A stretch of 64,000 nucleotides of DNA from Hyalella azteca (lineage: Eukaryota > Arthropoda > Malacostraca > Amphipoda > Hyalellidae). The position numbers and the translations under genes are program-made. The stretch lies in the NCBI RefSeq assembly GCF_000764305.2, contig NW_025944972.1, positions 1-64,000 of the forward strand, written 5' to 3'. The notes beneath the pieces were generated by a model, which ran no database searches, was not told where the DNA came from, and was given only the letters and a program-made list of their open reading frames with translations. Positions 1 to 64,000 of the stretch are shown in pieces. Numbering within the stretch: the first letter of the stretch is position 1; each line of letters starts with the position of its first letter.

Positions 1-1328
1 TCTCCGGTGGATTATAACACTTATGATGTCAAGAGTGCAAATGATAGTAAAATAATAGTAGTAATCAGTGTAGACGGAAATTGAATAGACTACGGGCGCA
101 AGCTGAAACCTCATTGAACACAAACTTCCCGACACAACTATAGTTAGTTATGAATTAAACATTCATACGTGAATATTTGAAGTAAATACGAATCTCTTGG
201 CAATATCTCGTGTGAATTTCAAAGTTTTAACTGCAAGCTTGTGAAAAGTGAACAAGATATTACGAAATTCAATCGGAAAAAATTGAGGTCCTCTGGAGTA
301 CTTCACTTGTCGACACTTCATGCATCTGTATCTCAACTGGTGAGTCTCAATTGGCGGCCCCCGGCTTAGCTTGTTACATTTTTGTTAACAGTTAGTATAA
401 GTTAAAACTACTTGAACGCTTATTGTTCTAGTGATAACTCTGCCCTTTATTTAAATTATTAATTGACAAATTGAAGAATAGGTTCAATTGAAGTCTGTTT
501 TGAATTGAAAAACAAAATGAACCTGAGTAGCAACAAGCGAAGAAAAACGAAAAGAATGAAAACATTATTAAATAATTCAACGGAGCAAGGAAACCAATTA
601 CAGTGTAGAGCAGACAAATCTGAGTAGCATTAGCAATAGATAACTCTGCACTGCAATGAAAGGAATCGAGATTTGAATGAGACTCAAAATTGGAACAGTA
701 TGGGAGTAAATTTAACAAATAGGAAAATTTACTGAATAATGTTGAGAGGTATAAATTGGTTACAAATAAAAAAAGGGGGGTAGAAAAGACAAGTTGTACA
801 TCAACCAAAAATTGGTTAGGGGGTAAAATTAAAAACAATGAAAAGTAATCGTTGAGTAGGAATAGCGCCAAGAAAATAAATAAGATGGATCAATTTGAAG
901 ATAGCAAGAAGAAGCCTTCAGCATTTAGAAACAATTGATTAACAAAATAATTATACAGTAAACTGAATAAACTAAATTAGTCGAGGGTCAACGGAAGCTT
1001 CTTCCTGACGGGCAACTGTGGCGCCTCGCCATCGACCTGCTCACGACCCTCGGGTCTCCCCTCATTGACTGGCGCTCGTTTTCCCTCGCTATTATTAGCT
1101 TATCAACCACAGCTTATCAAGCTTTGCCTTTACCCGTTATTTTATAGTAATTGGTCAATGGTCATCATTGGATGTATCTCTTTGGAAATTCTTTTTTCGT
1201 GTCTATGGATAGGACAAACAACATCCTAGAGTTTAATGCCTCCTCGAAAAATTCTTGGACGCGAAGAGTGGATGAATCTGAAACGGATTTTAGCTTCCTT
1301 GTGCTAAAGCTGGTTGCCTGGCTACTTA
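1..1328. other. No gene seen
   Basis: AT-rich sequence with no splice-bounded or recognisable coding segment. A 147-codon minus-strand frame (428-871) reads as low-complexity Phe/Leu/Asn and is what AT-rich DNA gives by chance. A GC-richer patch at about 1000-1080 has no supported product. Confidence 0.5.
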
Positions 1329-1372
1329 AGGTGTATCCAACTGAACAATGAACTTAATACCTCGCTGCTTCC
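1329..1372 (+). repeat. Dispersed copy of the 'tatccaactgaacaatgaa' repeat
   Basis: The segment beginning gtgtatccaactgaacaatg and running into cctcgctgcttcc matches the units of the degenerate array at 2638-2790. It lies about 1.3 kb from that array. Confidence 0.6.
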
Positions 1373-1428
1373 CTAACAAAATTTAGAGCCGGGCGTGACT
1401 CTGAAATAGAGAATGCCTAGACTCTGGG

Positions 1429-1698
1429 AGCAAGCAAATCAGCTTCTCTATGTCCGCTTTTCGGTCAACTTTCCGATCCCAAGTCACACAGCTACGAGAG
1501 TCTGGTCCCGGCTATGGCGACCGCTGAGCGGTTCTTATGAGGTTCGTCCCCGTATCCGGGGCAGCAAGCAAATCAGCTTCTCTATGTCCGCTTTTCGGTC
1601 AACTTTCCGAACCCAAGTCACACAGCTACGAGAGTCTGGTCCCGGCTATGGCGACCGCTGAGCGGTTCTTATGAGGTTCGTCCCCGTATCCGGGGCAG
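1429..1698. repeat. 134-bp tandem duplication, two copies
   Basis: The sequence from gcaagcaaatcagcttctc to tccccgtatccggggcag occurs at about 1430 and again 134 bp later with almost no differences. The unit is GC-richer than its surroundings. The open frame across it is simply the repeat read through. Confidence 0.9.
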
Positions 1699-1889
1699 CT
1701 CTGGCCGAACCAACCAATGAAAAAAATTGCCTTCCTGTTTCTGTAACTCACTGAATACAAAGAGGATACTTGAAAAATTCAGAATAGTGGGTAATAATGC
1801 TCGTGGAAAAAACATTTTTCCCTCACAAGCGAAGAAACTGCAAGAAGTTATCGAGAATTAACTTATTGTGAACCGAACAATAACAGTGT

Positions 1890-2275
1890 TGCATAATCTC
1901 TGCTATGATGAAAGTTTCCAAATCGATATATACCAAAGCATTGAAAAATGGACGAAAAATTGAACGACGACGCACTCCTCCACCACGACAATGCACCCGC
2001 GTATGGCGCTTGCATACAAGAGCTTATATGCTACTCGAATTTCTATGGGAAATCATTTAGCATCCACCTTATAGCCGACTAAGCCCTCTCCGACGTTTTT
2101 TATTTCCAAACCTCAAAAAAGCATGGAAAGGTACCAGTTTCTAGCAAATGAAGCGGGAAAAAAAAGCTGTGAAAACATGGTTCAAATCGCATGCTATTTC
2201 ACACAGATGGACTTCTTGGTTTCACCATTCACTGAAGTGTATCGACCTAGCTAAAGCATATGTATGAAGATAAAC
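1890..2275 (+). pseudogene. Decayed mariner-type transposase fragment
   Basis: In broken frames the sequence reads LLHHDNAPAYGA (about 1975-2010), the catalytic HDNAPAH block of Tc1/mariner transposases. A decayed HPPYSPDLAPCDFFLFPKL block follows (about 2065-2130). Last is AVKTWFKSHAI...SLKCIDLAKAYV (about 2165-2263), equivalent to the C-terminal RWxKCIxxxGDYVEK region. Several frame changes and stops separate the pieces. The N-terminal DNA-binding part and terminal inverted repeats were not found, so it is a relic that cannot act. Confidence 0.8.
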
Positions 2276-2637
2276 CTTATGACTTTGATCGTTTTTTCGA
2301 ACTGTTGTTTTTCCACGAATTTTTGGGTTTCCTCCTCGCTTATATAGTTTTGCTGATGCTGACAAGCTCGTACATGAATAGGTTTCTGCCCACTGCCTTC
2401 TGCATGGAGGTTTCTGCCCACTGCCTTCCGTTCGAGGTTTGAAGTGCACTCTCTGGGCGGCTTGCAGGCGCGGTAGGCTTGGCCAAGACAACTATCAGGA
2501 GACTACTATAAAGTCGGCAAGGCGATTCTAACTAGTCACTGATTTCGATCCAGTGGCTAAGCACACCCAGAATAGCTCTAACCCAATTATGGCGAGTCTG
2601 CCGCGGAGGCTGAATTATACCCCAAATTTTGTTAGTG

Positions 2638-2790
2638 TTGGGTGTATCCAACTCAACAATGAACTTGATAATGATCTCGCTACTTAGGTTATCCAACTGA
2701 ACAACAATGAAGTCAATAGCTACTTGGGTTTATCTGAAAAATGAGCTGAATAGCTCGCTACTTGAAGTTTATCCAACTGAAACAAATCTA
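2638..2790 (+). repeat. Degenerate ~55-bp tandem repeat
   Basis: Three or so imperfect units built on ttatccaactgaacaa..., gaa...ctcgctacttgg. A related piece is at 1329-1372. A small separate duplication of ggtttctgcccactgccttc lies at 2381-2430. Confidence 0.6.
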
Positions 2791-2799
2791 AACTCGTAA

Positions 2800-5700
2800 G
2801 CAACCTGCTACTGACGGAGGTAATGTTTACGCTGTTAGTTGACATGAAAATGATGTCTGACCTCCGACTGCAATACGCATGGCGCTTAACATCTTGCCTA
2901 TCATATCCTGAAACGACCTTACTCCTGCTCTCTGCATGTTGGTGTTTCTGGTCCTATGATATTTATACTATCGCTTCTTTGTTTTGAATTGTGTTGCATG
3001 CTGTATCTTCTTTTACTTTTTTCCGTTCATAACTTGTAATTCGTTTTCATTAATTGACCGTGTTATTTTAGTTCGTTTTTCTATTCATTCGCTCACTCTG
3101 CATATTGACATTTTTAAACATGCAAACTTTTCACGCGCTTTTCATAATTTTTATACTGAACTCTAGTATTTTACACTGTCGATGCTTCGTGCTTTCTTAT
3201 CGTTTCATTTACTTCTCAGAATATTACTATTCCCATTTGAGATGCGTTCCCAATTATCGCATCATTCCTCTTCCAAATTTGTTCACCCCATTTCCTGACC
3301 ATGCGAAATTGCTCGTGCTGCAGTACATGTTCTACATACTCAAGAACACTAAGTCAATTTGAAAGATAGCATGTGAATAAATTCAGTTGATATATATTCA
3401 GGTATTAAATTAGTAGAGTAGGACCAGTTTTTATTCAGGTGGAAATATCATTATAACAATTCGAATTTTTACTTATCGTAGTCGATAACGTGTTAACTTC
3501 CTACTCTGGTACGAATAGCATTACAAAAGGAATTCTTTTTACTTCATTTTTCCTTGAGATATTTTCCGGAATTGATAAACAAAGATTCATTTCAACCAAT
3601 GGGCCAAAATCATTATAGATCGCTAGTTGGCGTAAATCAATTGGGAATAGCATTAGGAAGAACGTTCATCGGTTCTGAGGTCTGGAGCTGCACTTGTTTT
3701 GATCATTCAGAAGAGAACTAAAGCTGAAATTAAAGACGTTCGTTGCGTTCAGCGCTCGAGATCCGCTTCACTTCACTGCGCGTATGTCAAGAATCTCGCA
3801 CTGAAGTCTGCAATGCTGACCTTGCCAGTTGAGCGAGCTTGTCTAGCTCAGCCATTTTCGGGGCTTCGAATTGACCCGCAAAAGTCTTCTAAAAATTGCT
3901 ATTATCCGCATAGCATATCGTTATTCGCAATGTTGTCTGATGGCGTAAGTTACAAGAAAGTTCTGGAAGATCAGCCGGATTTATTTATCCTTCTCCTTTG
4001 CTAATCCAAGAAAAGTACGGTTAAACTTGAAGGTTTGTCCAGTTGTACCAGGAAACCATATTTACATGAAAAAATGTTGACAGTTTTTACCGTCTTATGC
4101 AGGAACAATCAATTGAGTGAAATAAAATTTAAAACGAATAAGTGTGCATGTGTGTATTGTGCATCCTGGTAGTGACAACTTTCGAAGGAATCGACAAATA
4201 AGTAAATCAAACCGCTAATGAATCACGAGAAAGCAGTAAATCTGAAAGAAATGCTCACAAAAGGATTATTGGGCTGTAGCAAGAAAATTCCAATAACACA
4301 ATAAATAGTATAAGATTTGTATAAGAACTTAGAAGTTTAACAGTAATGGAAGCTCCAATTCCAACACTTTTCTATTATATCGGCATACGTGGTGAGATGT
4401 TTGTTCAGCGCGTTCATAAAAGCACTAGCAGACATAGTCGTAGGAGACTGGCACATGTCAAGGAAATCTTACCTCAAAAAGAAGAAAAGCTCACAAGGCG
4501 TAAGTTTTTAGACTTTCTTGTCTGCGCTTAATGGAATCCAATATCCATAACTTATTTGGTTTATAAATTTTGAGACGAGTCAACAGTCAAACATGGGTTT
4601 GCGACTAATTAATGTTCACACGTATGATGAAATTCCAATTGCTCCTCCTAGTTTATTCTTAGAGTCAAACATCAATACTTTTTTCACTTTCAATTGAAGT
4701 TACTTTCGTTGACTGGGTGAACTAGATGTTTTACCGCTCCGCGTCTTAGATATAAGTTGCCGAGCGACTTATATATCTTATATATATCTTATCTTATATA
4801 TATTATATTTAACCCCCGAGGGATCATTGAGTTACACGTAATACACTCAAAGTAAACTATTGCGGTATTATTGCTAGAGAATATCGAGGCTGTGATTATG
4901 ACCACTGAAAAGGCTCCGTTTGATGCTTTTTTCGTTTTAGTAACTTGCGAAATTAAAATACGATCATCACCTGTAACCTAAATTATAGTTTGGCAGTTTC
5001 ATATGAAAATTATAATACGAATTCAGGGTCTTTCTGTAATTGTTATATTCTCCACACCCATTTTGCTGACTTGTAAATCGTTCAGTCACGCTATTAGCGC
5101 AAACGTAGCACGACCTTAATTCATACATGCACTATGGATATAAAATTAAGTAACACATTAGAATTCATGCTCTGATGATATTCATACGTCTATCACATAA
5201 GTCAGTTGAAATTCTCAACATTATAGACTAGTCTGAATTGATTGAAGATTTTATCCACTGTTCGTATATTGTACGCGTTGAGCTGATCGCAAGCGGTCTC
5301 TGGAAGCATGGCCAAATGTTGAATAGATATCGAGTGTGTGCATCGACTGTAATTAAAGAGAATCTGCAATTTATTAGTGGGCGGGTTAATGTTGCGGTTG
5401 TTTTTACTCGTAATTATAGGGAACGGATGGATCTGCTACTAGTCGCATAGTTGTGTGCTCCTCTTCAACCATTTGTTGTTATTGCGAGTGATGTATTCGT
5501 TTAATTTCTCATACAAATCTCACTTGAATTTTGAGAAGAACGTGACTAGAAGGTGAAGCTCTAAGTTAGTACAGTCTTGATTGCAGGCTCGGCCTAATGG
5601 TCACGCTATTACGGTAGTGCAAGCCCAATGCCCATCCCGGTCTCCGGGCAGAGTTTCCTTGTATAACTCCGAATACTCGTTGTCAGACTTCGCCGCAGTC

Positions 5701-6800
5701 TCGACACTAGTCAAGTTAGAGAGATCGAACTTCTCGACACTAGTCTTAGTTAGTGGGATCGAACTTCGGTCACTAATTCTAGAGACTTCTTTGTGGCCTA
5801 TCGTGTGAGCGTTTCCAGAGCTTCCCCTCCCACTGCTTGACATCCTTCTTGAACGGAACTTTTCCCTCATCCTGCCGCTTCCTTTCCGCCTAACTGTGTT
5901 CTATGTCCCCTCTGGACCACCGGACCTCCTCCCCTCGTCCCGTCAGTCAGCTGAGGGAAGCTCGTATCGACCGGCACCCTCATTGGCGCGCTATGAGAGG
6001 GTCTCCCTTCTGCTCCCTCCCACGAACAATTATTTAGTGATTTTTACGGAATCCCCATTAATGAATTTATTGGTGTTATTGCCAGCAAGTTGCTTTCAGT
6101 TACATCAGTCATCGCTATATTTGAGAGCAGACTTGAGCGCTAGTGTTGGGATACACGAGCCAAGTGTCGCGCAGCAGCGTGACGATTTTAGCTGCTTTTA
6201 CGTGTGTCACGGTTTAAGAACCATTCGTTTATCGACTGAAGAGTGCATGCGCTTTATCCTATATCCCTTGATAGCGTTTTCCTTGACTTTTATTTCTGGT
6301 TTCTGTGATTAAGCGCATTCACAACGCACATTCCAAATCAATTTTCCCCTCATGATAACAGTTCAGTCGAATGCCATTAACTTACTTTTATTTCTAGTAT
6401 TTGCCTTCAGTCTGTCCCCATTATATTCGTAGAAGGCTTCGTTACGCGGCGAAGTCTCAAGTTCAAAAATATATGCAGAAAGGATACATAATTAAAACCA
6501 TCATGTTAGCCTTCTGTCAAAGAGGATTTGCGGAGCATTGCATTTGCTTAATATTCCACTAACTCAAATTGTTTATAAGTTTTTTTTTTTGCATTTAAAT
6601 CTGTTATTAAGGGACTTCGAAAACTCAATTATTTAAACGCTCATATTTTTTCACATTTTTCCTCGAATTATTTACAAGGATACTCCGTTTTAGTTTATCA
6701 CAATTGTTCCAAATCCACTGTATCTTCATGATTGACTGCACGGATAAAAGTTCTAATGCTTTGACGTCTCATTTGTTCTCGGATTGTTCACTATCCATTT
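2800..6800. other. Gene-poor stretch, nothing supported
   Basis: Several short open frames (for example at 3699-4004, 5581-5808, 5601-5870 on the minus strand, and 5896-6312) lie in slightly GC-richer patches. None shows a known motif, and none has a convincing acceptor and donor. A short imperfect duplication (ctcgacactagtc...gatcgaacttc) occurs at 5699-5767, and an AT simple repeat at 4770-4808. Confidence 0.4.
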
Positions 6801-6804
6801 ATTT

Positions 6805-6988
6805 TTTCAAGCAGGTTTCATTGAAGACCAGAGAATTTGTTTTATTCGTAATTTTCTTATTAGTTTTTTCAATATATCGAACAATATTTTTAGTTATATC
6901 GAAAAATATTGTTCGATATATTGAAAAAACTAATAAGAAAATTGCGAATAAAACAAATTCTCTGGTATTCAATGAAACCTGCTTGAAA
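6805..6988. mobile_element. Foldback element: 87-bp arms, 10-bp spacer, near-perfect palindrome
   Basis: Left arm 6805-6891 and right arm 6902-6988 are reverse complements with only about two mismatches (gaagacc/ggtattc and attcgta/tgcgaat). They are separated by agttatatcg. Transcribed, this would be a 174-base-paired-nucleotide hairpin. It may be a foldback MITE or a recent inverted duplication; no clear target-site duplication was seen. Confidence 0.85.
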
Positions 6989-7637
6989 GAAGAAATTCTG
7001 CCAACCTATACTAATTATCCATTTATTTATGCACATTTCTGTTCACATATACGAATACATAAATGAGCTTACGATTCAAGGTAGCCAGACAAGCTTCTAT
7101 CTTCAGAACGTTCTCCTCACACGCAAGGTCGTTGTAATCGAGTCCATGTAATCGCGCAATAGATTATCACGAATCACGAACCCACGAAGCTAATGCAAAG
7201 ATCAATTTAGTTGTTCTTCGCATTTATTAAGCAAATTCCAGGGTAGAATGAGCGGAAGAGAAGCGATAATGAATAATTGAGTAATATGAGCTGCGTAGGG
7301 ATAACCACTGTCTCGTCGAATTTATTGAAGGGGCGAAGTTTACATTTCTGATGCCAGTGACTAGTTGATATTCGTCATCGTGACGCATATGTAGTAAAAC
7401 TGATTGTTTATCTTTCGCGTTTATGGCTGTTCTGTAACGCCTCAAATTGCATATGCAAATCGCTCATTAAAAGATATGAAAACAATCGATATGTGGCATT
7501 TTTTATTATATATCTGCAATTGGTTATTAATTTCTTTATTTTTTTCATGTTTGCAGATTTTAATTCAGTAACTTTTAAAATATCGGACAATATAGAAAAT
7601 TAGAGCTACGTGGCGTACATGTGAGTCAACACTACTG

Positions 7638-7768
7638 GGGCCATACTTTCAAAACTGGCTAAGTGAACGTAAGTATACTTACGCTCTATTTTCTTGTCTA
7701 TGATTGGTGGATTTTGTTTGAAAGGCCGTCAATGATTGGCTGTCTTAACTTTTTTGAAAGTATGGGCC
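7638..7768. mobile_element. MITE family C, copy 1
   Basis: About 131 bp bounded by inverted ends gggccatactttcaaaa and ttttgaaagtatgggcc. The inside holds tgattggtgg...gtcaatgattggctg. It is related to the disrupted copy at 32281-32579, which is in opposite orientation, and to a diverged copy near 27672. Confidence 0.8.
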
Positions 7769-8269
7769 ATGGATGGTGTGTCTATGTGAATATTCGTGTT
7801 TAATAACCTTAATAGTTCAGATAAATAAAAACACATTCGCATGGACAAAACCAAGCGAAACAACTGAAATAGGAATAATGAACCACAATGGTCAGTTGAT
7901 ATGAATGTACTCTGATATTTATGCGAGTGTTACAATTTATTTATGAAGTCACCTGTTTTATTTCGTATACTGAATACCGTCGGAGTTGGCATCATAAACA
8001 AAAATTACCCACATCGATTGGAGTGGCAATTATACGTGACAGTAAACCTCTCTGCCCATTTAAATCGTATTTTCTCATCCAAGCATAAATAAGGTTTTTT
8101 TTTGTCGTATATTTAATGGCATCTTGTTATTAAAGCTCTTGGCCTTTGCTTCTATTATAGTGGGTTTATTCAGACGATCATGTCGATTGTGTGTAAATCA
8201 TCAAATAACACATGTATCTGTTTTGACGTGCTTAGCCGCGAATGTCCATTGATGACTCACAGGCGCAGC

Positions 8270-8336
8270 TTAGTGCCACATGTGCCTAGTACGCCACATA
8301 GTGCCACATGTGCCTAGTACGCCACATAGTGCCACA
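8270..8336 (+). repeat. 28-bp tandem repeat beside MITE A
   Basis: Two full units and one partial unit of agtgccacatgtgcctag/tacgccacat stand directly before the left end of the MITE A copy. The words agtgccacacat recur just after the TIR array (about 8694), so this sequence brackets the element. Confidence 0.75.
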
Positions 8337-8590
8337 CATGGTTGAACTAGTATGAGGTTGACCCATGAGAAGCCCATTTTTGCGGATGTAGTTCGTTGTT
8401 CGCATGTGACGTCACTGATCTCAGTGACGTCACGGACATTAACCAATCACCGAAATGCGATCAAACCAATCAACCAATCCGCCATGGGAATGACGGGTTT
8501 GTTTACGTTTCTTGATCTACGTGACGTAACAAGAAAGCTGAATTGAAAGACGGAACTTCTCGTGGGTCAACCTTATATAGTTCAACCATG
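8337..8590 (+). mobile_element. MITE family A, copy 1 (254 bp)
   Basis: Begins catggttgaactag...aggttgaccc and ends gggtcaaccttatatagtt/caaccatg, giving inverted termini of about 27 bp. The centre carries a near-palindrome with two TGACGTCA (CRE-type) octamers around 8408-8437. A second copy of exactly the same length lies in reverse orientation at 12784-13037. The open frame inside is not a gene. Confidence 0.88.
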
Positions 8591-8694
8591 GGTCAACCTT
8601 ATATAATTCAACCATGTATCAACCTTATATAGTTCAACTATAGGTCAACCTTATATAGTTCAACTATAGTTCAACCTTATATAGTTCAACCATA
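8564..8694 (+). repeat. Five tandem copies of the MITE A terminus (26 bp)
   Basis: The end of MITE A (ggtcaaccttatatagttca/accat) is repeated five times in a row with small changes. This looks like amplification of the terminal inverted repeat next to the element. Confidence 0.85.
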
Positions 8695-8699
8695 GTGCC

Positions 8700-10643
8700 A
8701 CACATACGCTTATGGCAGCCATGCAGCGGCACCACAAAGCCACGTCCGGATCCAGTTATCAGTTATCACGGTCTGTGATGCATCGCCGAGTGATGACCGC
8801 TCATGCAGCTTGTATTCAGCTCGTCTTTTCCGGTGCGTGAATGCGGACGTTGTGTTAACAATAGGAGTATAAACGTCGCCTTTACGTCATTGTAATTACT
8901 GTTTCAAATTCCAAAGGATGCACAATAAATAAGAAATAAAAATCAGTGCCGTTGTTTCATGAAATTCCTATTTGTATTATTGAACTTAATTTTTTCTGGT
9001 AAGATTTTTGAAAGTAATTATGGAATTATAAATTATGCTGATAAATAAATTTTTTAATTATAAATTATGCTGATAAATAAATTTACGCAATTGTTCCCTA
9101 CCATTCCAATTATCGCACGGAATTCTTGATGAATGCCGGCATCCGTGAGCTTACTATAATGGTTTATCCTCAACTGAACGATCGAGCTGCCAGTGCAGTT
9201 GTGCGACTCTCAGTTCTATGCTTGGTCGTTGTTGAATGTCAAACCACACGCGAGATTGTGTCTCTTGGCGTTACAATTTTTCTCTATTTTGGGTAACTCG
9301 TATCTGGATTATTTATATAACAGTTACGTTGCTGCTATAAATATTCATACCTTATAATTCGTATTTGAAGTAGAAATTTCATGTGGTGATGCTGAGGCAC
9401 TTAACTGCTTTATATTGCATAGTTTCATGCTATCGATTAATTATTATACCGAATGCTTGCCTCGATAATTATTAATCGATGAGGCTGATCGTGCTGATGG
9501 AATGTTGTCTACACTTGATTTTACCAGAATGAATGGCGATTTTAAAAACTGCAAATATCTTTCTCGTTCCCCATTTTGAGCCTTGTTTGTACGCCTTTAT
9601 TTGATTTATTGAACAGAAATGAGTCATAAAACCATGCAAGCAATCCGTTAGTTAGTTCTTATGATTGCGCTAGAAGTGCATTGTATGATTTACTATGGAT
9701 ATAAATTGAAGAAACACCTGTGATTGATATTGAGTGCTCTATTATCAGTAATCTTATCTGAAGATTTCGGGCTGTGATTACGACGTACAGCTTATGACGA
9801 ACACAGTTCCTGCCTGTCGTGCTGCCGCCAGACTCTGTGTTGAATATTCTTCAGTTCCGCTCACAAGCAGTGCCATCGACACCGAGCTCTTGTTCTCATG
9901 TCCTTTTAGAATAATATTGAAGTGTCGGCATTAGAGAAATAGGCCCATGGCCTGTTGCTAATTCTTGTACTTTCGTGACTTGATTCACAAGGGATCCGGC
10001 CTGTGGAACCTGATCTTTCTTTACATAACTGACGATTGATTGAGATAGCTGCTGGACTTATTGCCTGGTCCGTAAGTTCTTTTGACTTGCATTGTGACTT
10101 GAAAGCTCATAAAATTCTAAAAGTTGATTAAGATTTAGTGACAAGTTCTTCTGCGGTGTTGGCTCCACGAATTTCACACAGATTCCTTGAACGAACAAGT
10201 GCGTTCTTTCAAATGCGATGTTTTGCATTACTATAATTTCAATGCGAATGTGTAAATTTAGAGATTTTTTTTACCGGTTTTGGGACTAATGGGAGCTACG
10301 GAGTAATTACCTGAATTAACTATCGTATCTGTGCGTAGTTGCTTTAAAATATTTCCCTCTATCGTCTTCACCTTTCCTCGGATCAGTAAAAGTTGACCCT
10401 AACTCTCGTATTTCTCAGAAGAGTTGTCCTTTCGCATTTCAAGTTTTCTAATTCTGACTTGAACATTCTAAAAGAAAACTACATTCTTTGGTAAACCATT
10501 ACTTTTGTGCAGATTGTCACTCTGAGCATTTGCGCACTTGCATAATGTAGGCAGTAATTATTTATTATCGTCTAATACTTCAGCTTTGAATTTAGTCAGG
10601 TTTTCTTATCTCTCTGTAACGTATTTCCTCTTTTCTGTTGCAG
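8700..10643. other. No exon found upstream of APC exon 1
   Basis: AT-rich, with a short duplication (aattataaattatgctgataaataaatt) at about 9047-9084. No coiled-coil exon resembling the APC N terminus was recognised. The sequence immediately before 10644 is an ordinary intron end with a pyrimidine tract. Confidence 0.5.
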
Positions 10644-11226
10644 AACCAAGCAGCGGCCCAGCTTCGCGCCCCCACACTCCTGAATTGCTCGATAAAAACG
10701 GGCAAGAACGACACGACCCTGCAGCGGCGACAACACTCTATAACTCTCCCATCGTGTACAGGAATTGCAATAGCAGAAATATATCAGAGTCTTCTTCTGA
10801 TTTTGGACCCGAGGATTTGTCCTTACAAGAATGTGATTCCAGAAACACAGTGAAAGACGAGTCAAATTTTACATATAAACAGAAAATTGCAGGAGACCAA
10901 GCAAACCCACAGCGGTCCTTTGAAGACCAAACAAAAGTGGGATTTTTTGCAAACAAACCACATTTTGTTGAAGAAAAATTCACTGACGGTCACTTGAATA
11001 ACGTCGGTCGTGAACAAAGCTCAATTGAAAGCCGAGCTCAAGTTGAGATCGAGAATTCGAGTCGAGCTGAGACCGAGAACTCAAGTTCTCTCGACAGGCA
11101 GGAGAAGGAAGAGCAGGAGAAAGCCCTCGAACTGCACATCCAGCAGCAGATCCTGCGACACCAGCAGGAGTTCCAGCGGCACCATCACAAGCGCCAGTTG
11201 TCTGCTGGAGGATCATCTTCGACCAG
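10644..11226 (+). CDS. Apc: APC exon 1 (first exon recognised), N-terminal region
   Basis: Acceptor follows a strong pyrimidine tract (ttttctgttgcag); the exon begins with the last two bases of a codon, so an upstream coding exon must exist. It encodes a polar, Ser/Glu-rich stretch and then a Gln/Glu/His-rich helical segment near its end (around ELHIQQQILRHQQEFQ), plausibly coiled coil. It ends in phase 2 at a GT donor after ACC AG, and the next exon supplies the G of AGG. This sequence is poorly conserved; the assignment to APC rests on the phase chain into exons 2-3, which match the APC N-terminal pattern. The AUG that starts the protein is not in this exon. Confidence 0.75.
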
Positions 11227-14200
11227 GTTCTTAACATCATTTTAATTTTTTCTGATATTATTATTTTTCTTATTATTATCATTTTTATTTTTTCTGATAT
11301 TATTTTCGGATATATTAGCACTCCAACCTACACATTGGACACTCATTTAAAATTTATGATGTTGCTGATAAATCTTTTGTCACAGAATTGCTGCGGTTAA
11401 TAGTTGCTAGATCCATGTCGGTAATGAATCACTATTTTCATACCAGAAATCAGTTCACGCCCTGTAGGATATAATTTCCATGATCAATATGATGATTAGC
11501 TGCTAGTATTTTTTTGATCCGGCTGATTTATAGACGTTGTATTGAATATATTATACCAAAAATTTCCGCGCGTGGTTAAAATTTTGTTCCGGTCTGTACA
11601 GATTATTCAAATTGTACCACTTAAAGAAAATAGCTAGCGCATGTGTATTTTGGGAAATAGAATTGGCGTGCATTGATTTGTGTGTACAGTATATATCGTC
11701 TTCGAGATATTGGAAGTAAATCACCACGTGTAAATTTAATTGGACCTCATCCTTTTGATGTTGCATTTGACCTCATTCGTTTGATGTATTGAATTTCTGA
11801 AAACAATTTTTTTTATCTTTTCGCCGCGCTTAACGTAATATGTCACTGCAGGATTCATAACATAATATGTCACTGCAGGACTCAGAGACGGCCTATAGAG
11901 CGCGCGTGGCGGTCTCTGTCTAGACCCTCCTTGCCTGCACCACGCGCCAGCAACGCTGAGCTGCGCCAGCTCACTGACTTCGCTCTTGATGATCCCGCTG
12001 AGATAGCTGCCTTCATTGCCACCCTCAGGAAGGAACGGTCAGCGCTGTAATTAGTGATTGCATTTTTACGACAAACTCTCTGTTTACTACGTCAATTACG
12101 TCGTGATTTCTATTTAGTACGATAACAGCGGCGTGGTATAATGCAGTTTTTACGTCTTATCTTATTTCTACTTCTTCTTTAGTTAATATGAAGTTAGTGT
12201 TATAAGTGCATGTTACTAAATAACATAATTTTCGTGGCTATTAACAAAGCACCATGTGGTGTGATTGCAGGTCCCTATACGTGAATAGCGTTTCTAATGC
12301 GGTGAGAATAGTGGTGTGGTATGTTGTATCATATTTCTACTGTTTCTTCAGTTAATATGAAAATCAATGTACGTTACTGAATAATATAATTGTCATGGCT
12401 ATTAACAAAGCAACACGTGGTGTGGTTGCAGGTCCCGACTGTTACAAGAGATCGAGAGCGAGGAGTCTGAGCGTGGCCTCTACAACGAGCAACTCGACGC
12501 CCTCACCGACCGTCTCGCCGAGCTCGCTGCTGCCGGCAGACATCAGGTACGTTGAGGCCATGGTTGAACTAAAAATATATTATATAGTATTATGCAGATG
12601 CTCTTATTCGTGCACATTTTCTAGCAAATTTATTATCCATGCACGCATTTCCGTAACACTTGTTGTGCATGTTTAGAATTTTACAATTTAAAATATTTCC
12701 ACAATTTTTAGCGTTTTCATTTCACTTATTTTTAGCGCATTTTCTCATTTATGGAAAAAAAACGCTATTGTCGTCGTCATGTCCATGGTTGAACTATACA
12801 AGGTTGACCCACGAGGATTCCCGTCTTTCAGTTAAGATTTCTTCTTACGTCACTGAGATCGAGAAACTTTAACAATCCCTTCATTCCCATGACGGATTGG
12901 TTGACTGGTTTGATCGCATTTCGGTAATTGGTTAATGCCCGTGACGTCACTGAGATCAGTGACGTCACAGGCGAACAACGAACTACATCCGCAAAAATGA
13001 GCTTCTCATGGGCCAACCTTATACTAGTTCAACCATGCGTTAAAGCTGTTCAAGCTGCAATCAGAGATATGAGTGTATTATTGTCCAAGTAGCGATGCAC
13101 TTTTTTATTTCTATGTGTAAGTAATACTGACCGAGTTTGGCCCGGTAAAAGGGCGTGTCAGTGCTACGTTCGTTCTCTGCTCGTGATGTGGGTAAGAAAG
13201 TGTTTCACTATTTGGAGAAGGTGATCAAATTATGTTTATGAGTGTTGTGCTTACTTGTGGCTTTTCATAATAAAGCCTTTGTTATGATTTTGTTTGAGAT
13301 CAGCATCGAAATTCGACGGCGCGGACATGCATTGCCAACTATACTGTCTTGCTTTAGTGACTTCATGTTTGCATTATTATAATATTTCAATAACACCGGT
13401 TAATTTATTTGTGCAATAGTTTCAGTTATTTCGATAATATGTTATTGTGGATTAATTTTTACTTTGACATCGCTTGGCCATCGCCCATATCTGACGGACG
13501 TCAGTCGAAACTTATTCCGCTAATTATCACGGTAATGGTTTGGTCCCAGTAATTGATTCTACGTCGTTTAATTTTCTTACGACAGTTTCCCATCGAGGGC
13601 GTGACGTTAGCGCTATCAGAGCGCTTGTTTGCTCACCGATTTGCGAAATGCTTTGCCAAGCAAACAGAGTGTCTGTCTGACGCTCAGATGTCCCCCCGAA
13701 GACAGTATATTTCTGACGCGCCTCTTAAGCGTATTAATTTTAGTTCAGTCATCCCGAGAAGCTTCCTCTTAACTTGCGACGTCGTGTAGTCAATTCACTA
13801 TACGAGTTATATTAATTGGTTGGTGTCGAATTGATTTAAGTAAGAACTTTTATTTAATTAACCCTGTAAATATAATTATAAATTTTTGTTTACCTATTTC
13901 AGTATTTCAAGGCTCTTTTTTTCGGACAATGTGCGTCTATATACCCGTAATTTATTTGGATGGAATATTTATTATTTTCTACTTTCGTCGGTATGCTTTA
14001 TTCATATAAGAAAAACGAATGCTAGCCAATGATGTTTGATGTCCCTAGCACTATTGCATCGCTTCGTGATGTCGCTATTCATTTACGCGCAGCAAGTCGA
14101 CTGTTCTTTGACTGTTTTAAACGTGCATGGTAACAGCTACACTGCATATCTTACAGATTCATTTTGAATGCTATGGTTAGGCAGTAAAACGCATCGTATA

Positions 14201-17200
14201 TATATCCTTCTGAAAGTGGACAGCATCCACTAGCGCAGTTGCTGCGGTTTTAACGGCACAAGTAACTGGAATTTCTGCTACACTGCTACCTCTTACGACA
14301 CATTAAGGCAGTTCAACGCCGGGTTTCATCTTCAATGTAACAATGTAGTAACACTTCACTAGTTGTTAATTAGCTTTACTACTTAAAGAACGAATATTAT
14401 TTAGTCAAACTGAAATTTTTGTTTAATTTTTCTATGAAAACGTCTTTAGAGAACAGCTACAGCTATTACAGTTGCATAAGCAGCACTGCGACAAGTCGTG
14501 CTGCGCGCTGACGCGGTGTGACCACAGCATCGCTCATTAGGACGACGAGCGGTTAGTTAGTCGTGACAGCCGTGGCCGCTGGCTCGCTAGCTCCCGTGCA
14601 ACTAACACCTTAGCTCTTCACACTTTCTTAGCACAAGTATAAGTGTATTTTATATAACGCGAGCTTAAAATTTCTTAAGAGTCGATCTTAGATCTGTTTG
14701 TGTAGTGAAGGGAACACTAGTTATCCGGAGTTTAGATACGAATAGCTTTATAATACGGCTAATGTATCTGCTGAAAAAGAATGTCGAAAAGTTAAGGTCA
14801 ACTGATGCAACTAGCTGCTCAGGAATTGATTCAGCAGATTAATATGTTTCGAAATCCGCGCCCAGAGGTCACTGCAATGCGGCTGCTGTGTTACGCAGCG
14901 TCAGGGCATTGAAAATGCCCACACTTGCACTGAGGCCGGGATTACGTCACGCGCGGTCACTAACATTCCTCGCATACATGCCTGCTTTTTTTTTGTCTGT
15001 CGTGAATGCCGTGCGAGGAGAAAGTTAGTTGCGTTTTTTCTATGTTAAAGATGAAAGATCTTTTTATGATCTTTGAGAATATTTAATTTTTCATCTTCCC
15101 CTCTCAAGTGTAGTTCATTGCGTTCCTTTTTCAATTTCTTTTGGAAATTTTCATGCAATATTCGTTTTCATCGTATTATTCTTATCCTCTTCCTGCGGGC
15201 CTTCACTCATTCTTTTTATCTTCTTTCTCTTCTAAATTACTCTCAAATTACTCTTCCATTACTTCATCCCTATTTCAATATCTGCTCTCCTGATCCATCT
15301 TTATCCTCTCTCTCAACATCTTTTTTACCCTTACACCCCTCCCCCCCGCGTCGCCGTCTACTGAGTGCAGTTACCCTCACGCGGCTCGCGTCTCGCTGCC
15401 TCTCATGTGTTCAGTGTGTGCCTGGCTGTTGTGGCGGAAGGTGGTGTCGTGTTCTGTGCTTTCTATCTGCTAATTTTCTTGTTATTATAATTCGTTAGCA
15501 AAATTCTCAGGCATTTTGGTCCTATGAACGTAATGGACGATTTTATTTATGAAGTGTACCATCTCATGACGAGCATTGTGTTGGCGATTAGTTCGGTGAT
15601 CGCTTCTTTGTTACGACGCGGCTGCTTGCCTCCCAGAAAACATGGGACTGTGCTAATCTTTATTCATTTAGAAAATGTTTTAACATGGCATCCATTGCCG
15701 CTCTAGTAATTTTATCTCGTTAATTCTCACTCGTTAAAATTAATGTTATGCCTTGATGTCACGCTGATATTGTGACGTCACGCCTTATTGTCACGCTGAT
15801 ATTGTGACGTCACGCCTTAGTGTCACGCTGATATTGTGACGTCACGCCTTAGTGTCACGCTGATATTGTGACGTCACGCCTTAGTGTCACGCTGATATTG
15901 TGACGTCACGCCTTGTTATTACTATTGTTTATGTTCACTTATTTTTACTATTTAGTCTTGCTACAATCATAGTCTTGCTCCCTTATAATCATACTCCACA
16001 CATACATACGAGTCTATCATAGTTATTATAATGGTTAAATCCTCACTCAACGTTTTTCAATTAAACATTGGAATTAATTTGTGAGCTTCCGCATTTAATC
16101 TTCACGAATGCTGAAACCGGTATTATTATTATTATTATTATTATAATGTGGTCATTTTCCCACCTACGAACTTCACTGCTAACTCTGCCCTTGCGTGCCT
16201 GCAATATTAGTGTTGGGTTTAGTGCTCCTGTGATGTGGGGCCAGAAGGCTGCCTTGTTTGCTCTAGCGAGGTCTTTGATGAACCCACTGCCAATATTTGA
16301 TAATCTTCGTCGTGCATCAAATGTACGAGACACGCCTCTGAGGTCGAGGCAAAACAAACGCAAGAACTGACGATGCTGTGGCATATCTATAGAGTCGGGG
16401 TCTGGCTTATCAATTCAGCAGGCCCATGTTGGACCACATGCTAAACGGAACCATGTTTGCCCAATGTTCAGCAGGCCCATGTTAGATCTCATGCTAAACG
16501 GAACCATGTTTGTCCAATGTTCAGTGGGCCACGTTGGACCACATGCTAAACGGAACCATGTTTTCCCAATGTTCAGTGGGCCACGTTGGACCACATGCTA
16601 AACGGAACCATGTTTGTCCAATGTTCAGTGGGACCAAGTTGGACCACATGCTAAACGGAACCATGTTTGCCCAATATTCAGTGGGCCCACGTTGGGCCAC
16701 ATGCTAAACGGAACCATGTATGCCCAATGTTCACTGGGTCAACGTTAGGTAACATATTGACGGTGAAACGCAAGACGCTGGAATGCGTAAGATTTTCGAT
16801 GCTACGCGTGGTTGCACTGCTTATATAGAAGCTGTATCATTGCCTATGCCTTCGCGAGACGGACTAATTTCTTTGGCTGGAATTTCACAATACAGTGCCT
16901 CCGTATCCGAAAGCATAGCTCTGTGTTACGCAGTGTCGCCATATGACGGGTTGCTGCCTGCGTTACGTCGCCGTTCTCTTGGCAGCTGTTGCCTCGCCTT
17001 GACAGCTGTTGCCTCGCCTTGACAGCTGTCAGTCTCTCGGAAAACCTGTGTGGTTATTTTGTCCTAGCGTTTCTGTCGATATTTGCGTTTCGGTGCTGTA
17101 ACCGCAGTGTGTTTTGGAATATAATTATTGTAAAGAACACGAGTCTAGTATTTTTAATTGTTAACTTGCCGAAATGTGTCACATTTTTTAGTAATCTTTC

Positions 17201-20200
17201 TGGTCGAGGATTGATTACGGATTTACGGAAGTGCAAAATGCAGTGGTATGTTGGTTGATATCTATTATTGGCGCGTGCGGGGCTTATCAATTTATTTGCT
17301 CTCTCCTTTCTGATCCTTTCTGAAATGGAGAAGACTTCCAAGTCTGATGCTAGCGAATTAATTTGTTAATTATTTCCCGTAATTCCAAGTCTCAAACTTC
17401 AATCCTACTTGAAATGCAAGCGTCGTGAAAGGTGCTGCCCTAAACTAACTGATAATTTCTTATTTCTCTAAATAGGTGCGGGTATCAAATGGAAATGATA
17501 TGGTAGTTTTAAACCTTCCTGCCACCGTTGCTTCGCCGGTGTAAAGTGAATGAAAGGATCATAAGTATATGCACGGCATTCATTTTTTGCTCATTGGTTA
17601 GTACATGACTTAGTTTTTGGTCTCTTTGCCTGTGGTTCCTCCTGTGGCGCCAGGAATATCAATAAATAGCCTTACCATTATCCGACGCTATTGATCTTCT
17701 ACGAGAAATTATAGTGTCGTTAATTAACCCTACACCGTCACATGAACGAGCTTTACGAGGAACTATTGCTAGGGTATAGCAGCTAGGATGGCAGCACCCT
17801 GTATAATGGAGCATTTCGCACCAAGTTCAATGTGTAGGGTTCTTAGAAAATGTATCCCATTAAGCCCTAATTATTTCAATAAAAATCGGAATAGGATTGG
17901 ACTGGCAAACTGTGAAATTTACCCTATTGCCCTTGCACTGAAGCCTTTCAAAAAGCTAAAGTGATAAGGTCTTCAACATATTTTTATCACTAGATAATGA
18001 AAGTAATTTTTTTCGAAACAAAAACCTAATGCGCATATAGGAAGTGTTAAAAAATTGTATCAGTATTTAGGAAAAAACTATAAGATGTCACATTCCAGTC
18101 AAATATTAATCCTATCACTCGCACTCGCTCTTAATCTCATGCAACTCGTCTCACGGGTCAGGTCTCAATGGAATTCGTGAAGACTATTCATTAGCGAGCG
18201 TCATAAAGAAGGCGTGTCTTACCGATAAATATTTGGCCTTCTTTAATTATTGCCGAACACAGAAGGCAATTGTTCGTAACAGGGAAATGTGTATCTTATT
18301 TGGCGTCGCTTGAGAAAAGCGCAAACTTCTCCATGATTTATTATTCGAATTTAAGTTGAACGGTGTTACCTGGCATATGGTGAGCTCCTGATCGGATTCA
18401 TAGAAGACAGAACTGAGGTTGGCAAGGTCGACTTCAATACTACCATTCAAGAGGCGGTATAAATTGAATTAAGTAGTCCGAGGGAACCTCATTTCTCTAA
18501 CTGGTCTACATTGCAGACCGATTAGTCCGCTATCTACCGACTGTAACTCTATATTCGCTTAACCTGTTAGTGTGAATAGCGTTGACAACGGTTAAAATGT
18601 CTGTCGACAGAAGCTTGCAATGTGTCGATAAGTTTTTGGTTGTTTTTTTAATACTGAAATATTGCTATTTGAGAGCAACAAATTGTCAAAAAAATACAAA
18701 TGAAATGAAAGGCGCTTCAAAAAATCACCAAGCAATGCCATCGAAATTGTGAAGTTCAGATGTGGCAAAATGGCTTTATATTACTATATTTCTCAAGTAG
18801 ACATTTTTATTAAGGTAACCCGGGCAGTCGCAATGTCTTAATCAATCTCAGGGTACTTATACCTTATGCCGAAAAAAAATCTGATTGACCGCCTAAAAGA
18901 CACAAAATCGACCTTCAAGTTTGAAACTTGTGCGATAAAGAATAGGCCAAATTCACTCCCGAAGCCAGCAACGGCAATGTAAAGTTACCGGCTTGAGACC
19001 GTGAAGCTAAGTAATGGCTTTGCAACTAAATTCTAATAATTATTATCAGGGCTTTTTTCTTTTATTGGGCTCGTGGTATTTAGATTCTCCTACTTACTAT
19101 TTTCAATGACGTATTACTTATATAATAAATTGTAATTGCTAACAGCTCAGTTGTATAGTTACATTATTTTAACTTTATTCTCCAGCTGATGTCCCAAACC
19201 ACGGGGTGTGCATTCAACTTGGCGGCGGTGCCACGGATTTATTATCGTTGAATTATTGTTGTATTACAGCGGAAGTTCCAGTATTCGTCACTGTTTGTAA
19301 ATTTGTGATTCTCATGCTTCGTATCTTTCGCATCTTTTCTCGTTATTTTGTTAATGCTCACGGTAGTTAAAAATTACTTCCTCATAGCTACATTAAAAAT
19401 TTTGATACGATGATCTTGCATTACGCAATCCATGCACGTCCTAATTAGAAATAGAAGTTATTTGAAAAAACTCCTAAATTTAGTTGTAAAATATGGATCG
19501 CAATCCATGCACGTCCTAATTAGAAATAGAAGTTCTTTGAAAAAACTCCTACATTTAGTTGTAAAATATGGATCATAAAATACCAGGTTTTATTATCAGT
19601 GCTACTCATTGGAATTTTTAACTCCAGACGAACAAGTTTCACATTAAAGACAGAGTTTGACGTATGCCCTTGCATCACGAGTTTCTCGTCCCTGTCGAGG
19701 ACATGCGTATATTTAGCGACATCTGCCCTGACGCGGTATTTGCTACGTCTGCATGCGTCTGCCAAGGTCGGCTGCCTGTCAAGTTCATCACAAGGCACTT
19801 GAAACTCACACTAAAAACCATATGTTGCATTCCATTCTTCTGGTCATGTCGGTCACGAGTCTGTGATGTTTTCATTGATAGCTTCTATTTAATTGGTTTG
19901 AACTATTTGTGGACAAATTTGTCATCTCTATGATTGATTTATTCATTTGCTGCATCTTGTTCTGTATTTATTGTGTGCTTTTTACTCTCCGAAAAGAATG
20001 GACGAAATAGAAGAAATCAAAAGTAGTTCCAGTTTATCTTTAATATCACAATTTTGAACAATCTTTTGATGCCTCAATGTCAACAACTTTCTCGAATGAC
20101 GAGATATTTCGATAAGTTAATAATTCTTAATCTAAATTTTCGAATTAGTTTTGTTTGGATTTGTGAAATGAATCTCCTGCATCATCGAAACAATATTATG

Positions 20201-23200
20201 TATGGGTAAGGTATAAGCGTGGCATCACCAGCAATGATGACAGCTAGCGAGAATTTTGTTAATTGCTCGAACTCGCCTCGTGCCCGCAAGCAGAGATATG
20301 GAGACAAAATATCGACCCTCAACCATACCAAAGTCGAGGAATCCGGTAGAAGTTGTCGCGCAAACTTCCACTCATCTATGTCATCCCTCAGTAGTCCTGT
20401 ATCCCGCGCCAGCAGAATAGGGGCAGACTACGAAATTTTGGGGGTACGCAGCCGCGATAGCTCAACATCTGTTGTTCACGAAAGTACCACTACGTTGGCT
20501 GAATCTGCTAACGCCGTTGATAAAAATTCTGATCGAACAAGAGGCCATGACAGTCCTCCGTTACCTATCAAGCGTTCTGGTGGCACGTCTGTCAAACGTC
20601 ACAGCTCGCACAGGTCTACAGGCTCTGAGGGCAGTGGTAGAAGAATTAAAGTTAGACAGTCGCCAGCGGCAGCTACTTCTTCCCATGTCAATCGGAGTTC
20701 AGAGACTTCTAAAATCCGTATTAGCCACGATTGTGAACCGCCAAGTCGAAGTAATGGTATTATTGAAATGGATCATAGCACTAAAAAGGGACGACCAGCG
20801 TTTCGTGATCAAGATGCCTACTCCCGGAACATCATTTCAACGTCACCATCGCAAGAACCTTCATTTATCGACTCGGCCTTTGGAGCTGGCGCAGCACTGC
20901 TTAGATTAGTGATGCCAAAACCTAAAAGGTTATCCAGCAGTCCACGTGTGGAACCTTTAACTTCTCAACACATAATTTCGACTTCTCCTCAAAAGGAAGT
21001 ACCGCCTTGGATGCAAGAGGGCCCTCCTCTTCGAAGAGCACCCACTCCTCCTGGTGTCAGTCTGTTCGACAACATCTCTGTCCGGAGTGTGGGCAGCAGT
21101 CTTGCTGGTCACACGTATGAGATGGTAAACTTTCATTCTGCAACTGAAACACCGACACTGCCTCTCTTATTTCCCATAAATCGTGAGGATGATCAGCAAA
21201 CGCTTCTTCGGCCAGCTATGGATTGCGATGCCATCGCTGATGCCATCTGCATATCGCATCCTTCTTCGAGAAAAACTTCCATACGCCGCAAGAAAATCAA
21301 ATCAAAAAGTAGAGGGACTCTCACTGATGAAAACATTCGTGATCTCAGCATCGCTCTGAGTTCGCACGCTCTTGATAAAAATAATCACGTTCAGACTTTA
21401 ACACCTGATGACGCCATCGCCGACATGCAACGGGGCTGCATTTACTACGTGTCGAACGAAGGAATCGCTGTACCTGACAGTGTCTACTCCATTCCGTGTC
21501 CCTCCCCCGCGGAATCCCCATGTCCTACCCCTCCGCAGAGAATTACATCGCTTTATTTTGAACTAAGTGTATCTTCTAAAATTCCCGGCGAGTGCAACTC
21601 GGGTAAAATAATGACTGATTCTCCATGTAAACTCCCCCCTACGAACGAAGTCGAAAAGTGCACAAGTGACAGTAGAAATGTACGTGAACCAAGTGCGAAA
21701 ACTATACTGTGTCAGAATACAGCTTCCCCAGACTTGGGACAAACTTCCTCTAGCATATGCAGTGTTTTTGGAGAGACGCTTGAGAATCGTCTTTCGTCAT
21801 CTAACATGCAGCCACCAGAAGTATATAGCGACACATTGAAAAGTGAAGGACCTAATCATCCTGTGTACACGTCGACTCCTGCTTGTCTCGCTATGTATCC
21901 CAGTTCGGCCGAGGAACGTAGACGACTCAGGATGGGAACGAGAAGAGGCTGGTCTTTTCCTGTTCAACGTTTGCATGCCAACGCAACGTCGCCTCGTGAA
22001 CCTTCGTCCTCGTGCATTGCACTCAGTGCTGCGTGCATCTCAACTCCATTCAACATTCAAAAAGCCAACAAAGACGATTTTTTAAACAGCAAACTTGCCA
22101 GATTGACCCAAAAACAAGTCGCTCGGAAGCTTGATAGATCGCAGTCTCTTGTGGACCCTGTTGAAGATTTTAAAAGATTTAGACCTAATATTCCAGCGGT
22201 CGGTGGTCCTTCTCTGCGTCAATCTTATGTCCAGGTAATTAATTTACTTGCTACTTATCTATTGCAAGTCTTTATTTCCTTTATAATGCAGTATAAATAT
22301 CTCCTTGTTGACTATAGGGTTTCGTTTTAACCCCCACCGCCGTATGTCACTCTCCGGAAACACAACTTTCAATTTAAATTATACGTAAACTATTGAGTGT
22401 AGCAACCTGAGGACGTTTGTACGCAACAGAGAACCTTTTAAAGTTAAACTTTCAACTTAAATTATACGTAAACTATTGAGTGTAGCAACCTGAGGACGTT
22501 TGTACGCAGTAGAGAACAGAGAACATTTTAAAGTTGTCGTACGTGGCGGCAACCATCAGTGCAAGTCACTTGGCGCTCAACAGAACCTATCCTTTTTGGG
22601 AAGTATAGGCATGTGAAAATATTGCTCCGGTTACTCATATCAGGCGGTAGAGGGTTAAAGCCTGAATTTCAGCAACGGCTCATTAACAGCAATAGGCACT
22701 GGAGACAGGATAAGTTAGCCTTGAACTTTGTTTTTGACTTAAGGTTTTAGATCAGATATATTTGAAATTGTTATAAGGCTAGCCTATATTCCATTAAAAA
22801 TGAGGCTCAGCGAAAAGGTACAAAATTCAACGATCGTCTGCGATAAATAAATTAGTGCAAAATTTAATGTATCAACATACGGTCTCCGACATACGGTATC
22901 ATCGTTTCTTCCTTCATGTGCCTATCCGCGGTCGTGACGTATTTCGCGGTACCCACAAAGTTTAATGAATGCATCCGCGACGAAGCGGGCGTGGGCGCGG
23001 CAGCGGGGCTTGGCCACAGCCGCGGATATGCGCTCGCCAACTGACGGTGCACTGTGCATCGTGTGACTGTACCTGGCGCTGGTGTACATGATAGACGTGC
23101 TGATGGCTGTACTTGGTACTGGTGTACATGATAGACGTGCTGATGGCTGTACCTGGTACTGGTATAACTAACAGACGCGTTGTTGGCTGTGCATGATGCT

Positions 23201-26200
23201 GGTATACCTGACAGACGCGTGCTGGTATAACTGACAGACGTGCTAAAAAGATGTTACCTCCATAGCCGTTAAGCAGGCATGACATGCAGTCACTGCCTAT
23301 CAGCGACTTCTCGCACGCTGCAGTTCACGACTTAGCGACATTTGTTCTCCTAGCGCGAGTTGTAACTTTCTAGCTCTTTCGACGTTTAGTCTCGTGCCTG
23401 TGCTGATTTAGGGAACTGCATTCCTTCTGTTCACTATTAATTCTTACATGTTAATCTTTGCATCGTTCATTCGTCGGATGAATTAGTAGTTTATTACAGT
23501 TTTTTGTGTTTTGATTGGAGTCCTCTGGCCGCTGTATACCGTGTAGACGACGGCGTTAGAAATTAAATATTTAAATATATATGCTATCCTCAGTTCATGA
23601 TCATTATTTTGTTCATGTGAATTCGTTTAATTTTTAGACGGGGGTGTTCGTTATTCCTTCACAGAAGAAGAGATGCCAGGAACGCGCGTGCTCCGACTTA
23701 GGCTATTCTCACAGTTGTGACGTAACTAGAGTTCGTTCATTTTTTAAAGGGTTGTCATCATCAAAACGCTCGTCATGAGCCTCTCGTGTGTACTAGTATG
23801 AGCTAGACTAACTGCAAATAGTTTGACTTAGTTGAGCAGCGGTGCATACAAGGTTTGCTGCCAACTTGCCCGCTCTTCTTCTTGTTCATGTTGGCGAGGT
23901 TTAACGAAAATTTTCTCCCTAATTGGCTTATCGACTCATTCATGCCTCAACAATGACTATTGAATTTGATAATTTTCCTTAAACAAAATAATGGATAATC
24001 ACCTTAATCATCGATGTTTTTTACTGACGCATAACGCATTGAATATCATTAATTCAACTGCATTAATGGCCAGGAGGCAATTGTTCAGTGTTGCACAAGA
24101 AGACTGGTACGTACTATCACTCGATACTCTACCACTCCATCGATAATTAGTCATAGTTTTTCACCATTGTGTGCTCGCCTCAAATAAAAATCTGTGTACA
24201 CTACGGAAGAAAACAATCATGCAGTTCACTTAGTGCAGTGTTTACACTTGAGAGGTTGGCAGAGGGAGCGTCGAAGCACTTGTCCAACAACGCTCAGGCC
24301 TTCTTAAACCAGAAAAAAGCGGAGTTTATACCCATAAACTAATAATCTAATCAGAGAGAATTTGACTCGTTGGTCACTTTGATCATCATTGTCTTTGTGT
24401 ATTTAGTGAAGAATTTGCTTGTGCAAGCCCTTGTCACTCAGCAAGCATTGACGGCTCTAACTCGTTAACAGAACCTCAAGTTTTGTCCGAATATTTACCT
24501 ATAACTTTCCATCGAGTAAGAGACCATTTTTATTGCGAAAAGGAATTTGACTTGGCTTGTCTCGTCGCACAATTGGAAAAACGTCGCGTGTAATTATATG
24601 ATAGGTTGGTCGAATCAATAATTTAAATTCGCGTAGTTTAATCTTCTACTTCGAAAGTTTCGGTACTCACTGTCTCTGCACAAAACATAATTAATTTGCT
24701 CGACCTCCATTTGCGATATGATCACTAAAATAACTCAATCGTTAGATAAGAATAAGCATTATTATGAATAACAAGGTGGTGGCTGTTGCGAAATTCCTGA
24801 TCGTACGTGTTGATGTTGGGAATTGAGACGAGCAAAATGTCAACGGGGTACTTGTTTACAGAAAAATTATTCGGCTTAAAAACACCCTGACAAATTTCGT
24901 GCTTTTTCTTTTTCGGTTTCTTTACACTGTCTCAATCAAAATATTTTTATTTTATTTAGAGCTTGAAGGCAAGTTCTTTCTGGCTCCCTGAAGAATTTAT
25001 GCGTGCAACTATGAACAAATAATAGAGGTTCCGCGTTAAAATATTTGGCAAAGCTTCTTGTAGTGATGCAATCTGAACGCGCTCTACCGTGGTCCTTTCT
25101 CTGCTGCCTAGTTAATGCTGAACTGACTTGAGTCGATGTATTGTCGGTTAGCTAGAAAGTCAACATCAACAAGAAAAAATATTGCGGCTGCCTTATTACA
25201 TATAATTTAAGATAATTATTTTTGACTATTATCATAAAAATAAATATTAAATTTAATGAATATATTTGAAAGACCGGTTCACCTGATCGTATTTTCTTCT
25301 TTTTCTAAATTTTCGTGTCTGTTCCCATGATATGAATTTTACTGGTGATGTATTTTCTAGATATTTTATTCCATAACTTGAAAAATTCACATTTTTAGCG
25401 CATTTTCTCATTTATGAAAAAAATGCACTATTGTGCTCGTCATGTCCGTCCGTCTGTCTTTCCGTCCATGACTTCACGTTTTCGTCGACGAGAAAATGCG
25501 CTCTCTGTCACTCACTGCAGCGAGTACTGAGTTATATATTTGTAAAGTAATGATTTATAAAAAAAAATGAAAGGAATTCTCCCATTGATTTTCACCGTGT
25601 CATTTATTGATTTTTTTTGATTTTCACGTTTCATTTATTTGCAGAGCTCCGAGGCGCGGAGTGTGGAGGGTGAGGTGAGACGTCTGCGAGAAGCTGGTCA
25701 ACATCGACTTGGTTCTCCATGTTCAGCTTCACGTCGCCGCCACCATCGTCTGCATGCCATCAACACCATCGAGAAAACCATCCAGCGGCTCAATCATTTG
25801 CCACCAGCAGACATCATCCAGAGACCAGGTGTTGCTGAGCACCAGCTGTCCCAGTCAGAGGTGAACGCGTATGATCGCGGCTACGCCGACCGACGCGGTT
25901 CCGTGCGTTGTAACACTACAGACTCGCAAAGCACTGGCTTTAGTAGACTCACAACGTCCGACGGCTACCAAAACTTTCTAGGTAATTTCGACAACAATCG
26001 TCAGTCTGGGACTCGGTACTCGGACTTATCAGCCACAAGCGGTGAACTCACCAGCAGCGTTTGTAGTGTCTTTGATGTCAGCGGCCCTTCTCCTTTTGGG
26101 CCCACATTCCAAGTTCCGAACTCACGAAGGTCTCCTAAAAAATCATCGGAGTATATCACATCTCGTTCTAATTATCTTCAGAATTTGAGTCTGTCAGAGG

Positions 26201-29200
26201 CTGCGCATTGTTCTGATAACAAACCAGCTTATTCTTCTAAGTCTTCAAGCAGCTGCGGTACAGCTGCAGGGACTTGGTACGAACAATTGCAAGATCGAAT
26301 ACCGCAACCTTCGCAACTATTATATCAGTCAAACGCTCGCCAGGCCTCTAATGTAAGCCGCTACGCCCCTACGAATACAACTGGTATGGACATAGCGAAT
26401 GCTAACACAATGTTTGACGGTGGAGTATCTACAGCAGACGAGGTGTCTGACATACCTTCCTCGAGCAGCACACTGGCCGAGAGACAACGTGTCTCTTCTA
26501 TGGAGCCCGACAGTCTCGATTCTGGTGTCGATCAGAGAGGCCATTCCTTGGCATACGAAAACGGTGGTGAATCTCACACATACGATGATGCCAATGGAGG
26601 ACGTTACCCAAATGGCGATCATAACGGGACACATGGGGATGAAAATTATGGCAACGAGGATGATGCACCTAAATTGCCGTCCGCCATAGAAGCCGTATTG
26701 CGAGGCGTGTGGCCTTTTAACAAAGCTTTATGGCACTCGAGTCCTGCGACTGTTGGCCTGTCGCACACCAACGGCACACAAATTGATCCTCCAGGCATCA
26801 TGGCGACGTCAAGCGTGACCAGCCGACGAGCCCAGAGCCAACAACAGCTCCTGAGCAACAAAGTGGAGATGGTGTACGGCCTCCTGTCCATGTTCTCCTC
26901 AGGTGACCGCGCCGAGATGAGCAAGACATTGCTGGCGATGTCATCTTCACCGGACTCGTGCCTGGCGCTGCGCCAGTCCGGGTGTTTGCCTCTGCTGATA
27001 CAACTCTTACATGGCGGCGGTGACGGCAGCGACGTGCCGTCTCGTGAGACGAGACTTAGAGCCTCACAAGCGCTGCAGAACGTCGTGCATGCCAACACTG
27101 ATGAGAAAAGGAGCAGAAGGGAAGCCAGGGTATTGCGTTTACTGGAACAAATCCGCGCGTATTGCGACTACTTATACGAGCGTCTGGAACGCACGAGTGC
27201 CGGTCAGGGACCGTTGCTGGAGGATGACATGGACAGACATCCATGTCCTGCCATGGCAGCCGTCATGAAGCTTTCTTTTGACGAGGAGCACCGGCTCGCC
27301 ATGTGCACCCTGGGAGGACTGCACGCTATTGCCGAGCTCATCAAGAGAGACCACGACGCACACGGCGCTACCACGCCCGATAACTTCTGCATCACACTGC
27401 GCAGGTATGCATCCTTTCCGGCGGCTATATTCCTTCATTAATCGTGATATTCCCTCAGGCTGAATGATATGATATACCATCCCTTATCTTGTCATTATCT
27501 CATCAACCATATCCTTCCATAGGCTTCATGCCATATCCACAACCGTCATGATATCCCTTTAGTTAGTGATAGTGTTCACAATTCACACATCAAATTAGCT
27601 CATGTCAGTGCCGGAACAGAGTTAGACGTAAGCTTCGTTCTCATATTGCCTGTGATTTCAGTACGTTCATCGGGGGCCGTAATATCAAAACTCACTTAAT
27701 TGCACGTAGCAGCTGAGTTCTTGTTTGTGATTGGTAGGTTTAGCTCTAGGCGCCATCAGTGATTGGCTGACGAATATACGGACTAATAACTATTTATGGA
27801 AGTATATCCCCTCATTTGCACGGTACTGGCTTACAAAGTTACGGACTAATAAATATATGGAAGTGTATCCCTTGATTTGCACGTTACTGGCTTACAAAAT
27901 TACGGACTAATAACTATATGAAGTGTATCCCCTGATTTGCACGGTACTGGTTTATAAAGTTACGGACTAATAACTATATTATGTAGTGTAACCCCTAATT
28001 TGCACGGTACTGGCTTACAAAGTTACGGACTAATAACTATTTATGAAGTATATCCCCTGATTTGCACGGTACTGGCTTACAAAGTTACGGACTAATAACT
28101 ATTTATGAAGTGTATCCCCTGATTTGCACGGTACTGGTTTATAAAGTTACGGACTAATAACTATTTATGAAGTGTATCCCCTGATTTGCACGTTACTGGC
28201 TTACAAAATTACGGACTAATAACTATATGGAAGTGTATCCCCTGATTTGCACGGCGCTGGCTTACAAAGTTACTGACTAATAACTATATGGAAGTGTATC
28301 CCCTGATTTACACGTGGTTGACGTTGCAGGTACGCGGGTATGGCGCTCACGAACCTGACGTTCGGTGCAGGCAGCAACAAGGCGCTTGTCTGTTCCTTCT
28401 CGTCCTTCCTGCGCGCGCTCGTGGCGCAGCTCAGCTCACCCAGCCAGGACCTCAGACAAGTCAGAACTCGCTTACTCTTATGCCAATATAAAATTTTTTA
28501 TGCATTACCTTGCTACTTTTCAATTTTTTGTAACTTTCAATTATTATATTTCAATTCATATTGTTTATTGTATTGATTAATTCAATTTTTCAATTCAATT
28601 GTATTTATTATTCAATTGTTACTTACATTTTTATTTTTACACGGATCCTTGCATAAATTTTATACATTTATTTTAAGATTGTAATCCAAATGCTAGCTAT
28701 AAAATTGAAAACGAGCTTTGAAAATTTATAACATGAAAATTTTCTCCCAACTTTTTAAATTTTTCACCTCTTATGAGCTACGAGTTATTTTCAGTCACTT
28801 TTACGTGAGTTTCTCCTATTGACTAAAATTATTATCTTGGGAGACCGCCTCGGATGATCTAAAAAATTTTAAATTAAAAAATATAGTTTTTCGACGTTCA
28901 CATTGGACTTGATTTAGGATGCAGATAGCCTAAAATTTTAATATTTTAACATCTTTTAGTACTGACTTCATCGGAAATTGTACATGCTGTGTTTATATTC
29001 ACTGCTAATTGTAATTCCGTGCTATAAGTTTGACGTATTATTCAGGTGACGTCATCAGTGATCCGTAACTTGTCGTGGCGCGCGGACAGCGGCAGCAAGC
29101 AGGCCCTGCGCGAGGCAGGGGCTGTGGCAGGACTGATGCGTGCCGCCCTTACCGCCACCAAGGAGGCCACACTTAAAGTTATCCTCTCTGCCGTATGGAA

Positions 29201-32200
29201 CCTGTCGGCGCACTGCTCTGTTAATAAGGCCGAGATATGTGCTGTAGATGGAGCACTTGCCTTCATCTGTACGTCACTTACATACAAAAGCCAGTCACGC
29301 ACGCTTGCCATCGTCGAGAACGCGGGTGGTATCTTACGCAACATCTCCAGCCATGTCGCCGTGCGGGAAGACCTCAGGTATAACATCTTGCTCTTCCCGG
29401 GAATAAACTTTTTGCTATTCCTAGCTGAAATAGGGAATGATTGTCCTGGTTTTGAATCATAACTGATTTTTTTTGTAATTGTCTCAAACAAATGTAGCGT
29501 TTATGTTTGCGTCAAAATATCATTCAGAAAATAAAAAGTTGATTTATCTTTAAATTGGCCACTACTAAAGAAATCGGCAGAGCTGTTCATAATATCTGGA
29601 CATAGGCGTCTTATGATCCATGACGTAGGAAGGTATAAAGAGTTGAGCGTCACTAGATGCCGATAAAGTTTTGTGTCACTGATTGTTGTGAAGATAAATA
29701 AGTTTTTTGGTAAATTAGGCTATGCTTGTGAGACACTGTTCATCAGTTAAATTCCCCATAATTTATATCAAAAGAAAGTAATCAACACGTATGCGAATGC
29801 TCCTTTCATCTGAGTCGTTTCTTTTACTTCTTGTTATGTGTTCACTTTCAAGCTGTGTAATTTTCTAGTGTTCGCTCACGTATACATTTGTCGATGTGCA
29901 GGCAAGTTTTGCGGGACCACGACACCCTCCGCGTCATCCTAAGCCAGTTGCGCTCACCGAGCCTGACGGTCGTAAGCAACGCATGCGGGACTCTCTGGAA
30001 CTTGTCGGCGCGGTGCCCTCGGGACCAGCAGACTTTGTGGGAGCTTGGGGCTGTACCCATGTTGCGCTCCCTCATCAATTCCAAACACAAGATGATATCG
30101 ATGGGATCCAGTGCAGCCCTCAAGAATCTCTTGCAAGCCAAGCCCGAGGGCATCAATATCGGCGATAGCGAGCACGGCGCCCGACTCCCGACGCTGCATG
30201 CGAGGCGACAACGGGCTCTCGAACAAGAACTTGATCCCACCCTTGCCGAGACCTGTGATAATATCGAGTCTTCGCCGAGGGCGAGTCCTACTACAGATAA
30301 TGGAGGGTTCTTCGCTGCGGACGGCTTTAATGGACGTCCTATGTTCCATTCACTAGACCCACGCTACGGTAATCCATTGGGTATGTCCGACTCTGTCCAG
30401 TCTAACCATTCGACGCAATCCGATAACACGCATGACCGCATGCAGCATTTGTTGTCACGTCAGCAGCAGCAGGTAGACGGCTCGTGTAACGGACACCGAC
30501 CTATTGAATTAGCGCTTAAAAACGTCAACTCTCATAGCGGGGAAAATAATGTTGCCAAAATGGACGGAGCTGCGCCAGGTTCTTCCTCTGAACGCATCAG
30601 CTCCGGGACTAATAGCGTCAAAGGAGCCCTACATCCGTCCGATCCCTTATACAACCTGTACAACAAATACGTCAACCCCAATAGAGGTTCAGCCAGGAAA
30701 GACTCCAAAAATGGCAAGGCGCACGGGCCCAATGAATCTAGATCTTCAGAAGACGAAGATCGAGGAGGATCTTCGTCAAACTTGACGAATGGATCTCGCC
30801 GACCTGCCGTTAAAGTTGATAATTACGTCACTGACCCGACGGCAAGCAATGAAAATGACGGACAACCAACGGATTTCAGTTTGCGGTGAGTGCAAGATCC
30901 GTTAATATTGTCTGTGGAGAAAATCTTCATTATAATTAAGTTCAACAGCTACAGTCATTTGAAAAGTTTTACAATTTTGAAATGTGTGATAACTTCAAGG
31001 ATAGATTTAGATAAGTTTGACGTAAGTAATCTTTGTTTTTTTAATTAGTATTTGGATTCACACATGCATTCTACGACGTTTTTTTTTTTCGTTCTCAATC
31101 CTCATAACAATCTATCGCATTTTCTAATAATAATGCAAATCTTTCACAACAGTGCTTCAAGTCTCCGGAAAAGAATATTAGAGTCTGAAAAAACTGGGCA
31201 AATTGACAAGACACAACAGTGCTTTAGTTCTCCGCAAAAGAATATTGAAGTATGACAAAACTGGGGAAATTGACAAGTTTTTAATCTGCTTTTCTCGCCA
31301 GATATCCTGAAGAAGACGAGGCTAACAAGAACAGACCTCAGAAGAAGCAAATGAGAAGCGGCAGCGCCAACGATGACGATGAAGAAGAAGAGTTCCTAGG
31401 CGCAGCAGACTCAGTGCAGACTTACTTCACTGAGGGAACTCCGCTGAACTTCTCGACTGCCACGTCCCTCACTGACCTCAGGGAGCAGCCGGGCGTGAGG
31501 GACTCGAGGCTCGATACCCAGCAGGAGGTCGACGTCGAGGAGGAGGAGGTCAATACTATGGATATTACTTCAAATGAAAGTATATACATTTTTCGGATTT
31601 TTATGAAAAAACCGTACCTCCGCGTTTTTTAGGAATTTTACCCTAGTTCTTAGGAGTTCTATTCGCGTTTCTGGAGTTCTATTCACGTTCTTATGAGTTC
31701 TATTCGCGTTTCAGGAGTTCTATCACGTTCTTAGGAGTTCTATTCGCGTTTCAGGAGTTCTATCACGTTCTTAGGAGTTCCATTCACGTTCTTCTTGTTC
31801 TTAACAAATCCACTAGTATTCTGATGAGTATCATTCACAGTCGTAAGAGCTGTGCCTTTGTATTTTTTGTAACTTGGCTCAAATTGTTTATAACTTGGAT
31901 CCATAATTTTTGTAGACTTGACATATGTTTTCTGTATTCATTCTTGATCATCTCGGGACTCGGATGTACGTGCTCTGCCATATCAACATATTTTTGCGGA
32001 ACTGATTGATTATATTACATAAATGTAGTTCACAAGGAATTTAAAAGCAAAGAAATTTTTTTTGCTTTTAAAATCCTTGTGAACTTGCGATATAAGCAGA
32101 CTGATAATATAAGTACTTATAAAATATAGTGTGAGTTGTTTATGACAGACGTGTTGCGTGCAGGGCGACAAGGAGGACGACGCTGCCATCGAGGACGGCC

Positions 32201-35200
32201 GCTTGTCGCGCTTCTCGTCCATGTCGTCCATCTCGAGCGGCGAGATCAGTGCCGTCCACGAAGAGTGAGTCCTGGGACCCGGGCCTATACTTTCAAAAAA
32301 TATAACTCAGTACTCACTGCAGTGAGTGACAGAGAGCACATTTTCTCGTCGACGAAAACTTGAGGTCACGGACAGACGGACGGACAGACAGACAGACGGA
32401 CATGGCGAGCACAATAGCGCATTTTTTCCATAAATGAGAAAATGCGCTAAAACGGTAAGAGATCGTATGTTCATGAACCAATCATTGACGGCCTTTCAAG
32501 CAAAATCCACCAATCATGGACAAGAAAATAGAGCGTATATACTTACGTTCACTTAGCGATTTTTGAAAGTATGGCCCCCTGGTCACTATTGTATTGTTAT
32601 ATTAAGTGGGACTGAGACATCATCAGTCACGTGATGACTTTGAACCACTTTACTTAACAGGTTCATGAAAGTGATCACTTGCTCTTGGTTTACTAGACGA
32701 AATATGACCATTGTTGACTGGGCCTAAATGCACGAAGGGACTTAGCATTAAATAGAAATATTTAGTGTTCCTAGTAGTCTAGTTTTCTTCCACCTTTTAA
32801 TAAGTGTTTAGTTATTCCTTAATGTAGCTGTAATGTACAATGGTTAGGCCTACATCCAGGAAGGAACTTAGCATAAAATAGAAATATTGATTGTTCCTAT
32901 TACTTTTCCACCTTAAAATAAGTGTTTAGTCATTCTTTAATGTCGCTGTAATGTACAATGGTTAGGCCTACATCCACGAAGCAACTTAGCTTTAGAAATA
33001 GAAATCCTGAGTCTTCTTAGTACTCTTCCACCTTTTAATAAGTGTTTAGTTATTCTTCAATGTAGTGGTAATGTAGAAGTTAATTTGTGTGCAGGGAGCT
33101 TAGTTTTTTTTTTAAATATTGTTGTAATATAGAATATAATTTGTGTGCAGGGAGCTGGAGGAAGACTCGGACCTGCAGGAGTTGGTGCTGGCGGAGGGCG
33201 AGCGCGTGGCGGCGGCCGCTGCCAAGGCCGCTCAGCAGGCCTCGCCTCAGCACTCTGCTGCTGACACGCCTGCACCTCATATGCACCATGAACAAGGTCT
33301 GTTAAATAAACTATAAACTTAAAAGCAAAGAAAACTCCACAAAAAGTCATAGTATCTTTAAAGAAAACGTTTCGGAGTCCAACTCCATCGTCAGTCCTCA
33401 TAATCACCATGAACAAGGTCAGTTAATTAAACTAATAACTTATAAGCAAAGAAAACTCCACAAAAATTCATAGTATCTTTAAAGAAAACGTTTCGGAGTC
33501 CAGCTCCATCGTCAGTTCGAAAATTCTAGAACACAGATAAATCAGTGATTAGTACAGTCAAGATTACAAGAAAATACATACGCTGTAAAACCTACTCAGT
33601 CAAGGTCAGTTACTGTTGATTTACAGACCAGAAGTGACCAAAAAGGCTATTCTAGACATAAACTACGGCTAATTAAATATATAGTATATAGACTAGACTG
33701 ATAGTTGAGAATTTTGATCGTCCGAACATTTGGTTCAAAATATGCTCTCAAGCTTGAATTCTTCGAATTTCAATCAGATTATAGATTATATTAGGCAGAG
33801 CCTAGTCCATGGATCCACTTGTAAGATGCCAAGAAAGATTCAGAGTAGCATGACATAGGAGTAACAAGATTTGTTGACATTGGATAATCACGCGTAGGAT
33901 AAATAAACTCACATTAACTCACATTATTATTTGCATGGTCAGAGGTGAGCAGGACAAGCGTAATAAGGCGAAAACTTTACCTTATTCACAATTAGAAATT
34001 GGTCCTTACACCCGCAAGTAGAATAGGATTAATTGAATTTGAATTGGTATGAATAAGTCACCTGAGCAATATAAGAAAAGAATATACATTGATTGTTGTT
34101 ACGAAGCAGAATTGAAGTAATTGAATTGGTATGACTAAGTCACCTCAAGAATATAAGAAAATGAAAGATATTTTGGTTGTTACGACAGACAAAACGTAAT
34201 TGAATTTGAATTGGTATGAATTAGTTACCTCGGTAATATTAGAACCGAATATACATTGATTCTTGTTACGACGCAGACATAACGTAATTAAATTTGAACT
34301 GCTATGAATAAGTCACCTCGGTATTATTATAAAACAATATACATTGATTGTTGTTACGACAGACATGAAGTAATTGAATTTGAATTGGTTTAAATATGTT
34401 ACCATAATAATACATATAAGAAAATGAAAGATATTAATTTGTTGTGACGACAGACTGGTCAGCAGGCGCGACGCCGCTGATGTTCTCACGCACGACGTCG
34501 CTGGGGTCGCTGAGCAGCTGCCCTGCACCGCTGCCCCAGCACCTCGACGACGCTGGCTCCGTCCTGTCTGAGTTCAGGTGTCTGGGTCGTGTTTATTTAA
34601 AAGAGATATATTTAAAAAATGTTCACAATCTCGGACTCGGACATAATATTTGGCAGAGATGTGTCAGAGTTCAGGTGTGTGGGTTGTGTTATTTTCGGGG
34701 CATGCAAATATGCTCACAGGAATCCAATTTGAATAGTTAAAAGTCAAAGTCCAATTATTCAAATGGTCCCATTTCAAAAGCAAATGATTCAAATGGCTCA
34801 AATTCAAAGTTCAATCACTCAAATAGTTCAAATTCAGATCAAGCGCCATAGAGTTCGCCAAATCAACCGCCATAGAAAGAAAGCGCAAATATTTTTTAAA
34901 CCTGACTATTTTTTCTTGTTGCCTATCGGCCGATTATAGTTTAATGATGAGTTAATAAATAATTATTGAATAAATAATAATGGTTAACACATAATAACGG
35001 ATAAGTAAATTACATGTTACAGTCGCCTGGCGAGCGGTGCCGTGTCTCCCAGCGACCTCCCGGACTCCCCCAGCCAGACGATGCCCCCCAGCCCCCGCAC
35101 CCTCACCCACCGCCCACCCACACATACAAGTACGTCACCCAATGCCTCCCATCACCCATTGCCTTCCTAAACATATTTATATCCTTGAGTTCATTCCGAA

Positions 35201-38200
35201 ACTGTTGATCTATATAGCTGCCTCTATGGCTAGGCATTTGATAATTATTTTGATTAGTATTAGTATATATTATTAGTATAGAATTATGTTACATGCTAAT
35301 TATAAGTAATAATGTCACTCGTTCGCTTGAATCGCAAATTCAATAAAAACTTAAAAGCAAATAAAACTCCACAAAAATTCATACTATCTTTAAAGAAAAC
35401 GTTTCGGAGACCAGCTCCATCGTCAGTTTAATTATTAGAATTATGTATTATAATTATATATTCAGTAATGAAAAGTATCATCTTGAGCAGCACTGATGAA
35501 GGCTCGCAATTGTTTATCTATTTATTATTAGCTTTTAAGTTGATGAAGATGATCTTCTTTTCGAAATAAAAGAGGTAGAACAGTCGTTTGATAATTAATT
35601 GATATTTATTTTCTAAAGTGACGCTAATTCAAGTTGTTTATTTCGAAGTATAAAAAGAAGTACAATCGTTTAATAATTGGTATTTATTTTCTGAAAGGAC
35701 GTTAATTCAAGTTGTTTATTTTGACTTTTATTTTCTAAACGGACGTTAATTCAAGTTGTTTAATTTGATGTTAATTCTATAAACGTACGTTAATTCAAGT
35801 TGTTTGATTATTGACGTTTATTTTCTGAAAGGACGTTCGTTAATTCAAGTTGTTTATTCATATGCAGACCAAGTGAACAATTCGCTGGGAGTTTTCAACG
35901 ACTCCCCGCGACAGTTCCGTGAGGAAGGCACTCCCTGTCACCTGTCACGGGGTACATCCCTGTCTTCCCTCACCCTAGACGACAGTATCATCTCATCCCA
36001 ACCTCCCTTCGCTACCAGCCGAGCGAGAGGCGATGGCAAAGACAGCAGCAACAACACCAGCACCAACACAAGCACTTGCAACAACACCAGCACCAACACA
36101 AGCACTTTCAACAACCTCAATACCAGCACAAAACTCAACAATTCCAGCACTGGTGCTAGAAATAACGCAAGTAAAAGCGTTACGCCGCGTACGTCGTCCA
36201 TACCGCGGCCACAGTGTCTGGGACAGGTGAGCTGACAATCTTCAAAATAATCATATATTGTATATTTAATATCAAAAGAAACATTCTTTTGAATATTTAA
36301 TATCAAAAGAAACATTCTTTTTAATATTTAATATCAAAACAAGCATATATTGAATATTTAATATCAAAACAATCATCTATTGATTATATAATATCAAAAG
36401 AAGCATTCTATTGAATATTTAATATCAAAAGAAGCATCTATTGAATATTTAATATCAAAAGAAGCATCTATTGAATGTTTAATATCAAAACAAGCATATA
36501 TTGAATATTTAATATCGAAAGAATCATCTATTGAATGTTTAATATCAAAAGAATCATCTATTGAATATTTAATATCAAAAGAATCATCTATTGAATATTT
36601 AATATCAAAAGAATCATCTATTGAATATTTAATATCAAAACAATCATGTATTGAATATTTAATATCAAAAGAAGCATCTATTGAATATTTAATAGCAATC
36701 AATACAAATGGTATCAATATAAATACGGGTATTAGCTATCAATACAAATGGTAGTGAGGCGACACTGTTTCCTGAGTCCAGGCTAGATGTTGCAATCGTG
36801 CGAACTACATATTAATGGTGTATGCTATTTACTTATACAAGTTGATTTTGTATGAGAACCACATGCGCTTTGTGTTCCACTCTCACGTTTCTGCTGTTAC
36901 AGTATTGTGAATTTTGCCTAATTGCTTTCGTTTCATTATATATTAGATTCCTTCAACATATCATGTTATCATTCCGTATTCCTCTTATCACATTTTCTTT
37001 TTTATATCATCCTATTTAAGCATTTTTTCATTACCGTAGTCTTAATATATATTCTACTTTAGCTTCACTCATCCACAATTCATTCATTCATTCACCATTA
37101 CCTTAGCTTCATCTCTAATGTTCATCATCTATTCATCCGTCACACTCTTGTCTTGAATTACATCAGAACCTTGTGTATGTAATTCTTGCATTTACCATTA
37201 GTACCTTAGCTTCATCTCTAATGTTCATCTTCTATTCATCAATCACACTCTTTGCTTGAACGACATCAGAACATTTAGCTTCATGTCTAATGTTTATCAT
37301 ATATTTATACACTCTTTGCATACTTGACATTAGAAGATTTAGCTTCATGTCTAATGTTTATCGTATATTTATACACTCTTTGCATACTTGACATAACTCG
37401 TCTCTCCTTGCGACTAACGTATTATTAAGTTTTTAAATGATTTGAACTCTACAATTTTTAACATTACATCGCCGTGCTTCTTGAATTTGATTCTTCAGTA
37501 AATATAACATGTTGGACTAAATGATTTGAATTAGACTTATTCAACGTTTCAACTTATTGAATTTTATTCTTCAGTAAACGTTGCATGTAAGGCTTTTCCT
37601 CTAGTTTATTAATTAATTTTATACGGAAGAGTTGCGCGTATTTTGTAGGTGAAAAGTTTATGTCTTGGCGCCATTTGATGGATGGCCTAAAACAGAGCTT
37701 TTGCGTTATAATTTATATTCTAGATTGTTATCGTAGAAAGCAGATATAATATATATAGTGACGGATGAAAGAGATAATGCATGTTAGATACATTGTTGTA
37801 TCTATCGATTGCAACATGTAAGGGCTATTGCTTGCAGCATAGAAAGCCAATCACCTATTTCTCCTTCGATTTCAGCATTGTTGTAATTTTTTTAGATACT
37901 ATTTCCCGTTTTTTATTGATAAGATTTTGTGGTTATCGTCGATTTCGTGGTTATCATCGATCGCTATCGCCTTTATTCTAAGGAGTTTATCTCGTGCGTC
38001 GCGCGCGCCTAGCGCCTTAATCGTAAGCTTTATTGCTTGTGTTGTGAAAATATCTCGTCTTTTTAACAAGAATCGAGCGACTTAAGCTTATGCGTACACA
38101 TGAACTTCTATTTTTACTTCATTGTTGGTTGGTTATAGCTTTATTCTGCTTTGACGCAAAAGCCTTCAACGAGATTGGCAAAATTGCGAAGTATGTTTAT

Positions 38201-41200
38201 TTTATTTTCATTCTGGATAGCCTAATTATTTATGAAAACGCAGCTCGAGTTATGTTTTTTTTTTGTTGTTATTGTTTAAAATATCAACCCAGTCCATAGC
38301 ATTAGTCAATGTTTGCTGGCGCTGCAAAGAAAGCTTAAACATTTAACTGCTGCTGACTGCGCATTGCTTGCAGTGAAGCGTACGTTGCATTTCCGGAGCG
38401 TTTTTGTCATCGTTGTAGGGAGCTAAGAATAACTTTGTGTGGCTTCTGCATCAGCCATCGTGCTCTCTTCAACGCCGTTTTGTGCATCTCTGCATGCGCC
38501 TTTGATTTTTATAATAGGAAGGAATATTATTTGAAATATAGTTATTACTGGCCTGGACAGCATGGCATAGAAATTTGCAGGATTATACGAACATTTATAT
38601 GAGAGTTAGGATTTCATCATACAGGCCATCATGATACGGTGAACAGTGCTCAAATTTACCAGTATTGATTTGTTATGGTTATGCAATGAAGGAGTAACGC
38701 ACGATTAACGTGCAGAATCATCGAATCCGCCTCGTCACATTCTATGGACGTTTAAATCCTTATTCGACAGTTGTGTGAGCGTTTGCATTGCGGTGCAGTT
38801 CTCTGCTCTCGTCTGCGAAGCTGTGGCTCACTGTTCTTCCTTTAATAATACGAACTATATATTTTTGATATTTTTAAGAAATTTACATTAATTTAAAATG
38901 ATGTTTCACTCTCAGTAGAAGTCTCAGTCCACGACTAAAGTAAAGCGATAAAGTTACACCGATTCTCGTAACCACCCTCTCAACGCACATTTTGATTCTA
39001 TGCAGCCCTCGTGCAATGATCTCTCTTCTGACCCTCTATTATCTATTGTTATGAAAGATTTATAGCATAGTTATCTGTCAAAAAATGAAAAAACTATTTT
39101 GCTCTATAATTTAATTACGATGTTCTATAGAAACAATGAAGTGTAGAAATGGCCGATTTTATTGATCTTCTCCCAGTCATGTGAGGGCAGTAGCGAGGGC
39201 AAATGAATGTTAATTAACGAAACAAAATTTTTCTCACTTCCGCGTATTTTGCCGTGAACCAAGTACATTTGCCGTGAACATTGCGTATTTCGCCGTCAAC
39301 CAAGTAATTTCTGCCAGAAAAAAAAAAAACGACAAATTGACGGTGCGTTGGTGGTAGTTTACGCTTTCTGCGCGGCAGGACCGAGTGATTCCAAGTCACT
39401 GAAGTTAGTCGGCAGCAGAGTTTACGCAAGTGCGGACGTCGGGACTTTGTTCCTTCCTGTGAGTGTTGCGTTCCGGTGTGGCGATCCGCAAAGGAACTTT
39501 GCTAACGGTAGGTTTTTGTGCGCCCGTTACGATTTACTGTCGTTTTATGCATTCGGTGATTCACACGGCTGCCGTTTGGACTTTTCAAACCTGTAATTTA
39601 TGATTGAAATTAATTGCTAGGTGTGTTTACATCCACGTGACATGTATAAATGTTTGAATATTGAATATTTATGTGCTGGCGCACTGTGCGACTGAGTCAT
39701 TCAATCTTTATTCAGTACAATGTTACTAGAGGTATTGTCACGCTTCATTCATAATGCATTCAAAAAGAATATTGCAATTTATAAAACACGTAAATTTTGA
39801 TTTTTGATTGAACAGGAATCCGTTTCGGGAATTTTTTTATCATTTCGGGAGTATACAAAAACTAAATCTATGACACTCAACTTTTACACTTTGGCATTTT
39901 ATAATTCGTTCCTTTGGCTGATCCAACTCGTATATGCATTGATGAACTGGAATGAGACCCATTCGTCTCTGTACTATTATGCGTAGATAAGAATTTGAAA
40001 TTGTTCTTTCAACAAATTTGGTTCAAGATTGTAAATTGAATTATCGTTGGTCCTAGTGAGACGAAGCTAACAAGGGTTACGAGACGTCGCATAAAATTTA
40101 TTTTCTGGGTAGTTTTGCTCAGCGGCTGCTAGTAATGGAGGCGGATAAGCGCTACGTCTGCTTGCCTGTCTGCTTCTTGTTGAGTGGCGCCTTACACTCA
40201 CTTTTGTGAGTTGCCACGGCCCACTCAGTCGCTGGAGTGGTGCCTTACACTCACTTTTGTGAGTTGCCACGGCCCACTCAGTCGCTCGAGTGGTGCCTTA
40301 CAGGTCCACTCAGTCGCTCGAGTGGTGCCTTACACTTACTTTTGTGAGTTGCCATGGTCCACTCAGTCGCTCGAGTGGTGCCTTACACTTACTTTTGTGA
40401 GTTGCCACGGCCCACTCAGTCGCTCGAGTGGTGCCTTACACTCACTTGTGAGTTGTCATGGCCCACTCAGTCGCTCGAGTGGTGCCTTACACTCACTTTT
40501 GTGAGTTGTCATGGCCCTCTCAGTCGCGTTAATATTACTTATTGCTTACGCGCCCATACTGCAAAGTATTACTTTACCACCGTTGTAATTTTTTCCCCGT
40601 CATAAATGTACGTCAAGTAGATGATGAACTATACGGGTGTTAGGCCCGCTCCAGGCTTGGCAGGGATTGAACAATGAGAACGCACATTTACTGGTATCCA
40701 TTTTTTTTATTTACGATGTGAATAAATGGGAACGGGGAATTCCAGTTTTTTAATTCATGTTTCTTAAATTGTTCTTAATTGATTTAAAACAATAATAATC
40801 CCGGACTCCAAAAACAACGCATGCCACTTTCAGGCAAAAGAAAGTTCCGCCTATCAAAAAATTATCTATATATTACTAAACTCCCCACATTGTTCTATAG
40901 TCACTCAGCAGCTATTATAATGCAATGAAATAAAAAATGTAACCCAGATATCTCCTTCATGTCAAAATCCATTAAGAGAGTTTTGCAATTTTGTCTAAAT
41001 TCTTGGGTGCTGTTTTAGCAATTTTTATCATCATTGCTAGAGAGATAAACTTAACCAATTATTTAAAATTATTTATTTTATGTCAGCCCTACTAAACGCT
41101 TTTTTACAGTGAGTTCAAATTTTGTATTAATTTAAAATGTTGGTTCTACTTGTGTTTTTTTAATTTTGCATAATTTAGCTTTCTAGTTATAACAAAAGGC

Positions 41201-44200
41201 AAGACAAGCCTGACAATTTTTGGGCATGGACAATAGTATAGAAGCCCCAAATTTTGGTAAAGATTTCAAAGTCCGTTTCTTCAAAATATATTGGGAAAAT
41301 ACTGAAAAATTTTTTTTTATACAGTCGTGCATAATATTAATATGCGTCTGAGAAGCTTGGCGCTGAGGAAAACCGACGCCTGGATAATTAAATCCGTTGT
41401 AAACTTGCCCAACCCAAATTCGAGTTCAACTAACCAGCTAGACTTACGATGGTGTTGATGTATATATTCCAAAGGAATATCACTGCGCTGTGAAAAATGG
41501 AACTCGTCCTGCAGTCAGCGAGCATTTCGGTGGTTCCGTAGTATATCTGTGTATTTCAATAGACTAGCAATTGTCAGCAGTTATGGCTGTCAGTTTAGAT
41601 TGGCCGATATATAGACCACAGCGCTGTAGAGCGACCGCGGTCTCCCCTCAGGCGCGTGCTGCGGTCTTGCGTTAGCATCTGCCATACGAACAACGCTGCC
41701 GGGTCTGAGTGCTGGTTAAGTCATCGTTCAATCATTACGGCATTTTAGGTCAGTCTTTGGGATCACTTATTTACTTCGAACAATCCAGGTGATGGGCTCA
41801 TTTCAAAGCGTTTCAACCCTTGCGTCCGGTGGCGTTCAGTTGAATTGGGCCCGGTGGCAATAAGTCGTATTAAAGGGAACAACGAATCTTGCCTGAATAA
41901 TTTAGTCGAGTACATATTATAAATTCACTGCAAATAGTTGACCTTTTTCGGTGCGGCACGATGGAAATTATTACATTCGCTCGTGTACGTACTCGGCGCG
42001 TTTATCAACTAAATTGGTAAATAAATTTGAATTTTCTATTAATTGGAGCGCTATGCGTTGCTGACCGAAGGGAAGAATTTCTATGCACTGAAACGAAAGT
42101 ATTGCTTAGTTTTCTATTGTATGTTTGTATAATGCACGTGCAGATCAATCATCGCCGTGATCGAGAAGCTTATCAATCATCGCCATGATCGAGAAGCTAT
42201 TCAATCATCGCCGTGATCGAGAAGCTATTCAATCATCGCCGTGATCGAGAAGCTAATCAATCATCGCCATGATCGTGAAGCTATTCAATCATCGCCATGA
42301 TCGAGCAGCTAATCAATCATCGCCGTAATCGAGAAGCTAATCAATCATCGCCGTAATCGAGAAGCTAATCAATCATCGCCGTAATCGAGAAGCTAATCAA
42401 TCAACGCCGTGATCGAGAAGCTAATCAATCATCGCCGTCATCGAAAAAGCTGCTAACACAAGGCTTCTCGTTTGACTGACAATGCTCAGCGTCGCTGCAC
42501 GAACGTATCCGATCGGCGTTCCGATGCAGAGATGCTTCATATACAGCCTAATTTTTGAGTAATGTTTAGACTCTGCTACCCGCCTCGTCGTTTATCAATT
42601 TCCATTGAACATTTCTGCATGAATAGCATTCATAATTCACGTTTGATACTATTTTGCTCGTGAATCTCCTTATTCATGACTTTGTTAATGAATATTTCAG
42701 TCATATGAAATTGAATTCTGTATGATCGAATCTATGAAGATATTTTATTACATTTTTGGTCGTATTAATTGCTTATATACTCAGTTTGTTGCTTTGTGGG
42801 AGTTCATTATTTCATGCCCGTTTCAGAAAGAATTTACTTTTTTATTATATTGCGGAAATGCAACCTGTATCTGAAATCGGTTCAGCATTGCTGCAAGTAT
42901 ATGTGTGTTTCAAATCTATAGATGTCTTCTTTAAGATGCGAATCTTTTTTTCTCAGTAGGTATTTATTGTCAAATTTGTTTTCCTAAGACTCTATTTTTT
43001 ATTTACTTCTTTTTCTCTTAGTGCTTCCTTTAAATGGCAGGGCTTATTATTTTAATTAATTAATTATTAATTATTTTTCCTGATAGCGATTTACAAGTTT
43101 GGTCTTTTCGGTTAGGTTTAAGAAACTATTGTCTTGTGCAGGTGTATTTTTTTTTTGTTTCATCGAAATTCAAAGTAATAGTGTTATTATTGCAGTTAAA
43201 CGATCGTTGTTTATATGTTGACGCATCGCAGTAGTGAAGGTTATTCGTGCGTGGTATTGCGCGTCACGGACGGAGGCTCAAAACAACATCGTTAACTGCC
43301 TTGTGAATAACTCGGCACTCATTTCTTTCTTGCAGTGCAGCAGTGAGCTTTGTTTTGGTTTGTCAGGCGTGCAATTATTTATATTTCATTCTGTTAATTT
43401 AATATCTCTTATTTTTTTCTCTTTAGTTTAGCGGACTATTATATTGAACCTTAATATGGGCGATGCAATTTGTCATGTAATTTGTTGGTCATGTGCTGGA
43501 ACCATAGCTGATTTCGTATGCTTTGAGCCTATAATATTTTTAATCGAACTATTTTTCAAAGTATCATTGCTAATGCTTGCTTACACTACAAGACGATCCG
43601 CTGTATTTAAACGCGGATATTTAAATATTATTAAGTTTATATAAATATTAAATTACATAGTAAATATTATGTATATATCAAATATTATGTTACTATGCCA
43701 TGATTGAACATTCGCATACGTTCCCGTAATGAAGAAACCTCAAAACTCGTGTTTAGTTTTCATTTTTTCCGTAATTAATATCAATTCAGCCGAGATATTT
43801 TCCAAGAAGGCACCTATTCCAAGGGCTGAACATTTCTATATATTTTTCCAAGGAGGTATTTTTTTCTATATATTTTTCTATGTTTCTACATACTTTTTCC
43901 AAGGAGGTATTTTTTCTATATATTTTTCTATATTTCTACATATTTTTTCCAAGGAGGTATTATTTCTATATATTTTATCCAAGGTGGTATTTGATTAAAA
44001 ATGTTTTTATACTGAAGAAGTGCTTGTCTGCATACAGACGCTCGAGCGACGCGAAGACTCCGGTGCGCGCGGTCAGCCGCAGCTCCTCCTTCGTCAAGTC
44101 CCCTCGCACTCCCCTCGGGGCACCTCCCATCCCCATCCCTCCACCACCCCCTCCCCCCAGGCTTAGTGGCAGTGGGGATGAGTCCTGGGGAGTGAGCAGG

Positions 44201-47200
44201 GTCTCCAACATCCCCATCAACACTGTCAACTTGCAAGTTACTACGACCACCCTCAACCTGGGACAACAGGTTTGTTATGTTATTTTAATGTACCTTTGAA
44301 CGTTTATAAAAAATGTGAATTACAAATATTTAAGAAGAGTTTTCTTACTCAATTCAAATTTTGTAATTGCATTATTATAATTGAGTCGGAGAGTTGCCAT
44401 GCACATTAAAGGCTAATTACAAACATGGCTTCTTGTAAAATTTTTTCGACAAAATGAATTTTTCAGTCAAATGTAGCAACCAATGTGGTAAAAACAGTTT
44501 ATATTCATGTATTCAATTTCAACCTGGTGCTTATAGTGACTCCCTCATATACGTCGCTCTGATGGTACTTATAAAAATCGTACAAAAACAATTGTTATTA
44601 AAAATAAATAAGATGTTAATTATCAGTAATCATTTTCTTGATAAGTAATACATTTTTTATATTACAAAGATGTTCTAGATGAAATGTAGAGTTGCTCTAG
44701 CTTGGCTTATAGTTTAAGATGTTACTGTGCCGACAGAACGAAAGCGTGGCCGGCGACACACTGCACTCCTACTGCACCGAAGACACGCCAGCAGCTTTGT
44801 CTCAGGTACGCTTGCTTCACCATCGACTTGTCTACACTTAGCATACTTGGATTCTACGTCTTTTATTGCTATAAACAGGAATAAATTTACATAGATTGCG
44901 CAGTGAAGTTTCCAGTGCAATTATGCACGAGTGATGTTGATGCTCTCTTGATTATTTTAAATCATCGTCTTGTTGTACTTGACTATATATAAAATGCCGA
45001 GTGGTAATATATATATTATATATATTATAATATAATATATATTGTATTATATAATATATCGCTATATGTAAAATGCCTGCGAAATGCGCTGCGGGAGCTG
45101 ACGCGCATAGTGAGTGGATAAAAATATATTAAATTGTGTTCGGAAATTGAGATTCACGCCGCATATGTTAGACGTCGGGGCCTTCTGCATGTCGTGATAT
45201 TTTCGGTGCATGTCGTAATATTTGTTACTGTTCGGGGAATGACGGAAGCGCGAGGCAGGGTTCAGTGTTCGCCTCGTGTACAGTATTTCTGCGTGTGTGT
45301 TTTAGAAAGTCAGTATATGTTCTGGAGTGTGGGGAGATAATGTTTTATCATCAGATTATGGCAGAATGATAAATGACGACGAATGGTTTGTTATAGAGGA
45401 ACCCACAATATTTGCAATAGTATTCATAGCATAATAAAAAAAAAAAACATGAAACTCTGTTGCTATTGACCTATTAGCACTCATTACAATTAAAAACGCG
45501 TTTGATTGTTATAGAAAGGCGACTTCTTTTCCATGTCCTTCAAATCAACTGAGAAATGTATGAAGCTTGTAACTATAAATCTATGTCGTATATTTCCCCG
45601 GCAACCGACGTGAATGGGACATAACTACAAACTATACATGGCGCAGTATGAAGTATACAATAATAATATTGTGCAGGCGGGCAGCATGTCCGACTTGTCT
45701 AACATGAGCCTGGAGGTATGAAGTTAACTATAATAATATTGTGCAGGCGGGCAGCATGTCCGACTTGTCTAACATGAGCCTGGAGGTGCGTAGTTCTGGA
45801 GGCGTTAGAGGCGCTGGGCGTCGGCCCTTCGGTCCCTCCCATGGGCTGCTCCTGCAAGGGGACAGCACCGACTCCTCTGACGCTGAAGGCATGCTCAATA
45901 GATGCATTCAGGCCGCCATGCCAAAGGTAATTATAATTTTTCTGCTTCTAACACGCTCATTTTAACTCTCTGACGCTGAAGGCATGCTCAATAGATGCAT
46001 CCAGGCCGCCATGCCGAAGGTACTTATAAGGTACTTATAATTTTCCTGGTTCTAATACACTCATACTAACCAAGTTCAAAATAGTGCTGAATTTAACTGG
46101 GTAACTAGTAATTTGGAAGAAAAATTTAAATTTTGTGTTGCTTTTTGTTGTGTAGTAATGAAAAATTTCCTGAACAGGCTATGTTATTTTTATTTAAACC
46201 TGGATCGATAAATAGAATTTCTTTGTAAAATGTGTATAGTTCTCGAATAATTTATTTCTTAGCTCAGAAAGTGAATATTTCATATTTATAACATGACCTA
46301 TATGAGATGCACTCATCGTTCGGATACAGGTTTACGCAAGTGGCTATTATTTCGCCCTGTCAGAAATCTCGTAAAAAATTCGAACAAAATTTTATCGTAC
46401 AAGAAACCTAAAACACATTTCCATTTACAGCTGAAGTCGATAAAAGGGAAGCCACCTTCTCCCCGCTACAACTACGGGATTCCTCGCAGCTCGCAACCCA
46501 GCAAGCTGCCCTCGGGTCTCCCTCTCTCTCCCTCGAGTGCGTCTGCCCCAGGCATGCCCTCGGCTCTGCCTAGGAAAGGTTCAACAGGCTCGTCGCCTCA
46601 CGCATCGCCTCGGCATCGCCCTGTTCCTATAGCCAGGGTGTCTCCTGCCTTCAAACTCATTCCATCAGAGCGTCCTGTGAACACTTCTCAGATCAAGCCG
46701 CTCGTTAACGACTCGGCAATGAAGGACTACAACGGCGAGGAGGTCAAGAACTGGGGAGCCGTTGAGGGAACTCCGATTGGCTGTTCCAACGCCACATCGC
46801 TCAGCGATCTCACTGTCGATTCGTGCGAGCAAGAGGATCACCGGAAAAATCAGGCCAGCTCTGGCCGTACTGAACGTGTGCAGCGATACGCAACTGAAGG
46901 GACCCCTGCCAATCTCTCGCGTTGTGATTCGCTCAGCTCCTTGTCCTGTGATGATGATGGAGGCCAATTGACCAGCCGACTTGCGGATGCTTCGCAGCGT
47001 CGCACAAATCAACAGGTTTTGGCGATGCAGTCCAACGTGAGCTCTGAAGAAGTGCCACGGCCCTTTAATGTGGAAGACACTCCTGCGGTTCTATCAAGAA
47101 GATCATCTCTGAGTTCCATTGAAGGCGTGAATGGTGAGACCTCAAGAGTAGCCAAGCGCGGTCAGTCTGATGCTAATGCGCCTCGAAACTTTGGAGTTGA

Positions 47201-50200
47201 GGACACACCCTGCTGTTTCTCTCGTAACTCTTCACTGAGTTCGCTTTCGGTTGAGTCTTATCCCGAGGAAACTACACCCAGCGAACAGGCGCTGCTTCAA
47301 CATTGCATTAACCAGGGCATGCCTCGCAGTGAACAGCGGACGTCGCGAGGTAATGTAGGCCGGGGAAACAAGCGTGGTAAATCTGGCTCCCGCATCCCCG
47401 GCCTGGCTCACTCTCCTGGTCGATCGCCTGGCCGTTCTCCAGGCCGCTCCAACATCCCCAGCGTCCCTATGCAGCGGCTGCGACTTGCTCCCGCTGCTCC
47501 TACAAACGCCACCTATACAAATGGGGCCGTATTTCCCAATGAAGCGGAAAGTTCCAAATTGAGAACCGATTTGGAACAGACTGAGAAGAGTCAGCTCAGC
47601 TCTTCAGCACCTATCGCCAAAGCATATGAAAATGAATCCAGCATAATCGACGATATAACTGAAATGGCTGAACCTAACTCTGAAGCAATTACAGCCCCCA
47701 TTGCCGAGGTTGTGCCTAGATCTGGCTCTTCTAAATCATCACCAGAAGATCGTCTGCAATCGTCAAGTGACGACGCCCGTGTGTCCCTGAGCAGAACCAT
47801 TGCCAACGGCCACGGAGTTTGTTCTGACGTATCTATGACGGATTCGATGATCGTCGCAACAGAAGCCATTAGAGTCGCTCAAGCTGTCGAGATCCAGGCT
47901 ATAGAGGCGCGCAGCAGTGACGACGCTTCAATTATATCTCAGAACATAAATTCTGACGCGTTGTTAGAAGATGTTGTTGCGCCTTCTGCAATGGAATCTG
48001 TCTTGTCCTTGTCAACCAGTTTGAACGATGAAAATAACCAGCGTGGACACCAGAAAAGAGTAATGGAATGTCGACACACTCGCCACATTCCTACGATGGT
48101 TCGTCGAGCTCTGGGCGAACAAGAAATGTCCGACGTTAACGGAACAAATGGCTCTAGTAGTTTGGCCAGCTCCTGTCACAGTAATCTCGAGAACGTCGTG
48201 CCTCCTGCGTTTATGGAGGCGGATGACATGGAGAGCTCTATGATCAGCGTCGCCTCCATCACGAGTGAAGTGGCTGATCCTCGTCACAGCCCTCCCAGCC
48301 TCAATTCTTCTATTCCATCAGAAGCGATGGCTGCCATCGAAGCTCCCGCTCATCAGCTTGCCCGACTCTTCAGCAAGGAAGCGAGACAACAAATGAGCAG
48401 TGTTACTCTTACTGCCGGCGATGAGACGTCAACTTGCCAAGAAGTTACTGAACTTGATAAAGATACTTTAGGACATCATGACCCAGCTACTGACACTGAA
48501 TTAGCAGTGGACGATATTCCTCATGACATTCCGGATTTACCTCAAGATTCTCCCTTACATAAAGCAAGGCATTCACCACAAATTACTCCGAGCATGTTGA
48601 GGAAAGCAGTTCACAACGACAGATTTCGGACCTTCACAAAAACAGAGAGACAAACCGTCCAGACCTCAAGTATGGGCGATTCCAGAAAGGCTGGGGGCGC
48701 ATCTGCTCCTGGGAGTGGACCGACTCCGAATGACCGAAGATCCGAGCACAGTGAACGCTACCAACCACGTGTCCCTGCTAATGGCGAAGGCGTCGACATG
48801 GACTCCCCGACTACACCAACAGTAGAGAACCCTCCTTGCCCTCCCTCGCAGAGGCGATCACTACGAGAAAAGCGGCAAAACAATCCCGCCAGGTATCAAA
48901 CTCGCACAATTGAGAGCAGTGTAGATCCTTTTCAATGCCAAGAAGATGGTATGATAGATTTTAGAGATGGTGCGGAGCTTGACCTGACCTCAGAACAACT
49001 TGAGGCGCTGAGCCAAGATGCAAATATTGTGATTTGTACGCTCAACGAAAATCGAGAGGCCAACACTGCTGATTTAATGCATGGCTTATCACAAGAAAAT
49101 ATGTTAGACATCGAGACGCTGAGTCTCATATCGAGTGACGAAGACGATAACACATTCGATGTTAATTCTCCCACGAGCCCAGCTCTGCCTTCGAGACCCC
49201 GTATCGTTAAGCCTGGAGAAGAGCATCACGCTGATGGAGACGAAGATGAAGCTGCTGGCAAAGGCATTCGTGGAAAGCGAAAAGCCCTTTATCCTGGTGT
49301 CAGCAAAGCTTTAGCCACAGTACGTCCCACGCAGCAACAGCAAGCAGGATCTGCCAACACTCGTGCCGTCCCAACACCCGCAACAGCTTTCAAACCAACC
49401 CCGCGAACTCAGAACTTAACAGCCACACAAAAGTTTCTTCCTGCGGTTCAACCAAAACAAGTTTCAAACCAGCCACCGCCACAAGCGCTAGTTCAACCTG
49501 GCTCCCCGAAGTTACCGCGCGCTACTCGGGCGTCGGCTCTGCGACAGAAAGTTGGTCGAGTGGGTGGCAGCAGCAGCAGTTCGTCTCCAGCGTCCAGCGC
49601 TGGCTCCAGCCCTCGCATGGGCGCAACCCCTAAAACTCGTCAGCCACCTCAAGCTCATGCCACAGCTTTTGGCCTCAAGAGGCAAAACACATTCACTAAA
49701 GATGATCAGGACGAAGAAGTTCAGTCCAAGTCTGCTGCCAAGCCAAAATTTAGGCGCGACATGATACAACCGAGTCCTGCAGTAAGCATGAGGCCCTTAT
49801 CTCGACCCTCCAGTCAAGACGGGTCACATGGAAGCGAGCATTCGAAGTCTTATAGCCTGACGCGTAATGTGCGACCTCCCACAGTCAACGACATGGCTGA
49901 GTGGAACAAAGATCCCAAAAGTGGCAAACCCGTTAAGAAAGACGTAACAAGTAGAATAGCTAATTTGTGGAAGAAAGTAGAAAAAGCGCAAGCAACAGCT
50001 AAACCCAGGGAAAATGATGGTAAAATCTGGATTTCCAAATCGAAAAATAAAACCCCAGCCTTAGATTCTCCTCCGCCTTTATTAAGGAGCTCGACGTATG
50101 AAAAATTAACAGTTGGCGGGGATTCTCGATCGGACTCGGAACGAGCAGACTCTGGAAAATCGAAAACTCGTCTGGGTCTGAAACTTTCTAGATTCCGGGG

Positions 50201-50561
50201 CCGCGATTCAAAGAGCTCACCTCCCTCGGAAGTGAGCACCCCCGTGGACAGAAGCGGAGCGTCCACACCAAAAGGACGAAGCTCAGCCCCGCTTGGTGAC
50301 GGCAGAGGTCTGTCATTCACCACCATGGATGGTGAAGAGGATGGAGCTTCCGCCGGTGTCCTCAGAACACCGCAGTCTGCCGTCGTGTCACCATTTAATT
50401 ATCAACCTCCGGACTCGCCTTCGTCTTTTGGTACGCCAAAGAATCTTGATCCCGATGACAAAGGCTCTCCTTCATCAGGCAGCACTCGAATACCTCTGCC
50501 CAAATCTGCGCTGATGAGCAACAACCCTCGGGACGACAACGGCAACGCTCCGTATGTCTGA
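10644..50561 (+). CDS. Apc: APC homologue, 17 exons, 5' incomplete
   Basis: Multi-exon gene for an adenomatous polyposis coli protein, the scaffold of the cytoplasmic beta-catenin destruction complex and a microtubule plus-end regulator. Exon spans read from the sequence: 10644-11226, 11879-12037, 12432-12546, 25645-27404, 28330-28459, 29046-29377, 29902-30885, 31302-31548, 32164-32264, 33151-33296, 34454-34577, 35023-35129, 35868-36226, 44038-44269, 44737-44805, 45747-45926, 46431-50561. All introns are GT-AG. Phases agree at every junction except 36226/44038. Domain order matches vertebrate APC: N-terminal coiled-coil-like part, armadillo repeats, a 15-aa-like site, eight 20-aa-type repeats (consensus ExTPxxFSRxxSLSSL), two SAMP motifs, basic region, EB1 motif. 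About 3,250 codons are present; human APC has 2,843. The initiator exon is not identified, so the N terminus is open. Confidence 0.95.
11227..11878 (+). other. APC intron 1, with duplicated acceptor at its end
   Basis: The block aatatgtcactgcagga occurs at about 11837-11853 and again 27 bp later (11864-11880). Both end in a usable AG. The intron also has an AT-rich inverted/direct repeat of tttttctgatattatt at 11249-11305. Confidence 0.85.
11879..12037 (+). CDS. Apc: APC exon 2
   Basis: Enters with one base completing AGG and exits in phase 2 (CG of CGG). It encodes about 52 residues ending in FIATLRKER, which with the next exon reads KERSRLLQEIE. This corresponds to the EKERS-LL segment that precedes the armadillo repeats in APC proteins. 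The acceptor is duplicated 27 bp upstream (see repeat at 11836-11880), so an in-frame longer form is possible. The choice of 11879 over 11852 is the shorter form and is not proven. Confidence 0.8.
12118..12437 (+). repeat. Tandem duplication carrying the exon 3 acceptor
   Basis: Two diverged copies, 12118-12275 and 12298-12437, share the order gg(c/t)gtggtat..., tatttctactt, agttaatatga, tggctattaacaaagca, gtggtgtg(a/g)ttgcaggtccc. Both end in gcag/GTCCC, so the first copy is a decoy acceptor at 12270. The first copy then meets GCG/GTGAGA after 31 bases, out of phase with the gene. Confidence 0.8.
12432..12546 (+). CDS. Apc: APC exon 3, coiled-coil segment
   Basis: Starts with one base (G) and then 38 codons, ending CAT CAG at a GTACGT donor, phase 0. 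The peptide SRLLQEIESEESERGLYNEQ continues into LDALTDRLAEL and is a good heptad-type helix. It parallels the APC segment before the arm domain that has paired acidic/basic residues and LTxRxxxL. It can splice in phase to exon 4 at 25645 or to the large exon at 20234-22234. The acceptor region exists twice (copies near 12118-12275 and 12298-12437). Confidence 0.85.
12728..12783 (-). mobile_element. Truncated MITE family B next to MITE A
   Basis: tttttagcgcattttctcat...cgctattg...cgtcatgtc is the first third of the family B sequence seen whole at 25391-25540. It stops where MITE A begins. The rest of B is not found on the other side of A. Confidence 0.75.
12784..13037 (-). mobile_element. MITE family A, copy 2 (254 bp)
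   Basis: Reverse-complement copy of 8337-8590 with the same length, the same catggttgaact... inverted ends and the same central double TGACGTCA block (12942-12969). Confidence 0.88.
13040..15750. other. APC intron 3, no gene supported
   Basis: GC-richer patches (about 13560-13700, 14500-14620, 14860-15010) look like islands that could be promoters or untranslated exons, but nothing in them is decisive. A pyrimidine-rich stretch spans 15090-15360. Confidence 0.4.
15757..15916 (+). repeat. Five-copy 32-bp minisatellite, each unit with TGACGTCA
   Basis: Unit tgtcacgctgatattgtg/acgtcacgcctta(g), repeated five times almost without change. Each unit carries a perfect CRE-type octamer. Whether it binds CREB/ATF factors is not known from sequence. 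Confidence 0.92.
16120..16146. repeat. (ATT)n microsatellite
   Basis: Run of about nine ATT triplets ending in ataatg. Frames read across it on both strands give poly-Ile and are artefacts. Confidence 0.9.
16414..16745 (+). repeat. ~53-bp minisatellite, six copies
   Basis: Units built on ttcag(c/t)gggcc(c/a)atgttgg and atgctaaacggaaccatg/tttgcccaatg. The open frame across it is repeat read-through. A short gacagctgttgcctcgcctt triplication follows at about 16980-17030. Confidence 0.9.
17040..19420. other. APC intron 3, nothing seen
   Basis: AT-rich with scattered chance frames on both strands; no motif, splice-bounded frame or element was recognised. Confidence 0.4.
19424..19573 (+). repeat. 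75-bp tandem duplication
   Basis: cgcaatccatgcacgtccta... to ...gtaaaatatggat occurs twice in a row with only two or three differences. Confidence 0.9.
20234..22234 (+). CDS. Large Ser-rich coding exon of unknown identity inside APC intron 3
   Basis: An open frame of about 667 codons from the ATG at 20234 to a consensus donor (CAG followed by GTAATT) at 22235. An in-frame TAA at 20207 limits it upstream. I do not recognise the family. The protein is polar and Ser/Pro/Arg-rich, with basic patches (RRKKIKSKSR; EERRRLRMGTRRG), Pro-rich pieces, an S-K-I-P motif and a compact stretch DAIADMQRGCIYYVSNEG that looks folded. It has no membrane segment. It ends in phase 0 on the APC strand, and the next APC exon (25645) starts in phase 0. 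It could therefore be an alternative first exon, a cassette exon of Apc, or part of a nested gene. A short SS-x-CSVF motif also occurs in exon 4, which weakly favours a link. No good acceptor is seen just before the ATG. Confidence 0.6.
22362..22537 (+). repeat. ~83-bp tandem duplication downstream of the large exon
   Basis: The sequence acttaaattatacgtaaact... to ...gtttgtacgcag is present twice, with a small extra agaacagagaac in the second copy. It begins about 130 bp after the donor at 22235. Confidence 0.85.
22540..25390. other. APC intron 3, last part
   Basis: Contains the 45-bp minisatellite at 23066-23244 (units of ctggtgtacatgatagacgt/gctgatggctgta, partly degenerate). Otherwise there is no supported gene. 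Confidence 0.5.
25391..25540 (-). mobile_element. MITE family B, full copy
   Basis: atttttagcgcattttctca... to ...cactcactgcagcgagtactgagttata. It matches, in reverse, the copies at 32297-32452 and 55275-55423. The centre is a CT/GT-rich tccgtccgtctgtc run. The element ends about 100 bp before exon 4. Confidence 0.82.
25645..27404 (+). CDS. Apc: APC exon 4: linker and first armadillo repeats
   Basis: Acceptor gcag at 25644, phase 0 entry. The first ~60 codons hold a basic helical stretch like the APC region with the IEK..RxxxL pattern. A Ser/Asn-rich linker follows (about 25860-26850). From about 26857 the armadillo domain begins with KVEMVYGLLSM, TLLAMSSSPDSC, LRQSGCLPLLIQLLHGG and VLRLLEQIRAYC, then LSFDEEHRLAMCTLGGL. 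These are the best-conserved words of the APC family. The armadillo solenoid binds partners such as Asef-type exchange factors, PP2A B56 and kinesin adaptors in known APCs. The exon ends in phase 2 (CTG CGC AG), joined to the next exon to give R-Y-A-G-M. Confidence 0.97.
27405..28329 (+). repeat. Intron 4: diverged MITE C and 62-bp minisatellite, about nine copies
   Basis: A diverged family C copy begins at 27672 (gggggccgtaatatcaaaactc) and contains tgattggta...cagtgattggctg. From about 27776 to 28318 the unit tacggactaataactatat, ggaagtgtatcccctgatttgc, acggtactggcttacaaagt repeats about nine times, right up to the exon 5 acceptor. Confidence 0.88.
28330..28459 (+). CDS. Apc: APC exon 5: armadillo repeats
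   Basis: 130 bp, entering with one base and leaving in phase 0. Encodes YAGMALTNLTFG, then NKALVCSFSSFLRALVAQL and SPSQDLRQ. This is an almost exact match in layout to the APC armadillo repeat that begins RRYAGMALTNLTFG. The upstream intron is filled by a 62-bp minisatellite that stops just before the acceptor. Confidence 0.97.
28460..29045 (+). other. APC intron 5, nothing seen
   Basis: AT-rich sequence with many short tttcaatt words and no supported feature. Confidence 0.5.
29046..29377 (+). CDS. Apc: APC exon 6: armadillo repeats
   Basis: Begins VTSSVIRNLSWRAD and contains LKVILSAVWNLSAHC, NKAEICAVDGALAF and LAIVENAGGILRNISS. These are diagnostic APC armadillo repeat segments with conserved NLSW and WNLSA turns. 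Phase 0 entry, phase 2 exit (CTC AG, then G from exon 7). No truncation or frameshift is seen. Confidence 0.98.
29378..29901 (+). other. APC intron 6, nothing seen
   Basis: Ordinary AT-rich intron; donor AG/GTATAA, acceptor gatgtgcag. Confidence 0.6.
29902..30885 (+). CDS. Apc: APC exon 7: last armadillo repeats, linker, start of 15-aa-type site
   Basis: Starts within R-Q-V-L-R and carries the last armadillo repeat (LTVVSNACGTLWNLSAR, ALWELGAV-like TLWELGAVPML, NSKHKMISMGSSAALKNL). A conserved LPTLHARRQRALEQELD helix follows, as in other APCs. The rest is a Ser/Asn/Gly-rich linker. The exon ends with QPTDFSLR, which with Y-P-E-E-D from exon 8 forms a site resembling the 15-aa beta-catenin-binding repeat (PxxYSLKYxDE). 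The donor is GTGAGT, phase 2. Confidence 0.97.
31145..31276 (+). repeat. 66-bp tandem duplication in intron 7
   Basis: Two diverged copies of cacaacagtgctt(c/t)a, agtctccggaaaagaatatt, and actgggcaaattgacaag lie just before exon 8. Confidence 0.8.
31302..31548 (+). CDS. Apc: APC exon 8: end of 15-aa-type site, acidic run, 20-aa repeat
   Basis: Enters with one base completing CGA. After YPEEDE come a basic patch, an acidic DDDEEEEEF run and a 20-aa-type repeat EGTPLNFSTATSLTDL (31423-31488). This is very like the vertebrate repeat that reads EGTPINFSTATSLSDL. The exit must be phase 0 to fit exon 9. The GAG/GTCAAT at 31549 fits; GAG/GTCGAC at 31528 also fits and cannot be excluded. The later GT at about 31580 is out of phase. 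Confidence 0.85.
31636..31800 (+). repeat. Short minisatellite in intron 8
   Basis: Repeated ttaggagttctattcgcgtt / tcaggagttctatcacgttc units, about eight in all, with unit length 17-20 bp. Confidence 0.85.
32028..32084. repeat. Inverted repeat (hairpin), 57 bp
   Basis: gttcacaaggaatttaaaag and its near complement cttttaaaatccttgtgaac face each other across about 17 bases, 80 bp before exon 9. It may be a foldback remnant. Confidence 0.8.
32164..32264 (+). CDS. Apc: APC exon 9
   Basis: 101 bp, phase 0 entry, phase 2 exit at a perfect GTGAGT donor. Encodes GDKEDDAAIEDGRLSRFSSM and then SSISSGEISAVHEE: acidic, followed by a Ser-rich SRFSSMSSISS block that may be a phosphorylation-dependent or 20-aa-like segment. 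Its place in the protein, between two beta-catenin repeats, is by exon chain and phase, and the reading frame is open only in this phase. Confidence 0.85.
32281..32579 (-). mobile_element. MITE family C interrupted by family B
   Basis: Left end gggcctatactttcaaaa and right end ttttgaaagtatggcccc are family C termini. Family B sequence (aatataactcagtactcact... to ...gagaaaatgcgctaaaa, about 32297-32452) sits inside, directly after the left end. The nesting shows that B inserted after C. The element starts only 16 bp past the exon 9 donor. Confidence 0.85.
32722..33075 (+). repeat. ~118-bp tandem repeat, three copies, before exon 10
   Basis: Units contain ggttaggcctacatccacga, acttagcat, aaatagaaat and ttttaataagtgtttagtta. 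The last unit is followed at once by the duplicated exon 10 acceptor region. Confidence 0.85.
33083..33156 (+). repeat. Duplicated exon 10 acceptor
   Basis: taatttgtgtgcagggagct is present at 33081-33100 and again so that AG falls at 33150. The first copy is a decoy acceptor (33094), 56 bp away and out of frame. Confidence 0.88.
33151..33296 (+). CDS. Apc: APC exon 10
   Basis: Acceptor ttgtgtgcag at 33150. One base completes GAG, then 48 codons and one base. The peptide has an acidic helix (ELEEDSDLQELVLAEGERVA), an Ala/Gln run and a His-rich end. A copy of its acceptor lies 56 bp upstream (33094) and a copy of its donor lies 121 bp downstream (33418). Using the upstream acceptor would break the frame. 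Confidence 0.85.
33284..33517 (+). repeat. 121-bp tandem duplication spanning the exon 10 donor
   Basis: caccatgaacaag/gtc occurs at the exon end (33284) and again at 33405. Each copy is followed by aacttaaaagcaaagaaaac... to ...cagctccatcgtcagt. The same 81-bp tail occurs a third time, away from any exon, at 35347-35427, so the unit includes an interspersed repeat of unknown class. Confidence 0.88.
34041..34456 (+). repeat. ~90-bp tandem array ending in the exon 11 acceptor
   Basis: About five units share ttgaattggtatgaataagt, cacctcggtaatat, tatacattgattgttgttac and gacgacagac. The real acceptor (ttgtgacgacag/AC) is the last unit's end, so near-identical acceptor-like sites lie upstream in each unit. 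Confidence 0.85.
34454..34577 (+). CDS. Apc: APC exon 11: 20-aa repeat of R2 type
   Basis: Encodes GATPLMFSRTTSLGSLSS (34465-34518) and AGSVLSEF. It matches the APC 20-aa repeat with the words TPLMFSR, which in vertebrates is the degenerate second repeat. Two acceptors 9 bp apart, 34454 and 34463, are both in phase, so the residues D-W-S may be optional. Exit is phase 2 (TTC AG). Confidence 0.93.
34567..34693 (+). repeat. Duplicated exon 11 donor
   Basis: (t)gagttcag/gtgtctgggtcgtgtt at the true donor recurs at about 34668 as gagttcag/gtgtgtgggttgtgtt. The second is a decoy donor about 97 bp downstream. Confidence 0.8.
34735..34835 (+). repeat. Short tandem repeat in intron 11
   Basis: About five degenerate units on ttcaaa(t/g)ggctcaaattcaaa. 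No other feature was seen in this intron. Confidence 0.6.
35023..35129 (+). CDS. Apc: APC exon 12: conserved SPSDLPDSP segment
   Basis: The T completes AGT. The exon then reads RLASGAVSPSDLPDSPSQTM and PPSPR. This is one of the most recognisable non-repeat words of APC (SPSDLPDSPxQTMPPS directly follows the second 20-aa repeat in vertebrates). It ends in phase 1 at A/GTACGT. Position and phase confirm the exon 11-12-13 chain. Confidence 0.95.
35347..35427 (+). repeat. Third copy of the 'ccagctccatcgtcagt' interspersed repeat
   Basis: acttaaaagcaaataaaact... to ...agctccatcgtcagt, about 90% like the two copies after exon 10. Probably the edge of a transposon family I cannot name. Confidence 0.75.
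35620..35866 (+). repeat. Minisatellite running into exon 13
   Basis: Four to five units on ttaattcaagttgttta, tttgac, tttattttct(g/a)aaaggacg. The last unit runs to the tatgcag acceptor. Confidence 0.8.
35868..36226 (+). CDS. Apc: APC exon 13: 20-aa repeat and Asn/Thr/Ser coding minisatellite
   Basis: Begins NNSLGVFNDSPRQF and holds a good 20-aa repeat REEGTPCHLSRGTSLSSLTL (35918-35977). From about 36042 to 36140 the protein is a low-complexity Asn-Thr-Ser run made by a coding minisatellite. It ends SSIPRPQCLGQ, with an S-x-I-P motif, at a consensus donor (CAG/GTGAGC), phase 0. The next recognised exon (44038) needs phase 2 entry, so a small exon of 3n+2 bases may be missing in the 7.8-kb intron, or another junction is used. 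Confidence 0.9.
36239..36700 (+). repeat. 30-bp minisatellite, about 15 copies, starting beside the exon 13 donor
   Basis: Unit atatttaatatcaaaagaa, tcatctattga, repeated from about 12 bp after the GTGAGC donor. The minus-strand frame across it is repeat read-through. Confidence 0.92.
40183..40530 (+). repeat. ~52-bp minisatellite, six to seven copies
   Basis: Units of gtggtgccttacactcactt, ttgtgagttgccacggccca, ctcagtcgctcga. The two overlapping open frames across it are artefacts. Confidence 0.92.
42140..42450 (+). repeat. 28-bp minisatellite, eleven copies
   Basis: Unit aatcatcgccgtgatcgaga, agctattc/agctaatc, repeated eleven times with point changes. Confidence 0.93.
43830..43990 (+). 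repeat. Minisatellite before exon 14
   Basis: About four units of tccaaggaggtatttttt, ctatatatttttctatatttctacat. Confidence 0.88.
44038..44269 (+). CDS. Apc: APC exon 14: Ser/Pro-rich linker
   Basis: Acceptor tctgcatacag. Only one frame is open: A/CGC TCG AGC..., encoding RRSSDAKTPVRAVSRSSSFV, a polyproline run and VSNIPINTVNLQVTTTTLNL. It leaves in phase 0 and continues cleanly into exon 15. The upstream junction does not match the phase of exon 13. A weaker acceptor after ctgaag or gaag (44015 or 44018) would restore phase 0 and add KCLSAY-type residues. Confidence 0.8.
44737..44805 (+). CDS. Apc: APC exon 15: first half of a 20-aa repeat
   Basis: A 69-bp exon, phase 0 at both ends. It encodes NESVAGDTLHSY then CTEDTPAALSQ. 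The second half of the same 20-aa repeat (AGSMSDLSNMSLE) lies in exon 16, so the beta-catenin repeat is split by an intron of about 940 bp. The donor is CAG/GTACGC. Confidence 0.88.
44996..45062. repeat. AT-only palindromic stretch in intron 15
   Basis: tatatattatatatattata... is self-complementary over about 60 bp and would extrude or form a hairpin. Confidence 0.75.
45661..45788 (+). repeat. 70-bp tandem duplication making a micro-exon copy of exon 16
   Basis: taataatattgtgcag/GCGGG... to ...CTGGAG is present twice, at 45661 and 45731. In the first copy the 39 bases 45677-45715 have their own acceptor and a GAG/GTATGA donor. In the second copy GAG is followed by GTG CGT and the exon continues. 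Confidence 0.95.
45747..45926 (+). CDS. Apc: APC exon 16: end of 20-aa repeat and SAMP motif 1
   Basis: 180 bp, phase 0 at both ends. Encodes AGSMSDLSNMSLEV, a short Gly/Arg linker, and DAEGMLNRCIQAAMPK (45879-45926). The last is an Axin-binding SAMP-type motif with the typical L-x-x-C-I-x-x-A-M-P-K pattern. Both edges are duplicated: a copy of its first 39 bp, with its own acceptor and a good donor, sits at 45677-45715. A copy of its last ~52 bp, with donor, sits at 45968-46019. Reading through either copy meets an in-frame stop. Confidence 0.92.
45875..46060 (+). repeat. 93-bp tandem duplication of the exon 16 end and donor
   Basis: ctctgacgctgaaggcatgc... to ...gccatgcc(a/g)aag/gta and the next ~40 intron bases occur twice. 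Read-through from copy 1 to copy 2 meets TAA after 12 codons. Confidence 0.95.
46431..50561 (+). CDS. Apc: APC exon 17 (last): 20-aa repeats, SAMP 2, basic region, EB1 motif, C terminus
   Basis: Acceptor ccatttacag at 46430, phase 0; 1,376 codons to TGA at 50559-50561. In order: GKPPSPRYN; 20-aa repeats at about 46760 (VEGTPIGCSNATSLSDL), 46892 (TEGTPANLSRCDSLSSL), 47069 (VEDTPAVLSRRSSLSS) and 47196 (VEDTPCCFSRNSSLSSLSVE); SAMP 2 at 47289-47330 (LLQHCINQGMPR); Ser/Arg basic block with S-R-I-P and S-N-I-P; a long acidic/Ser linker; PRIVKPGEE at about 49196, matching the conserved PRILKPGE of APC; a basic Ser-rich region with RQNTFTK; SRIANLWKKVEKAQ; SPFNYQPP near 50386, as in vertebrate APC ends; and TRIPLPK (50483-50503), the EB1-type motif. 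The protein ends NAPYV, where vertebrate APC has a class I PDZ ligand. A single giant last exon is also typical of vertebrate APC. Confidence 0.98.
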   Translation: MKSIKGKPPSPRYNYGIPRSSQPSKLPSGLPLSPSSASAPGMPSALPRKGSTGSSPHASPRHRPVPIARVSPAFKLIPSERPVNTSQIKPLVNDSAMKDYNGEEVKNWGAVEGTPIGCSNATSLSDLTVDSCEQEDHRKNQASSGRTERVQRYATEGTPANLSRCDSLSSLSCDDDGGQLTSRLADASQRRTNQQVLAMQSNVSSEEVPRPFNVEDTPAVLSRRSSLSSIEGVNGETSRVAKRGQSDANAPRNFGVEDTPCCFSRNSSLSSLSVESYPEETTPSEQALLQHCINQGMPRSEQRTSRGNVGRGNKRGKSGSRIPGLAHSPGRSPGRSPGRSNIPSVPMQRLRLAPAAPTNATYTNGAVFPNEAESSKLRTDLEQTEKSQLSSSAPIAKAYENESSIIDDITEMAEPNSEAITAPIAEVVPRSGSSKSSPEDRLQSSSDDARVSLSRTIANGHGVCSDVSMTDSMIVATEAIRVAQAVEIQAIEARSSDDASIISQNINSDALLEDVVAPSAMESVLSLSTSLNDENNQRGHQKRVMECRHTRHIPTMVRRALGEQEMSDVNGTNGSSSLASSCHSNLENVVPPAFMEADDMESSMISVASITSEVADPRHSPPSLNSSIPSEAMAAIEAPAHQLARLFSKEARQQMSSVTLTAGDETSTCQEVTELDKDTLGHHDPATDTELAVDDIPHDIPDLPQDSPLHKARHSPQITPSMLRKAVHNDRFRTFTKTERQTVQTSSMGDSRKAGGASAPGSGPTPNDRRSEHSERYQPRVPANGEGVDMDSPTTPTVENPPCPPSQRRSLREKRQNNPARYQTRTIESSVDPFQCQEDGMIDFRDGAELDLTSEQLEALSQDANIVICTLNENREANTADLMHGLSQENMLDIETLSLISSDEDDNTFDVNSPTSPALPSRPRIVKPGEEHHADGDEDEAAGKGIRGKRKALYPGVSKALATVRPTQQQQAGSANTRAVPTPATAFKPTPRTQNLTATQKFLPAVQPKQVSNQPPPQALVQPGSPKLPRATRASALRQKVGRVGGSSSSSSPASSAGSSPRMGATPKTRQPPQAHATAFGLKRQNTFTKDDQDEEVQSKSAAKPKFRRDMIQPSPAVSMRPLSRPSSQDGSHGSEHSKSYSLTRNVRPPTVNDMAEWNKDPKSGKPVKKDVTSRIANLWKKVEKAQATAKPRENDGKIWISKSKNKTPALDSPPPLLRSSTYEKLTVGGDSRSDSERADSGKSKTRLGLKLSRFRGRDSKSSPPSEVSTPVDRSGASTPKGRSSAPLGDGRGLSFTTMDGEEDGASAGVLRTPQSAVVSPFNYQPPDSPSSFGTPKNLDPDDKGSPSSGSTRIPLPKSALMSNNPRDDNGNAPYV

Positions 50562-51230
50562 TGCCCGCACGCTCCATGATCTTCGTTTCGGACTAATCCT
50601 TTAATCCTTACAATTTCTATCGGTAACTCATTGACTATGTTATTCTTAATTACGGTAAATGTTTACATGTTGTATTTATTTCCTGACGGAAGAAAAAGTA
50701 TTCGAGGTATTTAGCATAAGTAAATTTGTTATATTCAGTCTCGTATAGCTGCGGTTTTGAAACGGTGCTGCTCTGAGGGTCTCGTTGGCCTCTATATTCT
50801 AGTCTCTCTTAAGGTTTACTTTCCCAGCACTCGTCTCGATGAACCTATGAAAATGATATGAAACATTTAAGACTGTAACATTAATGGATAGTGTAATAGC
50901 CATTACTGTATTTTACAACTCATGATCACTTAAATTTAATTGATTTCTACTGACATAGACAGATCCCAGTTTAGTTGCTATCGTGTATAAAGCTTTTGTA
51001 TGTCTATAGCTATTAAGCGCTCGTAGTGACTATCTATTATTTCTATTCGTCTATACAAAGCTGTCACTTGTTCAGTCGAGTGCGTAGTTTCGTCTCCATA
51101 AGACTCAAATGATTTAACAATTTCATATAGTGAACTTTCGTCTGAGCTTTCATATTTCGTTTTAACATGTTCACATTCTGTCCTTTAATTTATCGAGTCT
51201 CTCTCCTAATAAATGTTCTGTTTTTTTCCC
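50562..51230 (+). other. APC 3' UTR with first plausible poly(A) signal
   Basis: After the TGA there is no further open frame worth calling. The first AATAAA hexamer lies at about 51208-51213 (in cctaataaatg). Others are near 52437 and 52633, so longer 3' UTRs are possible. The true cleavage site cannot be read from sequence alone. Confidence 0.5.
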
Positions 51231-52667
51231 TTATGCGGAATGTTCGCCACGTCTAAGCTCTTGGTACTAAGTTATCTATAGGTTATCCCTCTTAATTTTT
51301 CTTCTTAGACGTTTGTCTCTTTCGTGTTGTATTGCTGTAAAGAAATAATTGTATGTTTATTTTTTTACCTTCCAGCCCTTATCCCTAATTGGAGGCCACG
51401 TCTACCACATTTCTTCTTGCAGGAACAATTCGCGGTAAAAAATCAGGAACAATTCATCAAAAAAAAATAGTAGACCTAATATCATTGATCGCAACGTCTC
51501 TCTCTCTTATTCGTGTTTGGAGACATTAGCAGCGATGTTGGGACATTAATAATACAAAATCATTGAACATTTCATGACAAGTGTGGAATGTAAGCTTAGA
51601 ACGTAATAATAGTAAGTACTATATGTAAATTACTAAATAACTCATTGCAGCTCATAATCGATGTATTAATCAAGATATTGCTATGAATACCTCGTGTAAC
51701 TTATGTTTCACTCATTACGTTTCCAAATCCATCTTAATACTCAATATTACTCATTAGACATTGAAGCCAACAACCCACAACCAATTACCTGTTTTGGTCT
51801 GATAAGTGATCGAGTTCTCTACATGTCCTGTCTCGTACTTACGGATGCCATTTCGTTCAGTATTTTATTTTGGCGAGAATGGATCAATAGTCGTGCTCAG
51901 TTTAATTTAATCTCTGATCTCTTACTCGTACTGTCAAAACTGAACTCAGCTTTTTATTGTAACTGCTTTTGTCTTACGGTTAGGAGCTCTCTTTTAAAAG
52001 TAGTCTGAGGCACTAGCATATTATTATTATTATTATTAATTACTACTCTACTGATTACTTATGATTCTCTACATACCATTGTATTATCGGCGTGGCTGTA
52101 TGCTAGGGACGACTGTTGATTTGATGCGTCTATACACAAGACGCAATTTTCAATCCTTCAACACGTCTGATCACAATATATCCTTCTAAGGCTTCCTCAC
52201 CAGGATAATTCGATTGTATCACCAACGATATGATATATCAGCGCCGTATTAATGCATCCTTTGTATAACCCGTTGAAATTCATGGAACCTTGTAAATTCC
52301 TCATAAGAGTTGTCCCCGAATGCATGTGAATATCAGACCCTCTATGTCACTAGCCCCTGCAGTCGGAAATTCGTGCCTCTGGTCTAAGATGTTCTTGTAA
52401 CCAGTAGCGTATAATTGCCCATCCTAAATCATTTCCAATAAAAATCTGGTCAATCTTGTCTTTCCATCCGTCCCTGGGTTAACCAATTGCTGAACCTTGC
52501 ATTACACTCCCTCAACTGAGATTCTAAAATGTTGAATGATTAGTCCTAAACGTCGTTGTTTGTACGTTTGGAAGATTTTTTGGAATGGCTTGGATGCAAG
52601 CCTTCGCTCAGCCTAGGACTGATGCATTTCCAAATAAAATAATGTGATATTCAATTTGAAAAAAGAA

Positions 52668-52748
52668 CTTTTTTGCTGCTATCATGCTCTATAAATAACT
52701 TATTAATGTAATGATTGCTATCATGCTTTAAAAATAACTTATTAATGA
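52668..52748 (+). repeat. Short tandem duplication in the 3' flank
   Basis: tgctatcatgct(c/t)ta, aaaataacttattaatg is present twice. Confidence 0.8.
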
Positions 52749-53226
52749 TTTGCAAACCATACGATGAAAATAAAATAAAAAGACTTGAATTACCACATAT
52801 GGACCACATCCATATTCTGATGGAAAAGTTGTACAGAGTCATCTATTTATCAGCTAATTCTGGGTTTTTGAGGAAATGATGTTCCGAACTGTTCTGGAAA
52901 TGATGAGAAGGTGGAATAAAAAACTAAAGCTTTAAAAAAAATAGCCAGGCTAAATATTGTCAAGCCGAACTTCCGAAACTTCAACATTTAAAATTTATAA
53001 AATCCTCTGACTCTCGGCCGGAGGCGAACAACGAAATCTACCTGATGTTAAAAAATTAGGTTTGTGGTGGAAACCGATTGTTAAAAACAATTGTTACAGC
53101 TTAATTAAATGATGGTGCATTATTCCTATATTTAACAAAAAAGTAAGTAGATAATCAGATAATAAGAATACATTTCTGAATTTTGTCATCGTCGGTTCAT
53201 CTAAGTCCCCGAACTGGCGAAGGGTT

Positions 53227-53470
53227 ACTAGATTTTGAAACAAGAACCAACCAACACCAGGGGCCACGGCTATAAACTAAAAAAACTGCGCTGCAACTTC
53301 ACCATGCGACAAAATTTCTTCTCGCTTCGAATCACCGACATGTGGAACAGCCTCCCCGATGACATCGTTGGCGCTCCAAGTATGAACGCGTTCAAGAACA
53401 GACCAGACTAGATAAAGCTATGGAAAAATATATGTTCAGACTTGAAATGCCTAGCACCATATAGAACCCG
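53227..53470 (+). pseudogene. 3' remnant of a LINE (non-LTR retrotransposon) reverse transcriptase
   Basis: The frame reads TRGHGYKLKKLRCNFTMRQN then FFSLRITDMWNSLPDDIVGA and PSMNAFKNR. This is the standard last segment of CR1/Jockey-like LINE polyproteins (TRGHxxKL...FFxxRVxxxWNSLP...APSxNxFKxRLD). The frame closes at TAG 53409; a small indel just before it separates the typical R-L-D-K-x-M continuation, which is found in the next frame. No upstream reverse-transcriptase core is present: 5'-truncated and inactive. Confidence 0.88.
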
Positions 53471-53639
53471 GTGGAAGTCTAGTAGCTACTTCAAACCATC
53501 GCCAGTCATGAAAAGATCCGGTCAAATGACACGAGTTTAGATCTTCTGTGAACAAGGCACGAAAAGGAAAAGTATCGGCGATAGGCCACATCAGGCCTAC
53601 TCCTTAGCGCGACATCACTATTACGTTATTTTATTTTAT

Positions 53640-55260
53640 GTTATGTTATCAGCACACCACCTGGAAGAGGCTGCAACTTTCGGCATCAGATAATAATAAA
53701 ACTGATGACAATACAAGATCAGATAGATAATGTACAAGATAATACCACTGATAATAGAGGACAATAATACAACGGATAATAGCACAAGATTATAATTAAA
53801 TATAATAATTCAACCGATTACACGCCCATATGATGTAGCTTTTGAAGATGCTGAACTAATTAATGATTTTTAAAAACGCTCCACACACTCATGAGTTATC
53901 AAATGTTAAGAAAAATTCAACCGGAATTAGACCAAGATATAATACGACTTTTTTAGTATTATTTGACGATATTCTCAAGCTATTTTCCAAGTATATTTTG
54001 CTGATGGAACGCAATGACACGCTCTCTCAAAAACATCTTTCAAAAGCTCCGCATCCTCAGCTCAAGAAGGAAGGAGCCCGGCTGCGAGGCGCGTTCCCAC
54101 GAGAGCGCAGGTAGAAAGATACCAACCCGCAGGCACCGGCTTTTCTTCCTGGCCTTCCTTCGATTATTTCTTGTATTTTTTATTTGGTTCTTCCTCTCAG
54201 TCTTTGGTTTGCTCGCTATGACCATAGCATCGTTGCCTCAGTTCAGCTCTGGCCGGCGTGGTTACAGTGTTTGGAGAGCGTGTCATTAATACCTCCATCG
54301 AATTCGTGTCACTCGACTCCATCGCTGCAACGATTCATGATATGTAAAAATCAAAGTGCAAATGTACGACCCAAGTATGAATATCAAAGTTGATACCTTT
54401 TACATTTAATGGTGTTCATAACTGTGGATGATCGCAAAGCATTTGTTCTGATTTCAACGTACAATAGTAAGTTTTATTCAGCGATAAAGTTATCTTCATG
54501 TGATGTGACAGTTAGTTGTGAAAAATTCCTCAAAAGCCAAAATTCACTGTTATTTTCGAACAATGCTGACAAGATAGAGATAGAGCGCACAGGAACAAAC
54601 AACGAAGCCTCGACGATCTTCAGTTTAGATTTAATTTCAATACTTCTAAGAAGATCCACGGTGCACTGTAAAAGGAATACTGGAATGGCAACGATCACAA
54701 CAGAGTCGATCAAATGCTCAACCGTTGACCACTGCGTTGGTGAAATCATCTCAAAAGAATTCATCCCGCCTGAAAAAGAGTGACAAATTAATCGTCAGAT
54801 AAAAATGAAGAATTAATCGACGGGTAAAAAAACCCGCGTACCGACGCAGCGATTTCAACCGCCGCCGACATCGACAACCGGCGCGCCGGTTTCATCCTCC
54901 TCAGGTCCGGGAGCTTCAAGGTGAGCAGTTATAAGGTACGTTCAAAATTGTTTACTCACTAATTAAAAATAATTGTATTTATCAATCTATTGTATTGATA
55001 AATTGCTATTTTACTTTATTTTATAAAAATGGGTACTGCCACGTCAGCCCTAAATTAATTCTATTATTAATTCATCAGTTCACGTATAAATAAATCTATG
55101 AATGATGGCAAAAAATCATCAACACTGGCGATATAATCGTCAACCCCTTCTTATATAAGCTGTCGAACGCGCTAAACACGACACGGCATTTCGATGAATA
55201 CAAATTGTCTTTATTGAAACAAGGAGGATGCAAACATTAATATGAAAACACATTTAAAAT
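53640..55260. other. No gene supported
   Basis: Degenerate gataataata repeats at 53680-53820. A plus-strand frame at 54014-54289 has one hydrophobic segment (FLAFLRLFLVFFIWFFLSVF), with no splice sites or family match. A GC-rich piece at 54850-54920 has AG before it and GTGAGC after it but no pyrimidine tract. Confidence 0.4.
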
Positions 55261-55274
55261 TTTGGCTTCACACT

Positions 55275-55423
55275 AAAAAATATAACTCAGTACTCACTGC
55301 AGTGAGTGACAGAGAGCGCATTTTCTTGTCGACGAAAACGTGGAGTCACGGACGGACAGACGAACGGACGGACTTAGCGAGCACAATAGTGTTTCTTTCA
55401 TAAATGAGAAAATGCGCTAAAAA
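55275..55423 (+). mobile_element. MITE family B copy
   Basis: aaaaaatataactcagtact... to ...gagaaaatgcgctaaaa, with a gacggacagacgaacggacg centre. Same family as at 25391-25540 and 32297-32452. Confidence 0.82.
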
Positions 55424-55429
55424 GAATGA

Positions 55430-58400
55430 GAAAAATCATTCAGAAAATTGCGTTTTTTTTTCTAGAATTATTTATGCACTAGATTATCTAATGACATTCT
55501 CACTACATTCCTTACTACAAATAGGGAAATTTCCTGGCTTCTAAAATAAATTTAAATATCCGCAATAAAAAATCCGTCGCATGGCCTCAGAATATTTATT
55601 AATTTCTTATTTACTTAGTTATTATTTCTTGGCTTGAATTCACAGCCTGAAGAGACCGTTTTATGTATTGATGCAAACAGTGAAAGTTGAACTTTCGCTA
55701 ACGAGGTGAGCGAACTCGTTACCAAGTACGCAGTAATTTCTGATAGAGATAAAATGAGAGATCACTTATCTGTACATCGCGTGTATTGTAAGGGGACGTA
55801 TGTGAACGACTTCCGCTCGATAAAGAAGTGTGCTCATGTAACCTCTTATGAGACGGCACATTTACCTCGGTGTGAGATGCTCACTATAAAGAGATTCTGA
55901 TCGTTGTAATTAATCATATTTCGCATTATTAATTTGCTTACTTCAATCTCATCTTGAATCTTCAATCTCAGTCAAATAAAACTAGTATAATTTACGCAAA
56001 AATTATAAGAAATACTGCATATCATTTTCTGAGTTTAACGCAATCAAGTTTGATTGTGTTTGACTTGCTTACCGAAACCTTGCTTACCGAAAATATCAAA
56101 TCACGCATTTTTTTAGATCAAATCACGCATTTTTATGCAATTCTAAGAATTTTTCCGCCGTTAGAGGAAACAATAATTTTTCGAGCATCATTGAACTGAA
56201 ATCCGAGGTGTTTCGAAATGTTGGCTTCACGAATATCCCTATAATTAAAAGGCCTTTCGACAGAGTTAAGTTCTTTATTTGAATCATTAGAAGCTCACAG
56301 AATCACAATATATTTGACATTCGTGAGTCGAAATTAGATGCCCAGATATATATAGTCACAATACATCCTGGTCATACCTCATCGTTGCAACACTGACTAA
56401 ATTATCAAATATGCTCTCAGTAATGAAGATGCTATAGTCCCGTGAACAATGGAAGTGTGATGAGTTAAGTAAAAAACAGTTATTTCCATCCTGTTACACG
56501 CTGCTAGGTTAATGAGGAGAGTGAGTACAGTGTGAACATGAACTCAACTCGTAGCCAGTTAACTGTGAATAATGTCAAGTCTGTTTACATCTCATACGAA
56601 GTGACTCCCGTCCTTACAACAGTGGCCAGACTGAAAACAAAACCAACAATGCGACTCCCGCGCTCACGCGTAGTCAGACAACTGAGAACTATGTGCAGTC
56701 TGTATATAAAACCAATTAAATGACTGCCGTGCTTACACGTAGCGAGGTAATTGAAATCAATGTATACAAAACCAATCTAGGTATTTACGTGCCAAATTAG
56801 TGACAAATAATGTAACCATAATGAGATTGCTACCTGATGGTTGTGGCTGGAAGTTGATATCCCTCTTAATTTAAGTCATATCCATTAATATACATTAGCT
56901 TAACTTTGTGAAGGTGTTCTTGGATGATCTACGTTGCAACGACGTAATTACAGAACCTAAGGCATAAAGTAAGCACTATCAGCTATCAGTCGGTATGCTG
57001 CTTACGAGTGGGACTCTGATGTCGAAACAATTTCTATCACGAAGAAAGTTTTCGATAAAGAACAGAAATTCTGGCTCTGATTGATTATTAGGTGAAAACA
57101 AAAAAATAACAAAATTTAAATTAACAATAACTTTTAAATGAGAATGGCTGTGTTTGAGTTTAAAACTGAAATTTTCACTCAGAAATGTTCATATCTGAAA
57201 CAATGGCAATGATTCTAAAATATTGAGTGTCCCAAATAAAATTAAAACTTACGCTGTTTTTTTCCAAATTTAATTTTTTATGGGAAGTTTAGAAGATGTG
57301 CATGCGTTCATTGATATTCGATTCGATCATATACGATTATTAAGAAAAAATATATACATTAAAACGTTGAAAATATGGAAATTAAGTATCAAGTGTGCCA
57401 CTAAATATTTAATTTCGTCTGCACAGATAGCAAAATTTACTTGATGTGTGATAGTTGGAAAGGTAGTAATTAAGAGAAGTGTTAGCTTCCATAATTTTTA
57501 TGATGCATACTAAAAAATATCACAATCATGGTAATTTTTTTTATTCTAACATTATGTACAAAGTTCACACTCAACCTGAAATGTTAGCGTTGGTTACTTA
57601 CTCACCAAAACTTCTATGATGATTCATCACTCGGAGACGTCTCGTGCGTGGACCTAAAGAATAAAGCTGAATTGAGTAACAATTACAACTTCAATTACTA
57701 ATTGACGACAAGAAAGAGTGGGGCGTAAGAACCGAATTTCAATAACTTGGAATAATTCTACGAAATTAATTGAAGCGCAAACAGTCGCGAGGCATTGGTA
57801 AACTTGAAGAAGGAGATCTGATCAAAAATATAAATTTAATTTTTAAATTCGTAAATCTAATTATAATTTGAAAATGAGGAAGTTTTTAATGAAACTGCAA
57901 ATAACTTAATTTTGGATAGTAATACCACAATGTAATACAATAATTTTAGCTAGAAATTAACGAAAGTCGTGAGAAACAAGTCCAATAATGAACCAAGACA
58001 AAAATATATGGAATGTATTTAGGACCAACGTTTAGTTTCGTCCACGAGGCCAAAAACTTCTAAATTGTGAATTGACGAATAACGTGCCCGCTTCAAAAAC
58101 GAAATGAGCAACCGGCTACGTTAATACCGTAGAAGAACCGCTTTCAAATAACTCCTAAACAAAAAGTCGTAGATACGTTTACAAATAAAATTTAAAATTA
58201 CCGTACCGACATGGAATTAAAATAAACTTGGAATAAAAAATACGATCTTTATTATAATGTTCTCGTTGAATTCAGAGGGTGGCCTAAACAAAATGATGTA
58301 CTGGAAAAATTATCGTGTACAAACATGTAAAGCAACCGAATAAAAAATATTATGAAACAAGGAAGCAAAGCCAGCAATCCTCAGGCCTCCGGTAAATTTT

Positions 58401-59140
58401 GTTAGACTGACAGGCTTCCGCCTATCTATTTTATTACCTTATCTCAAGAAATTCCCGGTCTGAAGAAATAAATTGCTGTCTATAACGCGGTGATTTGCGT
58501 CAAAAACTCGTGAAATTTTGTCTGCGCTGCAATTAAACGTCAACCGATTAATCTGTAAACATTCCTCACTATAATAGAAACTCGTGAAACGTTCCACAGA
58601 GATACACTTCATTAACGAAATAGATGAAGGTCATCAAGTAATGACCACTATGACCAGATATCGTCACACAGGTGGATAGCTTATCAGCTGACACCATAGT
58701 TAGCAGTGCCAGTGCCACGACAGCGTCAGTCATCTCAGTGGCACTGGTTATATAGTGTTCAGTCACGCAAAATAGCATTAGGAAATTGTTACACGTCGCA
58801 TTTATCGTCCCGTACTGAATTTTCCCCTCGCGCTTCATCCGATTATTGTCTTATTTATAAATTGAGTAAGTAATTGATATAGCGCGCTGTATAAACACAG
58901 TTATTCTTAATTGATGATACTGTTATTGTGCAATTAAAATATGTTACAGCAATGTTAGAAAGTCATATTTGGCACCTTTTATTGAATGATGCCTTTATAT
59001 GAATGCTTTTATTTTTTCGTTTTCAATCGACATTTCTTTGAACACAGTAACCTGAGTTTCAATGCACTAACTTGACTTCATTATTGATTATTATAAGATA
59101 AATAGAGCAAGTCATCGTACACGTAACTGAAATATCTAAA
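55430..59140. other. No gene supported
   Basis: AT-rich sequence. Short similar blocks (gtgactcccgtccttac / gcgactcccgcgctcac / tgactgccgtgcttac) recur at about 56605-56740, suggesting an old degenerate repeat. Confidence 0.4.
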
Positions 59141-59260
59141 CTAACATAAATATCTAAACTAACTATCTAATCTAATCTAAACTATCTAAACTAACTAACT
59201 AATCTAATCTAAACTAACTATCTAAAGAAATATCTAAACTAACATACATAAAAAAATAAA
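59130..59260 (+). repeat. Low-complexity (aaactaacta/tctaatctaa) repeat
   Basis: Repeated aactatctaa, ctaatctaa words; no coding potential. Confidence 0.85.
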
Positions 59261-59589
59261 ATCTTGCCACCACGAATCACCTTGGGCACAATTTATTTCG
59301 TAACATGTTGGTGAACTTTTAACGTAATAAAAAAACAACAATATTGCAAAATGTGATGACGGCGATTCGATGCCTCATGGGTTTATTGCAGAATTCTCTT
59401 GTTCACATATGAAAAATATTGTTCATAGTAATATTTTCAGGAAGATCATGCAAACACCAGATTTTTCATGCAAACGTAATAAATATAACCATGGAAGATC
59501 ATGCAAACACCACGAAGCAAACACCAGATTTTTCACTAAACGGAGCACAATTGCTTCCGAATATTGTTTTTGCGACTTGTTTTTGTTGA

Positions 59590-59656
59590 ATGGCTGACTC
59601 GACTATAATAGAAGGGCTGACTCGACTATAATAGAAGGGCTGACTCGACTATAATA
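59590..59656 (+). repeat. 22-bp tandem repeat, three copies
   Basis: ggctgactcgactataatag/aag repeated three times, the last unit ending in aaagaa. Confidence 0.9.
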
Positions 59657-60000
59657 AAGAATCGAGAAATTCGTCTATTCTTAGAATTTACCTTCCGATT
59701 AACATCTACGAAGTTAAAGTGACACAGATATGTTCGTTGTACTCGAAAAGCAATAATAGCCTGTCTTAGAATGGTTATTGAATGTTTACTATAATTGAGT
59801 AGTTCGTAAAATTGTCGTTGCATTATTACTGAATATAGACAATAATGAATTCTTAATTCCACCATGATGCAAATAATGGGATTTGACGGTCATTTCCTTC
59901 CGAGCATTGCATGAGAATTTACAGTTCAAGCCTTGATATCAATTCCATTACAGCCGCGATCATTATTGTTCAGGTATCACACGAAAATATTACCAAGCTC

Positions 60001-60770
60001 TGGTACGTAATTTCAATTCTAACGAAAAACTAATTACCACCTGGGCATTAATTGTTTGCAGACCTAACTCACCGTTGATAGTTGATCCCACACAACAAAT
60101 AATTTTATAAGACTCAGAGCACGAATGTTCACGGAGTACTCAGTTGTATATAAGATAGATGATAAGGCAATCTCTGATAGCAACTATAGAGCTGAGTCAA
60201 ATCTTCCACACGTATCTAAAAACAGCCCGCAAATAACCCAAGTATCATTCTGTAGGCCTTAGTATGGGGGTACGTTCACCTCGTGGCTTTCATCCTGATC
60301 ATAATTCAATATTAAATCATCCTGAATTCTATTGACAGAGATCCAACACTCTGCTCGTGCACAGAATCCTAAATCCACAGAATACTGGTACGTAATTTCA
60401 ATTCTAACGAAAAACTAATTACCACCTGGGCATTAATTGTTTGCAGACCTAACTCACCGTTGATAGTTGATCCCACACAACAAATAATTTTATAAGACTC
60501 AGAGCACGAATGTTCACGGAGTACTCAGTTGTATATAAGATAGATGATAAGGCAATCTCTGATAGCAACTATAGAGCTGAGTCAAATCTTCCACACGTAT
60601 CTAAAAACAGCCCGCAAATAACCCAAGTATCATTCTGTAGGCCTTAGTATGGGGGTACGTTCACCTCGTGGCTTTCATCCTGATCATAGTTTTATATTAA
60701 ATCATCCTGAATTCTATTGACAGAGATCCAACACTCTGCTCGTGCACAGAATCCTAAATCCACAGAATCA
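60001..60770 (+). repeat. 385-bp tandem duplication, near identical
   Basis: tggtacgtaatttcaattct... to ...cctaaatccacagaata(c) occupies 60001-60385 and again 60386-60770. The main difference is cataattcaatatt versus catagttttatatt. High identity points to a recent event or to an assembly duplicate. Confidence 0.95.
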
Positions 60771-62186
60771 CTTGCTATTTTCTCACAGTAATCCGCACGG
60801 TGCCCATTAGTAATGGATTAGTCCTGATGTAAGAGTGAATTACGTCATTTATAGAAAATTTAATTATTTTTATTAAATCTGCATATTTGTTATAAATAAT
60901 TTCATCAAGAATTTCTACATTCGTACATATCAGATGACATTTGATAGCGAATTAATCAGCGAATTAATTAGTCTATCAAAAGTGCATGATATTATAACAC
61001 CAGTTCACGATAACACTGCGAACAACCACAAAATCTGGTGTAATTTCTTTGCCAACCCAAAAACTTGTGCTAGAAAGTCAATTTTCAAAGCTAATTTTCA
61101 TAATTACATGTTTAATTTCATTTATGTCTGTGGTTTTTATTCTACAAACACTTATGTAATTGTAACTAATACTGTTCTATTCCACCCACCCAGGGATGCA
61201 AGGCAAACATCGGAAGCAGTGACTCGGACGCAAAGTCGAATACAGACGGTGACCACATAATCTTCACGTTAAGTTTCATACATTTCATGGATGAAAATAA
61301 TGTGTTTCGTGAGATTTAGTAATGCAAGATAATTAAGTGTCATGAATAAGCCATCTTAACGTAAAATAATCCTATAATGCCATCAAAAACATTGTATTGT
61401 TTGTTGCAAGAAAAATTCCGAAATAATCAGGGAACTTTCAGTTAAATTACTATTTTAAACGAAATCAAGTTATCATCTTTAAAAGATCAGCGAAATTCGT
61501 GAAATGTATATCAGTGTTTAATTTTCGTTAAAAAAATTTAAAGCAACAAATCGTAACACAAATGTGCACTCGAAGTCGTTTCGCAGTGAAATATTCATTT
61601 ACCTCGAATGATAGCGCTGTTACGTTTGCTACAGTATATGCCAGTTAAGTGGCAGCGGCAAAAACTAGAAACATCAGTAATTCACATGCACAAAAATGCA
61701 CTGGTGATGCAGGAATATGATTACGAATAAAAAACGGAGAAAGAGAGGAAAAATGAAATAAAGAAACGCTGCAAAATCCGGTGACCTCTCAAAGTCACGC
61801 ACCGAGTTAAGTTATTTTTGAGGAAGAACGCAGGTTCAGTGATTTCAAAGAAAATAAACACAATGATCAAGCACTATTGGGAGAAACCTATTTCAAATTT
61901 CTAAATTAGCAGCATGTTCTAACGTGCTCAACTGGAGTCAAGAAATTAAGCTAAATTTTATCACCAATTTGAATTCTGGAAAATTTGTTATCGAAAAAAA
62001 GTTTTAAAAAATTACAACAACATCTGCCAGAAAATCGCATAGCATCGTATTTTCGTGCAAGCCAGAAGATCGTCGGGAATGATTACCAAAGAAAAATATG
62101 GTTAACAAAGCAAAAATAAAAAAGTCACTCCGAAAACAGCCCAAATCCTGAATAAAAGTGCCTCAGGGATCCAAACCCGGTTCTTA
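60771..62186. other. No gene supported
   Basis: A well-formed acceptor (taactaatactgttctattc then cacccacccag) lies at 61193. It is followed by a 42-codon frame GCKANIGSSDSDAKSNTDGD... to TAG at 61317. It could be a terminal exon but has no match I know. Confidence 0.35.
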
Positions 62187-62526
62187 ATGCCCTCTAAAAT
62201 TGCAAACCTCACGACTGAAAATGATCCTTCGCCTCGAGCTCCACCGAGGAATCTTGAATCATTACTACACGGTCATCATCGTCTATCCCACCACACCCTT
62301 CACCTCCGCGTGAACGACAACCACTACAATCATAAACCAAGTGTCATGAATACCAAAAATATCAACAGCAACCACGCTATCAAAAGGGCGGTGAGAAAAC
62401 AAACCACTCCACGCAGACAAGTTGGAAATATATTCTCTGATCGCGCCATAAGACGACCTAGTGAATTGCAATACAGGATTCTACGGACGGAATACTATGA
62501 AATCAACGGCACCACAACGGAACCTG
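62187..62526 (+). CDS. Candidate first coding exon of an unrecognised gene
   Basis: An ATG-started frame of 113 codons plus one base ends at a consensus donor (ACCTG/GTGAGT). Codon composition is more gene-like than the surroundings. The peptide is basic and His/Asn-rich (for example LLHGHHRLSHHTLHLRVNDN and KRAVRKQTTPRRQ) and has no family I recognise. No downstream exon was identified before the window ends. It may be real or chance; the long frame plus the good donor are the only evidence. Confidence 0.35.
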
Positions 62527-62529
62527 GTG

Positions 62530-64000
62530 AGTAGCCCTTGTTGATGAAAGACTAAGATACTTTATTACTTTATGCAAATATACAAGAATGGTTACGAAAT
62601 AATTTCGGTCTATGTTTGAAAATCTGTATTTACGAATTAGTTAACAAAAGTTTTCACAATTTTAGGAACAATTTTAAATTTATTATATGATTACTAGTGT
62701 TGTTCTGGTGCTACTTCCTCTTAATTCTGACCAAAACCATAAATTATTCTGTTCAAAAAGACGCTGTGTTTATCGGAACAGAAGGAATGTCAACATGAAA
62801 GATGCCGTTCTTCGAAACGAATTTTAGAGAATTTGCCTGTTTATTTATTTATTTTTTTTTTGTCTTCTGACGTAAGAAACCCTGTATGTTTTTCGACGTT
62901 TTAGAGGGGATAGATTGAAAAAAATGGATTTCATATTTTTCATAAAATTATGGAAAAATGTATATTTTTACTCATTGTTTCATGGCATTCGAATATCAGA
63001 GGGTTTCCGTGGAATCGAGACTTCGTTCGAACAAAGAATAAAACGCTAAAACACAACCAACCAAATATAAGTAATTTTTCAAATTTTTTGTCAAATGTAC
63101 AAATTCATTGTATTCGTTTTACAACGTATTAAGCGCAGTAATGTTACCAAAAAACAGTTAGGGAGCTCTTGATTGGTCCAGCTGTAAAGCCACGCGTTGC
63201 GAATCCTGACCGTGACCTCGCTCTCGTGTATCTGTCCACGGACGGTAAAAAAGATACAAGCGAAGCAACAGACGGCGGCCGCGCCTCTGCATTGACGGAG
63301 TCTACGTTACGTATACAAGGAAGTCGGTCCTGCAGTGCACAGCCTAAACCGTTCGCAATACTCTTACTCAACAACTACAAAAATACCATAATTTCAAATC
63401 AATCGTCAGTTATAGAAAGATCGGGTTCCAAAGGCCGGATCTCTCACAAATCAAGTCGAAAAATTAAAGAATTAAAACGAAAAAATAAAGAATTGGGAAC
63501 AGGCCATATGGGCCTATTTCTTCAGTGCCGACACTTCTATTCTATTCTATTATTAATTCTAAAGCCAACGACAGAATACGGATGTTGATATGTGAACTGT
63601 CCTGATATTTTAGTAAAAGGATGCATTAGAGTTTAATTTTGGAATTTTTTTCTCGCAATATCACAAAATTAAAAATATATATAAATTTATAGTGTAGGTT
63701 GTTTACAATTTGATCGAAAATTTCAGGCTCGTTCTAGGAATGTCAGTTATATTTTAGTTACGAATTTTCGACGAATTGAGTGTAATAAAATTTTTTTATA
63801 CCTAGACTAGAGTTCTTGTAGGGTGTGATCCCATGCCAAGTCGCCGTATTTGCGATACCCCGACTGTTTTTGACTCCTTTGTTCCTTTTACGCGTGGTGT
63901 GCGGATTGCACAGCGCATCATTTAGTGCGTCCATATCCTTGATCGGCGAAATCGACAAGAATGGCTCTTCGGAACACGGAACAATGCGGGCGCATCGAAG
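62530..64000. other. No gene supported
   Basis: A GC-richer patch at 63165-63350 is open on both strands without any motif. The piece acaggccatatgggcctatt, then a (ttctattctatt) run at 63500-63555, resembles the 3' tail of a LINE, but this is a weak impression. Confidence 0.35.

Follow-up and report, generated by a model that had tools for sequence, protein, structure and literature searches.

Eight of the 33 splice junctions of an amphipod APC gene lie within local sequence copies, and this number is what the tandem-duplication background of the introns predicts. The copied edges are probably mirages, meaning short tandem duplications whose span takes in an exon boundary by chance, in introns that gain and turn over duplications rapidly. 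Under this explanation, decoy copies of splice sites at exon edges are a consequence of the many small tandem duplications that fill the introns. These would arise through slippage or unequal exchange, and they would persist since every event leaves one intact boundary, namely the copy closest to the exon at acceptors and the first copy at donors. The surplus copy would then decay as intron sequence does, and selection would remove those duplications that reach deep into exons.

The APC gene and its copied exon edges

The window analysed is a stretch of 64,000 nucleotides from Hyalella azteca. When pieces of its gene were scanned with Pfam, APC_rep, Arm, APC_r and SAMP all scored above their cut-offs, as expected for the APC protein family, and the best protein match was the APC of Trinorchestia longiramus, with 93% identity in the armadillo region. 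By these sequence criteria the gene is an amphipod crustacean APC. The exon 8 donor and the exon 11 acceptor were revised in the final exon model, in which 33 splice junctions were counted. The exon 11 acceptor was set at 34454 because homologous proteins, compared by eye, carry QEWSAG; a start at 34463 was dropped. The exon 3 acceptor is backed by the crab protein P0003 ERSRLLQEIEAEE, also compared by eye, and there is no homologue support for the exon 1 donor or the exon 2 acceptor.

Table 1. Gene, copied exon edges and exon-flanking minisatellites in the window
Feature	Position	Strand	Basis
APC gene, 17-exon model (E1 10644-11226 to E17 46431-50561)	10644..50561	+	Pfam, homology, frames
Exon 2 acceptor, 27-bp unit, two copies; copy AG 11850-11851, exon 2 from 11879	11831..11884	+	TRF, scan
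Exon 3 acceptor, lag 161 bp (12212-12275 / 12373-12436); gapped match from 12158	12212..12436	+	BLASTN, scan, alignment
62-bp minisatellite stopping 14-15 bp before exon 5 (28330)	27764..28315	+	TRF, array-end analysis
118-bp array merged with exon 10 acceptor copy, lag 56 bp (33050-33100 / 33106-33156)	32721..33156	+	TRF, scan
Exon 10 donor, 121-bp unit, copies 93% identical	33275..33516	+	TRF, BLASTN, scan
88-bp array, five units; last unit supplies exon 11 acceptor (exon from 34454)	34030..34455	+	TRF, scan, QEWSAG homology
Exon 11 donor copied 97 bp downstream (34565-34593 / 34662-34690)	34565..34690	+	BLASTN, scan, alignment
Minisatellites stopping 9 bp before exon 13 (35868)	35559..35858	+	TRF, array-end analysis
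30-bp minisatellite beginning 15 bp past exon 13 donor	36242..36698	+	TRF, array-end analysis
Exon 16 acceptor and first 39 nt, lag 70 bp	45646..45795	+	TRF, scan, alignment
Exon 16 donor and last 52 nt, lag 93 bp then 104 bp	45875..46070	+	BLASTN, scan, alignment

Tandem repeats were called with TRF. An ungapped diagonal scan was written for the self-comparison because BLASTN missed the 27-bp exon 2 copy and shortened others; the scan can itself miss or split gapped repeats. Five whole-window runs on random surrogates gave 4 matches at score 14 and none at scores of at least 15, against 250 and 231 for the real sequence. At the most sensitive setting, local copies span five acceptors (exons 2, 3, 10, 11 and 16) and three donors (exons 10, 11 and 16), with lags of 27-161 bp. 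These are the eight edges that the first-pass annotation had named, with matching lags, its estimate of ~170 bp for exon 3 being 161 bp without gaps. Its minisatellites close to exons 5 and 13 were likewise recovered at the distances listed in Table 1. The seven copy pairs that were aligned base by base are 82-95% identical.

The events differ in form. The exon 11 array crosses its acceptor by 2 bases only, and only at the lowest score used; each of its other four units has an AG in the corresponding position or at most ~2 bases from it. For the exon 11 donor, the copy amounts to a match of just 29-34 bp and falls short of a complete head-to-tail unit. When identity was compared unit by unit in four arrays, no usable difference emerged for the boundary units, the last units being of unequal length in three of the four, with the longer unit taken as denominator.

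Duplication background and array ends

In this gene, local duplications cover 19-21% of intron bases, compared with 2-2.5% of exon bases. Because ~20% of intron bases are locally duplicated, between 5.6 and 8.8 copied junctions are expected; at the most sensitive setting the values are 5.6 (rotation), 6.7 (global placement) and 8.8 (placement in the same intron), against 8 of 33 observed (P 0.22-0.71). Nine other settings gave 7/33 or 4/33, and no P value fell below 0.22 in all 10. The earlier exon model gave the same answer, with 7 of 32 junctions overlapped at three of its four scores and 6 at the strictest one; in that model 13, 11, 11 and 9 of the 32 junctions lay no more than 20 bp from a duplication at the four scores, the lowest P being 0.058. 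An excess of duplications over splice junctions is thus rejected under both models. The same kind of two-copy duplication is also found in the middle of introns and outside the gene, for example at 19424-19574, 1429-1699 and 60000-60768. The original argument that eight copied edges exceed chance fails because it included no estimate of background duplication density; under permutation, what survives of it nominally is an enrichment of array ends at acceptors.

The first-pass annotation had also noted minisatellites beginning or stopping close to exons, a pattern that is borne out for acceptors and less so for donors. In a window-free distance test, run at eight settings with acceptors and donors assessed separately, array ends were nearer to acceptors than under random placement in the same intron (P 0.0015-0.004), a statistic that was picked post hoc for a single gene selected for looking odd. 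Between 4 and 6 of 16 acceptors have an array end within -15..+8, where 0.8-1.4 are expected. For donors, no firm clustering was found in either the window-free test (P 0.03-0.29) or the window count (P 0.04-0.73). With the most sensitive array set, 13 of the 16 introns bear arrays, and in 8 of these 13 the 3' end of an array lies no more than 26 bp from the acceptor. Random tolerance of duplications, taken alone, does not predict such clustering at acceptors.

Splice signals of the copies and alternative explanations

The AG or GT is kept in all eight copies, and in four of them the copy outscores the real site when the profile is built without that site. Divergence over the compared positions is ~9% (42/454). 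If used, five copies (the acceptors of exons 3 and 10, and the donors of exons 10, 11 and 16) would give a stop or a shifted frame; the exon 2 acceptor copy would add 9 in-frame codons without a stop. The exon 16 acceptor copy (45677-45715) is a candidate mini-exon of 39 nt, AGSMSDLSNMSLE, which is followed by GTATGA, is identical to the start of exon 16 and is in frame at both ends. The segment between the two copies of the exon 16 start measures 31 bp, which is probably too short to be spliced.

Across seven copies, exonic positions differ less than intronic ones (6/143 vs 36/311, P 0.014). Exon 16 taken by itself gives 2/91 vs 10/71 (P 0.005), and the remaining events give 4/52 vs 26/240 (P 0.62). 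Ten bases past the internal AG|GT of exon 16, with 3 differences, were excluded from these counts, and P becomes 0.065 if they are treated as exonic. Lower exonic divergence was therefore dropped as a general pattern, since it depends on exon 16 and on those ten bases. As far as it goes, the difference at exon 16 counts against the mirage explanation. Both exonic differences in the exon 16 donor copy leave the protein sequence unchanged.

There are several other possible origins for the copies. Exon starts might seed or stabilise tandem duplication, making intron 3' ends duplication hot spots or preferred sites at which arrays form or stop. In one version, the acceptor sequence or transcription-linked breaks would promote duplication at intron 3' ends; in another, array units would provide the branch site, pyrimidine tract and AG, would replace the old acceptor and would repeatedly be recruited as the acceptor itself. 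The proximity of array ends to acceptors, nominally weaker at donors, and the 8 of 13 introns described above point in this direction, as does the exon 11 acceptor, which is itself the last array unit and is preceded by four units with an AG at about the matching place. We nevertheless consider this origin rather unlikely, given that the statistic was chosen afterwards in one odd-looking gene, that the overlap counts show no excess, and that array ends would accumulate just as well at any boundary impassable to growing arrays. Less likely still is that selection maintains the copies as alternative splice sites, chiefly at exon 16, where the 39-nt candidate would be spliced in frame between exons 15 and 17 and would yield a protein lacking the exon 16 SAMP motif. 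The intact splice dinucleotides, the high-scoring copies, the in-frame copy, the placing by Pfam of a SAMP motif in the sequence that skipping would remove and the low exonic divergence at exon 16 are consistent with such selection, and in C. elegans the introns that flank alternate exons of multi-choice genes are reported to be enriched for one minisatellite (PMC4039745). However, at ~9% divergence most copies would retain AG/GT in any case, five of them would disrupt the reading frame or introduce a stop, no difference in divergence is seen outside exon 16, and lancelet mirages are reported not to disturb splicing.

Assembly error, with alleles or reads placed one after another at repeats, is a very improbable cause. 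An amphipod genome can be rich in repeats and highly polymorphic, as reported for Parhyale (PMC5111886), and one lancelet mirage is reported to have been assembled wrongly in the draft genome (PMC3087553). In comparisons with T. longiramus, Hirondellea and crab peptides, a protein stretch common to two other amphipod APCs was not found between exons 13 and 14, and so the region may not be perfectly assembled. A simple assembly duplicate is nonetheless unlikely, since 5-18% of positions are different within the seven aligned pairs; in addition, the copies in several pairs span no more than 27-97 bp, and variant units occur within the multi-copy arrays.

Relation to known systems and implications

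Duplicated intron-exon boundaries, termed mirages, have been described in the lancelet (amphioxus) genes for Adh, globin, troponin C and PGBD5 (PMC3087553, PMC3902484). According to these reports they affect 5' and 3' boundaries, have units of ~10-160 bp and may carry AG/GT in the copies, while normal splicing is undisturbed and copy number differs between haplotypes. The APC copies share this anatomy in a crustacean: the repeat units contain a boundary, both boundary types are affected by minisatellite-like tandem duplication, unit sizes run from tens of bp to ~160 bp, and AG/GT is present in the copies. The exon 11 donor copy, not being head-to-tail, is the exception. The APC case differs from the lancelet cases, as reported, in being from an arthropod, in involving eight junctions of one gene and in having a measured background that explains the overlap count; the lancelet work includes RT-PCR and haplotype comparison, whereas the APC copies are known from one genomic sequence. 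Among the literature matches listed, there was no arthropod report of mirage-like boundary duplications.

Other systems, as far as their reports describe them, are less similar. Introns can be gained by tandem genomic duplication of AGGT (PMC3443670, PMC2891723), which also creates paired splice signals, and the duplicated start of exon 16 holds an internal AG|GT. The APC duplications, however, straddle existing junctions rather than lying inside exons, and the one event among the eight that approaches this type is exon 16, with a would-be intron of only 31 bp. Mutually exclusive exons and the tandem duplication of exons (PMC6071210) resemble the APC case in having duplicate splice sites and copied exon sequence along with neighbouring intron, the copies at exon 16 being a very short gap apart; yet none of the eight events copies a whole model exon, and the 39-nt copy ends at an internal AG|GT. 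Tandem alternative splice sites such as NAGNAG lie 2-12 nt apart (PMC2878309). The APC copies resemble them in offering candidate competing acceptors or donors at one exon, and differ in being 27-161 bp apart and made by duplication.

An implication is that coincidences at exon edges, however long the list, have to be weighed against a background rate, as introns that are one-fifth duplicated yield this many overlaps alone. If crustaceans have mirages as lancelets do, duplicated splice boundaries would be normal wherever introns gain tandem repeats fast, and would readily supply alternative acceptors, mini-exons and new introns. The leftover clustering of array ends at acceptors is directly testable in any amphipod genome. 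If intron 3' ends do prove to be hot spots, mirages would be no lancelet oddity, and instead a general by-product of the co-evolution of introns and minisatellites under fast tandem-repeat turnover.

Gene model and copied exon edges

The region encodes APC on the + strand: in the pieces scanned with Pfam, APC_rep, Arm, APC_r and SAMP all passed their thresholds. Among the best 120 of 1964 protein matches, two amphipods came first, Trinorchestia longiramus (93% over residues 640–1180 of the conceptual protein) and Hirondellea gigas (89%), followed by other taxa that include crab, shrimp and mantis shrimp. These matches place the host among the amphipods, probably near the talitrids. The 17-exon model matches the exon numbering of the first-pass annotation. 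Its edges from the exon 2 donor onward are backed by homologous proteins compared by eye, except for the join of exons 13 and 14, which is out of frame; no homologue supports the donor of exon 1 or the acceptor of exon 2. The exon 8 donor was set where the frame is restored, and the exon 11 acceptor where relatives read QEWSAG.

Features located in the window
Feature	Position	Strand
Two-copy duplication of 134 bp	1429-1699	
AGCGCATTTTCTCATTTATG, four exact copies	12734-12753, 25397-25416	+
	32429-32448, 55399-55418	-
Probable alternative first coding exon	20234-22234	+
Exon 8 donor	31548	+
CTTTAAAGAAAACGTTTCGGAG, exon 10 donor duplication	33356-33377, 33477-33498	
CTTTAAAGAAAACGTTTCGGAG, intron 12	35388-35409	
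Exon 11 acceptor	34454	+
Intron 13	36227-44037	+
Two-copy duplication of 385 bp	60000-60768	

Two side observations concern the model. A 2-kb open exon within intron 3 is homologous to the N-terminal end of T. longiramus APC (MGTASDSFTSRSNSPRSKKQRY...) and so probably serves as an alternative first coding exon joined to exon 4. In addition, T. longiramus and Hirondellea APC carry a stretch of ~55 residues, SAMP-like at its end, between the parts corresponding to exons 13 and 14. This stretch was not found in intron 13 by tblastn and the two exons join out of frame, so an exon has been lost, has diverged strongly or is absent from the assembly.

An ungapped self-scan of the window at all lags (distances between two copies) of 15–500 bp gave 250 matches scoring at least 14; with five first-order Markov surrogates the counts were 2, 0, 1, 0 and 1, falling to zero at a score of 15 or above. 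The eight exon edges previously described as copied in tandem do exist: with the corrected exon model and the most sensitive setting, 8/33 junctions (32 of the 17-exon model plus the alternative first exon's donor) lie at least 2 bases inside a match, namely the acceptors of exons 2, 3, 10, 11 and 16 and the donors of exons 10, 11 and 16. Nine other settings gave 7/33, or 4/33 when 10 bases were required on each side, the exon 11 acceptor being the first lost under stricter settings. Compared base by base, seven pairs of copies are 82–95% identical; the copy of the exon 11 donor is short, spanning 29 bases without gaps or 34 with them, and does not sit head-to-tail.

Junction copies and the duplication background

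Local duplications hold 19–21% of intron bases versus 2–2.5% of exon bases. Against this background the claimed excess of overlapped junctions over chance disappears: at the most sensitive setting, the 8/33 observed compare with 6.7 expected when junctions are drawn from all intron positions, 8.8 from positions in the same intron, and 5.6 by rotation of the whole junction set, and over ten settings the lowest P was at least 0.22. The earlier expectation was too low because it lacked the background duplication rate. Duplication affects junctions at about the same rate as intron and reaches exon bases eight to ten times less often.

Tandem Repeats Finder covers 11.1% of the window, 18.3% of APC introns, 1.8% of APC exons and 7.1% outside the gene. 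The T. longiramus genome is given as 6.18% tandem repeats with the same program (PMC7062882), a rough comparison, as settings may differ; the Parhyale genome is described as highly repetitive and polymorphic (PMC5111886). Since CTTTAAAGAAAACGTTTCGGAG recurs in intron 12, part of the duplicated exon 10 donor unit may be a dispersed repeat. The four exact copies of AGCGCATTTTCTCATTTATG, where chance would give none, are probably traces of a further dispersed element. Outside APC lie two tandem duplications, of 134 and 385 bp, each with two copies that match at 99%; they are either recent events like those in APC or assembly duplicates.

Arrays (tandem repeats or minisatellites in introns) behave differently at their ends. 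When the arrays of each intron were placed at random within it, the nearest array 3′ end lay nearer the acceptor than such placement predicts (P 0.0015–0.004; four array sets, two overhang rules), versus P 0.03–0.29 at donors. Fixed windows put an array end near 3 to 6 of 16 acceptors versus 0.6–2.2 expected (P 0.0002–0.025, 16 settings), with P 0.04–0.73 for donors; in the most sensitive set, 8/13 array-bearing introns have an array 3′ end at most 26 bp from the acceptor. This clustering is a lead, because the statistic was picked post hoc in one gene chosen for this feature.

Predicted splicing and possible constraint

All eight copies keep AG or GT, and four (10D, 11D, 10A and 16A; D donor, A acceptor) outscore their real partners under a profile built from the gene's other sites; the other four do not. 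Conceptually, use of the exon 2 copy would add nine in-frame codons, and use of the exon 3, 10A, 10D or 16D copies would bring a stop or a shifted frame; extending exon 11 to its donor copy would meet no stop in the stretch read, but the 97-bp lag would put the frame out. The exon 16 copy stands apart: its 39 nt match the exon start exactly, keep the frame on either side and are followed by GTATGA, and unspliced reading beyond the copy meets an immediate stop. A predicted join of exon 15, these 39 nt and exon 17 would read through and omit the remainder of exon 16, which holds a SAMP motif according to Pfam. As only 31 bp separate the 39-nt copy from the real exon, a transcript could hardly include both.

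Over seven copies, 6/143 exonic versus 36/311 intronic positions differ (Fisher P 0.014), leaving out ten bases (three differences) past exon 16's internal AG|GT; counted as exonic these give P 0.065, and as intronic P 0.006. The contrast is due to exon 16, whose copies alone give 2/91 versus 10/71 (P 0.005), whereas the other events give 4/52 versus 26/240 (P 0.62). The two exonic differences in the exon 16 donor copy are synonymous. This pattern hints at constraint at exon 16; more simply, it may reflect constraint on the real exon together with youth.

Relation to known systems

The known counterpart of the APC copies is the lancelet mirage, a tandem duplication that includes an intron-exon boundary (PMC3902484). 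Intron gain by AGGT duplication (PMC3443670; PMC2891723) and tandem exon duplication (PMC6071210) are related, but the APC copies lack their defining features. No arthropod mirage appeared among the matches listed in the literature searched. The array-end clustering at acceptors is the main unexplained residue, whereas the number of mirages in APC is explained by the local-duplication background. The copies in this arthropod APC gene form a real and orderly series of mirages.
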